A stretch of 64,000 nt of DNA from Micromonospora inaquosa (GTDB lineage Bacteria; Actinomycetota; Actinomycetes; Mycobacteriales; Micromonosporaceae), in contig NZ_QGSZ01000198.1 of NCBI RefSeq assembly GCF_003857055.1, positions 1 through 64,000 of the forward strand. The letters are read 5' to 3'. Below the pieces are notes generated by a model. The model ran no database searches. It was not told the origin of the DNA and saw only the letters and a list, made by a program, of their open reading frames with translations. The position numbers and the translations under genes are program-made. Positions 1 through 64,000 of the stretch are shown one piece after another; position 1 is the first letter of the stretch; every line of letters begins with the position of its first letter.

Positions 1-1
1 C

Positions 2-103
2 ACCGGAGCAGGCAGAACCCGATGGACGATGCGCTGGAAACCCGCGTTGAACGCCTTCGCCATCACCTTCAGCGACCGCTTCCCGGCCGCTGAAACCTAC
101 TAA
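2..103 (+). mobile_element. Transposase C-terminal remnant (IS256/mutator-like)
   Basis: An open frame from the window edge to a TAA at 101-103 reads as the last 33 residues of a transposase. The segment RWKPALNAFAITFSDRF resembles the conserved C-terminal block of mutator/IS256-type transposases. The rest of the element lies outside the window or is lost. It abuts the broken sigma-factor gene on the other strand, so insertion may have caused that damage. The family call rests on recall of the motif only. Confidence 0.45.
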
Positions 104-269
104 CCAAGATCGCCGGAAACACCTTTAACGAGACAGCCCCAGGCGGACGGTTCGCACCCTGGAGGCGACCTGCTGGATCGGCGGTCTGGCCACCGGCTAG
201 GGACGGTGACGTTTCGAGTAGACCGATACAGATTCGGACGAGGGTCCTGACGAGCCAGTTGAAGGGAAT

Positions 270-464
270 GTCGATGTCATCCTGTTGGTCGTCCGCCGTC
301 GTGTACCAGGCGGTGTACGTCTCTAAAACCGCGTGTTCGGCGACGTCGACCGAGCCGAGCAGATGATATGCGAGGTTCGTGAGGAGGCGTCGTTCGGCGA
401 CGACGACACAGAACGCGCTGGGTAGCGCGTTTGACCGAAGTGGCCGGAGGGGTTCGGGAACCAT
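270..464 (-). pseudogene. ECF sigma factor, N-terminal remnant
   Basis: The first ~65 residues (for example LAYHLLGSVDVAEHAVLET followed by FNWLVRTLVRICI) match the sigma-70 region 2 helices of ECF sigma factors of the SigJ type. The frame then runs into unrelated residues towards 69 and no region 4 is present. The gene is therefore truncated, probably by the neighbouring insertion-sequence remnant. SigJ-type sigma genes often sit beside small redox or membrane genes like those that follow, so this may be the decayed regulator of the locus (inference). Confidence 0.5.
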
Positions 465-493
465 CGGCTCTCCCAGTGGTTGACGCGGAAGGT

Positions 494-928
494 TCAGTGG
501 GTGGCCCGAGCGGAGGCGAGGCCGCGCCGAGCCGCCGAACGGTCGCGTAGCGCCGTCAGCAAGATGATGAACAGGCCGATGAGCGCCACGGCGGCGTTTG
601 CGGTGGTGAGGAGGATCGCCTCACCTACGGTCGCCCCCTGCAGGTTCGTGAGGTGATAGAAGAAATGGGGCAGCGCGAAGACCGAATAGGCGGCAGCGGC
701 AGGGATGACGAAGTGAGCCTTGGGTTTGACCGCCGCGATGCCCAGCAGCAGGGCGATCGCCAGTGAGGCCGTACCGAAGTCCCGCGCATAGTGCTCGCTG
801 AACGGCGGCGTGAGATCCACGGTCGGGAAGTTCGCGTAGAAGCTGGCCGGCCAGATCGCATTCCAGGCTCCGACCACGAAATTGTCGAGAAACAAGATCA
901 CCAGTGCGATGCGGATGATGGCGGTCAT
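494..928 (-). CDS. Small four-helix membrane protein (DoxX-like size)
   Basis: The product has 144 residues and four hydrophobic segments. The first begins ITAIIRIALVIL-like directly after the start; conserved polar loops include PPFSEHYARDFG and ALPHFFYHL. The start is set at 928 because AAGGAG lies about 8 bases upstream; the longer upstream frame has no such site. A clear paralogue lies at 2695-3192, sharing the PTV.LTPPFSEHYARDFG block. Size and topology are like DoxX or DUF4345 proteins, but the function is unknown. It acts in the cytoplasmic membrane. Confidence 0.75.
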   Translation of the reverse strand: MTAIIRIALVILFLDNFVVGAWNAIWPASFYANFPTVDLTPPFSEHYARDFGTASLAIALLLGIAAVKPKAHFVIPAAAAYSVFALPHFFYHLTNLQGATVGEAILLTTANAAVALIGLFIILLTALRDRSAARRGLASARATH

Positions 929-1168
929 GATCGTCGCTCCTTGCGCTGTCCCGGCTCGGCGTCCGAGGTGTCGTCCTTGACCCGCCACCCGGCGTAGCTG
1001 GACATATCAGGAGCCCGCCGGTGGTGGGCGAGTGTCACCAGGTACGGACCGAGCAGGTCTCCGATTCGTGACACACGGCCCGGCCGCGACCTCCGCTGTC
1101 ACAAATCGGGGGGCCGCTCGGTCCAGTTCGCAGACGCCACGGTCGTTCGCGGCGGAGGGGAGCACGCC

Positions 1169-1777
1169 ATGAAGAGAAGCGTTGCGGCGCGCGTGACGGA
1201 CACGTCAGACACCGGTTGGGCGGCTCGCATTCGTCGTCGCGTCGGATTGATCGTCGCGGTCGCGCTTGCTGCCGGTTCTCCGCTGGCGGTCACGCCCGCG
1301 CCCGCGTTCGCGCACGGCGCGACGCATTCGATCACGCCGACCGCCGGTGCGGTGCTCGCGAAGGCCCCGCAACGGGTCGAGGTGGTGTTCGCCGCCGAGA
1401 TCACGTCCGACAGCAGTGCCACAGTGACGGACCACACGGGGACGGATTGGGCAGACGGTCCACCGGTTATCCACGGAGCGACGCTGCGCCACCAGGTGAG
1501 AGCGGATATGCCTGACGGCTGGTACGAGATCAGTTGGCGAGCGACCTTCACCGACGGACACCCGGTAGCCGGCACGGCGGAGTTCACTGTGGGAGCGGAA
1601 GCTGCGGCGGCCGCCGCGTCGAATCCGTTTCGGGCCCGTCTCACGCACAGCGGAGTCGTGGCGTTGTACGCCGCCTCGGGTGTAGCAGTACTGGCTCTCC
1701 TACTCGCGATCATGACGCTTTCGCGCGGTGTTTACTCCGCCAGCAAGGCGGCCTCGGGTGAGCGCTCCACCGGTTAG
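1169..1777 (+). CDS. CopC/YobA-like copper-binding protein, membrane-anchored
   Basis: The 202-residue protein has a basic start, a hydrophobic signal segment (about residues 25-47) ending APAFA, then a mature N-terminus starting HGATHS. This is the His-first copper site of CopC domains. The beta-sandwich continues to DGHPVAGTAEFTVG, the conserved CopC end motif. A C-terminal transmembrane helix (about residues 165-187) anchors it outside the membrane. CopC proteins bind Cu(II) and usually pair with CopD. No CopD is next to it, so it would act alone or with a distant partner. Confidence 0.8.
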   Translation: MKRSVAARVTDTSDTGWAARIRRRVGLIVAVALAAGSPLAVTPAPAFAHGATHSITPTAGAVLAKAPQRVEVVFAAEITSDSSATVTDHTGTDWADGPPVIHGATLRHQVRADMPDGWYEISWRATFTDGHPVAGTAEFTVGAEAAAAAASNPFRARLTHSGVVALYAASGVAVLALLLAIMTLSRGVYSASKAASGERSTG

Positions 1778-1930
1778 GGCGATCCGTCACAGTTTAAGTA
1801 TCAGTGAGCAGTCCTGAGAGGTAGAACCAACAGTGACATCACAGCAGTTAACTTTCCTCTCACCCCGGTGCCCGGTCCGGACGACGCACCCCTGCGGCGT
1901 TACGGCGTACACGAATCGGGAGGTGGCTCA

Positions 1931-2698
1931 GTGCGGATCGCGGTAGCTGGCGGGACCGGCTGGGTCGGACGTCTCGTCGTCAACGCCGTACGGGCTGCCG
2001 GCCACGAGCCGGTCCTGCTGGCCCGCTCCACAGGTGTGGACCTGATCCGCGGTTCCGGGCTGGACGAGGCGCTGAACGGCGTAACGGTCGTGATCGACGT
2101 CAGCAACGTGTCGACGATCAGCCGCAAGAAATCGGAGAACTTCTTTGGCACGGCGACAGGTAACCTGCTCGCCGCAGGCCAGCGCGGCGGGGTGCGGCAC
2201 CACGTGGCGCTGTCGGTTGTCGGCGCCGACCGGGTGAACTGGGGCTACTACGCGGGCAAACGACGCCAGGAGGCGCTCGTCCTGGACGGTGCGGTACCTG
2301 CGACGGTGCTCCGCTCGACGCAGTTCTACGAGTTGGCCGCGCAGATGCTCGCCACCATTCCCGGACCGATTGCAGTGGTGCCCCAGATGCTCATCCAGCC
2401 GATCGCGGCCCACGAAGTCGCCAACTGTCTCGTCGACCTCGCCCTAGCAGACCCGGCCGGCCGGGCGCCCGACATCGCCGGTCCACAACAGCTGCGCATG
2501 TCGGACATGGCCCGCCGCCTGCTACGCGCGCGTGGAAGTCACCGCCTTGTCCTGCCTATCCGCCTTCCCGGGGCGACCGGTCGAGCCATGGCCGGACACG
2601 GCCTGCTGCCCACCGGCCCCGGTCCCCGGGGCACACAAACCTTCGACCAGTGGCTAGTCAGCCAGGCAGCGCAGAACACCAACGGGCGGACCCAGTGA
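1931..2698 (+). CDS. NmrA-like NAD(P)-binding protein
   Basis: The product starts RIAVAGGTGWVGRLVV, a Rossmann dinucleotide-binding GxxGxxG motif, and continues as an atypical short-chain dehydrogenase of the NmrA/NAD(P)H-binding type (255 residues). There is no classical YxxxK catalytic pair, although YYAGKRRQE near residue 110 is similar, so it may be a redox sensor or reductase. I chose the GTG at 1931 because GGGAGG lies 7 bases upstream and the Rossmann strand follows at once. Its stop overlaps the GTG of the next gene, so the two are translationally coupled. Confidence 0.75.
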   Translation: MRIAVAGGTGWVGRLVVNAVRAAGHEPVLLARSTGVDLIRGSGLDEALNGVTVVIDVSNVSTISRKKSENFFGTATGNLLAAGQRGGVRHHVALSVVGADRVNWGYYAGKRRQEALVLDGAVPATVLRSTQFYELAAQMLATIPGPIAVVPQMLIQPIAAHEVANCLVDLALADPAGRAPDIAGPQQLRMSDMARRLLRARGSHRLVLPIRLPGATGRAMAGHGLLPTGPGPRGTQTFDQWLVSQAAQNTNGRTQ

Positions 2699-3192
2699 AC
2701 GAAGGCCAGCCACCCATCCCCACCCCACCGCGGGCAACGTCACCAGACGGACGAGACTCGGCGCTGACCGCGCTGATCCGGATCGCCCTCGCCGTCCTCT
2801 TTCTCGACGAACTCGTTGTCGGGTTCTGGAGCCAGGTCTTTCCCGAAAGCTTCTACAACCACTTCCCGACCGTCTCTCTCACCCCGCCGTTCAGCGAGCA
2901 CTACGCGCGAGACTTCGGCGGAGCCACCCTCGGCCTGGCCGTCGTCCTCGGCATAGCGCTCGTCGCACCTCGAGCCGCATTCACCATTCCCGCGGCGGCG
3001 GCCTTCTCCACCTTCGCCATACCCCACTTCTTCTTCCACCTGACCCATCTCCAGCACGCCAGCCACGGCGAGGCGGTGTACCTCACGACGGCCAATGCCG
3101 TCGTCGCCCTGCTCGGCCTTCTCGTCATCGCGCTGACGCTCATCCGTGACGCCAGACATCGCTCGACTCAGGGCGACGCCGCCAGCGGATAA
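2695..3192 (+). CDS. Small four-helix membrane protein, paralogue of 494-928
   Basis: The 165-residue product has four membrane segments and shares the block PPFSEHYARDFG and the phrases IPAAAA and PHFF with the protein at 494-928. The GTG at 2695 overlaps the TGA of the NmrA-like gene (GTGA), so the pair is coupled and probably functions together. The N-terminus is a Pro-rich cytoplasmic stretch absent from the other paralogue. Function is unknown; a DoxX-like membrane partner of an NAD(P)-binding protein is a reasonable guess. Confidence 0.75.
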   Translation: MNEGQPPIPTPPRATSPDGRDSALTALIRIALAVLFLDELVVGFWSQVFPESFYNHFPTVSLTPPFSEHYARDFGGATLGLAVVLGIALVAPRAAFTIPAAAAFSTFAIPHFFFHLTHLQHASHGEAVYLTTANAVVALLGLLVIALTLIRDARHRSTQGDAASG

Positions 3193-3305
3193 CCACAGCT
3201 GACTGGACGCGGTCGGCTGCGACGGGCCGTCCGGCGTCGAGCACGGCAGATCTTGCCGACAAGCGGAGCTTGGCGCGCTCCGAATTCCACCGGCAGGACA
3301 GCCCG

Positions 3306-3480
3306 ATGGAACAGGTGATGGGGGACGAGCAACCAGGCGGGTTACTCAGGGCACCCCGGGAACGACAACCGGTAGCGCTCCCAGAGCTGTTCTTCGACCT
3401 GGCATTCGTCTCGCCCTAACTGTCCCGGAAGCTGGTCGACGATCTGACCTGGACAGGGGCCTACCAGACCGGCGTGCGGC
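3306..3480 (+). pseudogene. LtrA-like gene, N-terminal remnant with frameshift
   Basis: From an ATG at 3306 the frame encodes LLRAPRERQPVALPELFFDL, the start of low-temperature-requirement A (LtrA) membrane proteins, and then meets TAA at 3417. The homology resumes in another frame just after this stop (LSRKLVDDLTWTGAYQT) and ends near 3480. The gene is thus frameshifted and has lost most of its ~380 residues. Nothing recognisable lies between 3480 and the riboswitch. Confidence 0.6.
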
Positions 3481-3689
3481 TGCACGTGTCGGTAATAGCT
3501 TGCTGCCACGGCGGGGGATGTCGGGGACAGCGCTGTCGCTGACGGTCGGCGCCAGGCGGGTCTGTGTCGATCTTTCGGCCCATGGTCACCCTTCCGCACC
3601 GTGCGGCGCGCGTTTCGCTGCGGAGATGTTCACCAGTCCCGCAGGGCGGACACGTCAACTCGGATCGCTCGGGGACGTCTACCATAGAC

Positions 3690-3905
3690 AATGGTGCTGG
3701 TTCGCCGTGGCCTGAACTGGTCGCGGCGTCGTAAGAGGGAACCTGGTGCGATACCAGGACTGCCCCGCAGCGGTGAGTGGGAACGACCGCCGTCATCAAG
3801 CACTGGACCGCGAGGTCCGGGAAGCGACGGCCAGTAGGCGACCGTTCAGGTCACGCCCACGAGTCCGAAGACCTGCCAGCGCTGCGTACACCGCCTGGTG
3901 TGCGC
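3690..3905 (+). promoter_or_regulatory. Cobalamin (B12) riboswitch upstream of metE
   Basis: The conserved order of the AdoCbl riboswitch core is present: GTAAGAGGGAA, then CTGCCCCGCAGCGGTGAGTGGGAACGA spread over 3760-3786, GGGAAGCGACGGCCAGTAGG (3819-3838) and the B12 box GAGTCCGAAGACCTGCC (3861-3877). A perfect 8-bp hairpin (GCGTACAC/GTGTGCGC, 3884-3905) follows and recurs in the second riboswitch. B12 should switch off metE, since cells with B12 can use MetH. About 105 bases separate the hairpin from the metE start, enough for an expression platform. Confidence 0.93.
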
Positions 3906-4010
3906 CGCCGATGGTCTCTCGGGACGGCCGGGGCGGGAGCCGGTGCGTCGCCGTACCTCTTCCTCCCCTGCTGTCGCGTGGGTCCTCGGACACTTCGAGG
4001 GAAGGCTCCC

Positions 4011-6260
4011 ATGAGCACTGCATTCGGTCAGAGCACCGTCCTGGGCTATCCGCGTATCGGCGGCAACCGTGAGCTGAAGAAGGCCGTCGAGGCCTACTGG
4101 GCGGGCAGCATCGACGCCGACGAGTTGGCGACGACTGCCGCCGGACTACGGGTCGAGGTGTGGCGGGCGCTGCGCGACGCGGGACTGGACGCGATTCCGT
4201 CCAACACGTTCTCCTACTACGACCACGTGCTGGACACCGCCGTGGCTGTCGGCGCGGTCCCGCAGCGCTTCGCCCATCTCGGCCTCTCTGAGCTGAACAC
4301 CTATTTCGCGATGGCTCGTGGCGTTGACGCCGAACCCGCGCTGGAGCTCACCAAGTGGTTCGACACGAACTACCACTATCTGGTCCCCGAGATCGACGAC
4401 GACACCGTCTTCGCCGCGAATCCGGTCAAAGCCCTGCGGGAGTACCGCGAAGCGCGTGAGGTGGGTATCGAGACCCGGCCGGTGCTGGTCGGCCCCGCCA
4501 CGTTCCTGCTGCTGGCCAAGCCGTCGGTGCCAGGTCGCGATCCGATCGACCGGTTGCCGGACCTCATCGACGTGTATGCCGACATTTTGCGGGCCCTCGC
4601 CGCTGACGGAGTGCAGTGGGTTCAGCTCGACGAGCCGGCCTATGTCACGGACCGAACCGCAGCGGAGATAGACGCGCTCCGCGAGGCGTACAACCGTCTG
4701 TGCGCTGTCCAGCAGCGGCCGAAGATTTTCGTCGCCACCTACTTCGCGACACTCGACGACGCGCTTCCTGCCCTGCTGAACACGCCGGTCGAGGCGATCG
4801 GTCTGGACCTGGTCGCCGGGCCTGGCAACCTGCAGCGGCTCGCCGGCGCCGGTCAGCTACGCGGTAAGACGATCGTCGCTGGCCTCGTCGACGGCCGTAA
4901 CGTGTGGCGCACCGACCTGCGTGCGGCGATCAGCGCCGGTGCCGCGGTGACAGGGCTCGCCGATCACGTCGCGGTGTCGACGTCGTGTTCGCTGCTGCAC
5001 GTGCCCGTGGACCTGTCCGCCGAGACCGCGCTCGATCCGAATCTGCGCCAGCGGCTGGCGTTCGCACGGCAGAAGGTCGACGAGGTCGTCTTGCTGGGTC
5101 GAGCGCTGCGCAACGGCACCACGTCGCTACCCGCGCCGCTGCCCGCAGCCCCCGCGGCATGGTACGACGGCACCGTACGGGGCAGGCTCGCCGCGCTGCG
5201 GGCCGCCGACCGGCAGCGCGGCGGCTATCCGCAGCGGGCCGCCGCCCAGCAGGCCCGGCTGCGCCTGCCGGCGCTGCCCACGACGACGATCGGCTCGTTC
5301 CCGCAGACCGACGAACTGCGCAAGGCTCGTGCCGCGTACCGGGCCGGTCGACTCGACGAGGCCGCTTACACCGAGCGGATGCGGGCTGAGGTCGAGCGGG
5401 TCATCCGACTTCAGGAGCGGTTGGGCCTCGACGTGCTGGTGCACGGCGAGCCGGAGCGCAACGACATGGTCCAGTACTTCGGCGAGCAGCTGAGCGGGTT
5501 CGCCGCCACCGAGCACGGCTGGGTGCAGTCCTACGGCTCCCGCTGCGTACGCCCACCGATCATCTACGGCGACGTGGCGCGCAAGGCACCCATGACGGTC
5601 GAATGGTCGACCTACGCGCAGTCGTTGACCGACCGGCCGGTCAAGGGGATGCTCACCGGTCCGGTGACGATCCTGGCGTGGTCGTTCGTTCGGAGCGATC
5701 AGCCGCTCGGCGATACCGCCGACCAGGTTGCGCTCGCTCTGCGTGATGAGTGTCGTGATCTGGAAGCAGCCGGTGTCCGGGTGATCCAGGTCGATGAGCC
5801 GGCGCTGCGTGAGACACTGCCGCTGCGCGCGGCTGACCAGAAGGCTTACCTGGATTGGGCGGTCAGCGCGTTCCGCCTGGCGACCTGCGGCGTCGCTGAC
5901 GACACCCAGATCCACACCCACCTGTGCTACTCGGAGTTCGGTGAGGTCATCACCGCCATCGACGCTCTCGACGCCGACGTGACGAGCATCGAGGCGTCTC
6001 GCTCGAAGATGGAGGTCCTCGACGACCTCGCCGCGACCGGTTACCGCCGCGGTGTCGGCCCTGGTGTGTGGGACATCCACTCACCGCGGGTGCCCTCGCG
6101 TGCCGAGGTTGTCGAGGCGCTGCGTTCAGCAGTGGCGGTGGTCCCTGCCGAGCGGCTGTGGGTGAACCCCGACTGCGGCCTCAAGACCCGTGGCTATGCG
6201 GAGGTGCAAGCGTCGCTCGAACATCTGGTCGCCGCCGCTGCCGAGCTTCGCCGCGGGTGA
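4011..6260 (+). CDS. metE: Cobalamin-independent methionine synthase MetE
   Basis: The enzyme transfers a methyl group from 5-methyltetrahydrofolate (polyglutamate) to homocysteine in the cytoplasm, the last step of methionine synthesis. Length (749 residues) fits MetE. The N-terminal domain starts [18 protein letters not shown]; the C-terminal domain starts near [12 protein letters not shown]. Zinc and substrate motifs are visible: [10 protein letters not shown] (His and Cys near 635-637) and [11 protein letters not shown] (Cys near 721). The ATG at 4011 has GAGGGAAGG just upstream and matches the family N-terminus; upstream in-frame codons lie within the riboswitch leader. Control by the riboswitch at 3690-3905 is expected. 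Confidence 0.97.
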
Positions 6261-6264
6261 CACG

Positions 6265-6303
6265 GCCGCCGGGTGGGATCTCGACGTGGTCCCGCCCGGC
6301 GGC
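6265..6303 (+). terminator. Strong hairpin after metE
   Basis: Four bases after the metE stop, GCCGCCGGGTGGGA (6265-6278) pairs over all 14 positions, with one G-T pair, with TCCCGCCCGGCGGC (6290-6303) around an 11-base loop. No T-tract follows, as is common for actinobacterial terminators. It would insulate the next riboswitch unit from metE read-through. Confidence 0.75.
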
Positions 6304-6451
6304 ACGGGCCAGATCGTGCGTGTCTGCCGCGATGAGCGGCCGCGGCGGGTGGTCCGGTGGTGCCCGAGAGGTGCTGGTCCCTGACATTTCCCGGGTCGCC
6401 GGGCTCCCTGACTGCCGCGACTGCGGCCCTCGTCGATCACCTAGACTGGCT

Positions 6452-6665
6452 GGCGGCGCTGGTTCGCCCGATCGTGACCGGTCGGGCGTCGTAAGAGGGA
6501 ACCCGGTGGGAATCCGGGGCTGCCCCGCAGCGGTGAGTGGGAACGACAGCCGTCATCAGCACTGGGCCACTGGCCTGGGAAGCGACGGCCAGTAGGAGAC
6601 CGGCGCAACCGGTCAGGCCCGCGAGTCCGAAGACCTGCCTGCGCTGCGTACACGACCGTGTGCGC
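6452..6665 (+). promoter_or_regulatory. Second cobalamin riboswitch
   Basis: The core closely matches the riboswitch upstream of metE: GTAAGAGGGAACC, CTGCCCCGCAGCGGTGAGTG, GGGAAGCGACGGCCAGTAGG, the B12 box GAGTCCGAAGACCTGCC, then the same GCGTACAC/GTGTGCGC hairpin (6646-6665). The distance from the first shared GCTGGTTCGCC to the end of the hairpin is 208 bases here and 210 in the first copy. It lies about 120 bases before the thioesterase start, and the unit downstream includes a B12-binding-protein gene, as expected for B12 control. Confidence 0.93.
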
Positions 6666-6788
6666 TGCCGTCGGCCTCGCTGGTGGGCTGAGCGGGTGAC
6701 GTGCCGTGCGCGCTGTGCGCGGCCGCGTCCTCATCAGCTTGTGCTCGCGGTTCCGGTGGTGTGGTTTCCCGAGGGACGGACTACCGCT

Positions 6789-7301
6789 GTGCACAACACC
6801 ACAACGATCGCCGGCCGCGCGCCGTCGGCCTCACACCTGACCCTGTCGCAGATCATGGATCAGCACCACACCAACCTGATGGGTACGGTGCACGGCGGCC
6901 GGATCCTCAACCTCATCGACTCGGTCGCCGGGGTGGTCGCCGCCCGGCACTCCGACGGGCCGGCGGTGACCACGGCGATCGACGAGACCGCGTTCCTGCG
7001 CGCAGTGCGGGTCGGCGACGTCGTCCACGTCGATGCCCGGATCACCTGGGCGGGCCGCAGCTCGATGGAGGTGGCCGTGAAGGTCACCGCGGACCGGTGG
7101 GACCGGGCGGTGCCGCCCACCGACGTGGCCACCGCCCATCTGGTCATGGTCGCCATCGACGACGACGGGCAGCCCCGTGCCGTACCGCCGCTGCAACCGG
7201 AGACTGACGGGGACCGTCGTCGCTACCGGGAGGCGGAGATCCGCCGGGAACACCGGCTGGCGCTGCGGCGGGCGTTGCTCGACGGCGCCGACGAGGCCTG
7301 A
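6789..7301 (+). CDS. Acyl-CoA thioesterase, hotdog fold (YciA/BFIT-like)
   Basis: The 170-residue product hydrolyses acyl-CoA thioesters by family assignment. The hotdog signature is LSQIMDQHHTNLMGTVHGG, followed by the helix RILNLIDSVAGVVAARHS and a conserved Asp/Asn-rich beta sheet ending HLVMVAID. The GTG at 6789 lies 12 bases after GAGGGACGG and directly precedes the conserved start of homology. It is the first gene behind the second B12 riboswitch, an unusual place for a thioesterase. A link to methylmalonyl- or propionyl-CoA metabolism, which also needs B12, is inference. Confidence 0.85.
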   Translation: MHNTTTIAGRAPSASHLTLSQIMDQHHTNLMGTVHGGRILNLIDSVAGVVAARHSDGPAVTTAIDETAFLRAVRVGDVVHVDARITWAGRSSMEVAVKVTADRWDRAVPPTDVATAHLVMVAIDDDGQPRAVPPLQPETDGDRRRYREAEIRREHRLALRRALLDGADEA

Positions 7302-7304
7302 GAC

Positions 7305-7427
7305 ATGTTCGGTCTCACCGTCGTGGCGCTCGCCGGCTACCTGGCCGGGATCGTCGTCCTCACGGTCACGCCCGGTCCGGACATGATGTTCGTAATAGCC
7401 AACGCCGCCCGGGCGCCGGCCGGTTGA
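7305..7427 (+). pseudogene. LysE/RhtB-family exporter, N-terminal remnant
   Basis: From an ATG three bases after the thioesterase stop, 40 codons encode a first membrane helix and the LysE-family motif VTPGPDMMFVIANAAR, then TGA. Full-length members have about 200 residues, so this is a truncated gene. It lies between two genes of the B12-regulated unit, suggesting an internal deletion there. Confidence 0.65.
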
Positions 7428-7590
7428 CGGACGGCCGTTGGTCGCGGCGGATCAACCGGACCTGCGCTGTGGCATTCGTCGTTCCCGGCGTACGGCTGGC
7501 GCTCGGCTCGTAGCGGTGCGGACCGCCGCCGTCGTCGCGACGTTCGAGGGGATTGGACGACGCTCGGCCGCGCCTGGTAGGCACGCAGGT

Positions 7591-8481
7591 GTGCGAATCG
7601 TCTCCCTGCTCCCAGCGGCCACTGACATCGTCGCCATGCTTGGCCTGACCGGGCAACTGGTCGGCCGTACGCACGAGTGCGACTGGCCACCGGGCGAGCT
7701 CGCCGACGTCCCGGAGGTGACCGCGACCAGCCTGCCCGAGACGTTGACGAGCCGGGAGATCTCGGCGGCGCTCAGCGGCGACGCGCACCGAGGGTCGTCG
7801 GTGTACCAGCTCGACGTCGCCATGCTCGATGAGGTGAAGCCGGATCTGATCCTGACCCAGGACCTGTGCGACGTGTGCGCGGTCTCCTACCAGCGGGTCA
7901 ACGACGCGGTCCGGATGATCGACCTCGACACCACAGTGGTGTCCATGGAGGCGAGAACCATCGGCGGGATCCTGGACACCGTCGACGCCGTCGCCGCGCT
8001 GACTGACACGGCAGGCAGGGCAGCGGAGATCCGAGCGGACGCCGAGGGCCGCCTCGCGGCATTGCCGGGCGCGGTCAGCGGGGCGCCGACGGTGTTGTTC
8101 GTCGAGTGGCTCGATCCGCTGATGCCGGGCGGACACTGGGTGCCGGAGCAGATCACCTATGCGGGCGGGCGGTCGCTGCTGCTCGGGCCCGGCGCGCACA
8201 GCACCCCGCACCGGTGGTCGGTGGTCGCGGACCTGGCCCCCGATGTGGTGGTGTTCGGGCCGTGCGGGTTCACGCCCGAGCGCACCGTCGACGAACTGAC
8301 GGTGGCAACCGGGCAACCCGGCTGGGCGGACCTGCCCGCCGTGCGCAACGGACAGGTGTGGGTGGTCGACGGGCCGGCCTACTTCAACCGGCCCGGTCCG
8401 CGGGTCGTCGACGGCGCCGAAATCCTTGCCGCCATCCTTGCCGGACGGCCCGATCCCCGCGCCCGACACGTGCCCAACTGA
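7591..8481 (+). CDS. BtuF-like cobalamin-binding protein, apparently cytoplasmic
   Basis: The product (296 residues) is a helical-backbone metal-receptor protein: RIVSLLPAATDIVAMLGL at the start, RTHECDWP near residue 30, then LVEVKPDLIL-like and DLCDVCAV segments, a long backbone helix around 110-150 and a C-terminal lobe ending PRVVDGAEILAAIL. These features match the BtuF/FhuD class that binds B12 for import. Unlike BtuF it has no signal peptide or lipobox after the GTG at 7591, so it may handle cobalamin inside the cell. Its position behind a B12 riboswitch supports the ligand. Confidence 0.82.
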   Translation: MRIVSLLPAATDIVAMLGLTGQLVGRTHECDWPPGELADVPEVTATSLPETLTSREISAALSGDAHRGSSVYQLDVAMLDEVKPDLILTQDLCDVCAVSYQRVNDAVRMIDLDTTVVSMEARTIGGILDTVDAVAALTDTAGRAAEIRADAEGRLAALPGAVSGAPTVLFVEWLDPLMPGGHWVPEQITYAGGRSLLLGPGAHSTPHRWSVVADLAPDVVVFGPCGFTPERTVDELTVATGQPGWADLPAVRNGQVWVVDGPAYFNRPGPRVVDGAEILAAILAGRPDPRARHVPN

Positions 8482-8562
8482 TCCGACTGACGCCACACTC
8501 CGACCGACGATCCGTCCAAGAAGGCGTCTTACCTCGGCGCCGGCCTGGGATATCCTCCGGGG

Positions 8563-9042
8563 GTGACGGTGGTAGGCCTGCTCGGCAGCGTCAGCGGCAC
8601 GGTCGCCGCCGACCACGGCCTGTTCCTCGTGCTCGACAAGCGCGCCGACGATATCGGCGACCCCGACTTCAGTCAGGACCGCATCTGCTGGAGCGGGCGC
8701 GACGCACTGTTTGTCGCCAGCCCGTCGAGCGCCACCTGTCGGGCGTCGGTGACCGTGCAGGCGTGGGACGGAGAACCCGCGGCCGTCGACTCCACGACGT
8801 GGCCGGATACCGACAGCACCGAGGTCACCCTGCGGACCGGCACCGTGTACCTGTCGCACCTGCTCGACATGGCCCCCGTAAGCGACCTTCTGCCGGTAGG
8901 CCCTCCCGGCCGCTACCGGGTACGCGTCGATGTCGCAGGCCGCGCCCGGACGCGAGCGCTGCTGCGCTCGCCCGACTTCGATCCGGTCAGGCGCACCGTC
9001 GGCCCCGAGCGGATAGTGATCGGTTTCTGGCCGGCCCGCTGA
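8563..9042 (+). CDS. Hypothetical 159-residue protein
   Basis: I do not recognise this protein. It begins TVVGLLGSVSGTVAADHGLF and is predicted to be mostly beta strand, with short repeats of VTVQAWDG and RYRVRVDVAGRART type and no membrane segment. It may be a small beta-barrel or competence-like (ComJ-type) fold. The GTG at 8563 follows a purine-rich GGGG stretch. Codon use matches the neighbours, so it is likely real. It stands alone between the B12 unit and a decayed gene on the opposite strand. Confidence 0.55.
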   Translation: MTVVGLLGSVSGTVAADHGLFLVLDKRADDIGDPDFSQDRICWSGRDALFVASPSSATCRASVTVQAWDGEPAAVDSTTWPDTDSTEVTLRTGTVYLSHLLDMAPVSDLLPVGPPGRYRVRVDVAGRARTRALLRSPDFDPVRRTVGPERIVIGFWPAR

Positions 9043-9051
9043 CCGCGTTCG

Positions 9052-9480
9052 TCAGGCCAGGCAACGCCCGCCGGGAAACGTGCCGACAACCCGTGGGAGC
9101 CGGACACCGTTGAAGTCCACGGACCCCAGCACGCACCCGGTGCCGGCAGCGACGGCGTAGAAAACCGAGCCGGGCGACGCCGGGCCGGTCGGCTGTCCCC
9201 AGCGCACGGTCACGACGGTGAACCCGCCGTCTGTCAGCACCTGTCGGATGCGCTGCACGCCGTCCGGCCCGCTGCTGGGCGGCACGGAGCCGAGCTGCAC
9301 CGGAATGCACGCCGGCGCCTGCGTTGGCGCCACAAGCCCGGTTGAGTTCGTCCTTGGTTTCCTCGGCGGCGCGCTTGGCGTCCAAGTGCTGCTGCGTGGT
9401 CAGCTAGCTGCGGTTCGTCTCATCGACGAGCGGCTGGCGGCACTGCTCGTTCTCTGCGGCTCCGATCAGGCCCAATCCCG
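9052..9480 (-). pseudogene. Hypothetical protein, disrupted by a stop and a frameshift
   Basis: The 3' part (9052 to about 9320) is a plausible reading frame containing GVQRIRQVLTDGGFTVVTVR and an ending RCLA. Upstream, a helical, charged segment (QQHLDAKRAAEETKDELNRA) appears in a different frame and is itself preceded by an in-frame TAG near 9402-9404, with CRQPLVDETNRS before it. The three pieces read as one former gene with at least two lesions. Its function is unknown; the Cys-containing ends suggest an exported protein. Confidence 0.45.
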
Positions 9481-9576
9481 GGCTGAGCTCGCAGTGGAAG
9501 CCGTACCGACACCGCCTGACCGTTTCACATGCCCACCCGCGCGGATCGTCGCTCCGGAGGGCACCCCGGCGGGTTG

Positions 9577-10782
9577 TCAGTGACTGTCGTTGACTGCCGT
9601 TGGTAGCCGACGACCGATCGCCGCTCGGTGGACGGGAAGCGCCATGGAGGCCACGTCACGGACGATGGAGTCCAGCAATCGCCTGACGCGTGGCTGGTCG
9701 CCCGAGACGAGCCGGATGTCGTCGACGATCATGGCCAGGACCGCGTCGTACGAGATGCTGCTCATCCGGGCGCGGACGGTGCCGTCGTCGTCGCGGACGG
9801 CGTAGGTGGGATCGGGGCGGGTCGCGAGCCGGCGGAGGAGGTCGTGTGCCTCCTGGACGGCCCGGACGGCGGTGGTGACGTCGTTGACTCCTGGGGACAG
9901 CGCGCGTTCGGCGATGTCGGCGAGTTGCCGGAAGCCGAATCCGAGGTCTTGGCCCGGGCTTCGTTCCACGCCGACGGTCACGCCCAGCCAGGCGCGGTCG
10001 GCCGGCACCGGGCGGGCGGCGCCACCGACGGTCTGATGCACCCGTAGCAGGGGCGCTCCCGCGACGACGAAGTCACCCGGGGTAGGGACGACGGTGATGG
10101 CACAGTCGTGCTCCCGTGCCAGCCGCCCGAGCACGACGAGATCGACGTTGCTGACCATGCCGGGTTCCGAGGCCGGCACGGTCTGTGTCACCTCTCCGGG
10201 GACAACCGCCGGTGGCTCGTCGGGTGGAGGGAGACGGGCGATCGACCGTCGGGTCTGCGCGCCGATGGAGCCGATGATGTGGGAAACCCTCATCACCGTG
10301 GTGATGTGGTGCAGGTAGTAGATGAATGTGGCGCTGCTGGCCAGGACGAGGGCTATCGACACAGCGAGGGACAGCTCCGGCAGCCTCTGGCCCTCCTGAT
10401 CTGGCAGTGCGGCCAGCACCACCATCGCGAACAGGAAGGTAGCGACGAACGTGCCGAGCGTCGCCTGGATGATCCGATCCTGCAGAAAGGTCCGCAGGAC
10501 GCGGGGGGAGTACTGGCTGCTGGCCAGTTGCAGGGCCACGACCGTGATGGAGAAGACCAGCGCGGTGAAGGAGATCATCGCCGTGATGATCGAGGAGAGC
10601 AGCGAGCGTGCACCGGCGGGGCCGCTGGGCACGATCCCCCCGAAGGGAAGATCCAACTGCAGCTCCAGCGCTGACAGCCCGACCGCCGCTAACACCGCAC
10701 CAACCGAGAAGATCGCCGGCACCAGCCAGAAGCTCTCCCGTACCTCGGCCAGTCGCGCGGACGCGGTGCGGCGCCGCCTCAC
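9577..10782 (-). CDS. DUF2254 integral membrane protein
   Basis: The 401-residue protein has four N-terminal membrane helices (about residues 18-40, 60-85, 108-130 and 140-160) and a large cytoplasmic C-terminal domain. Motifs SITVVALQLASSQYSPRVLR and FGFRQLADIAERALSPGVND are hallmarks of DUF2254. No biochemical role is established for the family. It starts with GTG at 10782. It is divergent from the antiporter at 10959, with a 176-base region between them that should hold both promoters. Confidence 0.85.
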   Translation of the reverse strand: MRRRRTASARLAEVRESFWLVPAIFSVGAVLAAVGLSALELQLDLPFGGIVPSGPAGARSLLSSIITAMISFTALVFSITVVALQLASSQYSPRVLRTFLQDRIIQATLGTFVATFLFAMVVLAALPDQEGQRLPELSLAVSIALVLASSATFIYYLHHITTVMRVSHIIGSIGAQTRRSIARLPPPDEPPAVVPGEVTQTVPASEPGMVSNVDLVVLGRLAREHDCAITVVPTPGDFVVAGAPLLRVHQTVGGAARPVPADRAWLGVTVGVERSPGQDLGFGFRQLADIAERALSPGVNDVTTAVRAVQEAHDLLRRLATRPDPTYAVRDDDGTVRARMSSISYDAVLAMIVDDIRLVSGDQPRVRRLLDSIVRDVASMALPVHRAAIGRRLPTAVNDSH

Positions 10783-10958
10783 GACGCGCAGTTCTTCGTG
10801 AACACATGCTCATCGTGTCGCACGGCCGGACGTCGCGCGCATCGTCTGCCGATCTCTGCGACGCCTCCGGTATCGAGGCGGCACGCGTGCAGTCACTGGT
10901 CATCGAGCAGGTACGCAGCCCCGGGTGTGAACCGACAACCACGGGGTAGCGGCGAGGG

Positions 10959-12188
10959 ATGGACGCGCTGCACCTCGGCTACGCCCTGGTGGGGATTCTG
11001 GGCGTGTTGTTGGCCTTCTGGTCCAGCGCCATCCGTCGGGCCCCGGTCAGTGAGCCGCTGCTCGCGTTGCTGGTGGGCGTGCTGGTCGGTCCGGTTCTCG
11101 GGCTGATCGACCTGCCGGATCACGAGGTGTCCGTGTTGACGTTGGAGGCGAGCCGGGTCCTGTTGGCCATCTCGCTGATGGCGGTCGCGCTGCGTTTTCC
11201 GCTGTCGGACTACCGGTCGGTGGTACGCCCGGTCGGCGTGCTCCTCGCCGTCGCGATGGTTGGCATGGCGGTGGTCAGCGCCGGCCTGGCAGGATTTGTC
11301 CTCGGCCTTCCCGTCGCTTTGGCGGCGCTGCTGGGCGCCTGTGTGACGCCGACGGACCCGGTCCTGGCTTCCAGCGTCGTCTCGGGAGGACCGGCGGAGC
11401 GGCAGCTGCCGGCTCGGCTACGTCAGGTGATCAGCGGTGAGTCGGGCGCGAACGACGGGCTCGCCTTCGTCTTCGTCGTGCTCGCGTTGTGCGCCGTGAC
11501 CTCTGGTTCCGTCGGGGGTCGCCTTTTGGAGGCGGTGTGGGGGGTGATGGGCGCCGTGGTGGTCGGCGTGGTGGTCGGTTACACCGCCGGGCGGGCCGTC
11601 GTGGCGGCTGGGGCTCGGGAGGATGTTGACCAGGGCTCGCTGCTGGTCTTCACGGTCGTGCTCGGGGTCGCGGCACTGGGAGTCGCCAGACTGGCGCGTA
11701 CCGACGGCATCCTGGCGGTCTTCGTCGCTGGTCTCGCCTACAACGCGGTGATCGGGGACCGATCTCGCGCCTCGGAGCAAAGGCTCGACGACGCGCTCAC
11801 CCGCTATCTGGTGTTGCCGTTGTTCTTCCTGCTCGGGGTCGAGGTGCCGTGGCGTTGGTGGCGCGAGTCGGGCTGGCCGCTGGTGGCGTTCGTCATCGCG
11901 GTGTTGGTGCTGCGCCGGCTGCCGGTGGTGCTCGCGCTGAAGCCGGCCCTGGGGCTGTCCTGGCGCAGTGTGGTGTTCCTGGGTTGGTTCGGGCCGATCG
12001 GTGTGTCGGCACTGTTCTATCTCACCTACAGCCAGGAGGAAGGAGTCGGGGATCCTCGGCTGTGGGCCGCCGGCAGTCTGGTGGTGGTGGCGAGCACCGT
12101 GGTGCACGGTGTCACGGCGATGCCCGGTCGTCGCTGGTACGCGCACCGGGCGGAGCTGGCGACCGCTAGCGGCGGTCCGCCCGGTTGA
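10959..12188 (+). CDS. Cation:proton antiporter, CPA1 (NhaP-type)
   Basis: The 409-residue protein has about 12 membrane helices and the CPA1 signatures ACVTPTDPVLASSVV (the TP-D unwound helix) and ISGESGANDGLAFVFV (ion-binding ND pair). It should exchange Na+ or K+ for H+ across the cytoplasmic membrane. Its 3' end overlaps the convergent MscS gene by 23 bases. A second antiporter of the same superfamily lies at 13993-15240; both lie beside the channel gene, suggesting an osmotic or ionic homeostasis group. Confidence 0.9.
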   Translation: MDALHLGYALVGILGVLLAFWSSAIRRAPVSEPLLALLVGVLVGPVLGLIDLPDHEVSVLTLEASRVLLAISLMAVALRFPLSDYRSVVRPVGVLLAVAMVGMAVVSAGLAGFVLGLPVALAALLGACVTPTDPVLASSVVSGGPAERQLPARLRQVISGESGANDGLAFVFVVLALCAVTSGSVGGRLLEAVWGVMGAVVVGVVVGYTAGRAVVAAGAREDVDQGSLLVFTVVLGVAALGVARLARTDGILAVFVAGLAYNAVIGDRSRASEQRLDDALTRYLVLPLFFLLGVEVPWRWWRESGWPLVAFVIAVLVLRRLPVVLALKPALGLSWRSVVFLGWFGPIGVSALFYLTYSQEEGVGDPRLWAAGSLVVVASTVVHGVTAMPGRRWYAHRAELATASGGPPG

Positions 12189-13092
12189 TGACAGCTTCCG
12201 GCGCCTCGGGTGTGTGGACGGTGATGTCCTGGGTCGCCGACGCCACCCGGATGCCGTTTTCGGCGAACCGGTCCAGCACCCGTCGGGTGACCTGGTCCTT
12301 GACCTGACGGGCGGCGCGGACGGGCACGACGAACCGTGCTGACAGTTCGACCCAGTTCGGGGTGGCGCGGACGAACACGCGGGCATCGACCTCTGCCTCG
12401 GCGACCGGGTAGCGGTGGCGCATCTGCGCGATGGCGTTCCGCGCCTCGGCCGTCGAGGAAATGTTCTGCGCCTCCTCGCACAGGATGCGCTCCGCGAGGT
12501 GCCAGTCCGCCTGGTAGGGGATGGGGAAGGTCAGTTCGTCCCACAGGTGGTCCAGCACGGTGCTGCTGTTGTAGACCGGTGTGCAGAACACGAAGCGGTT
12601 CGACAGGGACACCACCCGGCCGGTGTACTGGCGGCCGCGAATCCACGATTCCGGGTCGGTGGAGGATCCGCTCTCCAGGATGCGGGTGCGCAGCGGGGTG
12701 ATGTCCAGGACATCGCCGCGTACCTCGCACATCTGTATCCGGTCACCGACGCGGAACTGCCGGCCGGTGAGGATGGCGATCCACCCCGCGAACGCGCCGA
12801 TGACCTCCTGCAGGGCCAGCGCCAGACCGACACCGAGTAGTCCGACGACCAGGCCGATCCGGCCGGCGAACGGCCGCCACAGCAGTGCCAGCGCAAGCAG
12901 CAGCGCCACGACGGTCAGGTAGTGCACCGCCTTGCGCAGGTAGTAGCGATTGCTGGTATCGCTTACCCGCAGGGTGGCCAGACGGCCGGCGACGGCGGCG
13001 ACGACGACGGCCAGCACGATCAGCACGACGCTGGTCACGAGGCGACCGCTCACGCTGCTCGTGTCCCAGAACGCCTCCAGGAACCGCTCCAT
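12166..13092 (-). CDS. Mechanosensitive ion channel, MscS family
   Basis: The product (308 residues from the ATG at 13092) has three to four membrane helices, then the MscS pore helix and beta domain: GLLGVGLALALQEVIGAFAG, ILTGRQFRVGDRIQM and a mixed alpha-beta C-terminal domain ending PEAPEAVINR. MscS proteins open on membrane tension to release solutes on osmotic downshock. I preferred 13092 to the far upstream start because the preceding 30 residues are Arg-rich and without family homology. Confidence 0.87.
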   Translation of the reverse strand: MERFLEAFWDTSSVSGRLVTSVVLIVLAVVVAAVAGRLATLRVSDTSNRYYLRKAVHYLTVVALLLALALLWRPFAGRIGLVVGLLGVGLALALQEVIGAFAGWIAILTGRQFRVGDRIQMCEVRGDVLDITPLRTRILESGSSTDPESWIRGRQYTGRVVSLSNRFVFCTPVYNSSTVLDHLWDELTFPIPYQADWHLAERILCEEAQNISSTAEARNAIAQMRHRYPVAEAEVDARVFVRATPNWVELSARFVVPVRAARQVKDQVTRRVLDRFAENGIRVASATQDITVHTPEAPEAVINRADRR

Positions 13093-13303
13093 GCCGCTTG
13101 CCCATCGTCCCCGGCGATCGGCCGATGCGGGTCCGTCGCGTCGTTTCCACCATAGGCGGCAGCCGACGGTGGAATCTCGCAAACGCCCGTCCCGTGGCGG
13201 GCCAGCGTCATGGGCATGTCGCCCGCTCAGCCCGGAGGGTGAGGTGACCGGCCGGTGCCTGGGTCCGCGGACCGCGACAACCCGTTCCCGCCGCGACTCG
13301 TGA

Positions 13304-13729
13304 TCACCAGACTGTCAGCTCACGAGCGGCGAGCGCCCGACCGCCTTCGAACGCCCGGTACGGTCCCGACGGCCCGAGCCGGTAACGGTCGCCGAGTTCG
13401 CGGTGGGAGAACCGGATCACGGTGCCCTGCACGGTCACCAGCTGCGGCGGAGCAGGCACCGACGGGCCCGTCGACAGCACGAGCAGGGTGCCGTCGGTCA
13501 GATCCACGTCGCGTACGACGAACGCCGTGTCGGCGATGACCCGCTCGACGCTCGCAGTCACGGTGAGCAGGTCGCCCACCTCGGCCCGCGCGACCGTGCC
13601 TGGTGTGGTGGTGAGCGTCGGTTCGGGGCTGGGCTGCGGAGTCACGGGCCCGCTGGTGCAGCCTGCCACGAGCAGGACCACCGCTGGTAGCGCTGCCATC
13701 GAACGCACCCGGCCGTACCAGTTGCCCAT
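13304..13729 (-). CDS. Predicted lipoprotein of unknown function
   Basis: From the ATG at 13729 (GAGGAGG 8 bases upstream) the protein has a short basic start, a hydrophobic stretch and the lipobox LLVAGC with Cys24, so it should be a lipid-anchored surface protein of 141 residues. The mature part starts with a Pro/Thr-rich linker, then about 80 residues with a compact beta pattern (VGDLLTVTASVERVIADTAF and LVTVQGTVIRF), which suggests an OB-like fold. No enzyme motif is visible. It is divergent from the antiporter at 13993. Confidence 0.75.
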   Translation of the reverse strand: MGNWYGRVRSMAALPAVVLLVAGCTSGPVTPQPSPEPTLTTTPGTVARAEVGDLLTVTASVERVIADTAFVVRDVDLTDGTLLVLSTGPSVPAPPQLVTVQGTVIRFSHRELGDRYRLGPSGPYRAFEGGRALAARELTVW

Positions 13730-13992
13730 TCGTGGGTCCTCCTCGCCGTCGTGGCGCTTGGTCAAGGAGTTCCCCGGAGTGTCGCGGCACGACCGCCGGA
13801 TCCTGTGACGGTTAGGTGACGATTCGCGCCGTCCAGAAGTGCGTGGAGTAGCGGCTCTGGATCGTGGCACCAGCCGCCGCTCGTGCTGGGTTTCGAGGCG
13901 ACCCACCGTCGCAGCTATGATCGTTCGGAATCAGTGGGGCGGCGCGAGGTCTGGTCGGCATTGTGATGACGCACGTTAGTGGAGCGTGACCG

Positions 13993-15240
13993 GTGCTGTT
14001 GTTGTCGTTCGCCGTTGTCCTGCTGGTGGCCGTGCTGCTCTCGGCGCTGGCTCATCGCACCATCCTGTCTACCGCGGCGCTGTTCCTGGTTGCCGGGTTC
14101 ATCCTCGGCGAGGACACCACCGGGCTGCTGCACCTGCATTCCGATTCCCCCATCGTGGCGCAACTCGCGGAGCTGGCCCTGTTCGCGGTGCTGTTCACCG
14201 ACGGGATGCGGGTCGGGTGGGCGGACCTGCGCTCGGCATGGCGGCTGCCCGGTCGGGCGTTGGGGTGGGGCCTGCCCCTTACCCTGCTGATCACGGCGCT
14301 GCTGGCGCATTATGTGGCCGGCCTGGGCTGGCCGGAGGCGCTGCTGATCGGCGCGATCCTGGCCCCCACCGACCCGGTGTTCGCGGCGGCGTTGGTGGGC
14401 AATGACAAGGTGCCGGCCCGCCTACGGCATCTGCTCAACGTGGAGTCGGGCGTCAATGACGGGCTGGCCCTCCCCTTCGTGGTGCTGCTTCTGGCTGTCG
14501 CCGCCGGCTCGGAGGACCTGCACCTGGGAGAGATCGCCGGCGAACTCGTGGTGGGACTGCTCATCGGTGTGCTGGTGCCGCTGCTGGCGATCGCGTTGGA
14601 GCGCACCCGCTGGCTTGCGGCGTCCGCCGCGTACGCGCCGCTGAACGGGGTGGCGATCGGGCTTTTGGTGTTGGCGTTGGGCAAGGTCACCCACGGTAAC
14701 CTGTTCCTGGCCGCGTTCGCGGCGGGGATCACCGTGGCCACGTTCGGGCCGCGGGAGCGGGCGGCGTTTGAGCATTTCGGGGAGAACGTCGCCGAGCTGT
14801 TGAAACTCGCCGCGCTGTTGGTCTTCGGCGCGCTGATCTCGGTACGGTTCCTGGGCGAGATCTCCTGGACCGGCTGGGCCTTTGCGGTGCTGGCGATCTT
14901 CGTGGCTCGCCCGGTCGCGTTGTGGATCTCGTTTCTCCGCTCCGGGCTCGGTGCCAGGGAGCAGGCCGCGGCGATGTGGTTCGGGCCGAAGGGCTTCGCC
15001 TCCGTGGTGTACGGGCTGCTGGTCCTGGAGTCCGGCATCGCGGCCGGCGACGAGGTGTTCCACCTCGTCGCTTTGACAATCGTGATCTCCATCTTGTTGC
15101 ACTCGTCGACCGATGTCGTGATAGCGCAAGCCTTTGACGAGTCCCGGGAGACGCCTGCCTGGTTCGGCGTGCTACATCGCGCCCGGCGGCCGCTGCGGCC
15201 CTGGCGGCGAGATCGGGACAGCTCGTCCGCCGACGGTTGA
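13993..15240 (+). CDS. Cation:proton antiporter, CPA1 (NhaP-type), second copy
   Basis: The 415-residue protein has about 12 helices with GAILAPTDPVFAAALV and LNVESGVNDGLALPFVV, the CPA1 ion-site motifs, and GPKGFASVVYGLLVLESG near the end. It is only distantly similar to the antiporter at 10959, so the two are not a recent tandem duplicate. The GTG at 13993 directly precedes the first helix. The C-terminus is a short basic tail. Confidence 0.9.
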   Translation: MLLLSFAVVLLVAVLLSALAHRTILSTAALFLVAGFILGEDTTGLLHLHSDSPIVAQLAELALFAVLFTDGMRVGWADLRSAWRLPGRALGWGLPLTLLITALLAHYVAGLGWPEALLIGAILAPTDPVFAAALVGNDKVPARLRHLLNVESGVNDGLALPFVVLLLAVAAGSEDLHLGEIAGELVVGLLIGVLVPLLAIALERTRWLAASAAYAPLNGVAIGLLVLALGKVTHGNLFLAAFAAGITVATFGPRERAAFEHFGENVAELLKLAALLVFGALISVRFLGEISWTGWAFAVLAIFVARPVALWISFLRSGLGAREQAAAMWFGPKGFASVVYGLLVLESGIAAGDEVFHLVALTIVISILLHSSTDVVIAQAFDESRETPAWFGVLHRARRPLRPWRRDRDSSSADG

Positions 15241-15480
15241 TCCGTTGGGACCGCCGATTGCGGCCCAGACGGTCTTGCCGTCACCGAAGGAGAAGAAGCC
15301 CCAGTCGGTGGTGAGGGCGGCGATGATCGGTAGACCACGACCGCCTTCGGACATCTGACGGGGGAGTGTCGGGGCGGTGGAACTGGGAGTTTCGCCTCCC
15401 CGGTCACGGACGCTGATCCTGAGCGATCCCGCCACGTGGGCGACGATGAGTATGTCGTACTGGTCGAGCGGCACCAGGGT
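15236..15480 (-). pseudogene. Anti-sigma/ATP-binding regulatory kinase, C-terminal remnant
   Basis: The minus strand encodes LRISVRDRGG, then SEGGRGLPIIAALTTDWGFF and FGDGKTVWAAI. This is the G1/G2 part of an HATPase_c_2 domain, as in RsbW-like anti-sigma factors of actinobacteria. The N-box half is replaced by unrelated sequence upstream of about 15480, so the ATP site is incomplete. It abuts the LysR remnant on the other strand. Confidence 0.6.
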
Positions 15481-15524
15481 GCGTCGGGCGATCCCGAGGT
15501 ACTGCCCGCCGAATAGCCAGTAAC

Positions 15525-15969
15525 GACCGCCGACTTCGCTGGCGCCGAGCTCTCCCCGGAGATTTACCTGGTGCCGCTCGCCACCGACCCGGTAGTGCTC
15601 GTGCTGCCCCCGGAGCATCCGCTGACCAGCGCCGAATCGGTCGACCTGGAGGCGTGCGCGCAGCAGCGCTGGACGTTCGACGTCGCAGGCTCGTACATGT
15701 CCGAGCTGTCCACCCGGCTGTGCCGGGAGGCCGGCTTCGAACCCGTGGTGATCTGTCGGTTCAACAACTACATGCTGGCGCTCCAGCACGTGGAGAACGG
15801 CCGCTCGATCACCATGCTGCCGAAGCTGGCGGTGGACCCGCGATACCGGGTGGTGACCCGACCGCTGAACCCGCCGCTGACCCGGCGCATCACCGCCGGG
15901 GCCCGGCGGGCGGCCGCGTCACGCCCCGAGGTGACCGCCGTGCTCAATGCCCTGAGAGCAGGCGACTGA
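15525..15969 (+). pseudogene. LysR-type regulator, C-terminal effector-domain remnant
   Basis: The frame, open before the ATG at 15571, reads LVPLATDPVVLVLPPEHPL, then VDLEACAQQRWTFD and ends VTAVLNALRAGD. This is the second half of a LysR substrate-binding domain. No helix-turn-helix region precedes it, and the sequence upstream belongs to another broken gene. About half of the usual ~300 residues are present. It cannot act as a DNA-binding regulator. Confidence 0.65.
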
Positions 15970-16102
15970 CCGTGCCCGGGCCGTCGGTCGGCCAACGTCC
16001 GCTTCGGCCTCGCGATCGGACCCGGTCGGCCCGCCGCCGTGCGTCTACGGTCGCCGACGGCCGGGCAGCGGATGCGTACGGGCCGGGGCCGCAGCGGTAG
16101 GC

Positions 16103-16559
16103 CGTCGTCGCCATAGACCAGATTCGCGCTGTCGACCACGACATCGCCACCGGCGTCCGACCCGATATGACCGAGTACGGATGGGATACCGACGAATGGC
16201 CCGCGCCGCTGACCCGGGTGCTGGAAGCTGACATCTTGGTCATCGCCGGACCGATCTGGCTCGGCGACAACAGCTCGGTCAACCGTCGGGTGGCCGAGCG
16301 GCTCTACGGCTACTCCGGCCTGTTCAACGAGCAGGGCCAGTACGCTTAGAGGTCGGCCCCGGGCCCTCCTACCTCGACGAGGGGTTCCGGCGGTCCGGAG
16401 AATGACTTCACCAACCGCAGTACCGCGTTCATGACCTTCAACCTGCTCCACCTCGCGTCGATGATGCGCCGCGCTGGTGGATTCCCGGCCTACGGCAACC
16501 AGCGCACCGCCTGGGACGCCGGCAGTCGACCCGGCAACGCCAACCCGGAGTACCGCTAA
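16103..16559 (+). pseudogene. Flavodoxin/NADPH-dependent FMN reductase-like gene, truncated with internal deletion
   Basis: Two blocks of one family follow each other. The first (about 16103-16349) contains PDMTEYGWDTDEWPAPLTRV and IAGPIWLGDNSSVNRRVAER and ends in TAG. The second (about 16355-16559) contains GPSYLDEG-like residues, then GPENDFTNRSTAFMTFNLLH and ends NPEYR. Intact homologues join these with roughly 50 further residues and have an FMN-binding N-terminus missing here. It is a dead gene. Confidence 0.65.
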
Positions 16560-16680
16560 TCATCAGGAACGGACAAGACGGCCAATCAGTGAACCGGTGG
16601 CGCCCCGTAGGTACCGGCCTGCCGGACACGATCACGACGACAGCCACCCTTCCGTTGCAGCGCCAAGGATGTGAGTAGCG

Positions 16681-17622
16681 ATGACGAGCCCGGAAACGAT
16701 GAGCTGGCCGAGCCTGCGGGTCTCGGACTGGACCGCCACCCGCGACACAGTGCACATGTGGACCCAGATTGTGGGCAAGATCCGCATGGCGCACGCTCCG
16801 TTTCTCAACCATTGGTGGCAGGTCACCCTGTACGTGAGCCCGCGCGGGTTGACGACGTCCGCCATCCCGTACGGCACGGGAGTCTTCGAGATCGAGTTCG
16901 ACTTCATCGGCCATCGGCTCGACGTGCGCACCAGCGACGGCGGCGCGCGAAGCCTCGCGCTCCGGCCGATGCCGGTCGCCGAGTTCTACTCGCGGGTCAT
17001 GGCCATGCTCGACGAACTCGGGATCGAGGCACCGATCCGGCCGTACCCCAACGAGGTCGACCCGGCGATACCGTTCGCTGAGGACCACCAGCACGCCTCG
17101 TACGACGGCGAGGCGGCCACCCTGTTCTGGCGACAGCTGTTGCAGGCGAATCGGGTGATCGGTGAGTTCCGGTCGCATTTCGTGGGCAAGGTCAGTCCGG
17201 TGCACTTCTTCTGGGGCGGGATGGATCTCGCCTGCACCCGCTTCTCCGGCCGGTCGGCTCCGCCGCACCCCGGGGGCGTGCCCAACTGCGGGGACTGGGT
17301 CATGGTCGAGGGCTACTCGCGCGAGCTGTCCAGCTGCGGGTTCTGGCCCGGTGGCGGCGAGGAAGGCGCCTTCTACTCGTACGCCTACCCCGCACCCGAC
17401 GGGTTCGCCGAGCGGCAGGTCGGTCCCGAAGGCGCGTACTACAGTTCCGAGTTTCAGCAGTTCCTCCTGCCCTACGAGGCCGCCCGTGCCGCACCGGACC
17501 CAGACCGCGCGGTCGCCGAGTTCCTCCGCACCACCTACGAGGCCGCTGCGGACCTCGGGAACTGGGACCGCTCCGCGCTGGAGGACGACCCGCTTCGCTG
17601 GCACAAAACCCCTGCGCGGTAG
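16681..17622 (+). CDS. DUF5996 family protein
   Basis: The 313-residue soluble protein begins with WPSLRVSDWTATRDTVHMWTQI and contains PFLNHWWQVTLYVSPRG and PVHFFWGGMDLACTRFSGR, which I associate with DUF5996. The reaction is unknown. Aromatic and His-rich segments suggest a catalytic or ligand-binding pocket, but no known catalytic signature is visible. The ATG at 16681 follows AAGGATGTGAG. It is intact although both flanks are decayed genes. Confidence 0.75.
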   Translation: MTSPETMSWPSLRVSDWTATRDTVHMWTQIVGKIRMAHAPFLNHWWQVTLYVSPRGLTTSAIPYGTGVFEIEFDFIGHRLDVRTSDGGARSLALRPMPVAEFYSRVMAMLDELGIEAPIRPYPNEVDPAIPFAEDHQHASYDGEAATLFWRQLLQANRVIGEFRSHFVGKVSPVHFFWGGMDLACTRFSGRSAPPHPGGVPNCGDWVMVEGYSRELSSCGFWPGGGEEGAFYSYAYPAPDGFAERQVGPEGAYYSSEFQQFLLPYEAARAAPDPDRAVAEFLRTTYEAAADLGNWDRSALEDDPLRWHKTPAR

Positions 17623-17751
17623 GACAAACTGTGTGACCGCACGATCGCCGTGTTACCCCTGCGGACACGACTGGCGGCAACCGGTGGCACGGCCGACGGT
17701 CGAACTGCGCGACGCGCCGGTCGGCCGGAGATGAAATCTGATGGAGGACAC

Positions 17752-18058
17752 ATGGTAGTGACTGTGAAGGATGTCCCCGAAGCCAATCAGTACGAGGCTC
17801 GGGTCGAGGGAGAGTCCACGGTCGCGGGTGTTGCGCAGTACATCCGCACCACGGAACTCATCGCGTTCGTTCACACCGAGGTCTCACCGGAGTACGAGGG
17901 AAAGGAGTAGGGGCGGCCCTGGCCCGCGCGGGCCTCGACGAGGCCCGCGCAGCGAACCTGCTGGTCCTGCCGACCTGCCCATTCTTCGCGGGGTGGATCG
18001 CCCGGCACCCCGAGTACCAGGACCTGGTGTACCAGTCCCGCAGCAGAGTCAGCGACTG
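17752..18058 (+). pseudogene. YjdJ-like GNAT acetyltransferase, frameshifted copy
   Basis: This gene closely matches the intact one at 20211-20519 on the other strand (about 85% of bases by eye). One G is missing in the GGGAAAGGAGTAG stretch near 17905, which brings TAG into frame in the acetyl-CoA loop (intact copy: YKGKGVGAALAR). The rest of the homology continues in another frame to TGA at 18056-18058. GATGGAGGACAC precedes both copies. The gene is inactive. Confidence 0.75.
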
Positions 18059-18078
18059 AACAACAGGGCGCGGCGGCG

Positions 18079-18240
18079 ATGGAGGTGAGTACGAGCAGCG
18101 GAGACGGGAAGAAGGCGTACGAGGGCCAGAGAAGATCACTGTCACGTTCGAGGCGAGGCGTTGCTGGCACGCCGCCGAGTGCGTCCGCGGCTTGCCGGAG
18201 GTTTTCGACACGGGCCAGCGCCCGTGGATCCGCCCCGACG
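18079..18240 (+). pseudogene. YjdI-like [4Fe-4S] mono-cluster protein, broken copy
   Basis: The start (KKAYEGQ) and the downstream block in a second frame (CWHAAECVRGLPEVFDTGQR) match the gene at 19880-20180. A two-base insertion at the codons after EGQ shifts the frame. The homology ends near 18240, before the last cluster Cys. It follows the broken GNAT gene in the same order as the other copy of the pair. Confidence 0.65.
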
Positions 18241-18420
18241 GTGCCAACACGCTTCTCCGGCCACCGCTCAGAGATCTCATTCTGCTAACCTTCGCTGGCG
18301 CCCTCGATCGCATGAAGGAGGTGGGAACCGTGGACAGAGTGACTGTCACGTGCTCCCACCCGACTCCGAGGGCGTCGCGGATCTGAACGGGAGCACACTG
18401 CTACCCGGAAGGAACCTTAC

Positions 18421-19323
18421 ATGCCCGACCTGGTCATCCGCCCCCTCACCTCGGGCGAGGAAAATCTCTTCGCATCTCTTCCCGACCCGGGCCTGGTCGG
18501 GTTCGCCGCCTTCGGCGACACCTACACCGACATGGCAGCAGCCGGCCAATACCGCCCGGAGTGGACCTGGGTCGCCCTACGCGGCGGCGTCGTGGTGGCT
18601 CGTGCCGCCTGGTGGGCGGGCCCCGAAGACAACAAGCCGCTGGCCCTGGACTGGTTCGACTTCACCGACCACGACGCGGCAGTGCAGTTGCTGCGCACCG
18701 CGCCGCTGCACGCCGAGTACTCCCTACTGCTGCCCACCGGTTGGCGCGAAAATCCCGCGGTCCGACAGCAGGCCCAATCCCGCATCGACGCCGCCGTCGC
18801 CGCTGGCCTATCGCCGCTGGTCGAGCGCTTCCGATACCGATGGACGCCGGACTGCGCGGTGCCCCCACGGCCAGGCCGCCTCGAATTTCGGCCCGAGCCC
18901 GACGACTCAGCCATCTACGACGCTTTCCGCCGGATACACCAGGGCAGTCTCGACGCCCACGCCCGCCACACCATCGCTACGTCCGGGATCGACGCCGCCT
19001 GCCTGGAAACACTGGACTACCTGCGGTGGAAGCCGAGCCCACGCGACTGGTGGCGCCTGGCCTACAACCCAGTCGGGGAACTGGTCGGCCTGAGCGCCCC
19101 CGCCCGCAACTACGGCGACCCGGTCATCGGCTACATCGGCGTCGTGCCCGAGCACCGCGGTCACGGATACGCCTACGACCTGCTCGTCGAAGCCACCCAC
19201 ATCCTCGCCGACGAGGGCGCAGACCACATCGTCGCCGCCACCGATCAAACGAACATCCCCATGGCTGCCACCTTCGCCAAAGCCGGCTACCCCATCATCC
19301 AGGAGCGCATTGACCTGACCTGA
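18421..19323 (+). CDS. GNAT family N-acetyltransferase
   Basis: The 300-residue protein has a degenerate N-terminal GNAT half (about 1-140) and a canonical C-terminal GNAT domain with IGYIGVVPEHRGHGYAYDLL, the acetyl-CoA motif A, and TNIPMAATFAKAGY, motif B. It transfers acetyl groups from acetyl-CoA; the acceptor is not predictable. GGAAGGA precedes the ATG. It lies between the two inverted copies of the GNAT/[4Fe-4S] pair but is not closely related to those short GNAT proteins. Confidence 0.88.
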   Translation: MPDLVIRPLTSGEENLFASLPDPGLVGFAAFGDTYTDMAAAGQYRPEWTWVALRGGVVVARAAWWAGPEDNKPLALDWFDFTDHDAAVQLLRTAPLHAEYSLLLPTGWRENPAVRQQAQSRIDAAVAAGLSPLVERFRYRWTPDCAVPPRPGRLEFRPEPDDSAIYDAFRRIHQGSLDAHARHTIATSGIDAACLETLDYLRWKPSPRDWWRLAYNPVGELVGLSAPARNYGDPVIGYIGVVPEHRGHGYAYDLLVEATHILADEGADHIVAATDQTNIPMAATFAKAGYPIIQERIDLT

Positions 19324-19386
19324 TCAAAACGCCGACCACACTTCCTGTGACAGAGCCCAGATGAGAGGGCGGCGGTTGGGACTGCG

Positions 19387-19878
19387 TAGATTTCCGTGTT
19401 TGACCTGGGTGTGGTCCATTGGACAGGACGTTGATCCTGTCCGGGAAGGACCACGTCATGGCAGACAAGAAGAAGGCGGTTCAGCTGCCTGAACCGACGG
19501 CGGCTGAGGTCGAGTTTGCGCAGCAGCTGGTCGAGTGGGCCAAGGCCGACGGAGTCTCGTTGGTCGGCCCGGGTGGGCTCCTCGCGGGGATCACCCGCAC
19601 GGTCCTTGAATCAGCGCTCGACGCCGAACTGGATGCCCACCTTGAGGAGGTCGGCGTCGACGAGGCGACCGGCCGGCGGACCAACATTCGCAACGGGCAC
19701 GGGGCGAAGACGGTGCAGACCGAGGTCGGGCCGGTGCGGATTCAGGTTCCTCGGGACCGGGCGGGTTCGTTCGCCCCGCGGATCGTGCCGAAGCACGTCC
19801 GCCGGTTGGACGGGTTCAACGAGGCGATCCTGTCGCTGCATGCGAAAGGCCTGACGACCGGGGAGATCTCGGCGCAAC
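19387..19878 (+). mobile_element. IS256-family element, left end and transposase N-terminus
   Basis: A left-end sequence (TAGATTTCCGTGTTTGACC at 19387) is followed by an ATG at 19458 and 140 codons of an IS256-type transposase: LLAGITRTVLESALDAELDAHL, then TGRRTNIRNGHGAKTV and VRIQVPRDRAGSFAPRIV. Homology stops at LTTGEISAQ, where the family continues into its DDE core. The following bases belong to the [4Fe-4S] gene on the other strand. The right part of the element is lost. The same left end recurs at 23227-23288. Confidence 0.8.
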
Positions 19879-19879
19879 G

Positions 19880-20180
19880 CTCAGCTCGCCGCGCAGAATC
19901 AACTGTTCGACGGAGTTGCGCGTGGTCTGTGTGGGCCGGTCCGGGTCTCGGCCCCGCCGTCCACGAGTTCGTACTGCAACGCTCCGGAGGGGCAGCGCCG
20001 GATCACTTCGGCCAAGCGTTCGGCCTCGGCAGCGTCGGGGCGGATCCACGGGCGCTGGCCCGTGTCGAAGACCTCCGGCAAGCCGCGGACGCACTCGGCG
20101 GCGTGCCAGCAACGCCTCGCCTCGAACGTGACAGTGATCTTCTGGCCCTCGTACGCCTTCTTGTTGTTTCCGCTGCTCAC
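19880..20180 (-). pseudogene. YjdI-like [4Fe-4S] mono-cluster protein, 3'-truncated
   Basis: The protein starts SSGNNKKAYEGQKITVTFEA and keeps the mono-cluster residues in CWHAAECVRG and RCPSGALQYEL. In actinobacterial relatives this domain is followed by a CDGSH-type iron-sulfur segment. Here a frameshift (the lost continuation SVEQLILRGELS lies in another frame) and the junction with the IS256 fragment remove it. The first domain may still be made. It is downstream of a GNAT gene, as in the E. coli yjdJ-yjdI pair. Confidence 0.65.
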
Positions 20181-20210
20181 AACGGCCTCCGTCGTCGCCG
20201 TGCTCGGCCG

Positions 20211-20519
20211 TCAGTCACTGACTCTGCTGTAGGCCTGGTACACCAGGTCCTGATACTCGGGGTGCCTGGCGATCCACCCCGCGATAAATGGGCAGGTGGC
20301 CAGGACCAGCAGGTTCGCGGCGCGTGCCTCGTCGAGGGCGGTGCGGGCCAGTGCTGCCCCTACTCCCTTTCCCTTGTACTCCGGTGAGACCTCGGTGTGT
20401 ACGAACGCGACGAGTTCGCTGGTACGGATGTACTGCGCGACGCCCGCGACCATGGACTCTCCGTCGACGCGGGCCTCGTATCGTCTGGCCTCGGGGACGT
20501 CACTCACTCGTACTGCCAT
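20211..20519 (-). CDS. YjdJ-like short GNAT N-acetyltransferase
   Basis: From the ATG at 20519 (GGAGGACAC directly upstream) the protein has 102 residues with YIRTSELVAFVHTEVSPEYK and GKGVGAALARTALDEAR, the acetyl-CoA-binding loop of short GCN5-like proteins. Members of this group are encoded next to the [4Fe-4S] mono-cluster protein; the pairing is kept here with a 30-base gap. The acceptor is unknown. This is the intact copy of the duplicated pair. Confidence 0.82.
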   Translation of the reverse strand: MAVRVSDVPEARRYEARVDGESMVAGVAQYIRTSELVAFVHTEVSPEYKGKGVGAALARTALDEARAANLLVLATCPFIAGWIARHPEYQDLVYQAYSRVSD

Positions 20520-20909
20520 GTGTCCTCCATGTGTCGTGGTGTGGATCTCAGCCACGGCGCTGCGGTCTAGTGGATGCGTCACTTGGTGTCACCGGCCTCT
20601 TGGCCGACCCGTTGTCAGGACTTGGTGGACAACGCGCCGCTGGACGTCGCCAAGTTGTGCGGGCGCGACCATCTCCGCGTCGTCTCGGTGAAACGCGGCG
20701 ATCCCGCGGTCACACCATCCAGTGTGCGTCAGCAACCGGCCGCAACCAGTGACACCGCGTCACATGCGGGTGATGACACCGTGCCACTACCGGATCGGCA
20801 TACGCGCTTCAAGGAGACCTGTGACCGGCACACCGCAGCTCCTTCGGACACCGCAGGCCGGTGGAACCACACTCCGCAGCGCCTGATGTTCGGCGACGGC
20901 TACATGATC
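20520..20909. other. Intergenic stretch without a recognisable gene
   Basis: Between the GNAT start and the end of the next minus-strand gene I see no frame with family character. The plus-strand frame beginning near 20574 has mixed composition and no motif. The region should contain the promoter of the GNAT/[4Fe-4S] pair close to 20540-20600; I could not identify clear -35/-10 boxes. Confidence 0.5.
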
Positions 20910-23141
20910 TCAGCCGGTCCGGAGCCGCTCGGACAGTTCGCAGACCGCCGCCTCGTATCGGTCGTCCGTCACGCACGGCTGATGACCGCACATCGGGGGC
21001 CAGACCGTGTCACGGCCCCGGGCATCGAGATCCTGCGGATCCCGAAGCCGGCGGTCCACCGCGGACCGCTGCCGCAGCGCGTCGTCAGCCCCGCGTCCCG
21101 GCGTGAAGATCCAACTGCCGATGGGATCGGTGTCTCGCCACAAGTTCACCCAGCGCCAGCCCAACCGGCGGCCGGCCTCACTCAGCACATCACTGCCCAC
21201 GTACGCCGGGAACAGCGTGCTGTAGAAGCGTCTCAGCGGGGAACCGTGCGTCAGCAGGGCAACCCTCGAGAGCACAGACGGCTCTAGTTGCAGGACGCTC
21301 GCCAGAGCGAGTATCGACCCGTGGCTGTGCGCGGCCACCAACACGTACTTCCCTTGCCCGACCAGCATGCTGATACGGCACGCGAGTTCGGGCACGGCGC
21401 GCTCGGCGTAACACGGTGGGGCGAAGGGGTGAGCGGCACGCGGCCAGAACATGCCGAGGTCCCAGAGCGTACCGATGTAGCGACGAAAAGCGGTCGTACG
21501 GTAGGCGAACAGTCCTCCGAAGAACAAACCGACGAACAGCAACGCCATCAGGTAGCTGCCCAACTGAGTGCCCGCACTGACGAAATCGGACGGCAGGCTG
21601 ACCAGGCTCTCCACGGCGACGCTCGGCTGTAGTTCGTCCAGGGCCAGAGCTGTGAAACCCAGGCTCAGCGCGACGAGGCAGCAGTAGGTCACTCCGAGTG
21701 GACGCAGTCGCTCCGTGAATTGCGCCCGGGCGATTGCGTCGCGGACTTGTTCCCGCCGTCGGGCCGTCCTCGCATCTGCCTCAGGAAAGTCGCGCGCGAC
21801 GATGCCGTCCGCTGTCCGCCGTCGGTGCCTCCGCGTGAACAGCACCATCGCCGCACCCGCGACCGCTGCGCCAATGACCGACACGAAGAAACCGAACATC
21901 GTCCACTTGTACGGCAGAACAGGGCTGGTGGGCAGCACGTCGGGGGTGGGCAGATCGCGGTCGAGGTAGTCCGATACGCGGTAGTTGAATTCGGTGGCGA
22001 AGCTGACCCCCAGTCCCACCGCCAGACACGCGAACAGCAGCGGACCCGACCAGCGCAGCTTCCCACGGCTGCCCTCCCGGCCCACCAGTGCCGCGATCCC
22101 GAGCAGCGCGAGCAGGACGCCCTGCGTTCCGACGAGCAGGACGACCGCGACGTCGTGGCCGGGCAGTCCGTTTTCGGCGGGCCACTCGCTGCGGTCGAAT
22201 GCGACCCACCCGATGACGGCGATCGTCACCACCACGGCAGTCGACCGCAGGGCATGGACCACCCCATCGACCACCGAGGTGCCGGCTACGGCGTCGATTA
22301 CGGAAGGTACGCACAGCAGTACGACACTGGCGACAAGGGTGAGCACGGCGCAGAACGTGAGCAGGACGTTGAGGAGGCTCGGTCCACGCCCAGCCCACAA
22401 CGCCGCGATCAGACTCAGATCGAGCACAGCGAGGCCGGTCGCCACATGAATGGAGCGAAGTCGCACCACTCCCGGCGTGGCGTTATGTGTCCCGATCGAG
22501 CCCAGTAGCGTGTCGGCCGGCTCACCCGTAGGTGGAATGAAGTTTTCGTACCAGCGACCGCACCGGGAACCCACCACCCACAACACCCAGATCGCGGCGA
22601 CGGGCACCAGCGCTAGCAGCGCCATGCGCAATCCGACCGGTTGACCGCCGAGCCAGGACAGCCAGGTCCGGCCCCCGAGGCAGCTACCCAGGGACATGCA
22701 CTTGCAGGCGAGCAGGTCCAACGCCACGCCGACGAACGACAAGACGTACAGGGCCGTGAGGCTCAGGCCGACCAGCCTGCAGCCTACCCAGACCACACCG
22801 CCGCTGACCTTCGCCCGCGGCCGCATCCATGCCGCCACGTTGCAGGCCATGAACGGCAACAGCAACACCAGCGACAGCGTCCTTGCGGCGGCTCCGCTCC
22901 GCAGATCGCTCCATCGGTATGTCTCCAACACCACGCCGCAGGCACCTCGGGAGTCACCATAGCCTCGGCGAGGCCGGTAGAAGCCGCCCTTGCTGTCGCC
23001 GGCGACCCGCTGCACGTGCGGCCGATCCAGGATGTCATCCGCGCTGGCACCAATCACGCCGTGCACCCGCAACTCAACGACGTCACCCGGCGGGGGCGGG
23101 TCGCACCCACCCCGTGCGCGGCACCGCGATGATTCCGGCAT
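20910..23141 (-). CDS. Large membrane protein with alpha/beta-hydrolase-like ends
   Basis: The 743-residue protein begins with a Cys/Pro-rich start and VVELRVHGVIGASADDILD, then RVAGDSKGGFYRPRR. A middle region (about 85-560) carries ten or more hydrophobic helices. The C-terminal part has YVLVAAHSHGSILALASVLQ, a G/H-x-S-x-G nucleophile elbow (SHGS), and LLTHGSPLRRFYSTLFP. The family is widespread in actinobacteria without known function. The arrangement suggests one hydrolase fold split by a membrane insert, acting at the cytoplasmic face (inference). Confidence 0.7.
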   Translation of the reverse strand: MPESSRCRARGGCDPPPPGDVVELRVHGVIGASADDILDRPHVQRVAGDSKGGFYRPRRGYGDSRGACGVVLETYRWSDLRSGAAARTLSLVLLLPFMACNVAAWMRPRAKVSGGVVWVGCRLVGLSLTALYVLSFVGVALDLLACKCMSLGSCLGGRTWLSWLGGQPVGLRMALLALVPVAAIWVLWVVGSRCGRWYENFIPPTGEPADTLLGSIGTHNATPGVVRLRSIHVATGLAVLDLSLIAALWAGRGPSLLNVLLTFCAVLTLVASVVLLCVPSVIDAVAGTSVVDGVVHALRSTAVVVTIAVIGWVAFDRSEWPAENGLPGHDVAVVLLVGTQGVLLALLGIAALVGREGSRGKLRWSGPLLFACLAVGLGVSFATEFNYRVSDYLDRDLPTPDVLPTSPVLPYKWTMFGFFVSVIGAAVAGAAMVLFTRRHRRRTADGIVARDFPEADARTARRREQVRDAIARAQFTERLRPLGVTYCCLVALSLGFTALALDELQPSVAVESLVSLPSDFVSAGTQLGSYLMALLFVGLFFGGLFAYRTTAFRRYIGTLWDLGMFWPRAAHPFAPPCYAERAVPELACRISMLVGQGKYVLVAAHSHGSILALASVLQLEPSVLSRVALLTHGSPLRRFYSTLFPAYVGSDVLSEAGRRLGWRWVNLWRDTDPIGSWIFTPGRGADDALRQRSAVDRRLRDPQDLDARGRDTVWPPMCGHQPCVTDDRYEAAVCELSERLRTG

Positions 23142-23226
23142 TCTTACCTCGCAGGCTGGGACATCTCGGAGCGAAGCGCTGGCCAGCCGCGCATACCCGA
23201 ACGAGCCCGTTACAGACGGGACCGCC

Positions 23227-23288
23227 TAGATTTCGCGTTTGACCTGGGTGTGTGGTCCGTTGGACAGGACGTTGATCCTGTCCGGAAG
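23227..23288 (+). repeat. Second copy of the IS256-type left end
   Basis: About 60 bases match 19387-19450 with few changes, including TTTGACCTGGGTGT and TTGGACAGGACGTTGATCCT. Copy 2 has a TG duplication after the shared GGGTGT. No transposase start follows: the next bases belong to another transposase on the minus strand. It is a solo IS end in the same orientation as the first. Confidence 0.7.
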
Positions 23289-23450
23289 CTGGACCGTGAG
23301 GCGAGGACCGCCGTCAGCACCTTCCGCTCGTCGACTTTCGGGGTAATGAGCGCCCACGCGATCGGCAGACCGGACGGGGTGCAGATGAGATGCGGGCGTA
23401 GGCCCAAGAAGAACGTCGAGTGCGGGGCGCAGTAGCCGTACCCGGCCCAA
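23289..23450 (-). mobile_element. Transposase fragment (IS982-like)
   Basis: The minus strand reads GYGYCAPHSTFFLGLRPHLI, then CTPSGLPIAWALITPKVDER, a central block of IS982-type DDE transposases. Both ends are missing, and the 3' side runs into the solo IS256-type end, showing nested insertion. The family call is from memory of the motif. About 70 bases without features separate it from the carboxylesterase stop. Confidence 0.55.
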
Positions 23451-23523
23451 CCCGGGCGTCACAAACGGATCTGCACCACGCTTCGTCTAGGCCAACAACC
23501 CGGGGTCGTGTGGACTTACTCGT

Positions 23524-25413
23524 CTAGGGGATCGGCCCGTCGTAGTCCATCCAGAAGTCGACGGCGTCGGGGCGTGGGCGGGGTGCCATCCCGCTGCCGC
23601 CGGCGAACTCCATAACGCGGTCGGGCGCTTGCTCGACCGTCGGCCAGGCCGGCAGGCCTGGTGCGTTGGGGTCGCCGGTGCGGACAAAGTTGACCCAGTA
23701 CGCGCTCATCTGGTCGCGGAGCCGGTAGTCGGCCTCCGTGTAGTCGGCGGCGCTGTCGGCGCCGAGGTTGTCGTATGCGTACGCGACCTCGGCGCCGTGG
23801 TAGGCGCCGTACTTCTCAAGACCCTTCTCGGGAGGGATGTGTGAGAAGAAGTAGAGGTAGGCGTCCGATTCACCCGTCTGCGTCTGCAACTGAGCCCAGC
23901 GCCGCATCGCTCGGGTCATGATCCTGTCGGTTTCGACCCGCAGGAGCGACTCGAGAACCTGTTCCGCTGTCTCCCCTGGATACAGATCGAGGAACCGGTC
24001 CGCATCCTCACCGTATGTCTCGCGTGCGGACGACCGGTACTCGTCGACGTCCGTGTCCGGTGGACTGGCCAGCGCGAGCGAGGCTTCGTCCGCGTTGCTG
24101 CCGACCAGGGTCGGCACGTCCAGTTGCTCTCCGGAGGCGTAGGTCTCCGCCGGCGATCGTTCGAGCACGTGGCCGTCGACGGAGGGCTGCCAGTGCGCGT
24201 CGAGCGCGCCCGCCGCGTCCACGACGCGCTCGACGGGCATTTCGCGCATCTCCTCGATGGTCGCCCCTCCCAGTCGCTCGCTCAGGCGACGGCCGGCATC
24301 CTCTGCCGCCTCGCGCGTGTCGGTCTGGTCGCCGCGCTCGCTGTTCCCCGTGGTGCCCATGCACGCTCCGCTGCCGGCGATGATGCCGTCCACGAGGTCT
24401 TCGGCGAGCCGTGTCGCACCTAGGATGCAGACGCTCTCGCCCCCGGCGGATTCGCCCGCGATCGTGACCTGGTCGGGGTCGCCGCCGAATGCCGCGATGT
24501 TGTCACGCACCCACGCCAGGGCGGCGATCTGGTCGAGGATCCCGTAGTTGCCCGACGCGTCGTGTGTGGACTCCGCGGACAGTTCGGGATGGGAGAGGAA
24601 GCCGAGTACCCCCAGCCGGTAGTTGATGGTGACGGTGATCACCTGGCCCCGGGAGGCGAGCGCCTCGCCATCGTAGAGGGGGAGGGCGCCGGAGCCGGTC
24701 GCGAAGCCGCCGCCCGGGATGTAGACGAGCACGGGAAGGTTCTTCGGGGCGGGTGTCGTGCTCCGCCAGATGTTGAGGGAGAGACTGTCCTCGCTCACGG
24801 GATAGGGATTGAGGAGCGTGCCTTCCAGGGGCACCTCCACGATCTGCGAGAGCGCCCGCGTGAAGAACCTGGAGGTGCCCTGAACCGGAACGGCGGAGAA
24901 CCGGTCTGCGGTGAACACGCCCTCGCGCGGCTTCAGCGGCTCAGGCGCACGCCAACGCAGATCCCCCACCGGAGCCTGCGCATACGGGATGCCCGCGAAG
25001 ACCTCGACTGTGCGCTCGTCGTTGTAGACGCCGGTGATCGGTCCCTGCTGCGTCTGCACCGGCCCGGACGGCGAGCGGTCCACTCCGCCGGCGATGCGGG
25101 TCTGCGGTGATGGATAGGCGAACACCGCCGCCCCGAGAACGATCGCCCCGGCGAGCAGCCACGCACCTATCCGGAGCAGCGCGTGCCCTCGGGCCCACGA
25201 GCGCACTGTCGCACCGACCACCACGAGCAGCCCCACGACAAGTACCCAACCCCACCACGGACTCCGGTTGAGCCACGCGAGCACGAACGCGACAGCCGTC
25301 AGCGGGAACAGGGGGACCCAGGGGCGGAGGGACCTCGCAAACCGTCGGCGCCCACCAGACCTGGCGCCCGCCTGGACGACACCGGTTGGGCGCTGTTGCC
25401 ACTCGCTTCCCAC
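23524..25413 (-). CDS. Type-B carboxylesterase with N-terminal membrane anchor
   Basis: The 629-residue protein has three N-terminal membrane helices (about 33-48, 53-70 and 80-97) and then an extracytoplasmic carboxylesterase domain. Motifs: GIPYAQAPVGDLRWRAP, SLNIWRS, the oxyanion loop PGGGFATGSG, the nucleophile elbow GESAGGES, and the His region YHGAEVAYAYDN. Such enzymes hydrolyse carboxylic esters; the natural substrate is unknown. CAGGAG stands 6 bases before the GTG at 25413. Membrane tethering by several helices is unusual for the family. Confidence 0.88.
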   Translation of the reverse strand: MGSEWQQRPTGVVQAGARSGGRRRFARSLRPWVPLFPLTAVAFVLAWLNRSPWWGWVLVVGLLVVVGATVRSWARGHALLRIGAWLLAGAIVLGAAVFAYPSPQTRIAGGVDRSPSGPVQTQQGPITGVYNDERTVEVFAGIPYAQAPVGDLRWRAPEPLKPREGVFTADRFSAVPVQGTSRFFTRALSQIVEVPLEGTLLNPYPVSEDSLSLNIWRSTTPAPKNLPVLVYIPGGGFATGSGALPLYDGEALASRGQVITVTINYRLGVLGFLSHPELSAESTHDASGNYGILDQIAALAWVRDNIAAFGGDPDQVTIAGESAGGESVCILGATRLAEDLVDGIIAGSGACMGTTGNSERGDQTDTREAAEDAGRRLSERLGGATIEEMREMPVERVVDAAGALDAHWQPSVDGHVLERSPAETYASGEQLDVPTLVGSNADEASLALASPPDTDVDEYRSSARETYGEDADRFLDLYPGETAEQVLESLLRVETDRIMTRAMRRWAQLQTQTGESDAYLYFFSHIPPEKGLEKYGAYHGAEVAYAYDNLGADSAADYTEADYRLRDQMSAYWVNFVRTGDPNAPGLPAWPTVEQAPDRVMEFAGGSGMAPRPRPDAVDFWMDYDGPIP

Positions 25414-25580
25414 TCTTCACTCCTGTTGCTGTTTTGAGAACCGACACATGTTCGCGCGAAGCGCTTCACTGGCGGGCGCACGGTGAGGAGTCGCCTGTCA
25501 GCGGAGACCCTGTCCGGGCTCGCCGAAGCGCACGAGGTAACGGCGGAGACGCCGGCGCCCCTATTCCTGTCCTTTCGCCG

Positions 25581-25655
25581 TCAGCGAGGGGGGACCAGGC
25601 CGTTGTCGTACGCGAAGATCACCGCCTGGATCCGGTCGCGGGCGCCGATCGGCGC
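25581..25655 (-). pseudogene. LuxR-type response regulator, extreme C-terminal remnant
   Basis: The minus strand encodes ARDRIQAVIFAYDNGLVPPR and a stop at 25581-25583. This is the last helix of NarL/LuxR response regulators. Nothing else of the gene is present. From 25656 to 25837 I see no feature. Confidence 0.5.
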
Positions 25656-25837
25656 GGCGGGTGCGGCGGCGCGGTCACGCGGGCCTCCTTTTCAAGTGCG
25701 GGATCCAGGTCAGATGGATTGCGTGTCGGTCCGCGCGTGAGTGGGCGTACGGCGGATAGGTGAGATATCCGTCGTCGCCGCCGGCGGAGTAGGTGGCCTG
25801 GCCGCGACCGCCAGCGGCAGGTCCGCCCGGAACCGGG

Positions 25838-26518
25838 CTAACTTCGCGGAAGGACAGAGATGGCCGCGATGGCGCTGTTGACGACGGTGGCCGTCACGGT
25901 GCGGGTCACGGCTGCCCCTGCGGCATCGGCGCCCCAGTCGCCCTGTTCGAGTTCCTTGGCTCGGTTGATCACCGGTGAGGTCCACGGGATCTCGCGGTGG
26001 AACTGCGGGAGCGTCCCGCTCGCCGAGAGCAGCGCCGTGAGCGCGGCGACCCGGGCTTGCGGCTTCGCACCGTCCACGAGAACCTGCCGAACCTCGGCGA
26101 GCAGGCGCGCCCGTCGTTCGGTTCTGCCCTCACGCAGGGCTGTCGTCCGGAACAGGCCGAGCACCTTACGGGGCTCCTGGTCGATGTCGCCGCGCGCGAC
26201 GAGCCGCTGGAGCACCGGCTCGCGCAGGACGGGACCGATCGCGGCCAGTGCCGTCTGCACCCCTCGGGGTTTCTCGGCGAGGTAGTCGTAGGCCGGGCGG
26301 AGGAGGCTGTCCGACGGTGGGTGACCCGGCAGGCTGCTGACCCGCCCCCGATCCGTCGGGGTCAGGTGCCCGCCGAGGGCGAGGTCGGCGAGGACGGCTC
26401 CGCCGAGGACGTAGAAGAGGGTGTTCTCGCCGGCGATGGTCCCGGACCTGGGTTGGAACAGGAGCAGGAGGAGGTCTTCGACGAGGGTCGGGGTGTGCGA
26501 GCTGGGTTCGGTGGTCAT
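25838..26518 (-). CDS. GPP34 (GOLPH3/VPS74-like) phosphoprotein family protein
   Basis: The 226-residue protein starts with TLVEDLLLLLFQPRSGTIAG, then AVLADLALGGHLT, and ends in an alternating helix near ATVVNSAIAAISVL. This is the GPP34 fold known from eukaryotic Golgi proteins that bind phosphoinositides; actinobacterial members are common but uncharacterised. The ATG at 26518 overlaps the stop of the ABC permease by 4 bases, so it belongs to the exporter operon and may act at the same membrane. Confidence 0.85.
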   Translation of the reverse strand: MTTEPSSHTPTLVEDLLLLLFQPRSGTIAGENTLFYVLGGAVLADLALGGHLTPTDRGRVSSLPGHPPSDSLLRPAYDYLAEKPRGVQTALAAIGPVLREPVLQRLVARGDIDQEPRKVLGLFRTTALREGRTERRARLLAEVRQVLVDGAKPQARVAALTALLSASGTLPQFHREIPWTSPVINRAKELEQGDWGADAAGAAVTRTVTATVVNSAIAAISVLPRS

Positions 26519-27234
26519 CGGCGGGGCTCCCAGCGGAAGAGTCGGGTGGCGAGGTTGACGGCGATGACGACCCAGCCGAGCGTGGGCGCGAGCAGGAGCA
26601 GGGAGTCGGTCACGGCGACGCCGCCGTTCCAGGCGTTCATGATGAGTTCGGTGGCCGCGCCGCCGGGCAGCAGCCGCTTGAGCCAGGCGAGGTTCTCGGT
26701 GCCGGAGATACCCACCCAGGTGGTCACGGCGATCAACCCGAGGGTAACGGGGAGGGTGGTGACCTGGGCGTGTTCGGGGGAGTTCGTCAGCCCGGCCGTG
26801 GCCAGCGCCAGGCCGATCAGCATGGCCAGCGTCGCGAGGATCGCCACCACCAGCAGGGCGACGTTCGACGGTCCGCCGGCGACCACGGCCAGGGCGGTGA
26901 GGATCGCGGCCACCTGCACCGCCGCGATGACGAGTACGGGCAGCAGTAGGCCGGCGAGGATGCTGGGGTCGCTTTCGGCGGTGGAGCGCAGCCGCTTGAG
27001 GAAGAGGTTCTGCCGCCGGGAGGCCAGGGTGGTGACGGCCGTGGCGTAGAGGCCGAACGCGGCCACGGTGAACGTCACGATCGCGGCGATGTAGCCGAGG
27101 CTCCCGAGGGCGGCGTACGTCTCGTGCTGACGCACGAAGAACGCGCTGACCGCGACCGGGATGATGAGGCTGGTGATCAGTATCAGTCGGTTGCGGAAGA
27201 TCTGGATCAGTTCGCTGGACGCGATGGACAACAC
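26515..27234 (-). CDS. ABC-2 type transporter permease
   Basis: The 239-residue protein has six membrane helices with short loops, typical of ABC-2 permeases for drug or lipid export (start LSIASSELIQIFRNRLILIT; IFRNR is the usual coupling segment). It lies 27 bases downstream of the ATPase and overlaps the GPP34 gene. It should form the membrane half of an exporter with the product of 27262-28143. Confidence 0.88.
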   Translation of the reverse strand: MLSIASSELIQIFRNRLILITSLIIPVAVSAFFVRQHETYAALGSLGYIAAIVTFTVAAFGLYATAVTTLASRRQNLFLKRLRSTAESDPSILAGLLLPVLVIAAVQVAAILTALAVVAGGPSNVALLVVAILATLAMLIGLALATAGLTNSPEHAQVTTLPVTLGLIAVTTWVGISGTENLAWLKRLLPGGAATELIMNAWNGGVAVTDSLLLLAPTLGWVVIAVNLATRLFRWEPRR

Positions 27235-27261
27235 GGGTGAGGCTCCTTCGGGATGCGCGGA

Positions 27262-28143
27262 TCAGTTGCTGATGGCGCGGAAGACGTCGTCGAGCCGGGT
27301 CGGCCCGGCCGCCAGGTCGCGCAGGTCCACGGCGTGGGCCTGGGCCCAGCCGAGCAGGAGGTGCAGGTCCTTCTGCAGCTCGAAGGACTCGACGGTGACC
27401 TTCCCGTCGGCGTCCACGTCGGCCGTCAGCGGTAGCGGCGGCACCGGTGTGGCGAGGGAGAAGCGGATCACGCCGGGGAGGGTGCGGGTCAGCTCGGAGA
27501 CGGTGCCCTCGCGATGGAGGACGCCCTGGTGCATGAGCCCGATCCGGTCGGCGCGTTGCTGCGCCTCCTCCAGGTAGTGCGTGGTGAGCACGATGGTCGA
27601 GCCGTTCTCGCGGAGCCGGTCCACCGTTGCCCAGACGGCGTCGCGGGACTGGATGTCGAGGCCGGTGGTCGGCTCGTCCAGGAAGATCAGCTCCGGGGTG
27701 CCGTAGACCGCGGTGGCGAAGTCCAGCCGCCGCTTCTCCCCGCCGGACAGCTGCGAGACCTTGCGTCCGGCCCGACCGCTGAGGTCGACCACGTCGAGCA
27801 CCCGGTCGACGTCGTCGGTGCGCCGGGTGAGCCGGCCGATCAGGCCGACGGACTCACGGACGGTGAGGTCCGGGGAGAAACCGCTCTCCTGGAGCATCAC
27901 GCCCATTCGGGGACGTACCGCCCGCCGGTCGTCGGGGCGGTGCCCCAACACGCGTACCGTGCCCGAGGTTGGCCTCCGGTGACCCTCGACGACTTCCAGG
28001 GTCGAGGTCTTCCCGGCTCCGTTGGTGCCCAGCAGTGCGTAGAGCTCTCCGGGTCGTACCTCGAAGGAGAGGTCCTTCACGGCGTGGAAGTCGCCGTAGG
28101 TGAGGTTCAGCCGTTCGACTTCGATGATGGGTGTGGTGGACAT
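27262..28143 (-). CDS. ABC transporter ATP-binding protein (ABC-2 exporter)
   Basis: The ATPase has Walker A GTNGAGKTST, Q-loop VMLQESGF, signature LSGGEKRRLDFA, Walker B LIFLDEPTTGLD and the switch His in VLTTHYLEE. The C-terminal 70 residues are a DUF4162-like tail. The ATG at 28143 precedes the first strand. It forms an operon with the permease and GPP34 genes. A two-component system is divergent from it after 107 bases, a layout seen for drug-inducible exporters. Confidence 0.93.
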   Translation of the reverse strand: MSTTPIIEVERLNLTYGDFHAVKDLSFEVRPGELYALLGTNGAGKTSTLEVVEGHRRPTSGTVRVLGHRPDDRRAVRPRMGVMLQESGFSPDLTVRESVGLIGRLTRRTDDVDRVLDVVDLSGRAGRKVSQLSGGEKRRLDFATAVYGTPELIFLDEPTTGLDIQSRDAVWATVDRLRENGSTIVLTTHYLEEAQQRADRIGLMHQGVLHREGTVSELTRTLPGVIRFSLATPVPPLPLTADVDADGKVTVESFELQKDLHLLLGWAQAHAVDLRDLAAGPTRLDDVFRAISN

Positions 28144-28250
28144 GCACCCATCACAGCGCGGGCAAGGCCGTCCCGTCAGTGGCGCCATGTCATCACCGCA
28201 TGTGACGTGGTGTCACTGGTCGTGGCGTCCGGCTGCCCGATACTGGTCTG

Positions 28251-29393
28251 GTGACCGCCAGCTCGCCGCGCTTCACCGAGTCGACGCAGGGAAGGCTGCG
28301 CCGGCTCAACCTCGCCACGTCACTGCCGCCGGTGGTGTTCGCCGCGGTGGTCCTGCTCTACATCGACGCGCGGACCTGGTGGCACCTGATCATCCTGGCG
28401 CCGGGGGCCATGGCGGCGCTGGTGGCCTTCGAACGGTGGACGGCCAACGACCTCGCCCGAGTGGTGCTGCCCTGCCTGGTCGTGGCCGCGGTGGTGTGGC
28501 CACTGGGAGTTCTGGTGAGCGGCAGCCCCAACGCCTATTGGGGTTTCTGCGCGGTGGGCTCCCTCGCCATGCGCGAGGTGCGACGGCACCGGAAGCTGCT
28601 GCTGGCCGGGCTGTTCAGCTATGTCGCGGCGGTCGGTGCGGCGCGGTTGCTGGTGCAGCGGGACGACATCGGCCACGTCCTGGTCACCTACGTTCTCGTC
28701 CCGACCGTCCTCACCATCTTCGTGACGGTCTTAACCATCGTGGGCGAGCGGTTCTTCGACCTCATCCGGGAACTCGAACAGACCCGGGAGCGTGAGGCGG
28801 AGCTGGCCGTGGTGCGGGAGCGCGTGCGGTTCGCCAGCGACCTGCACGACATCCAGGGCCACACCCTGCACGTGGTCAAGCTGAAGATCGCCCTGGCCCA
28901 GCGACTGCTGCTCCGGGACACCGCGCGGGCGGAGCAGGAGCTGCGGGAGACGTACTTGCTGGTCAGTGACACCATCGCGCAGACCAAGGAACTCGCCTAC
29001 GCACAACGACGGCTCAATCTCACCGCGGAGATCGAGAACGCGAAGAACCTGTTCGAGGCCGCCGGCATCCGGGTCCGGGTGACGCGGGAGGCCGAGGTCG
29101 ATGCCCGCGCCAGCGAACTGCTCGGCCAGGTGCTGCGGGAGACGACCACCAACATCCTGCGGCACGCGCAGGCCAGCCAGGTGCAGATCACGCTCGCCGC
29201 GTCGGGCATCACCATCGTCAACGACGGGGTGACGGCCGCCGCGCCCCCGGAGCTGCGCGGGCTGGCGGCGCTCCGGCAACGGGTGGCGGGTGACGGAGGT
29301 GAGCTGACAGTGGAACAGCAGCAGGGACGCTTCCGGACGGCGGCGACGTTACCCCCCGCGCGTGCCGACACGGAGCGGGGTGACGGCCGATGA
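28251..29393 (+). CDS. Sensor histidine kinase (NarL-partner, HisKA_3)
   Basis: The 380-residue kinase has five or six N-terminal membrane helices (about 25-165), a dimerisation segment with the phospho-acceptor in FASDLHDIQGHT (His near 199), and an HATPase with ETTTNILRHAQASQV and a G box near LRGLAALRQRVAGDGG. The layout resembles DesK-type sensors of membrane state. The GTG at 28251 is used. The stop overlaps the response regulator start (ATGA). The ABC exporter operon is divergent and is the likely target. Confidence 0.9.
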   Translation: MTASSPRFTESTQGRLRRLNLATSLPPVVFAAVVLLYIDARTWWHLIILAPGAMAALVAFERWTANDLARVVLPCLVVAAVVWPLGVLVSGSPNAYWGFCAVGSLAMREVRRHRKLLLAGLFSYVAAVGAARLLVQRDDIGHVLVTYVLVPTVLTIFVTVLTIVGERFFDLIRELEQTREREAELAVVRERVRFASDLHDIQGHTLHVVKLKIALAQRLLLRDTARAEQELRETYLLVSDTIAQTKELAYAQRRLNLTAEIENAKNLFEAAGIRVRVTREAEVDARASELLGQVLRETTTNILRHAQASQVQITLAASGITIVNDGVTAAAPPELRGLAALRQRVAGDGGELTVEQQQGRFRTAATLPPARADTERGDGR

Positions 29394-29992
29394 CCACAAT
29401 CGTGCTCGCCGACGACGAGGCGCTGCTGCGCACCGCTTTAGCCGCGCTGCTGCCGATGGAGGGCGATGTCACCGTTCTCGCCGAGGCGTCCGACGGCGGG
29501 ACGGCGGTCGAGGCCACCCTGCGGCACGAGCCCGACGTGCTGGTCATCGACCTGGAGATGCCGGGCGTGGACGGTCTCGGCGCGGTCGCCGAGATCCGCC
29601 GCACGCGCCCGGAGCAGGTCATCCTCATGCTGACCCGGCACGCCCGTCCCGGTGTGCTGCGCAAGGCGCTGAAGCTCGGCGTCCAGGGCTTCGTCAGCAA
29701 ATCCGCCGAGCCGGCGCACATCTCCTCGGTCATCGCCACCCTGCACGCGGGCAAACGTTGGATCGACCCGGATGTGTCCGCGCTTGCCGTCACCGAGGAC
29801 AACCCCCTCACCGACCGTGAGGCCGACGTCCTGCGGGTCACCGGCGAGGGCTACTCGGTCGCCGACATTGCCGCCCGGCTCCACCTGGCCCCGGGCACCG
29901 TCCGCAACTACCTCTCCAACGCGATGCGCAAGACCCAGACCCGGACCCGCCACGAAGCGGCCCGCTACGCCCGCGAACACGACTGGCTGTGA
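29390..29992 (+). CDS. Response regulator, NarL/LuxR family
   Basis: The 200-residue protein has a receiver domain with acidic pair DD (residues 8-9), phospho-acceptor Asp54 in VLVIDLEMPG, and a Lys in GFVSKSAEP. The C-terminal LuxR helix-turn-helix spans about 137-195 (LTDREADVLRVTGEGYSVAD; VRNYLSNAMRK). It is coupled by overlap to the histidine kinase. It probably controls the divergent ABC exporter (inference from position). Confidence 0.92.
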   Translation: MTTIVLADDEALLRTALAALLPMEGDVTVLAEASDGGTAVEATLRHEPDVLVIDLEMPGVDGLGAVAEIRRTRPEQVILMLTRHARPGVLRKALKLGVQGFVSKSAEPAHISSVIATLHAGKRWIDPDVSALAVTEDNPLTDREADVLRVTGEGYSVADIAARLHLAPGTVRNYLSNAMRKTQTRTRHEAARYAREHDWL

Positions 29993-30005
29993 CCATCCTG
30001 GAGCG

Positions 30006-30206
30006 TCACCTGTTGCCGTCGGCGGCCTTCGCGGGGTTGGGGTGAGCGCCGAGATCATGCGGGGTGTAGCCGCAGGGTGGGCGTCCGCCGAGGTATCGGC
30101 CTTCCAGGAGTGTCTGGGCGGCCATGGCGGTGCGCACGCGCAGCTTGGTGCGGTTGCGTTCGCCTTTGCTCATGCCGCCGAAGACGGACATGACGACTTC
30201 GAGCAA
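30006..30206 (-). mobile_element. Serine recombinase fragment
   Basis: The frame reads VVMSVFGGMSKGERNRTKLR, then TLLEGRYLGGRPPCGYTPHD. This is the linker between catalytic and recombinase domains of large serine integrases. Both the catalytic Ser domain and the Cys-rich zinc domain are missing. It lies just after the YbaB-like gene and may record a former integrated element next to the toxin cassette. Confidence 0.65.
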
Positions 30207-30249
30207 GGCTTGTGGTGGTCGACCGGGACTGGCTGGCTCGTGGCCAGGC

Positions 30250-30648
30250 TCACCGTCCCGGCCGGCGCGCTTCGTTGATCGTGCGCAGGAAGGTCTCCAG
30301 GCGCTGGACCGATGCGATCTGGAGGTCCTGCAGGTGGTGAAGCAGTGCGGTTGGGTCGGTGGCCGGCGTCGCGTCGCTAGCCTTGGCGGCTAAGTCGCCG
30401 AGGGCGGCGTTGACTGCCGTGGTGACGTGCTCGGCGAGCGTGAAGGAGTCCAGGCGCATTGCCCGTGGGGCGATGGTCAGCGACTCCACCCGCCCGTCGG
30501 GTGTGGCCACCGCAGCGACCAACCCGTCGGGGGCGGTGCCTTCTCCGCGAAGTTCGGCGATGCTGGCCGTTTCCGGGTCCGGCGCAGTTTGCTTGAGCGC
30601 GGTGACGGTGTCGTCGAGGATGCGGCGGATGTCGTCGGCGGCGGCCAT
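30250..30648 (-). CDS. YbaB/EbfC-like protein of the toxin cassette
   Basis: The 132-residue protein has a central VAAVATPDGRVESLTIAPRA strand pair and a helical C-terminus, as in YbaB/EbfC-family small DNA-binding proteins that are often encoded beside WXG100 genes in actinobacteria. GGGAG precedes the ATG. It follows the immunity gene after 11 bases, so it is probably co-transcribed with it. Its role in the cassette is unknown: it could be a chaperone, a DNA-binding regulator or an accessory secretion protein. Confidence 0.6.
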   Translation of the reverse strand: MAAADDIRRILDDTVTALKQTAPDPETASIAELRGEGTAPDGLVAAVATPDGRVESLTIAPRAMRLDSFTLAEHVTTAVNAALGDLAAKASDATPATDPTALLHHLQDLQIASVQRLETFLRTINEARRPGR

Positions 30649-30659
30649 GCTGCTCCCTG

Positions 30660-31127
30660 CTACTCGGTGTCGTAGTCACCGACCTTGATGTCGTCGGCGA
30701 TGTCCAGCCAGAACGAGTCGGAGTCGCTGAGCTCGTCCGGGTCGATTGCGGCGAGCGCGGCCAGTACATGGTCTCCGGCCGCGTCATAACTGTTGTACCG
30801 GGGATTGTCTGGCGAAAGCGGCGCTGCGGCCTTGATGGCGTTGATGCAGTCGACAAACCGGTGAAGCGACGTGTTCACCTGATAGATCTCGTTCGCCCAG
30901 GGTGTGTAGCCCACCACGCGACCGTCCTCAATGTCTAATGCGATGAGCACGCCTTCGCGACCCCAGGCGCCGATGACCAGGTAACGGGGGTCGCTGTCGA
31001 GTTGATGGAGCGTGTGAGCGGGATGGAAGGGCGCGGGCCTGCCGTCGGGCAGCCCGAAGTCGGTCAGGATCGTCCGTGCTTCGCCGACAGCGACTGACGC
31101 GACCTGGTCGGCGGGGTATGTGGTCAT
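30660..31127 (-). CDS. Immunity-like protein (SUKH-type)
   Basis: The 155-residue acidic protein contains LVIGAWGREGVLIALDIEDG and VNTSLHRFVDCINAIKA. These features match SUKH-4-like immunity proteins. The ATG at 31127 overlaps the stop of the deaminase-like toxin gene by 4 bases, the tight coupling expected for a toxin and its immunity protein. It should bind the toxin in the cytoplasm. The family call is moderate. Confidence 0.65.
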   Translation of the reverse strand: MTTYPADQVASVAVGEARTILTDFGLPDGRPAPFHPAHTLHQLDSDPRYLVIGAWGREGVLIALDIEDGRVVGYTPWANEIYQVNTSLHRFVDCINAIKAAAPLSPDNPRYNSYDAAGDHVLAALAAIDPDELSDSDSFWLDIADDIKVGDYDTE

Positions 31128-31729
31128 GATATCGGCCCTGGGGTCCCTCTCTGAAAGAGTTTGGTCACCGCATTCGTCTGTGCTAGCCGGGAAGCGTCGC
31201 GGACGTCGCGGGGGTTCCACGGCCAACTGTAGGACACGTCCGTGCCGGCGGGGAGTTCGTCGTCCAGCAGTTGCTGGCACCGTCTTGGTCTCGTGTCGCA
31301 GGGTGAGAACTCCACGAAAACCTTGGCCTTCGTCACCTGTTTGAGGTCGACATCCTCAGGACTGATTCCCTCTCGTGCGGCGATCTCCTGCCGCATCCGG
31401 TCGAGCATGTCGCCCTCGGCATGGGCTTCGGACGAGGAACGGCCAGCGACCGAGTATTTCTGGCCGTTGTGATCGAACGTGGCCCCGCCGTAGATGTTCT
31501 TCGTGTTGCCGTCCTTGAGCCGTTCCGCCTGGGCCAGCTTGCTCTCGTCCGTGGTGCCGTAGCCCAGCTGCCGGTACCGAGCAGGCACGGGAGCGTCCCT
31601 GGCGCTGCGCGGCTTGGGTCGAGGCTTCGGCGCAGCCTTGCGCGGTTCCGGAGCGTCGATGTCGTCCAAGGCCTCGGCGATTTTCTTGGCGGCACCCGGC
31701 GGAAGGTCGGGCTTCGGGCGCTTAGCCAC
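31124..31729 (-). CDS. Nucleic-acid deaminase-like toxin domain protein
   Basis: The product (about 201 residues) has a Lys/Pro/Ala-rich N-terminus (1-55) and a C-terminal deaminase fold: the zinc/proton-shuttle motif HAE (EAHAEGDML, near 103-105) and FSPCDTRPRRC, a PC-x6-C zinc pair (near 144 and 151). This is the cytidine-deaminase-like signature of polymorphic toxins. I place the start at the GTG 31729 (a TTG lies one codon earlier); it overlaps the end of the preceding helical gene by 8 bases in another frame. It has no secretion signal of its own. Confidence 0.75.
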   Translation of the reverse strand: MAKRPKPDLPPGAAKKIAEALDDIDAPEPRKAAPKPRPKPRSARDAPVPARYRQLGYGTTDESKLAQAERLKDGNTKNIYGGATFDHNGQKYSVAGRSSSEAHAEGDMLDRMRQEIAAREGISPEDVDLKQVTKAKVFVEFSPCDTRPRRCQQLLDDELPAGTDVSYSWPWNPRDVRDASRLAQTNAVTKLFQRGTPGPIS

Positions 31730-32216
31730 CAAGAACCGCCGAGACGGCCTGATCGATCAGGAGGTCCAGGATCTTCGAGGTAATGATCTTGAAGATCGGG
31801 ATCTCCACCAGCGAGGCGCCGAACGTCGCCACTGCGGTGGCGATCGCCTGCGCGATCTGGACTGCAAGGATCACCAACTGCACGATGACGCTTATCTTCA
31901 GCGCTAGAACAACGCCGGCACACACGATCAGACCGATGCCGACCGTCGCGGCGCCGTTTGCCCCCCGGTCCAGTACCCCCGGGGCGCTGTCCTGAGCTGT
32001 CCACCATTCCCGGAAGGCGTTGATCGCTAAGCCCTGGTTGGAGGCCCACACCTCTTGCGCCACCCCGCCAGCCGACTGCGTGGCGTTAGCCATCTGTTCG
32101 GAAAAGCCCAACCACGCCTGCCCCAACTCGAACAGTTTTTCCTCATCCGACGTCGGCCAGTCGTAGCCCAACATGCTCAACAGGCTGACCAATTCACCGG
32201 GCAACTGCAATCCCAT
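31722..32216 (-). CDS. WXG100/CpnT-like helical carrier protein
   Basis: The 164-residue protein starts LQLPGELVSLLSMLGYDWPT, typical of the N-terminal helical domain of CpnT-like and other type VII toxins, then WASNQGLAINAFREWWTAQD. The C-terminal half is hydrophobic (IGLIVCAGVVLALKISVIVQ and a second helix) and ends VLGG. In fused toxins this part precedes the toxic domain in one chain. Here it ends just as the deaminase gene begins. It lies 6 bases after the WXG100 gene. Confidence 0.68.
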   Translation of the reverse strand: MGLQLPGELVSLLSMLGYDWPTSDEEKLFELGQAWLGFSEQMANATQSAGGVAQEVWASNQGLAINAFREWWTAQDSAPGVLDRGANGAATVGIGLIVCAGVVLALKISVIVQLVILAVQIAQAIATAVATFGASLVEIPIFKIITSKILDLLIDQAVSAVLGG

Positions 32217-32222
32217 GACGGC

Positions 32223-32546
32223 CTACCCAAGGAGTTCCTGAAGGCGACCGAGGTCCTCAGCCGCCTTCTGATCGGTCTCCTCGTAGGCACTGGCCATGCC
32301 CGCGAGATCTTGGCCGGCGGAGGACAACTCGTCGGCGACCTCCTTCCAGCACTCGAATGCCCACTGTGAGACCACGTTGTATGCCGCGCCGATTAGTCCA
32401 CCGATGGTGTCGTCGCCCCACGCGCCCTCGTACGCCGAAAGCCCCGCTCGAAACTGGCCGAGCTGGTCACCAAAGGACTGACCGACATGTCCGAGGGCGA
32501 TTCCCTGTCCCCGAATCTGGTTTGGGTCCACGGCAAATCCATCCAC
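32223..32546 (-). CDS. WXG100-like (ESX/type VII) secretion target
   Basis: The 107-residue helical protein (FAVDPNQIRGQGIALGHVGQ, then GAWGDDTIGGLIGAAY) ends with SAYEETDQKAAED, whose Y-E-E-T-D fits the YxxxD type VII export signal. AGGAGGTGG lies just before the GTG at 32546. It is the first gene of the toxin cassette and probably forms a heterodimer with the next protein. No ESX machinery genes are present in this window, so export must use a system elsewhere. Confidence 0.72.
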   Translation of the reverse strand: MDGFAVDPNQIRGQGIALGHVGQSFGDQLGQFRAGLSAYEGAWGDDTIGGLIGAAYNVVSQWAFECWKEVADELSSAGQDLAGMASAYEETDQKAAEDLGRLQELLG

Positions 32547-32681
32547 AGGACCACCTCCTGTCGGGACTCTACCAGCGAATAGCGAGACGTCTATGTCGGA
32601 TCCTGGTCTGTGGATGTAACGGTATTTCCGGCCTGACCCATCGGGCTTTGTGCCTGGTGGGGAGGGTGTCGTGATGACCGC

Positions 32682-32800
32682 GTGAACGACCAGACCCGGA
32701 CGTAAGAAGCGGCCTGAGCCCTCGGCAGAGGCGACCGTCGAGCTGGTCCGGGCGTCCAAGGAGCAGGGCTGTCGCCTGACTGGCCTGGATGGCCTGCTCA
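32682..32800 (+). mobile_element. IS256-type transposase, N-terminal remnant
   Basis: The plus strand has GTGAACGACCAGACCCG, then, after a one-base shift, [20 protein letters not shown] and [13 protein letters not shown]. This is the N-terminus of an IS256-type transposase of a subgroup different from the one at 19458. It breaks off near 32800. From there to about 32960 I find nothing recognisable. Confidence 0.5.
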
Positions 32801-32959
32801 GGGCGGTCAACGCGTCCCGCCGGGTTGCGACCCGGCTGGGGGAGCGGTCGACTGTGGGAGTCACCATTGAGATCGATTACCTTGCCCGTGGCCGTCCCGT
32901 CAGGGGCCGCACGCGATAGGGCAGGCGCATGTGGTCGACGACCGGGCGAAGGTGGAATT

Positions 32960-33140
32960 GCCCGGGCGTGGGCCGGTGGCTCCATCAGTGCCAGCGCGAG
33001 GACCTGGAGCACGTGGTTCTGCACGATGTCCCGCATCGCGCCGGCGTCCTCGTAGAAGCCGCCGCCGCGGCTGCCGACGCCGGGGTCTCGGCGACGGTGA
33101 TCTGCACGTGGCCGACCCACGAGCGATCCCAGATGGAAGG
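32960..33140 (-). pseudogene. Glucose-6-phosphate dehydrogenase (zwf) remnant
   Basis: Two frames hold one piece of G6[18 protein letters not shown], followed in another frame by [20 protein letters not shown] and LMEPPAH. Intact Zwf has about 500 residues; only the middle remains. It lies next to the IS256 remnant. The working zwf must lie elsewhere. Confidence 0.65.
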
Positions 33141-33456
33141 TACGTGAGAGCACCGTGGGGCGGACTTGCGGCGATCGGTCACCGACGGCAGACCGTCGGC
33201 GTAGCTGCCCTTTTCGCCCGTACGGCATTGCCTGGACACTGTCCGCCTCCGAGGCGGCTCGCCTGGTTGACGGGCCGGATTGAACGAGCATGTTCGATTT
33301 CTTGACACCTCAGATGCGATCGCTAACACTTGTCCGCAACACGAACGTAACGGGCAGAACACAATGCTCCGCACAGGCGTGACGCGTCGGAGCTACCGCG
33401 CGTCAGGTCGCAAATTGTCGGAAATCATGAAGCTCCTAGCCGCTCACGCCTCGACG
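33141..33456. other. Stretch without a gene
   Basis: No frame with family character is visible. TTGACA (33302-33307) with TAACAC 16 bases later is a possible plus-strand promoter. It lies about 150 bases before the palindrome at 33457 and 500 before the GH5 start, so it may once have served the broken gene at 33565. Confidence 0.3.
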
Positions 33457-33472
33457 ATGTGAACGCTCACAT
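33457..33472. promoter_or_regulatory. Palindrome ATGTGAACGCTCACAT, LacI-type operator candidate
   Basis: The 16-base near-perfect palindrome (only the a/c pair inside fails) has the shape of LacI-family operators of actinobacterial sugar genes. One half-site, ATGTGAGCG on the minus strand, also occurs at 38661-38669, and TTGTGAGCG occurs at 38793-38801 in the divergent promoter region of the uronate locus. It lies upstream of a signal-peptide remnant and the GH5 gene. Confidence 0.5.
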
Positions 33473-33564
33473 AGAGATGTCACCGACAGATGTCACGCCG
33501 GCCACCCCTGGGCGCGCTTCATCTGATCCCACCTGTTGCCAATCGACTGTCGGGAGCACTGACC

Positions 33565-33640
33565 ATGCGTTTACGTGCCTTCCTCGTAGCTGTCCGCCGT
33601 GGCTGCGGCGGCTTTTGTGGTGGTGGTCGTCGTGAAGTGA
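33565..33640 (+). pseudogene. Secreted protein, signal-peptide remnant
   Basis: After GGGAGCACTGACC an ATG starts RLRAFLVA; one frame over the sequence continues as LSAVAAAAFVVVVVV, then TGA at 33638. This looks like the signal peptide of a deleted exoenzyme with a frameshift. The following 160 bases show nothing clear up to the GH5 start. Confidence 0.4.
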
Positions 33641-33803
33641 CCTGACGGGTTCGCGGGCTACCTCCGTCCGGCGGGCCCGTGTTCGAATCCGAATGGTTTG
33701 GACCGTGTCGGTTCGAATGCGGGCTGCCCCGATGTTGTTCCCGATACCGATGTAACCCCAACGGCATCAGTCTGGTGTCCGAACGCAGAGAGGGCTAGAT
33801 CTA

Positions 33804-35345
33804 GTGATTCAACAGTTCACGAAACAGAAGACGTCGTCTGGCGGCCATCCTTCAGGAGCATCACGGAGTATCCGGCCGCTTCGCCGGCTGTTGATCGCTG
33901 TGGTGGCCGCGCTGACGGCGATGGTTGGCGTTGTCGTCGTCGCGTCGTCGCCGGCCGCTGCGGCCACCAGCCAGTTCCGAGGGATGAACTGGGCGGTGTT
34001 GGGTGACAATTTCAGTACCGGGCCGTTGGTCGTGCAGGGTTTGAGTTCGTCTGACAGTAATGCGACGGTGCGGGCGAAGGCCAATGCGCTTTACGACGAC
34101 ATGGCGTCGGTGATGGGGGTCAACACCGTCCGGTTGCCGATCAACACCCACACGGTGGGGACGGCGTGGTGGGAGGCGTATCGGGGTGCGATCGACGCGG
34201 CGACGGCCCGTGGTTTCAAGGTGATCCTGGCCTACTGGGAGGACGGCGCCGCGTCCGGTGGAAGGATCACGAACCTCGCGGCGTGGAACGCGATGTGGTC
34301 GACGGTGACGAACACGTACGGGTCGAACACCAATGTCTATTTCGAGCCGATGAACGAACCGCATGGATACAGTTCGGCGGAGTGGCGCACCGTCGCGGCG
34401 AACTGGCTCAGTTACCACTATTCGGCGGTGCCGGGGCGGGTGCTGATCGGTGGCACCGGCTTCAGTCAGGACCTGCGTGACATCTGCAACGACAGCCGCT
34501 TCAACGCGACGCTGCTGTCGTTTCACTACTACGCGTTCTTCTACGGCGCGATGACCTACGACGCTTTCCGTAGCCACATCCAGACCCGGCTGGGCAGTTG
34601 CGCGTCCCGCGCGGTCGCGACCGAGTTCGGCGCTCCGATGAACGACGGCCGTAACTACGCCGACGCGGGTAGCACCGACAACTTCGTGCGCTACATCCGG
34701 GCGATGGCCCAGGTCATGCGGGACAACCAGATGGGTGGCACGTACTGGCCCGCTCTCGGGGGCAAGCCCGGCAGTATCGGCTACGACTGGTACTCGATGT
34801 TCGCCCTCGGCGGCAGTGGCACCGACCTCACCCTGACCGTCCGCAACACCTCCGGCGCGGACCAGATCCGCTACGCGTGGGGCGACACCATCGGCGGCGG
34901 CCCGACCACGCCACCGCCCTCTGCGGGAACGTTCTACCGGGTCACGGTGCGGCACAGCGGCAAGGCCATGGACGTGCAGCAACCGAACACCGACAACGGC
35001 GCGCGCGTCGGCCAGTACACCTACGGCGGCAACGCCTGGCAACAGTGGCAGTTCCAGGACGCCGGCAGCGGCTACTGGCGCATCATCAGCCGACACAGCG
35101 GAAAATGCCTCGACGTGGTGAGCGCCTCGACCGCCGACGGCGCCGAACTCATCCAGTACACCTGCGGCACCGGCACCAACCAACAGTTCCAGATGCTCAC
35201 CAACGGCACCTACTTCCAACTACGGGCCCGACACAGCAACAAATGCGTGGACGTACCAGCCGCGACGAACACTGACGGGGCAGTCCTCAAGCAGTACACC
35301 TGCAACACCGGCACCAACCAACAATGGTCACGCACCACCGTCTGA
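33804..35345 (+). CDS. Secreted GH5-type glycoside hydrolase with CBM13
   Basis: The 513-residue enzyme has a long signal peptide (helix 29-48, cleavage near 54 after PAAAA), a GH5 catalytic domain (about 56-365) with the acid/base Glu185 in EPMNEPHG and the nucleophile Glu274 in VATEFGAP, a short PTTPPPS linker and a C-terminal ricin-type CBM13 (about 377-513) with repeated HSGK-C-DV and GTNQQ motifs. It should cut beta-glucan or beta-mannan outside the cell; GH5 subfamily unclear. The start GTG follows AGAGAGGG. A regulator and terminator lie downstream. Confidence 0.9.
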   Translation: MIQQFTKQKTSSGGHPSGASRSIRPLRRLLIAVVAALTAMVGVVVVASSPAAAATSQFRGMNWAVLGDNFSTGPLVVQGLSSSDSNATVRAKANALYDDMASVMGVNTVRLPINTHTVGTAWWEAYRGAIDAATARGFKVILAYWEDGAASGGRITNLAAWNAMWSTVTNTYGSNTNVYFEPMNEPHGYSSAEWRTVAANWLSYHYSAVPGRVLIGGTGFSQDLRDICNDSRFNATLLSFHYYAFFYGAMTYDAFRSHIQTRLGSCASRAVATEFGAPMNDGRNYADAGSTDNFVRYIRAMAQVMRDNQMGGTYWPALGGKPGSIGYDWYSMFALGGSGTDLTLTVRNTSGADQIRYAWGDTIGGGPTTPPPSAGTFYRVTVRHSGKAMDVQQPNTDNGARVGQYTYGGNAWQQWQFQDAGSGYWRIISRHSGKCLDVVSASTADGAELIQYTCGTGTNQQFQMLTNGTYFQLRARHSNKCVDVPAATNTDGAVLKQYTCNTGTNQQWSRTTV

Positions 35346-35373
35346 CGATCGTCACCACGGATCCTCGCTACGA

Positions 35374-35419
35374 CGCACACCCGGGCACACCGAACATGAG
35401 CCGGTGCCCGGGGTGTGCG
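35374..35419. terminator. Bidirectional hairpin between GH5 and regulator genes
   Basis: CGCACACCCGGGCAC (35374-35388) pairs with GTGCCCGGGGTGTGCG (35404-35419): 15 base pairs with one bulged G and a 15-base loop. It lies between two convergent genes, so it may stop transcription from both sides. Confidence 0.75.
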
Positions 35420-35559
35420 CCGTAGCGCCGCCGGATTCGCCCGCGCGGAACCAGGCAGCAAGGCTGTCCGATGCCGGCTGGCTGGGATGGCTGGCCAGGC
35501 CGCGCTGCGGTGCGATCGCGGACTCGGGCTGGCGACCCGTCCGGGACGCCGGCGGCCCG

Positions 35560-36696
35560 TTATGCCGTCGGCGGTGCAGTCGACTCGCGTACGCGCAGGG
35601 ACGGGCTGATCACGACCCGGTGCGCGGGACGCTCGGGGTCGGTGAGCCGGTCGGCAACGAGTCGCACGGCGGCGCGGCCAATGGAACGCCGTGGCGGCCG
35701 GACCGCGGTCAGCGGTGGGCTGAACAGCTCGGCCACCTCGTCGTCGTACGCGACGATGGACAGGTCTCCGGGCACGGTCAGGTGCCGCTCTTCGCAGTGC
35801 TGCACCAACGCGATCGCCTCAGGGTCGGCATGCACCAGCAGCGCGGTGGTACCGGTCACCTGGCACTGGCGCAGGACGGCGTCGAGCGCGGCGTCTCGCT
35901 CCGGTGCCCGGGCGTCCGGCACTGCGGCCACGACTGTGGCGTTCGGGTCCAGGCCGCACTCCGCGGTGGCGTCGAGCCAGCCGCGCCTCACGTGCTGGCT
36001 GGTGGGGCTGTTGGCGGCGACCACGAGACCGACCTTGCGGTGCCCGAGGGAGGTGAGGTGCCGAACCGCCATGGCCGCGCCGAGCGCATGGTCGGTGACC
36101 ACCGATTCCATCACAGCGTGATGGCTACCCAGCGTGGCCGTGCGTTCCAGCAGGACGACGGGAAAGCCAAGTTGATCAAGCCACTCGATGGTCCGCTCCG
36201 AGGTGGGTGCGTCCATGCGTGGGGCGATGATCAGGCCGTCGACGGCCATCCGCTCCACGAGCCGGGCGAGCTGAGGTTTGTCGTCCTCCGTGTCGTACGA
36301 GGAGCCGCGCAGCACCACGCGCATGTCGAGCTCGCGTGCGGCCTCCTCGGCGCCGCGGGCCACATCCGGCCAGTAATAATCCATCGACGGCACCAGCATG
36401 CCGAGGGTGCGGCCACCGAGCGCGTCGGAGCCGGCGCCGGTTGCTTCGTCGGTGATCGCGGGCTCGTCCGGCGTGATCAGCGCAACCCCACCGTGAACCC
36501 GGCTGACCAGGCCTTCAGCGGCGAGCTGCGCGATGTCGCGGCGAATGGTGACCGGCGCGGCGCCGAGCGCCTGGGACAGGTCCGAGATGCGCATCGCCCC
36601 GTCGCGTTGCAACGCCTCGAGCAGTTGCTGGCGGCGGGCGACCTGCAGCGGCCCTCGAGCCTCCGCCGTACCGACGGTGGGACTGTCCTTTGTCAT
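35560..36696 (-). CDS. Hybrid regulator: DeoR-type HTH plus LacI-type sensor domain
   Basis: Residues about 17-75 form a DeoR-like helix-turn-helix (RRQQLLEALQRDGAMRISDL; PVTIRRDIAQLAAEGLVSRV), and residues about 95-375 a periplasmic-binding-like sensor (LGMLVPSMDYYWPDVARGAE; VPGDLSIVAYDDEVAELFSP; ending TAVRPPRR). It should be a sugar-responsive repressor. The ATG at 36696 overlaps the lyase stop by 4 bases, so regulator and lyase share an mRNA. A paralogue lies at 47193-48284 at the other end of the uronate locus. Confidence 0.88.
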   Translation of the reverse strand: MTKDSPTVGTAEARGPLQVARRQQLLEALQRDGAMRISDLSQALGAAPVTIRRDIAQLAAEGLVSRVHGGVALITPDEPAITDEATGAGSDALGGRTLGMLVPSMDYYWPDVARGAEEAARELDMRVVLRGSSYDTEDDKPQLARLVERMAVDGLIIAPRMDAPTSERTIEWLDQLGFPVVLLERTATLGSHHAVMESVVTDHALGAAMAVRHLTSLGHRKVGLVVAANSPTSQHVRRGWLDATAECGLDPNATVVAAVPDARAPERDAALDAVLRQCQVTGTTALLVHADPEAIALVQHCEERHLTVPGDLSIVAYDDEVAELFSPPLTAVRPPRRSIGRAAVRLVADRLTDPERPAHRVVISPSLRVRESTAPPTA

Positions 36697-38639
36697 GGGG
36701 CACCTCCGAGGAGCGCTTCGTGCGGTGGAAGCTCCTCCACGGTGAGGACGAGCTCGCCGCTTGGGCCGAACGCGGTGACGTCGATCGCGAGCCGGTGCAG
36801 CCGCGCTCCCCACACGTCGAAGAGCATAGGGTCCTCGATCGGGCGCACTGTCGCGGCGCAAAGGGCGGACGCCGGACGCCAGCTGAGCCCGATCCGGCCG
36901 GCACCGTCGAGCGCGGTGATCTCGGCGCGACCATCGGCGAGCCGCACCTCACCGGCGACGAGCAGGTGTACGTGGGTCGGCGGCGGTTCGACGGCCGGGT
37001 CGAACTCCCAGGTATCGACGATCTCGACATGTCCGCCGTGACGGTCAAACCGCGCGGCGCGCCACCAGTACCGAAGGTCGGACCTCGGATACGCAGGGGC
37101 AATGTCCATTGTGGCCGCGGACCTGATGTCGTCGGCAACGTGGGTGACCTGGCGGGCGGTGAAGCCCCGGCCGGGTGACTGACCCGTCGCACGGGGGTGC
37201 GGGACGTTGTGCCAGGCGCTTTGCATGGTCCAGATGCCGTACCGGTCCGGGCCGAACGTCTGCGCTGTGTAGGTGGGGCGGCCGGCGTCGACGAGAACCG
37301 GCACCCCGTTGAGGGCGATCACGACGCTGCCGACATCGTTGTGATTGTGGTGTTCCCCGTTGTGGCCGCCCTTCAGTGCGAGGGTAAGGCCCTCCGCACT
37401 GCCGGCGGTGCGGCGAGCGAGCATGACCTGTGTGGACGGCAGCCACACGTCGCGAGGAAGCGGTGACATGCCAGGTGCGGCGTGGACCCAGCTCGGGTCG
37501 GTCAGCGCCCGCAGCAGCCGCCCGAGCCCCTGCTCCGCGCCGGCGACCGGTGCGTCGGGTCGGCGGTGGGCGGCGGCGTGGGCCTGCGCGTCCCGGTCGC
37601 CGACGCGGCGGGCGGCGCGGTGTAGAGCGTGCCAGGGTTGGGCGATGGCCGGACGTGCGGCCCCGTCTGCGTGGTTGAGGTACCAGGGGCCGCCCAGGTG
37701 CATGCGGTGCGGGAAAGCGACGCTGTGGCGCAGTGCGTCGCCGGGCACGTCGTCCAGCGCGCCACCCGCTGCGTGGGCCAGGATATCGAGCGCTTCCAGC
37801 ACCCGGCACACGCCGTTCCACCAGTAATCGTAGCCCTCGTCGACGGCGCCATCGGCAGGCAGCGCCGCCACGTACCGATCGAGCCCTTCGACGACCAGGT
37901 CGACCAGCGCGGCCCGCCGGGTCTGGTCGTCGACGAGCCGCAGCGCGGCAACGAGGACGTTGCCGTGGATCCACGGGTTCCAGTTGTGTACGTCGCCGTC
38001 GAGGCCGAGCCAGTGCCAGTCTCGGCGGGTGGTGAACGGCGTCAGCACGCGGCGGTCTACCTCGTAGCGGATGCGGGCGCGCAGGCCGGGCGCGCGCACG
38101 TCGAGCGGCTCGCCGAGCAGGTGGTCGATCCAGGCCAGCTGCGCGGCGACCTCACCGGCACCGAGGTCGAGGTACGGGTCGGTCACGGTGGGCAACACCG
38201 TGCCGTGCACGGTGTGGGTGTCGTCGTGGGCGGGCCAACACCAGCTGCTCTGCTCGCACAGCAGTGTCACCCCGTCGACAATCTCATCGAGCCAGCCATT
38301 GTCGAGGGTCACGGCGGCGATGAGAGAGGCGCGGGTGAGCCGCCGCTGCCGGGCGAAGACCTGCCGCTCATACGTCTCGCGGTCGCCGTACCGGTGGTAT
38401 CGGGCGTACTGGCTGGCCAGCGGGGTCGGCCATGGGGTGGTCCGGTCGCGCTCGGCGGTTGCCCGCAGGTCAGCCAGGGTAGGACCGTGCACGTGCGGTT
38501 CGGCCCAGACGTCGCGATGGTGCGCCGGGGGCACCGGCAGGGCCAGCTCGGGGGACGTGAGTAGCCCTTCGAGTCGGGCGACACCGACATCCGGCCAGGC
38601 CGAGGCGAGTGGGCCGGTGAAGCGGTCAGCAGCGGCCAT
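36693..38639 (-). CDS. Heparinase II/III-like polysaccharide lyase
   Basis: The 648-residue protein has an alpha/alpha toroid N-terminal half (about 1-370; for example WNPWIHGNVLVAALRLVDDQ and YDYWWNGVCRVLEALDI) and a beta-sandwich C-terminal half beginning near LALKGGHNGEHHNHNDVGSV, the His-rich metal/active site of heparinase II/III. It should cleave uronic-acid polymers by beta-elimination, giving 4,5-unsaturated uronates, the substrate of GH88. No signal peptide is visible, so it may act on imported oligosaccharides. The ATG at 38639 has GAGGAG before it. Confidence 0.83.
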   Translation of the reverse strand: MAAADRFTGPLASAWPDVGVARLEGLLTSPELALPVPPAHHRDVWAEPHVHGPTLADLRATAERDRTTPWPTPLASQYARYHRYGDRETYERQVFARQRRLTRASLIAAVTLDNGWLDEIVDGVTLLCEQSSWCWPAHDDTHTVHGTVLPTVTDPYLDLGAGEVAAQLAWIDHLLGEPLDVRAPGLRARIRYEVDRRVLTPFTTRRDWHWLGLDGDVHNWNPWIHGNVLVAALRLVDDQTRRAALVDLVVEGLDRYVAALPADGAVDEGYDYWWNGVCRVLEALDILAHAAGGALDDVPGDALRHSVAFPHRMHLGGPWYLNHADGAARPAIAQPWHALHRAARRVGDRDAQAHAAAHRRPDAPVAGAEQGLGRLLRALTDPSWVHAAPGMSPLPRDVWLPSTQVMLARRTAGSAEGLTLALKGGHNGEHHNHNDVGSVVIALNGVPVLVDAGRPTYTAQTFGPDRYGIWTMQSAWHNVPHPRATGQSPGRGFTARQVTHVADDIRSAATMDIAPAYPRSDLRYWWRAARFDRHGGHVEIVDTWEFDPAVEPPPTHVHLLVAGEVRLADGRAEITALDGAGRIGLSWRPASALCAATVRPIEDPMLFDVWGARLHRLAIDVTAFGPSGELVLTVEELPPHEALLGGAP

Positions 38640-38660
38640 GACTCCTCGCACGTAGAGCAG

Positions 38661-38808
38661 ATGTGAGCGAAACTGACCGTATCAGATCGCTTTTTGCTGA
38701 TCGAGGAGACGACGGTCTAGGTATGGCGACATCCTGTGGCCTTTTGATCTGTTGTGGTCATCCAAGTTCGGTAAGAGCATTGACTTGTTCTGTTGTGAGC
38801 GTTTTACT
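38661..38808. promoter_or_regulatory. Divergent promoter region with repeated TGTGAGCG sites
   Basis: TGTGAGCG occurs at 38662-38669 and 38794-38801. The second lies in the spacer of a good plus-strand promoter: TTGACT (38780-38785), 17 bases, TTTACT (38803-38808), about 95 bases before the DUF2264 start. The first lies 23 bases before the lyase start and could block its promoter. The sites recall the half-site of the palindrome at 33457, so one regulator may control all three units. Confidence 0.45.
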
Positions 38809-38901
38809 TCGGAAACCTCGCTGTTGCCTGCGCGTCACGTGCGCGGGCAACGCACCGCTCCGACGCGCTCTTGGAGGCGGATCGATGCGACAGGACCGCG
38901 G

Positions 38902-40953
38902 ATGATGGCTGGCGGGACCGGTGCCCCGGGGTCCGAGCCCGACTGGGTTGCCCGCGCTGGCAAGACCTGGAGCCGGGATGACTGGTTGGCGCTGGCTGAC
39001 CGCATGCTTGCTGCCGTCCAGCCTTTCGCGTCGCCCGGCCACTCTCTGATCGTCCTTCCTGGCCGGCAAGGGGGCTACGGACGGGCCGTCGACGGCCTGG
39101 AGGGGTTCGCCCGAACGTTTCTGCTGGCCGGTTTCCGTATCGCCGGCGCGCACGGAGTGGGTGTCGACGAGCTGGTCGACCGCTACGCGGCGGGAATCGC
39201 GGCCGGTACCGACCCGAGATCTACGGACCGCTGGGTGCGGCTGGACGAGCACCCCCAGGCGAAGGTCGAGGCCGCCTCCCTCGCGCTCGTCCTCGACCTG
39301 ACCCGTCCGTGGATCTGGGACCGACTCTCATCCGAGGTGCGGGAGCGGGTGGTGGACTACCTGGCCCCGGCGGTCGGCGACGCCACCTACCCGCAGATCA
39401 ACTGGGTCTGGTTCCGGTTGGTCGTGCAGACTTTCCTACGCTCGGTGGGCGGGCCGCACTCACTGGACGAGATGGCGGAGGACCTGGCCACCCACGACAG
39501 CTTCGCCCGCGCGGACGGCTGGATGTCCGATGGGTCCGAGCGCGCCTACGACCATTACGTGGGCTGGGCGCTGCACCTCTATCCGACGCTGTGGGCCCGG
39601 ATGGTCGGCGCGGAGGATCTGGCGGCGGGACGCCGCGAGCGGGATCTGGCCGGCCTCGACCGGTACCTACGTGACGCGGTCGCGCTCGTGGGCTCGGATG
39701 GGTCGCCGCTGGTGCAGGGGCGGAGCCTGATCTACCGGTTCGCGGCCGCAGCGCCGTTCTGGGTCGGCGCGATCGCGGGGGTGCCGTCGGTCAGTCTTGG
39801 CCAGCTGCGCCGCGCGGCCACCGGCATCGTGCGCCACTTCGTCGACCGCGGCGCCTTCGATGATCGCGGTCTGCTCACCGTCGGCTGGCACGGGCCGTGG
39901 CCGCCTTTGGCCCAGGCCTACTCTGGGCCCGGCTCGCCGTACTGGGCCAGCAAGGGGTTGCTCGGCATCGCCCTGCCCGCCGACCACCCCGTGTGGATGG
40001 TGCCGGAGGAGCCGCTGCCTGTCGAGGAGTGGGACGCCGTCCGGGTCGTTCGCGCGCCGGGTTGGCTGGTCTCGGCCACCCGCGCCGACGGCATCGTCCG
40101 GGTGATCAACCACGGCACCGACCACGCTGTCGAGGGAAGTTCGGTGGGTGACTCGCCGCTCTACGCCCGGCTCGGCTACTCCACCGCGACCAGCCCGGTG
40201 CTCGACGAGAGCGGCTGGGCCAACCCCCTCGACCAGTCCGTCGCCCTCGTCGACCGAAGGGGCAGAGCCACGCATCGTGCCGGCATGAGTCTGCTGACGG
40301 TGCATGTCGACGGCGATGGCGTGGGTGTGGCTGGTTCGCGCACCCTCGCCCACTGGGTCGATCCGGACCCGGGCCACCGTGACCACGGCGGTGGCCGTGC
40401 CGGCACGTTCCGGCCGGCCGGCAGCCTCACTGTGTACTCGCTGGTCCACGGGCCCTGGGAGCTGCGTCTGGTCCGTGTCGACGATCTCGCCGACGATGTT
40501 GACGCCGCCGAGGTGCGCCTGCGGGTCGGTGGTTGGGCCGTTGCCGGTGGTGCGACGGCAGCCTTCGGCGGCGGTGTGGTCAGCGTGACCGGCGCGGGCT
40601 TGACGAGCCGACTCGACGGCGTGCACGGCGGTGGTACGGCCGGTGCCACGTCCGTTCCCGACGGCGGGCCGTTGACCGGTGGGCTGGTGGTGCCCTGGGT
40701 AGATCATCCGGTTCAGCCCGGTGCGTGGGTCGTCGTCCTCGCCGAGCTGTCCAGAGATCCCGCGGTCACGGTCAGACAGGGCTGCCGGGTCGCGCTCGGC
40801 GAGGACGCCGGCGGTTTTCATGTTGCGGTCGTCTGGCCGGGCGGGGCGAACACCATGACCCGACTGGACCGTGATCGGGCCACATCCGCAGTCCAGCGAC
40901 CAGGTAGTAGTCCGGGCCCGATCGAGGCCCCTGACCTAAGGAGTAAGGGATGA
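38902..40953 (+). CDS. DUF2264 domain protein
   Basis: The 683-residue protein matches DUF2264: LPGRQGGYGRAVDGLEGFAR near the start, an alpha/alpha barrel (KVEAASLALVLDLTRPWIWD; YPQINWVWFRLVVQTFLRSV; DGWMSDGSERAYDHYVGWAL), then a beta-rich C-terminal part. Members lie in polysaccharide-use loci, probably as glycan-processing enzymes; the reaction is uncertain. No signal peptide. The ATG at 38902 follows AGGA. Its stop overlaps the binding-protein start by 4 bases (ATGA), placing it in the importer operon. Confidence 0.8.
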   Translation: MMAGGTGAPGSEPDWVARAGKTWSRDDWLALADRMLAAVQPFASPGHSLIVLPGRQGGYGRAVDGLEGFARTFLLAGFRIAGAHGVGVDELVDRYAAGIAAGTDPRSTDRWVRLDEHPQAKVEAASLALVLDLTRPWIWDRLSSEVRERVVDYLAPAVGDATYPQINWVWFRLVVQTFLRSVGGPHSLDEMAEDLATHDSFARADGWMSDGSERAYDHYVGWALHLYPTLWARMVGAEDLAAGRRERDLAGLDRYLRDAVALVGSDGSPLVQGRSLIYRFAAAAPFWVGAIAGVPSVSLGQLRRAATGIVRHFVDRGAFDDRGLLTVGWHGPWPPLAQAYSGPGSPYWASKGLLGIALPADHPVWMVPEEPLPVEEWDAVRVVRAPGWLVSATRADGIVRVINHGTDHAVEGSSVGDSPLYARLGYSTATSPVLDESGWANPLDQSVALVDRRGRATHRAGMSLLTVHVDGDGVGVAGSRTLAHWVDPDPGHRDHGGGRAGTFRPAGSLTVYSLVHGPWELRLVRVDDLADDVDAAEVRLRVGGWAVAGGATAAFGGGVVSVTGAGLTSRLDGVHGGGTAGATSVPDGGPLTGGLVVPWVDHPVQPGAWVVVLAELSRDPAVTVRQGCRVALGEDAGGFHVAVVWPGGANTMTRLDRDRATSAVQRPGSSPGPIEAPDLRSKG

Positions 40954-42254
40954 AGCGCGCAATATTGGCTTCCGTCAGTGCCGCGACGGCGCTGACACTC
41001 GTCCTCGCCGGCTGTGGCGGCGAGGACGAGCCGGCCGACCCCAATGCCCCGATGACGATCACCTTGGCGGGCTGGAGCCTGTCGTCCACGCCCGAGTTCA
41101 AGACGCTCGCCGACGGCTTCAAGGCGACCCACCCGAACGTGACGGTGGAGCTCAAGGAGTACGCCCCGGGCAACGACTACGACACCCAGATGATCACGGA
41201 CCTGGCCGCCGGCACCGCCCCGGACGTCTACGTCATGAAGAACCTCAAGAACTTCTACACGTACCAGAGCGGTGGCCAGCTGTACGACGTCTCCGACGCC
41301 ACCGCCGGTCTCGACTCGGTCCCGGCGCTGGCGTCGTACCAGGTGGATGGCAAGACGTACGCGGTGCCGTACCGGCAGGACTCGTGGGTGCTGTTCTACA
41401 ACAAGGACCTGTTCGCGAAGGCGAAGGTGACGCCACCGGACGGCAGCTGGACCTGGGACGACTACACCGACGCGACGAAGCGGCTGCACACCGGGCTGAA
41501 GGGGGCCGGCTCGAACGCGACCGGCGCCTACCAGCACACCTTCCAGTCAACAGTGCAGGGATTCGCGCTCGCCCAGACCCCCAACGCGGACCTGCTCTCC
41601 GGGGACTTCGGCTACCTGAAGCCGTACTACGAGCGGTCACTGGACCTGCAGGCGGCCGGCGCGCAGCCGACCTTCGGCACCGCGAAGACCAACAAACTCA
41701 CCTACCAGGCGCAGTTCGGCAAGCAGCAGTCGGCGATGCTGCTGATGGGGACCTGGTACGTAGCCACGCTGCTCAACCAGCGAAAGAGCGGTGAGGCCGA
41801 CACGTTCCAGTGGGGGATCGCCCCGGCGCCGCAGTTCGACAAGTCCACCACCGGCACCTCCGCCACCCCGGTCACCTTCGGTGACCCGACCGGCTTGGGG
41901 ATCAACCCGAAGATCAGCAAGTCGAAGGTCGCCGCGGCCAAGGCCTTCCTCCAGTACGCCGGCGGCCCGGATGCCGCCAAGGCGCTGGCCGGGATCGGCA
42001 TCACCCCGGCCCAGGTCACCGACGCGGTCACCGCGACGCTGTTCGGGCTGGACGGCGTACCGCAGGACGACCTGTCGAAGTTCGCCTACGCCACGCACAC
42101 CGTCAAGCCGGAGAACCCGGTGTCGAAGCACACCGCCGGCCTGCAGAACCTCCTCAACGAGACGCACTCGGCGATCCTCTCCGACAGCAAGAGCGTCGAC
42201 GCGGAGCTGAGCGAGGCGCAGACCCGCGCCAAGAACGAGATCCTCAACCAGTGA
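40950..42254 (+). CDS. ABC sugar transporter solute-binding lipoprotein
   Basis: The 434-residue protein has a signal peptide and lipobox LVLAGC (Cys22), then an SBP_bac_1 fold (TLAGWSLSSTPEFKTLADGF; YAVPYRQDSWVLFYNKDLFA; SAMLLMGTWYVA). It should bind the oligosaccharide imported by the two permeases downstream. The neighbours suggest an unsaturated or plain uronic-acid oligosaccharide. AAGGAGTAAGGG precedes the ATG. No dedicated ATPase is in the locus; a shared MsiK-like ATPase is usual in actinobacteria. Confidence 0.93.
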   Translation: MKRAILASVSAATALTLVLAGCGGEDEPADPNAPMTITLAGWSLSSTPEFKTLADGFKATHPNVTVELKEYAPGNDYDTQMITDLAAGTAPDVYVMKNLKNFYTYQSGGQLYDVSDATAGLDSVPALASYQVDGKTYAVPYRQDSWVLFYNKDLFAKAKVTPPDGSWTWDDYTDATKRLHTGLKGAGSNATGAYQHTFQSTVQGFALAQTPNADLLSGDFGYLKPYYERSLDLQAAGAQPTFGTAKTNKLTYQAQFGKQQSAMLLMGTWYVATLLNQRKSGEADTFQWGIAPAPQFDKSTTGTSATPVTFGDPTGLGINPKISKSKVAAAKAFLQYAGGPDAAKALAGIGITPAQVTDAVTATLFGLDGVPQDDLSKFAYATHTVKPENPVSKHTAGLQNLLNETHSAILSDSKSVDAELSEAQTRAKNEILNQ

Positions 42255-42328
42255 GCTGATGGTGGGACCGGCGCGCCTGAGCCGCACGCCGGTCCCACCA
42301 CCAAGCCGAACGCTCCCGGAGACTCCCA

Positions 42329-43234
42329 ATGGCAACATTGCCGAGCACGAGACCCAGGAACCGGCGGCTGGTGTCGCGCAACACGGTCGCCGGCTGGTCG
42401 TTCATCCTTCCCAACTTCGTCGGCTTCGCCGTGCTCACCCTGCTACCCGTCCTCGTGCTGTTCTACGTGGCCTTCACCAACTGGAACGTCTTCGGGGCGG
42501 CCGAGTGGACCGGCACCGCCAACTTCCGGCGAATGTGGGACGACGCGAGCTTCTGGACCGCACTGCGAAACACCGTCTACTACACCGTCTTCCACATCCC
42601 ACTGACCCTCGCGGCGTCACTCGGGCTGGCGCTGCTGCTCAACCGCAAACTGCGCGGCGTGCGGTTCTTCCGCACCGTCGCCTTCTTCCCCTACATCACC
42701 TCGATCGTGGCGATCGCGGTCGTGTGGAACCAGCTGTTCAGCCCGGAGTACGGCCCGATCAACGCTCTGCTCGGCGCCGTCGGGGTGGACAACGCGCCGG
42801 GCTGGACCACGTCGTCGACCTGGTCGATGCCGGCGGTCATCATCGTCGGCACCTGGCGGTACATGGGCTACTACATGCTGCTGTTCCTGGCCGGTCTGCA
42901 GACCATCCCGGCCCAGCTCTACGAGGCGGCCGAGACCGACGGTGCCACGCCGTGGCAGCGGTTCGTGCACGTAACCCTTCCCGGGCTGCGACACACCACC
43001 TTCTTCGTCACCGTGCTGCTCACCATCGAAAGTTTCAAGGTCTTCGACCTCATCCTCGTGATGACCGGCGGGGGACCTGGCCAGTCGACCCTGGTGCTCT
43101 CGCAGTACATCTACCAGAAGAGCTTCGAGGAGAACCAGTTCGGCTACGCCTCGGCGGTCTCCATCGTCCTGTTCGCCATCTGCTTCAGCATCACGGTCAT
43201 CCAGTTCATGGTCAACAAGCGGAGGAACAGCTGA
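42329..43234 (+). CDS. Sugar ABC transporter permease (MalF-type)
   Basis: The 301-residue protein has six membrane helices and the EAA loop LYEAAETDGATPWQRFVHVT LP-type motif that docks the ATPase. It lies 74 bases after the binding-protein gene, with GGAG before the ATG, and overlaps the second permease (ATGA at 43231-43234). It should form the channel with that protein. Confidence 0.93.
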   Translation: MATLPSTRPRNRRLVSRNTVAGWSFILPNFVGFAVLTLLPVLVLFYVAFTNWNVFGAAEWTGTANFRRMWDDASFWTALRNTVYYTVFHIPLTLAASLGLALLLNRKLRGVRFFRTVAFFPYITSIVAIAVVWNQLFSPEYGPINALLGAVGVDNAPGWTTSSTWSMPAVIIVGTWRYMGYYMLLFLAGLQTIPAQLYEAAETDGATPWQRFVHVTLPGLRHTTFFVTVLLTIESFKVFDLILVMTGGGPGQSTLVLSQYIYQKSFEENQFGYASAVSIVLFAICFSITVIQFMVNKRRNS

Positions 43235-44130
43235 TGACCACGACCGACCTCGCCGCGCCCGCCCCGGCCATCACCGTGCCCGGCAGCGGCAGACCACCCA
43301 GCCGGCGGGTCGCGTCCCGGGGCTGGCGGCTCGTCGGGTACGCCGCCCTCGTGCTCGCGGCGGCCGGGCTGCTGCTGCCGTTCTACTGGATGGTGGTGGC
43401 GTCGTTGAAGACCAACAGCGACGTCTTCACCATCCCGATCACCTGGCTCCCCGATCCCGTGGTGTGGCGCAACTACCTCGACATCTGGCAGCGCTCGGAC
43501 ATGACGACGTGGTTGGGGAACACGCTGCTGCTGTCGATGGTCGTCACCCTCCTCCAGGTGGTGACCGGCAGCTTCGCCGCCTACGGCTTCGCCCGGGTCC
43601 GCTTTCCCGGCCGCAACGCGCTCTTCCTGGCGTACGTCGGGACGATCGCGGTGCCCTGGCAGTCGTACATGATCCCGCAGTTCATCCTCATGTCGAAGTT
43701 GCAGTTGTCGAACACGCTGTGGTCGATCGTCGCGATACAGGCGTTCGGAGCGTTCGGCGTGTTCCTGATGAAGCAGTTCTACGAGACGATCCCCGAGGAG
43801 CTGAGCGAGTCGGCGCGGGTGGACGGGCTCAGCGAGTTCGGCATCTACCGACGGATCATGCTGCCGCTGTCCCGACCGGCGCTGGCCAGCCTGGCCCTGC
43901 TGACGTTCGTGACCACCTGGAACGACTACCTCGGCCCACTGATCTACCTGCGCAGCCCAGAGCTGCGGACCATCCAGCTCGGGCTGAACACGTTCATCTC
44001 CCAGTACAACGCCGAGTACGCGCTGATCATGACGGGCTCCGTGCTGTCCGTGCTGCCCGTCGCGGTCATCTTCCTGCTCGGCCAGCGCTACTTCATCGAG
44101 GGCATCGCCACGACCGGACTGAAGGGTTGA
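43234..44130 (+). CDS. Sugar ABC transporter permease (MalG-type)
   Basis: The 298-residue protein has six helices and the EAA motif LSESARVDGLSEFGIYRRIM, ending with the family tail GQRYFIEGIATTGLKG. The ATG at 43234 overlaps the stop of the first permease. It is the partner permease of the importer. Confidence 0.94.
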   Translation: MTTTDLAAPAPAITVPGSGRPPSRRVASRGWRLVGYAALVLAAAGLLLPFYWMVVASLKTNSDVFTIPITWLPDPVVWRNYLDIWQRSDMTTWLGNTLLLSMVVTLLQVVTGSFAAYGFARVRFPGRNALFLAYVGTIAVPWQSYMIPQFILMSKLQLSNTLWSIVAIQAFGAFGVFLMKQFYETIPEELSESARVDGLSEFGIYRRIMLPLSRPALASLALLTFVTTWNDYLGPLIYLRSPELRTIQLGLNTFISQYNAEYALIMTGSVLSVLPVAVIFLLGQRYFIEGIATTGLKG

Positions 44131-44135
44131 GGTCC

Positions 44136-44813
44136 ATGCGTTCGCGCCACCACACCATCACCGCCGTCTTCGACGGCGTCTACACCGCGCTCGTCAGCAA
44201 CCTGCTGCTCGTGCTCGGCTGCCTGCCACTGGTGGCCCTCACGTTCACCACCGAGGCGGCGCGATCCTGGCCGCTGTACGCGCTGGCCGCCCCGCTGTGC
44301 GCGCCGGGCCTGTGCGGCATCTTCGCGGTCATGTCCGACTACTCGTCCGGGGGGTCCCGCAGCCTGCTACGCACGTTCGGTGGCACCTGGCGGGCCACCG
44401 CCCGTCGGGCCATCCTCTGGACTTCCGCGGCCACCGCGGTCCTGGTCGTCCTCGGCGTCGACGCGTACGCGTCGTGGGGTCACCGGGTGGGTGCGCTCAC
44501 GCTGCCGATCCTCGCCGTGCTCACCGTGCTCACCGCCGCCACCACGCTCCTCGGCCTGGTGACCATCGCCGAACGACCGGCCGCGCGGCTGCGCGACGTG
44601 GCCCGTGCCTGCGCCTACCTGGCGGTGCGCCGTTGGTACCTCAGCGCCGCGTCACTGCTGGTACTGGCATTGCTGGCGCAGCTCTTCGCGGCCCGTCCCG
44701 CGATAGCGCTCGGCGTCGCGGCCGCGCCGCTGCTGTACGTCGTGTGGTCCAACAGCCGGTACAGCCTGCGGGCCGCGCTCGACCCACCGACGGCTGCGGC
44801 CCGGAGCACCTGA
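44136..44813 (+). CDS. YesL-like (DUF624) membrane protein
   Basis: The 225-residue protein has five or six membrane helices and the DUF624 start VFDGVYTALVSNLLLVLGCL. YesL-like proteins occur in uronate (rhamnogalacturonan, heparin-type) utilisation operons next to ABC permeases; their role is unproven. It starts 5 bases after the MalG-type gene, so it is co-transcribed with the importer. Confidence 0.8.
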   Translation: MRSRHHTITAVFDGVYTALVSNLLLVLGCLPLVALTFTTEAARSWPLYALAAPLCAPGLCGIFAVMSDYSSGGSRSLLRTFGGTWRATARRAILWTSAATAVLVVLGVDAYASWGHRVGALTLPILAVLTVLTAATTLLGLVTIAERPAARLRDVARACAYLAVRRWYLSAASLLVLALLAQLFAARPAIALGVAAAPLLYVVWSNSRYSLRAALDPPTAAARST

Positions 44814-44901
44814 TCACCCCCGCCCTCCCGGCGATCGAGCCGGGACGCCGACGAAACACCTGCCCGGCACCGGACCGGACACACGAGGGAGAACAGCATC
44901 C

Positions 44902-46086
44902 ATGACGGCGACCAACGTCCGTCCCAGCCCGGACGCCGAAGCGATGACGGCCGCGGTGACCGCCGCGATACGTACCGTCGAGGCGAACATCGACGCCTTC
45001 GGCACGCGGTACCCGGCAGACACCACCGTCGCCAACCGCTACCCCTTGCGACCACCGACCGCTGGCCAGCCGGAAGGCGCCAACGTCGGCTGGACCACCA
45101 GCTTCTGGCCCGGCATGTTGTGGCTCGCTCACGACCTGACCGGTGACGAGCGCTATCTGCAGGCCGCACAGTCGCACGTGGACAGCTTTGCCGATCGGGT
45201 GCGCGGCGGCATCGACCTGGACACCCACGACCTCGGGTTCCTCTACACCCTCGCCTGCGTCACGCCGGCGCGACGCACCGGCGACCGGCGTGCCCGGGAC
45301 GCGGCCCTGGCCGCCGCCGACCACCTGATGACCCGCTTCCTCGAACCCGCGGGCATCATCCAGGCCTGGGGCGACCTGGCCGACCCCCGCCAACGCGGCC
45401 GCACCATCATCGACAGCCTGATGAACACGCCGCTGCTCTACTGGGCCAGCCAGACCACCGGCGACGACCGCTACGCCACGGCCGCCCGCCGGCACACGGC
45501 ACAACTGCGTGAGCACATCCTGCGGCCGGACGGCACCACCTTCCACACCTTCTACTGGGACGCGGAGACCGGTGCGCCGCTGCGCGGTGAGACCGAACAG
45601 GGCCACGGGGACGACACCTGCTGGGCCCGCGGACAGGCGTGGGGCATCTACGGTTTCACCCTGAACCACCGGTACACCGGCGACCCCACACTGCTTGCCG
45701 CCGCCTCAACCTGCGCTGACCACTTTCTCGCACGGTTGCCGGCCGACCACGTCGGCTACTGGGACCTGGAGTTCGGCGACGGCAGTGGCGAAGAGCGCGA
45801 CAGCTCCGCCGCCGCAATCGCCGCCTGCGGCTTGGCCGAGCTCGCTGGCAGCGTCGCCGACGCGGCGCGCGCGAAGGGCTACCGAGATGCGGCCCAACGA
45901 ATCCTGCGCTCCCTGGTCGACAACTACGCCGCCGGTGGCCCGATGGACTCGAACGCGCTCCTCCTGCACGGCGTCTACGACAAACCCAAGGGCATCGGCG
46001 TCGACGAGGGCACCCTCTGGGGCGACTACTTCTACCTGGAAGCCCTCACCCGCGCCACCATCCCCGGCTGGACCAGTCCCTGGTGA
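44902..46086 (+). CDS. Unsaturated glucuronyl hydrolase, GH88
   Basis: The 394-residue alpha6/alpha6-barrel enzyme shows the GH88 signatures DTHDLGFLYTLAC (first Asp), RTIIDSLMNTPLLYWAS (second Asp) and DDTCWARGQAWGIYGF. It hydrates the 4,5-double bond of unsaturated uronates at oligosaccharide ends and releases 5-keto-4-deoxyuronate. It has no signal peptide, so it acts in the cytoplasm on imported lyase products. GAGGGAG precedes the ATG. It is followed by kduI, the next pathway step. Confidence 0.92.
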   Translation: MTATNVRPSPDAEAMTAAVTAAIRTVEANIDAFGTRYPADTTVANRYPLRPPTAGQPEGANVGWTTSFWPGMLWLAHDLTGDERYLQAAQSHVDSFADRVRGGIDLDTHDLGFLYTLACVTPARRTGDRRARDAALAAADHLMTRFLEPAGIIQAWGDLADPRQRGRTIIDSLMNTPLLYWASQTTGDDRYATAARRHTAQLREHILRPDGTTFHTFYWDAETGAPLRGETEQGHGDDTCWARGQAWGIYGFTLNHRYTGDPTLLAAASTCADHFLARLPADHVGYWDLEFGDGSGEERDSSAAAIAACGLAELAGSVADAARAKGYRDAAQRILRSLVDNYAAGGPMDSNALLLHGVYDKPKGIGVDEGTLWGDYFYLEALTRATIPGWTSPW

Positions 46087-46121
46087 CCCGCCCCAACCCC
46101 ACAGTTCCTCGAAAGGTGACC

Positions 46122-46946
46122 ATGAACTACCGATACCACTGCACCATTCCCGCCGTCGACGGCCACAACACGCTGCCCGTCAACCCCTGCCGGCTACTGG
46201 ACTTCACCCTACTGAAGCTGTCGGCCGGTCAGTCCTGGACCGGCGGGTCCGGCGACCGGGAGATCCTCGCGGTCATCCTCGGCGGCACCGCGAACTTCAC
46301 CGTCGCCGACCACCACTTCCCGGAGGTCGGCCAGCGTGCCGACGTCTTCTCCGGCAAGCCGCATTCGGTGTACGTCCCAGCGGGCGCCACCATCATGGTG
46401 GAGGCGGTCACCGACGTGGAGATCGCCCTGCCCAGCGCCCCCAGCGACCTGGCCACCGATCCGTACGTCATCGCACCGGAACAGGTCGCCAGCGGGCGCT
46501 GGGGGGCGGCCAACTTCGGTCGGACCTACCACCAGATCCTCACCGAGGTCAGCCAACCGGACCTGCCCGCCCGCCGGCTCATCGTCGGCGAGACCTACAC
46601 GCCGTCCGGAAACTGGAGCACCTACCCGCCGCACCGGCACCGGGTCGACGACCTGCCCGCCGAGGCGGCGCACGAGGAGATGTACTACTACCGGGTCAAC
46701 CCGCCGAACGGGTTCGGCATCAGCCGGGTCTACACCGACGACGGATACGAGGAGAACGTCACCATCCGGGATCACGTGATGCAGATGATGCCGGAGGGCT
46801 ACCACACCGTCGTCAGCGCACCCGGCTACACCACGTACTTCCTGTGGTTCCTGGGCGGCACCCAGCGCACCCAGGGGGCCCGCGAGGACGCCGACCTGGC
46901 CTGGGTCGGCCAGACCGTCCCGACCCTGCGCAACCTGGGCCTGTGA
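46122..46946 (+). CDS. kduI: 5-keto-4-deoxyuronate isomerase (KduI/IolB family)
   Basis: The 274-residue double cupin has metal ligands in PPHRHRVDDLPAEAAHEEMY, the KduI/IolB zinc site. KduI turns 5-keto-4-deoxyuronate into 2,5-diketo-3-deoxygluconate; IolB acts on deoxyglucuronate of inositol breakdown. The GH88 neighbour favours KduI. A GTG at 46083 overlaps the GH88 stop but GAAAGGTG directly before the ATG at 46122 and the start of homology (YRYHCTIPAVDGHNTLPV) support the later start. Confidence 0.83.
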   Translation: MNYRYHCTIPAVDGHNTLPVNPCRLLDFTLLKLSAGQSWTGGSGDREILAVILGGTANFTVADHHFPEVGQRADVFSGKPHSVYVPAGATIMVEAVTDVEIALPSAPSDLATDPYVIAPEQVASGRWGAANFGRTYHQILTEVSQPDLPARRLIVGETYTPSGNWSTYPPHRHRVDDLPAEAAHEEMYYYRVNPPNGFGISRVYTDDGYEENVTIRDHVMQMMPEGYHTVVSAPGYTTYFLWFLGGTQRTQGAREDADLAWVGQTVPTLRNLGL

Positions 46947-46947
46947 T

Positions 46948-47179
<232 letters not shown>

Positions 47180-47192
47180 GAGCATTCGCATC

Positions 47193-48284
47193 GTGGGAAC
47201 TGGTCGGTTGTTCAGCGCACAGCGGCAGGAGCGCCTGCTCGCCGAACTACGCGGACAGGGAGCGGTACGGGTTCGCGACCTCGCCCGCGAGTTCGGCGTC
47301 AGCGAGCTCACCGTCCGGCGCGACATCGCCGCCCTTGCCGAACAGGGTCTCGTCTCGAAGGTCCACGGTGGTGCCACGCTGCCATCCCATGGCACCGCCG
47401 TCACCCAGCGCCGACAAGCCCCCCTCCGGTTCGCCGTCGGCATGGTCGTGCCCTCGCTCGACTTCTATTGGCCACCTGTCGTGGCCGGCGCGCGGGTTGC
47501 CGCTGCCGCGCTCGGGGTCAGCATCCAACTCCGCGGTTCGAATTACGACGCCAAGGAGGACCGCCGCCAGATGCGCGATCTCGTCGAGGCGCAGCAGGTC
47601 CAAGGTCTGTTGCTGGCACCGAGCTTGGACGGCGACGACGCCGACGAGATCCTCGAATGGATCGGGCACCTGCCGGTTCCAACCATCCTCGTCGAACGCC
47701 AGCCACGTCGGTGGACGCCATCCACGCGGCATATCGAATGGGTACGCAGCGATCACTCTCTCGGCATCGAGATCGCCATTTATCACCTCCGACGGCAAGG
47801 GCACCGTCGAATCGGACTCGTCGTCGCGCAGGGCAGCCCAACTTCGGTCCACCTGCGCCACGCCTGGCGGACTGCGGCCGCCGATCCCACGTTGTCCGGC
47901 GTCCTCGCCATGGAGGAAACTGCCGTGGCGCCCGGAGGGCGGGACGTCATGGATGGCATCCTCCGGAACTGCCGACTCGCCGGGGTCACGGCCTTGATTG
48001 TCCACAGTGACCTGCATGCCATCACGATCACAAAGCTCTGCACTGAGATGGGCATCGACATCCCTGGCGATCTGGCGATCGTGTCCTATGACGACGAGAT
48101 CGCTCACCTGGCCGATCCCGCCATCACCGCGGTCCGACCACCGAAGGGTCACGTCGGCCGCCTTGCCGTCGAACTGATGGTCTCCCGCCTTCTCCACGGT
48201 GTACGCCGGCCACCGCAGCGGGTTCTACTCGCTCCAGACCTCGTCGTCCGCGGTTCGTCGCTGTCTTTCACGCAACGGCACTAG
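47193..48284 (+). CDS. Hybrid regulator: DeoR-type HTH plus LacI-type sensor, paralogue
   Basis: The 363-residue protein has the same build as 35560-36696: an HTH near residues 10-65 (RRDIAALAEQGLVSKVHGGA) and a sensor domain (GMVVPSLDFYWPPVVAGARV; IPGDLAIVSYDDEIAHLADP; ending VRPPKG). The shared phrases in both sensors suggest related ligands. I chose the GTG at 47193 because TAGGAG lies 11 bases upstream and the preceding codons belong to kduD. It ends the uronate locus and probably autoregulates it. Confidence 0.85.
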   Translation: MGTGRLFSAQRQERLLAELRGQGAVRVRDLAREFGVSELTVRRDIAALAEQGLVSKVHGGATLPSHGTAVTQRRQAPLRFAVGMVVPSLDFYWPPVVAGARVAAAALGVSIQLRGSNYDAKEDRRQMRDLVEAQQVQGLLLAPSLDGDDADEILEWIGHLPVPTILVERQPRRWTPSTRHIEWVRSDHSLGIEIAIYHLRRQGHRRIGLVVAQGSPTSVHLRHAWRTAAADPTLSGVLAMEETAVAPGGRDVMDGILRNCRLAGVTALIVHSDLHAITITKLCTEMGIDIPGDLAIVSYDDEIAHLADPAITAVRPPKGHVGRLAVELMVSRLLHGVRRPPQRVLLAPDLVVRGSSLSFTQRH

Positions 48285-48454
48285 CCGGGAGGAAGCGGCT
48301 GCCTGCGACGCTCGCAGTATTCACCGACTGGTCGGGGAGCGTGCGCAGGTCAAGGCGGTACGGAGCCGTCGGTTGGCCCGGCCTTGCAACTGGTGCCACC
48401 ACGGGGCCCGATGCTCACTCGGCGAGCCTGCGAGACAGTCCAGGGGGCGCCACC

Positions 48455-48662
48455 GGCGACAGCGACCAGGACAGCCTGATCCGCTGACCGTCAACGAGAT
48501 CAGGCACCTGTTCGCCATCCTGAACCTGGCCGCACAACACACCACCAGCCACGTCCTGGCCTGGTCAAAATCCGGCGGCTCAGCAATCACCGTGCCCGAG
48601 CCGCCCGCTACCGCAAACGACTCGAACGCCCCGGAAGCTACGACCCGCCATGGCAGTACTAA
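48455..48662 (+). mobile_element. Transposase C-terminal remnant
   Basis: Between the regulator and argJ, one frame has PLTVNEIRHLFAILNLAAQH, and another ends RRLSNHRARAARYRKRLERP before TAA at 48660-48662. These two pieces look like the C-terminus of an IS transposase with a frameshift. The family is not certain. The bases from 48285 to 48454 show no other feature. Confidence 0.4.
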
Positions 48663-48700
48663 CCTTCTGATCCGTAGCGGCCGGACGCGGTTATGGGACA

Positions 48701-49924
48701 ATGCCGTCAACGGATGAAACTGGTGAGCGGATGTCGTCGACAGCTGAATCGCAAGATTTCCTTGGGCCGCGATCTTCTCTTGTGCCACAGGGTTTCCTTG
48801 GCGTGACGAGGAACCTGGGCCTCAAAGACGTCGATGACGATTTTACCGCCATCGTGTCCGAGGTTCCCGCGACGTCGGCGGCGGTGTTCACGCGCTCCCG
48901 GTTCGCCGGGCCCAGCGTCGAGCTCAGCCGGCAGTCCGCAGCGGCCGGGAGCTTCCGAGGCATGGTCGTGCTCTCCCGCAATGCCAACGTCGCGACCGGG
49001 AAGGTCGGCGCCGAGAACGCCGCCGAGATCCAGCGCAGGGTCGCCGAGGTCGCCGGGATCCCCGCCGACGAGCTCTTGATCGGCTCGACCGGAGTGATCG
49101 GGCGGCCCTATCCGATGGCGCAGATCCGGCGAGGGCTCGACGAGCTGTCCTGGCCGTTCCCCGCCGCCGACTTCGACGCCAGTGCGCGCGCGATCATGAC
49201 GACGGACACGCGCCACAAGGTGGTCCGGCTGCGCTGTGGTGACGCCGTGATCGTCGGCATCGCCAAGGGCGTCGGCATGATCGAGCCGAACATGGCGACG
49301 CTGCTGACGTTCTTCTTCACCGATGCGCGGGTCGGCAGGGAAGACCTCGACGCGATCTTCCGCCGGGTGGTCGACCGCACATTCAACGCGCTCAGCATCG
49401 ACACCGACACCTCGACCAGTGACACCGCCGCGGTGTTCGCGAACGGCGTTGCCGGCCCGGCCGACCTCGCAGAGTTCGAGCAGACGCTGCACCAGGCGGC
49501 CCTACACCTGGTCAGAGACATCGCCTCCGACGGCGAGGGCGCGAGCAAACTCATCGAGGTCCGGGTAAGCGGCGCGCGCGACGACGCGCAGGCGAAGCTG
49601 GTCGGCAAGAGCGTCGTGAACTCGCCGCTGGTCAAGACCGCCGTGCACGGCGCCGATCCGAACTGGGGCCGGGTCGCGATGGCGATCGGCAAGCTGGAGG
49701 ACGAGACCGACATCGACCCCGACCGGGTAGCGATCCGCTTCGGCGATCTGCTGATGTTCCCCGAAAGCTCCGCCGACGACATCTTGGACCGGGCCGCGGA
49801 ATACATGCGCGGCAAGGAAGTCACGATCGACATCGACCTCGGGATCGCCGCCGGCTCGTTCACCGTCTACGGCTGCGACCTCACCGACGGCTACATCCGC
49901 ATCAACGCCGACTACACGACCTGA
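48701..49924 (+). CDS. argJ: Ornithine acetyltransferase/ArgJ-family enzyme
   Basis: The 407-residue Ntn-fold enzyme has the self-cleavage/catalytic block GVGMIEPNMATLLTFFFTDA (nucleophile Thr in MAT-LL) and DPNWGRVAMAIGK. It swaps acetyl groups between N-acetylornithine and glutamate in arginine synthesis. It stands apart from other arg genes, next to a cluster with two arginine-using amidinotransferases and CarABC homologues. Clavulanate clusters contain a similar oat gene. A second ATG at 48731 is an alternative start. A hairpin follows. Confidence 0.9.
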   Translation: MPSTDETGERMSSTAESQDFLGPRSSLVPQGFLGVTRNLGLKDVDDDFTAIVSEVPATSAAVFTRSRFAGPSVELSRQSAAAGSFRGMVVLSRNANVATGKVGAENAAEIQRRVAEVAGIPADELLIGSTGVIGRPYPMAQIRRGLDELSWPFPAADFDASARAIMTTDTRHKVVRLRCGDAVIVGIAKGVGMIEPNMATLLTFFFTDARVGREDLDAIFRRVVDRTFNALSIDTDTSTSDTAAVFANGVAGPADLAEFEQTLHQAALHLVRDIASDGEGASKLIEVRVSGARDDAQAKLVGKSVVNSPLVKTAVHGADPNWGRVAMAIGKLEDETDIDPDRVAIRFGDLLMFPESSADDILDRAAEYMRGKEVTIDIDLGIAAGSFTVYGCDLTDGYIRINADYTT

Positions 49925-49931
49925 TCAGCTT

Positions 49932-49955
49932 GTTGCCGGCTGGTCAGCCGGCAAC
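49932..49955 (+). terminator. Hairpin after argJ
   Basis: GTTGCCGGCTG and CAGCCGGCAAC form an 11-bp perfect stem around a 2-base centre, 8 bases after the argJ stop. There is no T-tract. Confidence 0.7.
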
Positions 49956-50084
49956 CTCGGCGGTCCTGTGTGGGTTACCGAGAGATAGCGAGCTCTGGTG
50001 CCCGTCCGCCCCGCCCGTCCGACTGCCCGGCCGGTCCGATCGGCGGCGGCCGGGCCGGCCGCCCGCCGTACGTGTCGGCGAAGC

Positions 50085-50318
50085 GGGTTCTGGATCGTGG
50101 ACAACGGCTCGTCGCATCGCGGTCAAGTACGACCTCACGTACCCCGACAGGGTTGGGTCCCTGGCGGCACGCCCGGATCACAGCGAGGCCTTCTACAGCT
50201 ACTACAACCACGAACACCGCCATTCCGGGATCGGGCCACACACCGGCGTCGGCGCATCACGGCGCCGCGCAGATCGTCCGCACCCAGCGGGAACGCCCCC
50301 TCGATCTCGGTCCGTCAT
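50085..50318 (+). mobile_element. Two transposase remnants (IS630-like, then IS3-like)
   Basis: WIVDNGSSHRG near 50092-50125 is the DDE core motif of IS630-type transposases. A few dozen bases later EAFYSYYNHEHRHSGIGPHT (50187-50246), then in another frame HHGAAQIVRTQRERPLD, is the C-terminal end of an IS3-type OrfB. Both are short fragments with frameshifts. They lie at the left border of the beta-lactam-like cluster. Confidence 0.55.
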
Positions 50319-50321
50319 CGG

Positions 50322-51764
50322 TCAGTGCTGGCGCACGTTCGACGTCCGCCCCTTGCGCAGGGCGGGCTTATCCACCTTCCCGACGGCGGTATGGGGGATG
50401 GTGGCGGCGAGCACGATCTCCGCACGCACACCCAGGTCATCGAGCACGGCACGGATCGCCGCGCGCACGCGCTCGTCCTCGACCCCGGCCGCGGGCGTCG
50501 CCACCACGAGCGCCTCGCCCTCGGCCTCCCCGGGTAGCGGTGCCAGTACGGCGGCTTCGGTGATCGGGCACGCGGCCGTCAGCGCGGCCTCGACGCCCGG
50601 GCTGAACACCGGACCGGCCGAGCCGCCGAGCAGGTCGGCGACACGGCCGAGGACTCGGTACTCGCCGTCGAACTCGGCGACATCTCCTGTGTGGTACCAG
50701 CCGTCGCGGAACGTGGCGGAGGTCGCCCCCAGGTCACCGAAGTAGCCGACGCTCGTGTGCGTCGAGCGGGCCAGCACCTCACCGATCGAAGGCCAAGCCG
50801 CGTCGAGGGGAGCGAGCCTGATCTCCACTCCGGTGACCGGGGTCATGCCGCGGGTGTCCTGCACGGCATCGTCCATGTTGCCCAGCACGATGCCGAACTC
50901 GGTCGAGCCGTAGATGCGTCGTATGTGGATGCCGAGCACCTCGGCCGCGTCGGCGACGACCTGGCCGCTCAGGTACGCACCGCCGCAGAGCGGCATCCGC
51001 AACGCGGAAAGGTCGACGGACCGACTGCGTGCCGCCTGCGTCAGCAACTCGTAGTGCCTCGGCAGTGCGCTGCACACGGTGGCGCCGGTCTCTTCCAGCC
51101 ACCGCAGCAACTGGTCGGGCGCGGCAGACGGATCGGCCAGCACCAGGAGGGCGCCCGAGAGCAGCGCCGGGAACAGGTGGACGTCGCAGCCGTGTGCGAC
51201 GTCCAGGGTGTGGCGGTTGAACAGCACGTCCGCGGCGGTCGTCGCGGTGTAGGCGATCCACTGTCGCCGGTCGTGAAGCAGGTCATCCTGGCGCCAGGTC
51301 ACGAGCCGGGGCTTCCCCGTGGAGCCGGACGTCTCCAGCAGCCGGAACGCGCCCCCGTACGCCGCGAACGGCCGCACGCCGATCAGCTCGGAGCCGCCCG
51401 CCAGCTCTGCGGTCGTCACCTGCTCGACGACGACGTCCGGCAGCGGCTCCGCGCCGACGACGAGTGCCGGTTTCGTTTGCTCAACCAGCCAGGCGATGTG
51501 CTCCGGCGTCGCCGACCGGCTGATCGGCACGTGGATAGCGCCGCTGCCCGCCAGGGCGAACACCAATGCCACGTAGTCGATCCCGTTGTCCAGCCAGGTC
51601 GCCACCACCTGGCCCTCGCCGATGCCCCGGGCCCGCAGCCAGCCGAGGGCACGGTCGACCCGCAGCGACAGCTCGCCGTAGCTCACGCGATCGCCGTCGG
51701 GGACCACCACCGCGAGGGCATCGGCTCTGCGGGCCACCACGGAACGGAACTCGGTCAGTAGCAT
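50322..51764 (-). CDS. AMP-dependent acyl-CoA ligase/synthetase
   Basis: The 480-residue adenylate-forming enzyme has the P-loop ETSGSTGKPRLV, the A5-like RIYGSTEFGI, DGWYHTGDVAEF and the C-terminal A10 Lys in TAVGKVDKPALRKG. It activates a carboxylic acid as acyl-AMP, probably to acyl-CoA. It is the last gene after carB-carA-carC. As CarB consumes malonyl-CoA, this ligase could make the CoA ester for the core or activate a side chain (inference). GAGGAG precedes the ATG; the gap to carC is 9 bases. Confidence 0.87.
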   Translation of the reverse strand: MLLTEFRSVVARRADALAVVVPDGDRVSYGELSLRVDRALGWLRARGIGEGQVVATWLDNGIDYVALVFALAGSGAIHVPISRSATPEHIAWLVEQTKPALVVGAEPLPDVVVEQVTTAELAGGSELIGVRPFAAYGGAFRLLETSGSTGKPRLVTWRQDDLLHDRRQWIAYTATTAADVLFNRHTLDVAHGCDVHLFPALLSGALLVLADPSAAPDQLLRWLEETGATVCSALPRHYELLTQAARSRSVDLSALRMPLCGGAYLSGQVVADAAEVLGIHIRRIYGSTEFGIVLGNMDDAVQDTRGMTPVTGVEIRLAPLDAAWPSIGEVLARSTHTSVGYFGDLGATSATFRDGWYHTGDVAEFDGEYRVLGRVADLLGGSAGPVFSPGVEAALTAACPITEAAVLAPLPGEAEGEALVVATPAAGVEDERVRAAIRAVLDDLGVRAEIVLAATIPHTAVGKVDKPALRKGRTSNVRQH

Positions 51765-51773
51765 CGTTTCTCC

Positions 51774-52601
51774 TCAGGCGGTCGTCGGCAGAGTGACCTG
51801 GCCGCGATAGAGCAGCCGCACCCCGTCGGACCCGATCGCGGTGCGGCCGTGCAGCGTCCGCTGGTTGTCGATCACCAGCAGGTCACCGGTCTGCCAACGA
51901 TGCTGATAGAGGTAGCGCGGCGAATGCAGGTGCGCCGACAGCTCCGCGAAGAATGCGGCGGAGTCGTCGGCACTCACGCCGGCGACGCGCACCTGCCAGC
52001 CCTGCGGCACATCCGGCGGGAAGCCGAGTGCCAGGTTCAGCGAGCGCACCCGGCCGTAGTCGCGGGTGGTCGGGATCTCGTACCAGTCGGCGGGTACCTG
52101 CGGGAAGTAGCCGCGTTCCTCGACGAGGTATTCGAGTCGGCCGTCGGCAACAACCTTGCCGAGGTGCGCAGGGATCTCACGCCACGCGGCGAGCTGGTCG
52201 CACACCGTGGTCTCGCCGGAACCAGGCTCGTCGGCGAAGTCCTTGGCGTACAGGACGATCAGGTCGACCTGCTCGCCCACCAACAGTCCGTCGGTGTGTA
52301 GCGGGAGGGGGCCGCGGCCGGTGACGACCTTTCCCACGTCCCTTGAGGCGTTGAGCAGCAACAGATCGGCCTGGCCCTCGCCGAACTTGTGATCCACGGT
52401 TTGGCCGAGGAGGTGGACGAGCCGCTGGAAGGCATTCTCGGTGAAGTCCAGGCCGCGGGTCAGCGCGACCCCGCTGGTCAACGCCGCCTCCTGGGACCGC
52501 CGGGCCAGCTCTTCGACGGTCTCCCCGGGCGGCGACGTCAACACCGTGCCGAAACCCGAGTCGGTCAGTGTGTTCTCGGCCATCATCATCTCCTCGTTCA
52601 T
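51774..52601 (-). CDS. carC: CarC-like 2-oxoglutarate/Fe(II) oxygenase (carbapenem synthase)
   Basis: The 275-residue protein matches carbapenem synthase CarC in length and motifs: KVVTGRGPLPLHTDG with iron ligands His102 and Asp104, ETTVCDQLAAWREIPAHL, VEERGYFPQV, HSPRYLYQHRWQTGDLLVID, distal His251 in QRTLHGRT, and RLLYRGQ with the 2OG-binding Arg. CarC epimerises and desaturates carbapenams. The ATG at 52601 overlaps the carA stop; an ATG at 52583 with GAGGAG 6 bases upstream is an equally good start. It sits directly behind carA and carB. Confidence 0.88.
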   Translation of the reverse strand: MNEEMMMAENTLTDSGFGTVLTSPPGETVEELARRSQEAALTSGVALTRGLDFTENAFQRLVHLLGQTVDHKFGEGQADLLLLNASRDVGKVVTGRGPLPLHTDGLLVGEQVDLIVLYAKDFADEPGSGETTVCDQLAAWREIPAHLGKVVADGRLEYLVEERGYFPQVPADWYEIPTTRDYGRVRSLNLALGFPPDVPQGWQVRVAGVSADDSAAFFAELSAHLHSPRYLYQHRWQTGDLLVIDNQRTLHGRTAIGSDGVRLLYRGQVTLPTTA

Positions 52602-54016
52602 CGGATCGCGGCGAGCGCGCGTGCGTAGACCTCGTCGGCGCTCCAGTCGTCGAGGTGTCCTTGACCGGCCAGCGCCAGAAGGTCGGCGAAGCATGCTTGG
52701 TAGATGCGGGAGGGGTCGCTCTGCCCGGAGTCCGCAGTGAGCCGCCGCCGCACCCCGTCCTGCAGGTTCCCGCCGTGGTGTACGGCGATCTTGCGGCGCC
52801 ACGCGATGGCGGGGGTGACGTGGACGGCCATCGCGGTCCGCAGATGGAACTTCTCCCGGCCGTCGCGGACCTTGCACGCGGGAGTGGTCTCCAGCGCGGT
52901 GCGCATCACCGGGAGCGTCCAGAACGGGTGGAACGTCTCGACGCCGTACGCCAGCGCCATCCGGTTGGCCAGCTCACCGCTGGTGCGGGTTCGCGCGACC
53001 GCCTCGATGCCCTGGTCGATCAGCTCGTCCGGGTGTTCGAACGGGGTGAAGAGCCCGGCATTGATGAGGTCGCTGCCGTACCCGGTGAGCAGCACGCGAC
53101 CCGGTTCGACGACGCCGGACTGGTAGAACGCCGTGGCCGTGAGCGCGACCTCGACCACCTCCGGCGTGGTCACGCCGAGCCAGCGGACGGCGGCGGGGAT
53201 GGCACGGATGATGCTGTCCTCGTCGAGCAGCAGCGGATGCAGCTTGAGGCCGGCGACCTCGCACAGCTCCGCGGCGTCGGAGAACTCGTCTCCCCAGGGC
53301 GTGCCGACACTGTACGGCCGCACGTCGAGGTTCCGCGCCGCGGCCAGGTAGGTCACGGTGCCCGAGTCGATCCCGCCAGAGAGCAGAGACGCGTACGTGG
53401 CCTCGGGGCGGACGGCGGCGATGCCGGCGATCACCGCATCCAGCTCGGCCAGTTGCGCCTGCCCGGCAGCGAGCGGATCGTCCCGAAACGGCGTGCGGAA
53501 CCGCTCGAGGAAGTCCTCGGCTTGGGGGGTGGTGCTGGTCAGCCAGCCCGAAGCGGTCCGGGCACGGCGCTGCCGGACCGAGTGGTCCAACCGTCGGATC
53601 CCGTCGACCAGCGTGGCTTCCGGATCGGTGCCCACGGGACCCGAGTGCACCCGGGCGGCGAGGCCCCACGCGGGCAAAATAGCCGCGGCGAGCAGCAGGT
53701 CGGTGAAGAAGGCGAAGCCGCCGGTCGCGGGGTCCTCGGCGACGTAGATGGCGTCCTCGTTGAACACCGAGGTGAACGCGGTCACGGCGTCCTCGGCCAC
53801 CTGCAGCACGGTCCGCTGCGCCGGTTTCGTGGGCAGCTCGCCGAGCGCGGGCGCCGCCGTCAGCGTACGGACGTCGACATCGAACGGCGCGGTCGCGGGT
53901 AGCCCCGCCGCGAGGCCACGGTGGTAGACGAACAGATCACCGACCTCGACGCACGCACCCATCGACTCAAGTCCGGTTATGCGCCGGTTGGCGACGACCA
54001 CCCAGCCGCCGCTCAT
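52598..54016 (-). CDS. carA: CarA-like beta-lactam synthetase (carbapenam synthetase)
   Basis: The 472-residue protein belongs to the asparagine-synthetase-B-like beta-lactam synthetases: degenerate Ntn N-terminus without the catalytic Cys2, PPi loop LLSGGIDSGT (213-218), VLLTGYGSDLINAGLF (CarA has LTGYGSDLLFGGI), AYGVETFHPFW and WRRKIAVHHGG, where the Tyr/Lys pair that drives lactam closure is expected (Tyr357, Lys409; inferred). It should adenylate a carboxymethylproline-type beta-amino acid and close the four-membered lactam. ATGA overlaps join it to carB and carC. Confidence 0.9.
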   Translation of the reverse strand: MSGGWVVVANRRITGLESMGACVEVGDLFVYHRGLAAGLPATAPFDVDVRTLTAAPALGELPTKPAQRTVLQVAEDAVTAFTSVFNEDAIYVAEDPATGGFAFFTDLLLAAAILPAWGLAARVHSGPVGTDPEATLVDGIRRLDHSVRQRRARTASGWLTSTTPQAEDFLERFRTPFRDDPLAAGQAQLAELDAVIAGIAAVRPEATYASLLSGGIDSGTVTYLAAARNLDVRPYSVGTPWGDEFSDAAELCEVAGLKLHPLLLDEDSIIRAIPAAVRWLGVTTPEVVEVALTATAFYQSGVVEPGRVLLTGYGSDLINAGLFTPFEHPDELIDQGIEAVARTRTSGELANRMALAYGVETFHPFWTLPVMRTALETTPACKVRDGREKFHLRTAMAVHVTPAIAWRRKIAVHHGGNLQDGVRRRLTADSGQSDPSRIYQACFADLLALAGQGHLDDWSADEVYARALAAIR

Positions 54017-54795
54017 GCCTTGCCCACGATCCGGCGCATCTCCCGCTGCGGCCGCCCCGAGGCGAATCCTGCCCGGTGTGATCTCTTCGCGTTGTCCCGC
54101 AGGACGTGCAACCCCTGGATGTAGTCGCGGTTCATCTGCGGCTTCGTGTTGCGCACGGCCGCCGGGTTGTAGTCGGCGAAGGCCGCCGCGCGGGCCAGCG
54201 CGGTCGGCAGCACCTCGGCCGCGGGCACCGCCTGGTGCAGCAGGCCGTCCCGCAGGGAGGACTCGGCGGGCCACTCGTCACACGACAGGAGCATGTGCTG
54301 CATCACCGAACGCCCGGCCGAGCGTTCCAGCATGAACGCGCCGAAATTGCATGCGATACCGACCTTGAACTCGGGCATGCGCAGGATCGACGAGTCCGCA
54401 CCGACGCGGTAGTCGCACGTCAGCAAGAGTTGCAGGCCGATCCCGATGGCGTAACCCTCGACGGCGGCCACTGTGGGTTTGGTGACTTCGAGGCTGGCGA
54501 CGTAGAGCTCGGTGATGTTGTCGATCCACTCGTCCACCTCGTCACCGCCCGAGAAGTGGCTGACCTCGTGAAAATCGCCGCCCACGGCGAAGGAGTTGCC
54601 CTCGCCGCCGTGCAGCACCACGGCGGCGACCGCGTCGTCGGCCTCGAGCTCGCGGAGGATCCCGGTGAGTGCGCGCATCCGGCCGTTGCTCATCGCGTTC
54701 GAGTGATGCGAGCCCTCGAACGTAACCTGCGCGACGCCGTCCTTCGTCATCACGGTGAAGGTGTCACGGGGCTGTATGTCGACAGCGTTGTTCAT
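54013..54795 (-). CDS. carB: CarB-like carboxymethylproline synthase (crotonase family)
   Basis: The 260-residue crotonase reads very close to CarB/ThnE: VVLHGGEGNSFAVGGDFHEV, VDEWIDNITELYVASLEVTK, AVEGYAIGIGLQLLLTCDYR (oxyanion holes) and MPEFKVGIACNFGA with Glu142 at the position of CarB Glu131. CarB joins malonyl-CoA to pyrroline-5-carboxylate to give (2S,5S)-carboxymethylproline. GGAGG lies 8 bases before the ATG. It is the first gene of the carBAC-ligase unit, with a promoter candidate upstream. Confidence 0.92.
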   Translation of the reverse strand: MNNAVDIQPRDTFTVMTKDGVAQVTFEGSHHSNAMSNGRMRALTGILRELEADDAVAAVVLHGGEGNSFAVGGDFHEVSHFSGGDEVDEWIDNITELYVASLEVTKPTVAAVEGYAIGIGLQLLLTCDYRVGADSSILRMPEFKVGIACNFGAFMLERSAGRSVMQHMLLSCDEWPAESSLRDGLLHQAVPAAEVLPTALARAAAFADYNPAAVRNTKPQMNRDYIQGLHVLRDNAKRSHRAGFASGRPQREMRRIVGKA

Positions 54796-54858
54796 CAAGC
54801 TGGTCCTCCATGACTTTTCGGGGTGCGAGATGGCGCAGACAATCGCGCCTCTCCCCGG

Positions 54859-54887
54859 GTTAAACACGTTGATTACTCGTTCATCAA
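54859..54887 (-). promoter_or_regulatory. Promoter candidate for the carB-carA-carC-ligase unit
   Basis: On the minus strand TTGATG (54887-54882), 17 bases and TTTAAC (54864-54859) stand about 64 bases before the carB start. An inverted repeat GTTGAT/ATCAAC (54868-54888) overlaps the -35 box and spacer and could be an operator. The 204-base gap is AT-richer than the genes around it. Confidence 0.45.
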
Positions 54888-54999
54888 CACGGTGATCACC
54901 CTTCCGCCAACGTTGCCGGAATGGGCCGCACAAACGGGGTTTTACCCCCGGCGACTTCCGTGCGCCCGCCACGCCGCCACCGTGGCGGCTCCTGCTTCG

Positions 55000-55902
55000 T
55001 CAGGAGGAGCTTGATGTCGGCACCGGGCGGGTCGGTCGACCCGCGCGAGCGGCGAGTCCGGCGGAGACCCGTCCGGTGGCGACCTCCTCGACCGGTCCGG
55101 TCAGCCGGACCGCGCCGCCGGCGTCGACGGACACGGTGACGGCGCCACCGCGCATCCGGACGTCGACCTCGTCGCCCACCAGACCGAGACGCCGCACCGC
55201 GGCTGCCGCCGCGCAGGCCCCGCTCCCCGACGCGAGCACTGGCCCGGCACCGCGTTCCCACACCACGACCTCGAGCGAACTCCGGTCACGCACCACCGCG
55301 AACTCCACGTTGACCCGGGTGCGGAACGCAGAGTGCCGGCCGATCAGCGGCCCCAGGTCCCGCGCGGCCGACTCGTCCTCGGCCGGTAGGACGACGACCG
55401 CGTGCGGGTTTCCGTTGTGGACGCAGGTCACCCCAAGGGTCCGCCCGGCGACGGGCAACGGGTGGTCGACGACCGGGCCGGAACCCCCGACCAGGCCGAC
55501 GGCGTCCGCGTCGAAGTCCGGACGACCCAGGTCGATCGACACCAGCCCTGCGGACCGGTCCAGTACCCGGACACCGGTGTGGCGGAACCCCGTGTCCAGC
55601 ACGAACTCCGTAGCGCCGCCTCGGGACAGGTGCAGGGCGAGAATGCGCAGCCCGTTCGCGCTCAGCTCGCAGGGGCTCCCGTCCGGGTTGAACAACCGGG
55701 TCGGCATGGGTTGGCCCGCGCCCGCCGGCGGTCCCCGGAAGACGATTCCGTCCGCGCCGATCCCGAAGTGCCGGTCGCACATCGCGATCGCTGTCGCCGG
55801 TGCGGCGGGCAGCCCGTCCTCCGGATCCACGACCAGGTAGTCGTTGCCCATCGCCTGGTACTTCGCGAAGCGCGGAAGGCCTGTCCCTCGCGGCGAGGTC
55901 AC
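55000..55902 (-). CDS. DapF-fold protein lacking both catalytic cysteines
   Basis: The 300-residue protein has the two-lobe diaminopimelate-epimerase fold: FAKYQAMGNDYLVVD, HFGIGADGIV, LFNPDGSPCELSANG, CVHNGNPHAVV, ERGAGPVLASGSGACAA. DapF uses Cys in MCGNG and ACGTG. Here both are Ser (Ser81 in ELSANG, Ser225 in ASGSGA), so normal two-base racemisation is doubtful. Other reactions of the fold are isomerisation or ring steps. Its ATG overlaps the upstream diiron-protein stop. The last residues are basic and variable. Confidence 0.85.
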   Translation of the reverse strand: MTSPRGTGLPRFAKYQAMGNDYLVVDPEDGLPAAPATAIAMCDRHFGIGADGIVFRGPPAGAGQPMPTRLFNPDGSPCELSANGLRILALHLSRGGATEFVLDTGFRHTGVRVLDRSAGLVSIDLGRPDFDADAVGLVGGSGPVVDHPLPVAGRTLGVTCVHNGNPHAVVVLPAEDESAARDLGPLIGRHSAFRTRVNVEFAVVRDRSSLEVVVWERGAGPVLASGSGACAAAAAVRRLGLVGDEVDVRMRGGAVTVSVDAGGAVRLTGPVEEVATGRVSAGLAARAGRPTRPVPTSSSS

Positions 55903-56933
55903 CTGCGGCTGCCGTCAGCCCACCGCGGGGCGGTCTCGGCGAGCCGCTCGTCAAGGTAGCGAGCGGACGAGTTGAGCCGCCACACGGTCCCGCGTGCGAT
56001 GCCAATACGCATGGCCTCGGAGGTCGCCGCCGGTTTCACCACGTTGTGGAACCACCCGGCTGCGTGCTGGGAGTCGACAGTGATGTGCAGCCTGTGGTAC
56101 GTGATCCCGACCTCCGGCAGCCCCAGTCGCTCCCATGCGCGTACGACGCACACGAACCGGTCCGGCACCAGCCACTCGGTCATCCCGAGGTAGCCGACCG
56201 CCTCGGCGTACCGGCACCGGTAGCGCGACAGCATCACCGCGAGGTTCCCGGACAGCAGCGCCGTGCCCGTGAGCCGGTCGGCGACCTCGTCGTCCCGCAC
56301 GTCGAAGACCTCGAAGATCCGTTTGAAGAGCGTGGTGTGCACCTCGTCCGGCCGGCCGTTGCCCATTTCGTCCCAGTAGTTCGCCGCGATCTCCATCTTC
56401 GCGGGACCGTCGGTACCGACCTGCATGAGGGCGAGCAGGTCGTCGAACCTCGCGTCGATGACCGACTCCTGGATCATGTACAGACGCAGGTCCTCGGAGT
56501 CGGCGTGGTTGCTGATGAAATCGGTGTAGTAGGGATGCTTGTACACCCGGTGCTGCTTGGCCAGCGACTTCAACCAGGAGACGTAAGCGGCTGGTTCGGT
56601 CGGCATGCCGTCCAGCAGGCCGGCTTCGATGCGGGCGTCCTCTGCGGCGCCCGTGGCGGACTCCACCAGGCGGGCGATCTCGTGAATCACGACCGATCCC
56701 TCGGCGCTCGGTTCACCCGGAGCGATCCGCAACCCCAGATCATAGATTCGGGCGAGGAGCTGTTGCTGCTGCAAAAATGCATCCGGGTCACCCGCGGTAG
56801 CGCGGTCGTTCAGATCTCCCACCCGTTCGAGAACCTGCTCCCGCAGCGCACCGCGCACCGCGCGGTCAAGCTGATCCGCTGATATCGACAGCCAGTCCGA
56901 GATGTCGTCGACGACAGAAGCTGTTCGTTGCAC
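55899..56933 (-). CDS. Haem-oxygenase-like diiron oxidase candidate
   Basis: The 344-residue all-helical protein has candidate iron ligands in IQESVIDARFDD (Glu156), NYWDEMGNGRPDEVHT (Asp188/Glu189, His199), GMTEW (Glu253) and RLHITVDSQHAAGW (His283, Asp287, His290). This pattern fits the iron-containing redox enzymes of haem-oxygenase fold (HDO), which include N-oxygenases and C-C cleaving enzymes such as SznF, BesC and UndA. The gene overlaps the DapF-like gene by 4 bases and starts 36 bases after the molybdo-enzyme. Its substrate is unknown. Confidence 0.75.
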   Translation of the reverse strand: MQRTASVVDDISDWLSISADQLDRAVRGALREQVLERVGDLNDRATAGDPDAFLQQQQLLARIYDLGLRIAPGEPSAEGSVVIHEIARLVESATGAAEDARIEAGLLDGMPTEPAAYVSWLKSLAKQHRVYKHPYYTDFISNHADSEDLRLYMIQESVIDARFDDLLALMQVGTDGPAKMEIAANYWDEMGNGRPDEVHTTLFKRIFEVFDVRDDEVADRLTGTALLSGNLAVMLSRYRCRYAEAVGYLGMTEWLVPDRFVCVVRAWERLGLPEVGITYHRLHITVDSQHAAGWFHNVVKPAATSEAMRIGIARGTVWRLNSSARYLDERLAETAPRWADGSRR

Positions 56934-56969
56934 GGTCGTACCCCCATGGAAATAATGTGTCGTCTGATA

Positions 56970-59066
56970 TCAGTCTCGCGCCGCGGAGGGCTGCCATTCC
57001 TCGACCTCGACGCGGTTGTCGTGGAACACCGCACCGCCGCCCATGTCGGCGTCCCGCTCGTTCACCGTCGCGTTGACGGTCGAGCCGCCTGTGAGCTTCA
57101 TCCAATGGCCCTTTGTGGTCGCTACGACTCCGCTGCGGATGTGTGCGGAGGCGTACACGGTGGAGACGAATGAACCGCGGTCGTTGAAGACCACGACCGG
57201 TGTGCCGTCGGTGAGCCCACGAGCCGCCATGTCGCCCGGGTGCAGCTCGACCCGTGGCGGACCAGCCCGGCGCCGCAGTTCCGGCTTGTTGGCGAAGACC
57301 GAGTTGAGGAAGAAGTGCGAGGCACCGGCGATCAGTGAGAGCGGGTACCGCGCGGCCAGTTCCGGGTCGGTCGACTCGCGTGGCGGGGTGTATCCCGCCA
57401 CTGCCTCGAACCCAGCCTCCACGGCTCGCTCGGACCGGAATTCCAGTTTGCCGGACGGTGTCGGGAAGCCGTCGGCGAACGGCACGAAATCGGCCGGATA
57501 ACTCAGTCTCGCCCACCCGTCTCGGCGTAGGGACTCGACATCGATACCGTCCAGCGATGGATGGTCCGAGGCCAGCAACTGGGCCGCCAACTCCTGGTCC
57601 GAATCGTAGAGACTCGGCTCGGACAACCCCATGTGCCTGGCGATTCGGCGGAACATCTCCGTCGTGGACAGGCAGTCGCCCGGAGGGACCGTCGCCGGCT
57701 CGTTCCACGCGATGTACATGTGGCCGTAGCCGTCGAGGACATCCAGGTGCTCGGTCTGCATGGTCGCGGGCAGCACGATGTCGGCGTAGTCGGCGGTGTC
57801 GGTCTGGAAGTGGTCGACGACTACCGTGAACAGGTCTTCGCGGGCGAGGGCCTGGCGAACGCTTTGCTGATCCGGGTTGCTGACCACCGGGTTGGCCCCG
57901 TACACGAACAGCGCCTTGACCGGCGGGGTCAGGTCGAGGAGGTTCTGGCCGAGCCTGGTCATGGAGAGCCGCCGCACCGGCGCCGCACGCAGGTCGCTGC
58001 GGAGGAGCGCCTCCCGGTTCCCGCCGAAGTACCCGTCGGTCGAGTAGGTGAGGCCACCACCCAGCCTGCCCCAGTCACCGGTGACGCCGGGCAGGCAGGC
58101 GAGCACGCGGACGGCCGCGCCGCCGCCCGCGTGGCGCTGCATCCCGCTGCCGGCGCGGATGCCGGTGGGTCTGGTGGTGGCGATCCGTTCCCCCAGCCGC
58201 TCGATCTGCGCGCGGGAAACGCCGGTCAACTCCGCGGCCCGTTCCGGAGGGAACTGCTCGATGCGGGCGTGGAACTCGGGCCACCCCAGTGTGTGGTCGG
58301 CCAGGTAGTCACGGTCCGCCCCGCCGGCGGCGACCACCACGTTGAGCAGGCCCAGCGCGAGGGCGGCGTCGGTACCGGGCCGCGGTGCCAGGTGCTCGTC
58401 GGCCTGCTGGGCGGTCCTTGTGGCCACTGGGTCGATCGCGACGACGTACGCGCCCTGCTCGCGTGCCTTGTTGATGAACCGCCACTGGTGATGGCTTGTG
58501 GTGAGGGTGTTGACGCCCCACAGCAAGATCAACCGCGAGTGGGCCAGCGACTCCGGATCGATGCCCCGGTGGGTGCCGGTGGCGAGGTCCGCGCCGACCA
58601 GCCCCGCCGCCGAACAGATCGTCATGTCGTGCTCGGAGGCGCCGAGCACGTTCCACAACCGTGCGCCGGCCTGGCCCTGGAGCCCTTGGAGGTACCCCAG
58701 GTTGCCCGTTCCCTGGTACGGCCAGATGGACTCGCCGCCGTACTCGTGACGAACCCGGTCGAACCGTTCGGCGATCTCGTCGAACGCCACGTCCAGGCTG
58801 ATCCTCGTGAACCTGCCGGTGCCCTTCGGGCCGGTGCGACGCAGTGCATGACGGAGACGATCGGGCGACGCCGCGTGGTCGAGGTACTGGTTGACCTTCA
58901 CGCAGAGAGTGCCGTGGGTGAAGGGGTGCTCGGGGCGACCACGCAACGTGACGGCGACACCGTCGCGGACGCCAACTATCCAGCTGCAGGCATCCGGGCA
59001 GTCCAACGGGCATCCACCCGAAACCTCACGGTCGACCACAGTGACACGTCCACCCGTCGCCCTCAT
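56970..59066 (-). CDS. Molybdopterin oxidoreductase (DMSO-reductase family)
   Basis: The 698-residue enzyme begins with a [4Fe-4S] motif GGCPLDCPDACSW (Cys19, 23, 27; Cys55 in GTLCVKVN). Then come bis-MGD-binding segments (WPYQGTGNLGYLQGLQG; LILLWGVNTLTTSHHQWRFI; ALFVYGANPVVSNPDQQSVR; DYADIVLPATMQTEHLDV) and a C-terminal cap (FLNSVFANKPELRRRAGPPR). A Cys in TICSAAG is the probable Mo ligand region. No Tat signal, so it is cytoplasmic. The ATG overlaps the stop of the 2OG oxygenase. Such an enzyme in a natural-product operon is rare. Confidence 0.88.
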   Translation of the reverse strand: MRATGGRVTVVDREVSGGCPLDCPDACSWIVGVRDGVAVTLRGRPEHPFTHGTLCVKVNQYLDHAASPDRLRHALRRTGPKGTGRFTRISLDVAFDEIAERFDRVRHEYGGESIWPYQGTGNLGYLQGLQGQAGARLWNVLGASEHDMTICSAAGLVGADLATGTHRGIDPESLAHSRLILLWGVNTLTTSHHQWRFINKAREQGAYVVAIDPVATRTAQQADEHLAPRPGTDAALALGLLNVVVAAGGADRDYLADHTLGWPEFHARIEQFPPERAAELTGVSRAQIERLGERIATTRPTGIRAGSGMQRHAGGGAAVRVLACLPGVTGDWGRLGGGLTYSTDGYFGGNREALLRSDLRAAPVRRLSMTRLGQNLLDLTPPVKALFVYGANPVVSNPDQQSVRQALAREDLFTVVVDHFQTDTADYADIVLPATMQTEHLDVLDGYGHMYIAWNEPATVPPGDCLSTTEMFRRIARHMGLSEPSLYDSDQELAAQLLASDHPSLDGIDVESLRRDGWARLSYPADFVPFADGFPTPSGKLEFRSERAVEAGFEAVAGYTPPRESTDPELAARYPLSLIAGASHFFLNSVFANKPELRRRAGPPRVELHPGDMAARGLTDGTPVVVFNDRGSFVSTVYASAHIRSGVVATTKGHWMKLTGGSTVNATVNERDADMGGGAVFHDNRVEVEEWQPSAARD

Positions 59067-59764
59067 GGCGCCAAGGGTTCGCTGTCGAGCACCGCCTGGT
59101 CGTGCTCCTCACCGTACCAACGCTCTGACCAGCGCGAGAACGCGGCGATGACGATGTCGCGGTGCCCCTCCTGGCCGGAGATACCCGGGTGCAGATCTGT
59201 GACGTCGTGTGCGACGGCGCGGTCATCGAGCAGCGCAGCATGGCCAGGCTGGACGGTGCCACGCCAGAACGGCTCGGAGGAGTCGAGGGACTTCCACAGC
59301 CGCATCTCGCCCCCGGTCACATTGTGCCTATTGAAGACCAGGATCGCGACGTACTCGTGCCCGTCCTTATGGACGCCCTCCGGGGTGACCAGCCCGGGTT
59401 TCGCCTCCGTGGCGCGGCTGCGGTTCTGATGAACGTTCACCTGCCAGCTCTCGGAACGGTCCAGCGGCAGGCTGGCGGCGACCGCGTGCAGGTAGGGGAG
59501 GAAGTCGGCCTGCAATGGCTCGTACTCGCGCATGATGCCGCCCGCGACGGTGTTGTACTTGCGGGACTGGCCGTAGGGGCGGTGCGCGAGCAGCTCGAAC
59601 GTCCAGGCGTCGGAGGTGTGGTCGAGCTTGTACTGCGAGAAGCGCTTGTAACGCGTCTGGTTTCCCATGTAGACATCGAGCGGGACATTGTCGTAGCTGT
59701 CCAGCACCTCCTGCGAGATCGGAGGCAGATCAATGATGTCATAGCCGTCGGCGAGTGTTGACAT
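59063..59764 (-). CDS. 2OG/Fe(II) dioxygenase (2OG-Fe_Oxy_2, amino-acid hydroxylase type)
   Basis: The 233-residue protein has the PF10014-like core GVHKDGHEYVAILVFNRHNV with iron ligands His132 and Asp134, DDRAVAHDVTDL with His186, and HRDIVIAAFSRW with the 2OG Arg. The family includes free amino-acid hydroxylases such as isoleucine 4-hydroxylase. It is a second oxygenase besides CarC and could hydroxylate arginine, ornithine or a proline-type precursor (inference). It is the first gene behind the operator-containing region at 59908-59956. Confidence 0.83.
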   Translation of the reverse strand: MSTLADGYDIIDLPPISQEVLDSYDNVPLDVYMGNQTRYKRFSQYKLDHTSDAWTFELLAHRPYGQSRKYNTVAGGIMREYEPLQADFLPYLHAVAASLPLDRSESWQVNVHQNRSRATEAKPGLVTPEGVHKDGHEYVAILVFNRHNVTGGEMRLWKSLDSSEPFWRGTVQPGHAALLDDRAVAHDVTDLHPGISGQEGHRDIVIAAFSRWSERWYGEEHDQAVLDSEPLAP

Positions 59765-59907
59765 GCAAGTCTTCCGTTCTGTTCAGCAGTCTTGTTCGGG
59801 AGAAGTGCCGATTGGCCGAATCTGGGTGGCGACGAGATGACTCAGGGACCGTCGTTGGCAACCCGATTCGTCGCCGACTCGTTCCTCACCCCATAAAGAT
59901 CCAAGCA

Positions 59908-59956
59908 TTTACATTGGACTATGTAAACGGTAGCCAGTGGACCTCGTTGACGTCAA
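59908..59956 (-). promoter_or_regulatory. Promoter with 20-bp palindromic operator
   Basis: On the minus strand TTGACG (59956-59951), 18 bases, TACCGT (59932-59927; fits the actinobacterial TAnnnT). From the -10 onward lies the perfect palindrome TTTACAT-TGGACT-ATGTAAA (59908-59927), a repressor-type operator over the expected transcription start. The leader to 59764 is about 155 bases. The region 59765-60057 is clearly AT-richer than the genes and has no ORF of its own. Confidence 0.5.
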
Positions 59957-60057
59957 GACCGTCCGTACGAAACTTTACTTAGCGAAAAATGTTGAACGGC
60001 AAATGGGCGCACGGAAGCACGCGGTGCCGCTAGCATCGAGGACCGCCGCCGACCTGG

Positions 60058-61095
60058 TCAGAAATACCTGGCCAACTCTCCCCGCCGCCGGATGTCGAGA
60101 GAACAGCAATGCAGTCCGCCCCCGAGAGAACGGCCGTGCCGGAACCGCACGGGTACCGGCTCCACCCCGGCCTGCTCCAGCTGACGCATTAGGGAAACCT
60201 GGGTGGACGGGACGAGCACACGATCCGGGCCGAGCGCGAGGAGGTTCATCCCGACCCAGCGAGAAGCTCGTGGCCAGTCGAAAGCGAAACCGTCATCCTC
60301 GATATCGGTGACCCACAGCGTCTTCCAGCTCCGCAGCGGGCTCGGTATCATTTCGGGCGTCATTTGAGAGGCGTTGGCCAACAGCAAGCCCGGCCGAAGA
60401 ATGTGCAGTGTCGTGTCCACGTGATCCGCGCAGATGGACATCTCGTGCACCGTGAAATCCGGCCCCAAAGTTCGCTGGAGCCAAGTCGCACCTCGCCGGT
60501 TACCGGTGCTGCTGACGTTGAAAAAAATGTCGTACCCGCATCTCAAGAGGTTCGCGGCATCGAACAAGGGTTCATCGTCGGCAACTACGGAGGCATTCGA
60601 CTCGTAGATGTACGTGGAGTCAGGCAGCTTCGGCTTCGGCGCCGACAGCCATCGGGCTCCGGAATCGAAGTACTCGCGCAGCAGGTCGCGAAACGGGAAG
60701 ACCTCGAAGTACCGGGACCGCATCGGCATCGGGACCTCGATCAGCATGTCACCGATGACCGACAGGCAGTCTCGCGGCATGAGCGCATGCATCGCGACGG
60801 ACGCCCAGTTCGGTGACGAATACTGCTGTCCCGCCACCGGGCGTTCGGGGCGTCGAACGGCGACACCGTGCGACTCGAGTACCGCGGTGAGCTCGTGAAA
60901 GTCCTCTTCCGCTTCGTCGACGACTCGATCCAGCATCGCGCTGGGGATCTTCTCACGCTCCGCCTCGTCGGGTCGTTCGAAGAAGTGGCGGAGGGAGGGG
61001 TCCACGGGCGGGGGAGTGAAGCCGACGGCCGTACCCAGCACGACCTCCTCCAGCGGGTCCCAGTCGTTACTGCTCCACACAGCGTTCACGGACAT
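60058..61095 (-). CDS. Arginine:amine amidinotransferase (AGAT/StrB1-like), copy 1
   Basis: The 345-residue enzyme has FDAANLLRCGYDIFFNVSST, the catalytic His in ADHVDTTLHILRPG, and the Cys in GGGLHCCSLDIRRRGE (HC, near residue 330), matching human AGAT (FHCWTCDVRRRG). It moves the amidino group from arginine to an amine, giving ornithine and a guanidino product. I set the start at the ATG 61095 with GAGGGG 7 bases upstream; a TTG at 61101 lacks support. Copy 2 at 62579-63613 is a clear paralogue. Confidence 0.9.
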   Translation of the reverse strand: MSVNAVWSSNDWDPLEEVVLGTAVGFTPPPVDPSLRHFFERPDEAEREKIPSAMLDRVVDEAEEDFHELTAVLESHGVAVRRPERPVAGQQYSSPNWASVAMHALMPRDCLSVIGDMLIEVPMPMRSRYFEVFPFRDLLREYFDSGARWLSAPKPKLPDSTYIYESNASVVADDEPLFDAANLLRCGYDIFFNVSSTGNRRGATWLQRTLGPDFTVHEMSICADHVDTTLHILRPGLLLANASQMTPEMIPSPLRSWKTLWVTDIEDDGFAFDWPRASRWVGMNLLALGPDRVLVPSTQVSLMRQLEQAGVEPVPVRFRHGRSLGGGLHCCSLDIRRRGELARYF

Positions 61096-61156
61096 CGGCA
61101 ATCCCCTCGATCAGGTGGCAGGTAGCCGGGCTGTCACCGGCGTCAGAAGACCGCCT

Positions 61157-61915
61157 TCAGCTCACGCGGACGCGGTCGCCGAACCGCACCGAGCCCTCAC
61201 GGATGACTTTCGCGTACACCCCGAAGTTGGTGTTTCTCCTTTCCGCCAGCACCCGGAGGACCTCTTTGTCGCGGGGCACGCCCGGCTGCGGCAGCGTGAC
61301 CGTCACGCACCGCTCGGTCTGCTCGGTGATCTCGAGTCTCGTGGTCTCCCCGATGGACACCTCGCGGCCGATCCAGTCGTCCTCGAATCCCGGCCCCCAC
61401 TCCCCGGCGATGACGATATTGGGCCGGAAGCGGGCCACCGGGACCACGCTTCCTCCCGGCACCTCGGCCGCCAGCGCGGTGAGGGCCGACCGTGAGATCA
61501 GGTGGACCGCGCCGATGTCGAAGTGAGGTGTGCCCGACTCCCGGGAAGCCCGCACCGGCTCACCGGCCAACGCCGTGAGCGCCGCGTCCAGGTCGGGGTC
61601 GCCGGCAGTCAGCACGGCGCCGGTCGGCGCGTGAACCTCGACGCGACCGTGGCGTGTGCGCGCCGCGTAGGCGAGCAGGCCGTCGAGGCGACGGACGTGC
61701 TTCCAGGTCTTGCAGCTGCCCACCCGCCCATCCGGGAAGGTGGCGGCCCACTCGCGGTCGCCGGCCATTCCGCGGCTGCCCAGCCGTACGTCATCGACCG
61801 TCTCGCCCCGCATGGACTTGAACGGATACCGGTAGAGCGCTTCGACTGTCGCCTCGACAGCGAACACGAGAGACTCCTTCGCGCGAGGCCCGGACGGTTG
61901 GCCGGGCCGGGTCAT
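61157..61915 (-). CDS. MOSC-domain protein, mARC/YcbX-like
   Basis: The 252-residue protein has the MOSC_N barrel (EALYRYPFKSMRGETVDDVR; GMAGDREWAA) and MOSC domain (ARFRPNIVIAG; TERCVTVTLPQPG with Cys203, the Mo ligand of mARC; FGVYAKVIREGSVRFGDRV). mARC and YcbX reduce N-hydroxylated amidines, guanidines and purines with a Mo cofactor. Next to amidinotransferases, such activity could act on an N-hydroxyguanidine or amidoxime (inference). The ATG overlaps the exporter stop by 4 bases. Confidence 0.85.
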   Translation of the reverse strand: MTRPGQPSGPRAKESLVFAVEATVEALYRYPFKSMRGETVDDVRLGSRGMAGDREWAATFPDGRVGSCKTWKHVRRLDGLLAYAARTRHGRVEVHAPTGAVLTAGDPDLDAALTALAGEPVRASRESGTPHFDIGAVHLISRSALTALAAEVPGGSVVPVARFRPNIVIAGEWGPGFEDDWIGREVSIGETTRLEITEQTERCVTVTLPQPGVPRDKEVLRVLAERRNTNFGVYAKVIREGSVRFGDRVRVS

Positions 61916-62532
61916 CGGTCGAACAGCACCAGGCTGGCCAGGGCGATGAGGACGGCGCTCGACAGGTAGTTGAGCGCACGCCCCACCCGGGGACGTGTGG
62001 CGATCTTGGAGGCCAGGGTGCCTCCGGTCACCCCGACGGTGACGTCGATGGGCAGGGCGGTCAGCGGAACGATCAGGCAGAACCCGATCAGGACCAGCAG
62101 GCCCGGATCGTCGAGACTGACGATGATTTGCGGGACCAGGGCGAGGAAGAAGGTGACCGTCTTCGGATTCGTGCCCTCCACCAGGAAGCCCTGAAGGTAG
62201 CTTCGCAAGCCGGACACCCTGGCCGGTCTCTCGGTTCGTACCGTGAATGGCTGGTCACGGAGCCCCGAAATGCCCAGATAGAGCAGGTACGCCGCACCGG
62301 CGAACCGCAGCACCGTGAAGGCCAGCTCGGACGAGGCGATCAGGGCGGACGCGCCGATCGCCGTCAGGAGCGCCCACATCGCACTCCCGCTAGCCAGCCC
62401 GAAGGCCGCGAACACTCCGGCGATCCGCCCGTTGACGACGCTGCGCGACATCACGTAGAGGATCGACGGCCCAGGGCTCAGGTTCAGCAGGAACGCACTG
62501 AGAGCGAACGAGGCAAGGATGGTGAGCGTCAA
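61912..62532 (-). CDS. LysE/RhtB-family exporter
   Basis: The 206-residue protein has six membrane helices and LNLSPGPSILYVMSRSVVNG, the LysE-family motif, plus VEGTNPKTVTFFLALVPQII. Members export amino acids and small amines. In this operon it may export the final product or a toxic intermediate and so give self-protection (inference). The start is TTG at 62532; AAAGG lies upstream. It overlaps the MOSC gene and follows amidinotransferase 2 by 46 bases. Confidence 0.87.
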   Translation of the reverse strand: MTLTILASFALSAFLLNLSPGPSILYVMSRSVVNGRIAGVFAAFGLASGSAMWALLTAIGASALIASSELAFTVLRFAGAAYLLYLGISGLRDQPFTVRTERPARVSGLRSYLQGFLVEGTNPKTVTFFLALVPQIIVSLDDPGLLVLIGFCLIVPLTALPIDVTVGVTGGTLASKIATRPRVGRALNYLSSAVLIALASLVLFDR

Positions 62533-62578
62533 CTCGCTGGCCTTTTCTGTTCAGGAAAGCGTCGCCGGCGCGACGGAG

Positions 62579-63613
62579 TCACAGGTACGTCTCGAGCTCG
62601 CCGCGCCGGCGGACGTCCAGGGAACAGCAGTGCAGTCCGCCGCCGAACGTGCGGCCGTGCCGGAAGCTGGTGGGGACCGCGGTGATGCCGGCGTTCTCCA
62701 GCTGCTTGATCACCCGGGTCTGGTTGGCCGGCACCACGACCGTGTCGGGGCCGAGGGCAAGAATGTTCATACCGACCCAGACGGACGCGCGCGGCCAGTC
62801 GAAGGCATAGCCGTCGTTCTCTGGTGTGTCCACCCAGATGGTCTTCCAGGACCGCAGCGGGGCGGGAATCTGATCCGCGGTGAGGCGTTCCGAGTTGGCC
62901 AGCAGCAGCCCCGGCCGCAGGATGTGCAACGTCGTTCCGACGTGATCACTGCAGATGGAGATCTCGTGCACCCGGAAGTCCGAGCCCAGCTGCCGGCGCA
63001 GCCAGGCCGCCCCCCGCCGGTTGCCGGTGTTGCTCACGTTGAAGAAGATGTCGGTCCCGCACCGGAGCATGTTGGCCGCGTCGAACAACGGCTCATGCTC
63101 CGCCACGACCGAGGCACCAGGTTCGTACACGTAGGTCTCGTCGGGCAGCAGGGGCTTCGGCGCCGAGAACCAGGAGGCGCCCGCGTCGAAGTACTCCCGG
63201 AGCAGGCGCCGGAACGGGGCGGTCTCGAAGTAGCGGGCACGCATCGGCATCGGTGCCTCGATGATGCGGTCGCCGATCACCAGCAGGCAGTCCCGCGGCA
63301 TCAGCGCGTGCATGGCGACGGATTCCCACTCCGGAGTGGCGTAACGCCGGCCCACGGCGGTCGCGTCCGGACGGCGCACCCGTACACCGGCACTCGTCAA
63401 CGTCTCGGTCAGCAGGGCGAAGTCCTCCTCGGTCTCGTCCACCACGCGTTGCAGCGTGCCGGCGTCGATCCGCTCGTCCTTGGCGTCCGCCGGGGGCTCG
63501 AAGAAGTGCCTCAGTGAAACGTCCACCGGAGGCGGGGTGAGTCCGGCCGCGGAGCCCAGAATGACCTCCTCCAGCGGATCCCAGTCGTTGACACTCCAGA
63601 CGGTGCGCGTCAT
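62579..63613 (-). CDS. Arginine:amine amidinotransferase (AGAT/StrB1-like), copy 2
   Basis: The 344-residue enzyme matches copy 1 along its whole length (WDPLEEVILGSAAGLTPPPV; FDAANMLRCGTDIFFNVSNT; His224/229 region SDHVGTTLHILRPG; catalytic Cys329 in GGGLHCCSLDVRRRGE). All catalytic residues are kept in both copies, so both should be active, perhaps on different amines. The ATG at 63613 overlaps the SDR stop by one base (TGATG). Confidence 0.9.
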   Translation of the reverse strand: MTRTVWSVNDWDPLEEVILGSAAGLTPPPVDVSLRHFFEPPADAKDERIDAGTLQRVVDETEEDFALLTETLTSAGVRVRRPDATAVGRRYATPEWESVAMHALMPRDCLLVIGDRIIEAPMPMRARYFETAPFRRLLREYFDAGASWFSAPKPLLPDETYVYEPGASVVAEHEPLFDAANMLRCGTDIFFNVSNTGNRRGAAWLRRQLGSDFRVHEISICSDHVGTTLHILRPGLLLANSERLTADQIPAPLRSWKTIWVDTPENDGYAFDWPRASVWVGMNILALGPDTVVVPANQTRVIKQLENAGITAVPTSFRHGRTFGGGLHCCSLDVRRRGELETYL

Positions 63614-64000
63614 CACTGCTCCTTGGATTGACTCGGGCGGAAGCTGAGGCCGAAAGGCTGGTCCGTGGGCATGAGCTCGATGAGGCTCACGTTGACTCGC
63701 TGAGGCTGGGAGATGCACCACTCCACCGCCTCGGCGATGTCCTGCGGGGTGAGCGGGTCGCTACCGTCGTACAAGGCGTCTGCCCGCTCCTGATCCCCGT
63801 CGAACCGGGTCAGAGCGAATTCCGTACGGGCCATGCCGGGGGCGATGCAGCTGACGCGGATGCCGCTGCCCTCCAGATCGGTGCGCATGTTGAGACTGAG
63901 CTGGTGGACGAACGCCTTGGTGCCGCCGTAGACGTTCCCACCGAGGTAGGGGTACACCGCGGCGATGGAGCCGATGTTCACCACGTGGCCGCGGCCGGCG
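63613..64000 (-). CDS. YdfG-like short-chain dehydrogenase, 5' end beyond the window
   Basis: The visible 128 residues cover the C-terminal half of an SDR: HVVNIGSIAAVYPYLGGNVY, active-site YGGTKAF (YxxxK), IRVSCIAPGMARTEFALTRF and RVNVSLIELMPTDQPFG. The end is like YdfG (NADP-dependent serine/3-hydroxy acid dehydrogenase). The start codon is past base 64000, so the cluster continues to the right. It is coupled to amidinotransferase 2. Confidence 0.85.
   Translation of the reverse strand, partial: AGRGHVVNIGSIAAVYPYLGGNVYGGTKAFVHQLSLNMRTDLEGSGIRVSCIAPGMARTEFALTRFDGDQERADALYDGSDPLTPQDIAEAVEWCISQPQRVNVSLIELMPTDQPFGLSFRPSQSKEQ

Follow-up and report, generated by a model that had tools for sequence, protein, structure and literature searches.

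A CarB–CarA–CarC core beside cyclopropane and guanidine genes in Micromonospora inaquosa: a cluster likely to yield a new beta-lactam that includes an arginine-like portion

What would be made by a locus in which homologues of the carbapenem enzymes CarB, CarA and CarC stand beside genes for guanidine transfer? The question is raised by Micromonospora inaquosa, in a 64,000-nucleotide stretch of DNA (the window) for which a guanidino carbapenem had been proposed. The product of the cluster is likely a new beta-lactam, one portion of which resembles arginine. Our main reading, to which we give a probability of about 0.45, is that a beta-lactam core is linked to a cyclopropyl amino acid bearing a guanidine group, perhaps N-hydroxylated, i.e., a cyclopropane-locked arginine analogue. 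It builds on sequence homology, uninterrupted ORFs, retained key residues, a gene order shared by two species and the recurrence of the core in other genera.

The locus and its CarB–CarA–CarC core

Every gene named in the original prediction is there, with an intact ORF on the minus strand (Table 1), and the family and PDB searches agree with the names given. CarB, CarA and CarC are coupled by 4-bp overlaps as described, and the start of the AMP-forming ligase gene follows CarC after 9 nt. The cluster extends past 64000 on the same contig, up to 71318, where genes for a short-chain dehydrogenase (SDR) and a GNAT protein are followed by those for a heme protein of the GntA type, a regulator resembling SARP, a weak MFS match and an ATP-grasp protein. 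One strand carries all the genes between the GntA-type gene and the ligase gene, both included. A 204-bp gap between the DapF-like gene and CarB (54795/55000) forms the single clean boundary between the two halves and lacks any terminator-like site on that strand, the minus strand. A Pfam scan covered 20 proteins of the cluster.

Table 1 Features of the cluster (window positions unless marked as contig)
Feature	Position	Strand	Evidence
ArgJ-type ornithine acetyltransferase (OAT), dedicated second copy	48701..49924	+	PF01960 E 3e-125; TIGR00120 above cut-off
CysF-like adenylate-forming ligase	50322..51764	-	best PDB match 8ra0 (CysF), 408 bits
CarC homologue, Fe/2OG carbapenem synthase type, Phe at Tyr165	51774..52601	-	1nx4 E 1e-49
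CarA homologue, carbapenam/beta-lactam synthetase type	52598..54016	-	1q15 E 2e-24
CarB homologue, carboxymethylproline synthase type, crotonase fold	54013..54795	-	5o34 E 1e-90; 2a7k E 8e-47
DapF-like protein, BelM/HrmT kind, both motif Cys replaced by Ser	55000..55902	-	TIGR00652 176.7 bits, cut-off 114.65
Heme-oxygenase-like diiron N-oxygenase, BelK/HrmI type	55899..56933	-	PF14518; HrmI 9n1a E 1.8e-71
Molybdopterin oxidoreductase, predicted BelN-like nitro reductase	56970..59066	-	PF00384/PF01568/PF04879
Fe/2OG oxygenase PF10014, BelL/HrmJ nitrocyclopropanase type	59063..59764	-	PDB 9dq0/8jms E 5.5e-84/8.9e-84
Amidinotransferase homologue AT2	60058..61095	-	70% identity to AT1; FDAAN, DHV, GGGxHC motifs
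MOSC-domain protein (MOSC_N + MOSC), no assigned role	61157..61915	-	PF03473, PF03476
LysE-family exporter	61912..62532	-	PF01810; TIGR00949 104 bits, under cut-off
Amidinotransferase homologue AT1	62579..63613	-	StrB1 1bwd E 2e-87; motifs retained
Short-chain dehydrogenase, 3' part; gene start at contig 64383	63613..64000	-	
GNAT	contig 64401-64934		match weak or under curated cut-off
GntA-type N-hydroxylase (putative)	contig 64880-65659		NF041366 261 bits
SARP-like regulator	contig 65774-68665	+	
Weak MFS match	contig 68893-70074		match weak or under curated cut-off
ATP-grasp protein	contig 70071-71318		match weak or under curated cut-off

In the PDB searches, the CarB homologue matched 5o34 ('carB homologue') and then CarB itself (2a7k), with the next crotonase at 1e-22. 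The CarA homologue matched CarA ahead of beta-lactam synthetase (1jgt, 1e-17) and AsnB (1.5e-4), and the CarC homologue matched CarC first (1nx4/4oj8; next match 3e-7). NCBIfam has no model that identifies CarA, CarB or CarC as a carbapenem enzyme, and the best matches there were generic and under the cut-off. Alignment showed nearly all catalytic residues to be retained, as the original prediction called for, the important change being at Tyr165 of CarC. CarB keeps G62, W79, Q111, E131 and H229, which we take to be the carboxymethylproline synthase residues, and has Ile for M108. Tyr345, Glu380 and Lys443 of CarA, presumably the catalytic residues, are conserved in the window and in 8/8 relatives; the AsnB control has Glu/Ala/Lys at these positions, and clavam beta-lactam synthetase also carries the CarA-type set. 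CarC retains the iron and 2OG ligands (H101, D103, H251 and R263) as well as R267. The residue absent here is Tyr165, which donates the hydrogen when Pectobacterium CarC inverts C5; the position is occupied by Phe in the window, in all eight cluster relatives and in 97 of the 107 aligned rows. An excerpt of one study reports that Y165F CarC catalyses substrate oxidation (PMC6097109). Position 182, which is Leu in Pectobacterium, is Tyr in 89 of the 107 rows, and this residue could stand in for Tyr165. A carbapenem-type core with its catalytic residues is supported, but an active (5R)-carbapenem as the product is uncertain because CarC lacks Tyr165.

The protein labelled a CoA ligase in the original prediction proved to be CysF-like: the second-best PDB match scored 97.5 bits, and in a quick tree its group is sister to the CysF/CysFE side, outside that clade (SH-aLRT 98 for the CysF side and 83 for the CarC-linked side). 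CysF, itself a beta-lactone former, is the nearest relative in a comparison made without the BelV and CysC sequences. The 10 tree rows labelled CarC-linked form one clade, and the ligase gene directly follows CarC in 5/5 Micromonospora loci. The ArgJ-type gene lies near CarC in nine of the 11 CarC loci, and another ArgJ, with 34-38% identity, is present in all nine genomes searched. This acetyltransferase belongs to the core, and the dedicated copy is predicted to feed ornithine/pyrroline-5-carboxylate.

The neighbourhood was found in other genomes, complete in Micromonospora noduli and with its core recurring across 11 CarC loci, including other genera. In M. noduli GUI43, the gene order from ArgJ to the ATP-grasp gene, the last shared gene, is kept at 90-99% protein identity; therefore, the arrangement is not due to chance. 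CarA and CarB are present in 10 of the 11 loci, and the side modules vary. Genes of amidine type lie close to CarBAC in other genomes too. A formyltransferase–ArgG–ArgH–exporter set occurs in 4/11, adjoining CarB in three and lying about 17 kb from CarC, beside a second CarB, in the fourth (G779). Streptomyces sp. B-S-A8 has a 76% identical amidinotransferase (P0223) and a 52% identical CarC homologue (P0077), apparently on the same 96123-bp contig. The cyclopropane set described below is absent from 9/11 CarC loci in the stretches fetched, and its two carriers are close kin (CarC about 95% identical). No description of the cluster appeared in the open-access literature at the title/abstract level, among the matches listed.

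Cyclopropane and guanidine genes

The set from which a guanidino or amidino group had been predicted included the genes for the DapF-like protein, the diiron protein, the molybdo-enzyme and the second 2OG oxygenase. These four instead resemble the belactosin/hormaomycin set, and look like genes for a putative conversion of lysine to nitro-/aminocyclopropyl-alanine. The diiron protein resembles HrmI, and the PF10014 oxygenase matches two structures that we infer to be of BelL/HrmJ-type enzymes (Table 1). The DapF-like protein has the motifs SANG and ASGSGACA, with Ser for both motif Cys, as in the DapF-like proteins of other cassettes with readable motifs, and its gene adjoins the diiron gene in the manner of the BelM/HrmT partner. 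Because both Cys are missing, we assign this protein no role in the predicted pathway. An excerpt of PMC10764440 describes the pairs belK–hrmI, belL–hrmJ and belM–hrmT as well as BelN, a Mo reductase. Among 392 Streptomyces genomes, 27 contain 29 diiron loci, which were read with 1.5-kb flanks only; 16 of these loci have a 2OG gene at no less than 46% identity close by, and 14 have a DapF-like gene as well. When 10 such regions were extended to about 20 kb, Mo-enzyme homologues with 66% identity were found near BelK/BelL-type genes in three (L072, L073 and L078), and all ten lacked both CarBAC and amidinotransferases. The Mo enzyme is likened to BelN by domains and linkage, without comparison to the BelN sequence, and a nitro group as its substrate is a guess.

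The guanidine chemistry is separate from the cyclopropane genes and comprises two StrB1-type amidinotransferases and a GntA-type N-hydroxylase. The presence of two guanidine-transfer homologues beside the core was correctly foreseen: AT1 resembles StrB1, AT2 is 70% identical to AT1, and both carry FDAAN, DHV and GGGLHC, which we take to be the Asp-His-Cys motifs of Arg-dependent amidinotransferases (StrB1/AGAT). We guess the acceptor to be the aminocyclopropyl amine. The GntA-type protein exceeds the NF041366 cut-off of 145 bits (Table 1) and is a guanidine N-hydroxylase homologue with a putative substrate.

Proposed pathway and alternative products

We propose a pathway in which the ArgJ copy would supply pyrroline-5-carboxylate, CarB would add an acetate unit derived from malonyl-CoA, CarA would close the beta-lactam, and CarC, to which C5 inversion through Tyr165 is not available, would oxidise it, giving a carbapenam/carbapenem-type bicyclic beta-lactam. 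In the other half, the diiron enzyme may convert lysine to 6-nitronorleucine, the PF10014 enzyme may close the cyclopropane, and the Mo enzyme may reduce the nitro group to the amine of aminocyclopropyl-alanine. AT1 and AT2 would then transfer the amidino group of arginine to the amine(s), and the GntA-type heme protein would N-hydroxylate the guanidine. Both halves may end up in one molecule, although this is uncertain. The CysF-like ligase and the ATP-grasp protein would activate the carboxylates and couple the parts, in the roles that BelV and BelU have for the belactosin beta-lactone, and LysE and the MFS-like protein would export the product. According to an excerpt of PMC11427300, BelV ligates the beta-lactone acid to an ornithine side-chain amine and BelU, an ATP-grasp enzyme, adds alanine. 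Several observations speak against the joined product or parts of this pathway: the clean junction, the rarity of the cyclopropane set among CarC loci and the lack of CarBAC in the extended Streptomyces regions, a ligase closest to a beta-lactone former, the sub-threshold or weak matches behind the ATP-grasp, GNAT and MFS assignments, and the CarA tree described below.

A more specific version, which we consider unlikely, is a beta-lactam counterpart of belactosin, in which the CysF-like ligase would attach the CarBAC carboxylate to (hydroxy)guanidino-cyclopropyl-alanine, extended by the ATP-grasp protein, and the target would be a serine/threonine hydrolase or the proteasome, not penicillin-binding proteins. 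A proteasome-type target is not far-fetched because synthetic beta-lactam dipeptides are reported, in an excerpt of PMC12638514, to inhibit the proteasome. Such an arginine-mimicking beta-lactam peptide would be the first hybrid from nature to combine the logic of carbapenems with that of belactosin.

The alternative that survives best, although it is somewhat unlikely, is that two independent and possibly co-regulated pathways are adjacent: CarBAC with ArgJ and the ligase for a beta-lactam, and a separate one for an N-hydroxyguanidino-cyclopropyl amino acid or dipeptide. Co-regulated neighbouring pathways make up the cephamycin–clavulanate supercluster. The junction is clean, each block is found without the other in stretches read elsewhere, and the second block has its own regulator, exporter and ATP-grasp genes. 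However, the joined product is favoured by the shared strand and a gap free of terminator-like sites on it, the same gene order in M. noduli, the co-occurrence of an amidinotransferase and a CarC homologue on one Streptomyces contig, and a core block in which no exporter or regulator was identified.

A free carbapenem with a guanidino side chain, hitting penicillin-binding proteins like thienamycin, is a simple form of the original prediction and is improbable. Its premise stands in that a CarBAC core and two amidinotransferase homologues are present, but without Tyr165 the (5R) geometry is not assured, four of the genes are accounted for by the cyclopropane set, and a CysF-like ligase gene comes right after CarC in every Micromonospora locus. 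Furthermore, CarBAC chemistry by itself yields no amine to guanidinylate. For the CarBAC homologues, a product that is not a carbapenem-type beta-lactam is very improbable. The CarA phylogeny that had been proposed gave a mixed answer: the rooted tree placed clavam beta-lactam synthetase beside the actinobacterial CarA group, not Pectobacterium CarA (92/87; long branches flagged), an unsure placement, whereas the single-sequence search put CarA first, the Tyr-Glu-Lys set is found in 9/9 cluster CarA proteins, unlike in AsnB, and the CarB residues are retained.

Least probable of all is a beta-lactam/beta-lactone double warhead, for which we know of no precedent, formed if CarC (Phe165) hydroxylated the carbapenam and the CysF-like enzyme closed a beta-lactone from the hydroxyl and the C3 carboxylate. 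The reported Y165F oxidation and the ligase's kinship to the beta-lactone synthetase CysF favour it, but the methyltransferase and hydrolase with which cystargolide/belactosin lactonisation works, according to an excerpt of PMC11427300, have no gene among the 20 Pfam-scanned proteins.

Significance and comparison with known systems

The cluster and the wider CarC loci point to an actinobacterial CarBAC branch with a CarC lacking the inversion tyrosine and with exchangeable amidine, cyclopropane or NRPS modules. To our knowledge, characterised carbapenem pathways are few, namely the Pectobacterium-type CarABC route and the thienamycin type. The hybrid, if real, would be a new warhead-peptide class and would bring with it an arginine analogue that is also new. 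Otherwise, the Phe165 enzymes found in nature still allow a direct test of the CarC mechanism, and the modular core is a guide to genome mining for beta-lactams.

The three core enzymes are homologous to those that make (5R)-carbapen-2-em-3-carboxylate in Pectobacterium carotovorum, and are adjacent and overlapping here with nearly all catalytic residues. The locus differs in the Phe at CarC Tyr165, the dedicated ArgJ, the CysF-like ligase and the cyclopropane and guanidine genes. The clavulanic acid cluster also carries an ArgJ-type OAT and a beta-lactam synthetase-type enzyme, whereas here a crotonase CarB takes the place of CEAS; CEAS (a TPP enzyme) and proclavaminate amidinohydrolase are absent from the 20 Pfam-scanned proteins. 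CarB/ThnE- and CarA/ThnM-type enzymes are shared with the thienamycin (thn) and MM 4550 clusters. The thn cluster has methylases and CoA-trimming enzymes, which are absent from the 20 scanned genes. An excerpt of PMC6097109 notes no close CarC homologue in the thn cluster. Among the cystargolide/belactosin ligases (CysF/BelH, CysC/BelV and CysD/BelU), the locus shares a CysF-like adenylating enzyme and an ATP-grasp protein, with the differences that its ligase is sister to the CysF clade and lacks a methyltransferase/hydrolase partner among the scanned genes. With the belactosin and hormaomycin cyclopropylalanine genes (BelK-L-M-N and HrmI-J-T), the locus has in common a block that unites a diiron N-oxygenase and a PF10014 oxygenase with a DapF-like protein and a Mo enzyme; here, the CarBAC core replaces the beta-lactone genes, and amidinotransferases and a putative guanidine N-hydroxylase are added.

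Carbapenem-type core and CysF-like ligase

We tentatively propose that the genes of this block make one molecule combining a beta-lactam half with a cyclopropane-guanidine half; this reading is our first choice, at a probability of roughly 0.45. The gene-level facts are firm, and the chemistry is predicted. All genes named in the original prediction are intact minus-strand ORFs within the window, and the ORF coordinates agree with its picture of CarB, CarA and CarC homologues (CarBAC) joined by 4-bp overlaps, with the ligase in the same unit. DapF-like/diiron, Mo enzyme/2OG oxygenase and LysE/MOSC are further pairs coupled by 4 bp. The window represents bases 1-64000 of a 108205-bp contig, and the block continues past its end to 71318 with genes for an SDR, a weakly NAGS-like GNAT, a YcgG/YqcI protein scoring above the GntA threshold, a SARP-like regulator, a weakly matching MFS-like protein, and an ATP-grasp protein that resembles dipeptide ligases below curated cut-offs. 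A promoter scan with a sigma-70 model, which is uninformative for this organism, gave no sites. Between ArgJ (an OAT-type gene) and the ligase, an IS3-like transposase remnant (YYNHEHRHSGIG...) was recognised by eye in translation.

Features of the window and of related loci
Feature	Location	Strand	Remark
ArgJ (OAT-type)	window 48701-49924	+	
IS3-like transposase remnant	window, about 50090-50250		
AMP-forming, CysF-like ligase	window 51764-50322	-	starts 9 nt after CarC
CarC homologue	window 52601-51774	-	PDB sequence search
CarA homologue	window 54016-52598	-	4-bp overlap with CarC
CarB homologue	window 54795-54013	-	4-bp overlap with CarA
DapF-like, Cys to Ser read	window 55000-55902; L018, L055-L059, L070, L073, L076, L079, L104-L107		
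PF10014 2OG oxygenase	window 59063-59764		HKD motif
Formyltransferase-ArgG-ArgH-EamA set	L020 8143-18999; L022 8440-19566; L024 7457-18680; L100 7203-13005		
Second CarB homologue	L100 12238-13005		51% identity
Apparently decayed CarBAC	L037 8969-12612		

In PDB sequence searches, CarB was closest to 5o34 and CarB, CarA ranked CarA first and beta-lactam synthetase second, and CarC had CarC as its top match, all three ahead of non-beta-lactam relatives. Nearly all catalytic residues, whose loss would have spoken against the original prediction, are retained: G62, W79, Q111, E131 and H229 in CarB, Tyr345, Glu380 and Lys443 in CarA, and the iron and 2OG ligands in CarC. An asparagine synthetase role for CarA is ruled out by these residues, since the AsnB control has Glu, Ala and Lys. 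The residue table covered the window and eight relatives (L012 is identical to L011); it was compiled without genome G980, where CarA is broken and CarB and CarC are partial, and without G1109, which has CarC with no CarA or CarB in the 35 kb fetched. The suggested phylogenetic comparison with clavam enzymes gave a mixed picture: CarA came first in the PDB search, but the rooted tree placed clavam beta-lactam synthetase, not Pectobacterium CarA, beside the CarA proteins of actinobacteria (92/87); each of the three reference rows in this tree carried a long-branch flag.

Two substitutions may bear on stereochemistry. CarB has Ile in place of M108, and a passage of PMC6542682 reports that a beta-branched residue at this position in engineered CarB shifted stereoselectivity with methylmalonyl-CoA. 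Tyr165 of Pectobacterium CarC is regarded as the residue that supplies the hydrogen when C5 is inverted; the Y165F variant of that enzyme showed catalytic oxidation of the substrate, as excerpted from PMC6097109. The window and all eight cluster relatives in the residue table have Phe here, as do 97 of 107 aligned rows (Tyr 4, Thr 4, Ile 1, Ala 1; window and Pectobacterium counted; of 115 homologues, 10 were excluded because their lengths fell beyond 240-300 aa). Position 182 is Tyr in 89 of the 107 rows and Leu in Pectobacterium; judged from this alignment, Tyr182 or some other residue could possibly donate the hydrogen. Therefore, product stereochemistry is not fixed by the sequence.

The ligase, originally called a CoA ligase, matched 8RA0 at 408 bits and the next chain at 97.5 bits. 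This PDB entry is CysF, the synthetase that forms the beta-lactone of cystargolide, according to PMC11427300. A malonyl-CoA synthetase is rejected, as MatB-type enzymes scored 94 bits. A quick tree of 102 rows placed the 10 ligases labelled CarC-linked within one 23-row group (SH-aLRT 83), sister to 75 rows with CysF and CysFE fusions (98). Six of these were labelled by an apparent shared contig, P0119 by assignment to G096, and P0116 and P0117 by near-identity with the window and Micromonospora noduli ligases; the tenth is that of the window. P0131, a further apparently CarC-linked ligase, fell outside the length filter of the tree. Seven ligase homologues, including Streptomyces and Pseudonocardiales sequences, are apparently on the same contig as a CarC homologue; therefore, the CarC-ligase pair reaches beyond Micromonospora.

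Amidine-forming genes at CarC loci

Among 300 genomes of the family to which the window belongs, five have CarC (the same five among 160 of its genus). CarC is also present in 5 of 392 Streptomyces genomes, in 1 of 396 phylum-wide genomes, which is that of the window itself, and in 1 of 170 genomes of the family of Saccharothrix luteola. Searching other genomes for the neighbourhood, as originally suggested, thus yielded 11 distinct loci (window, G268, G096, G284, G295, L011, G779, G798, G980, G1059 and G1109). Within the sequence retrieved around each locus, 10 have CarA and CarB close by (broken in G980), nine have ArgJ, five, all Micromonospora, have a CysF-like ligase of at least 49% identity, and two, the window and G268 (apparently M. 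noduli GUI43), have the cyclopropane-guanidine block. ArgJ is additional to another copy in all nine genomes searched, that of G798 lying far from CarC. In S. luteola NEAU-S10, two identical 20.8-kb CarBAC copies (L011 and L012) lie on separate scaffolds and may be a duplication made in assembly. The G980 locus (L037) has CarA in two frames, partial CarB and CarC, and a full-length ArgJ match.

Of the two amidinotransferases (AT1 and AT2) predicted beside CarBAC, AT1 matches StrB1 (E 2e-87) as well as further amidinotransferases that use arginine. The two proteins are 70% identical, and each contains the motifs with Asp, His and Cys. Amidinotransferases (E <= 1e-30) occur in 26 of 160 genus genomes, the pair only in the window genome and M. 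noduli; others in the genus are 38-44% identical. A Micromonospora sp. RB23 protein is 94% identical to AT2, and therefore further strains may carry the pair. Homologues of 70-85% occur elsewhere. In a shared-contig comparison of 62 CarC, 18 amidinotransferase and 18 ligase rows (a subset of all rows), one of the 18 amidinotransferases was assigned to the same contig as a CarC homologue. This pair, P0223 (76%) and P0077 (52% to CarC), both assigned to a 96123-bp contig of Streptomyces sp. B-S-A8, is an apparent second linkage of amidinotransferase and CarC.

A formyltransferase-ArgG-ArgH-EamA exporter set accompanies four of the 11 CarC loci. It lies between ArgJ and CarB in G096, G284 and G295. 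In the Streptomyces-type genome G779 it adjoins a second CarB at a distance of about 17 kb from CarC; this second CarB lies apart from the CarA-CarB pair. In G096, G295 and G779, ArgG of the cluster type is an extra copy. In G798, ArgG and ArgH adjoin CarA, and a C-A-T-TE NRPS as well as a PLP decarboxylase occur in both G798 and Saccharothrix. If a formyl group is added first and ArgG/ArgH chemistry then acts, the outcome could be a formamidine or guanidine. Imipenem carries an N-formimidoyl group, which is a formamidine. Near this core, amidine-making genes thus occur in two unrelated forms, and we take this as favouring products with an amidine or guanidine.

Cyclopropane cassette

The original prediction listed the diiron protein, the molybdo-enzyme and the second 2OG oxygenase in a cluster with guanidine chemistry; a guanidine role for them was set aside after the matches to cyclopropane genes of the HrmI and BelL type. 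The diiron protein matches HrmI (E 1.8e-71; next SznF, 7e-3), and the PF10014 oxygenase matches 9dq0 and 8jms (E 5.5e-84 and 8.9e-84), presumably BelL/HrmJ-type cyclopropanases given their family and a review's mention of a ScBelL structure. According to the review PMC10764440, BelK/HrmI convert lysine to 6-nitronorleucine, from which BelL/HrmJ form nitrocyclopropylalanine; DapF-like epimerases are the possible products of belM/hrmT, and the nitro group is predicted to be reduced by BelN, a Mo reductase. One window block holds all four gene kinds.

A diiron homologue is present in 27 of 392 Streptomyces genomes (29 loci). With 1.5-kb flanks, 16 loci include a 2OG gene that is at least 46% identical, 14 of them also a DapF-like gene. 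Ten regions were lengthened to about 20 kb; three of these have a 66% Mo homologue, and none of the 10 has a CarBAC or amidinotransferase match. Cassettes of this kind are thus already known, and the one in the window stands beside CarBAC. Two neighbouring pathways, one for each part, are our second choice, which we regard as less likely.

Wherever both motifs are readable, cassette DapF-like proteins have Ser at both motif Cys (S[GA]NG, ASGS); other DapF homologues in the same genomes have CGNG (5 of 5, of which two could also be read at the second motif). On these motifs, the cassette proteins are probably not typical DAP epimerases, despite their TIGR00652 naming. The D-cycloserine pathway has the heme protein DcsA, the DapF-like DcsC and an ATP-grasp enzyme; a similar pathway is set aside here, as the scanned genes include no O-ureidoserine synthase-like gene and the DapF-like protein has neither motif Cys. 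The HxD motif of the PF10014 enzyme is HKD in the window versus HHD in 15 of 15 Streptomyces motif matches. Position 136, His in BelL and Arg in HrmJ, controls stereochemistry (PMC10764440, in part); our guess is that the HKD/HHD difference falls at this site.

Comparison with known systems

Among the best entries of longer lists of open-access papers, searched at title and abstract level, no description of this cluster was found, and one may be published elsewhere. In the cystargolide system, CysF has methyltransferase and hydrolase partners, whereas the 20 Pfam-scanned window proteins include neither. The belactosin and hormaomycin (Bel/Hrm) set is matched in kind, as the window also has diiron, PF10014, DapF-like and Mo genes.
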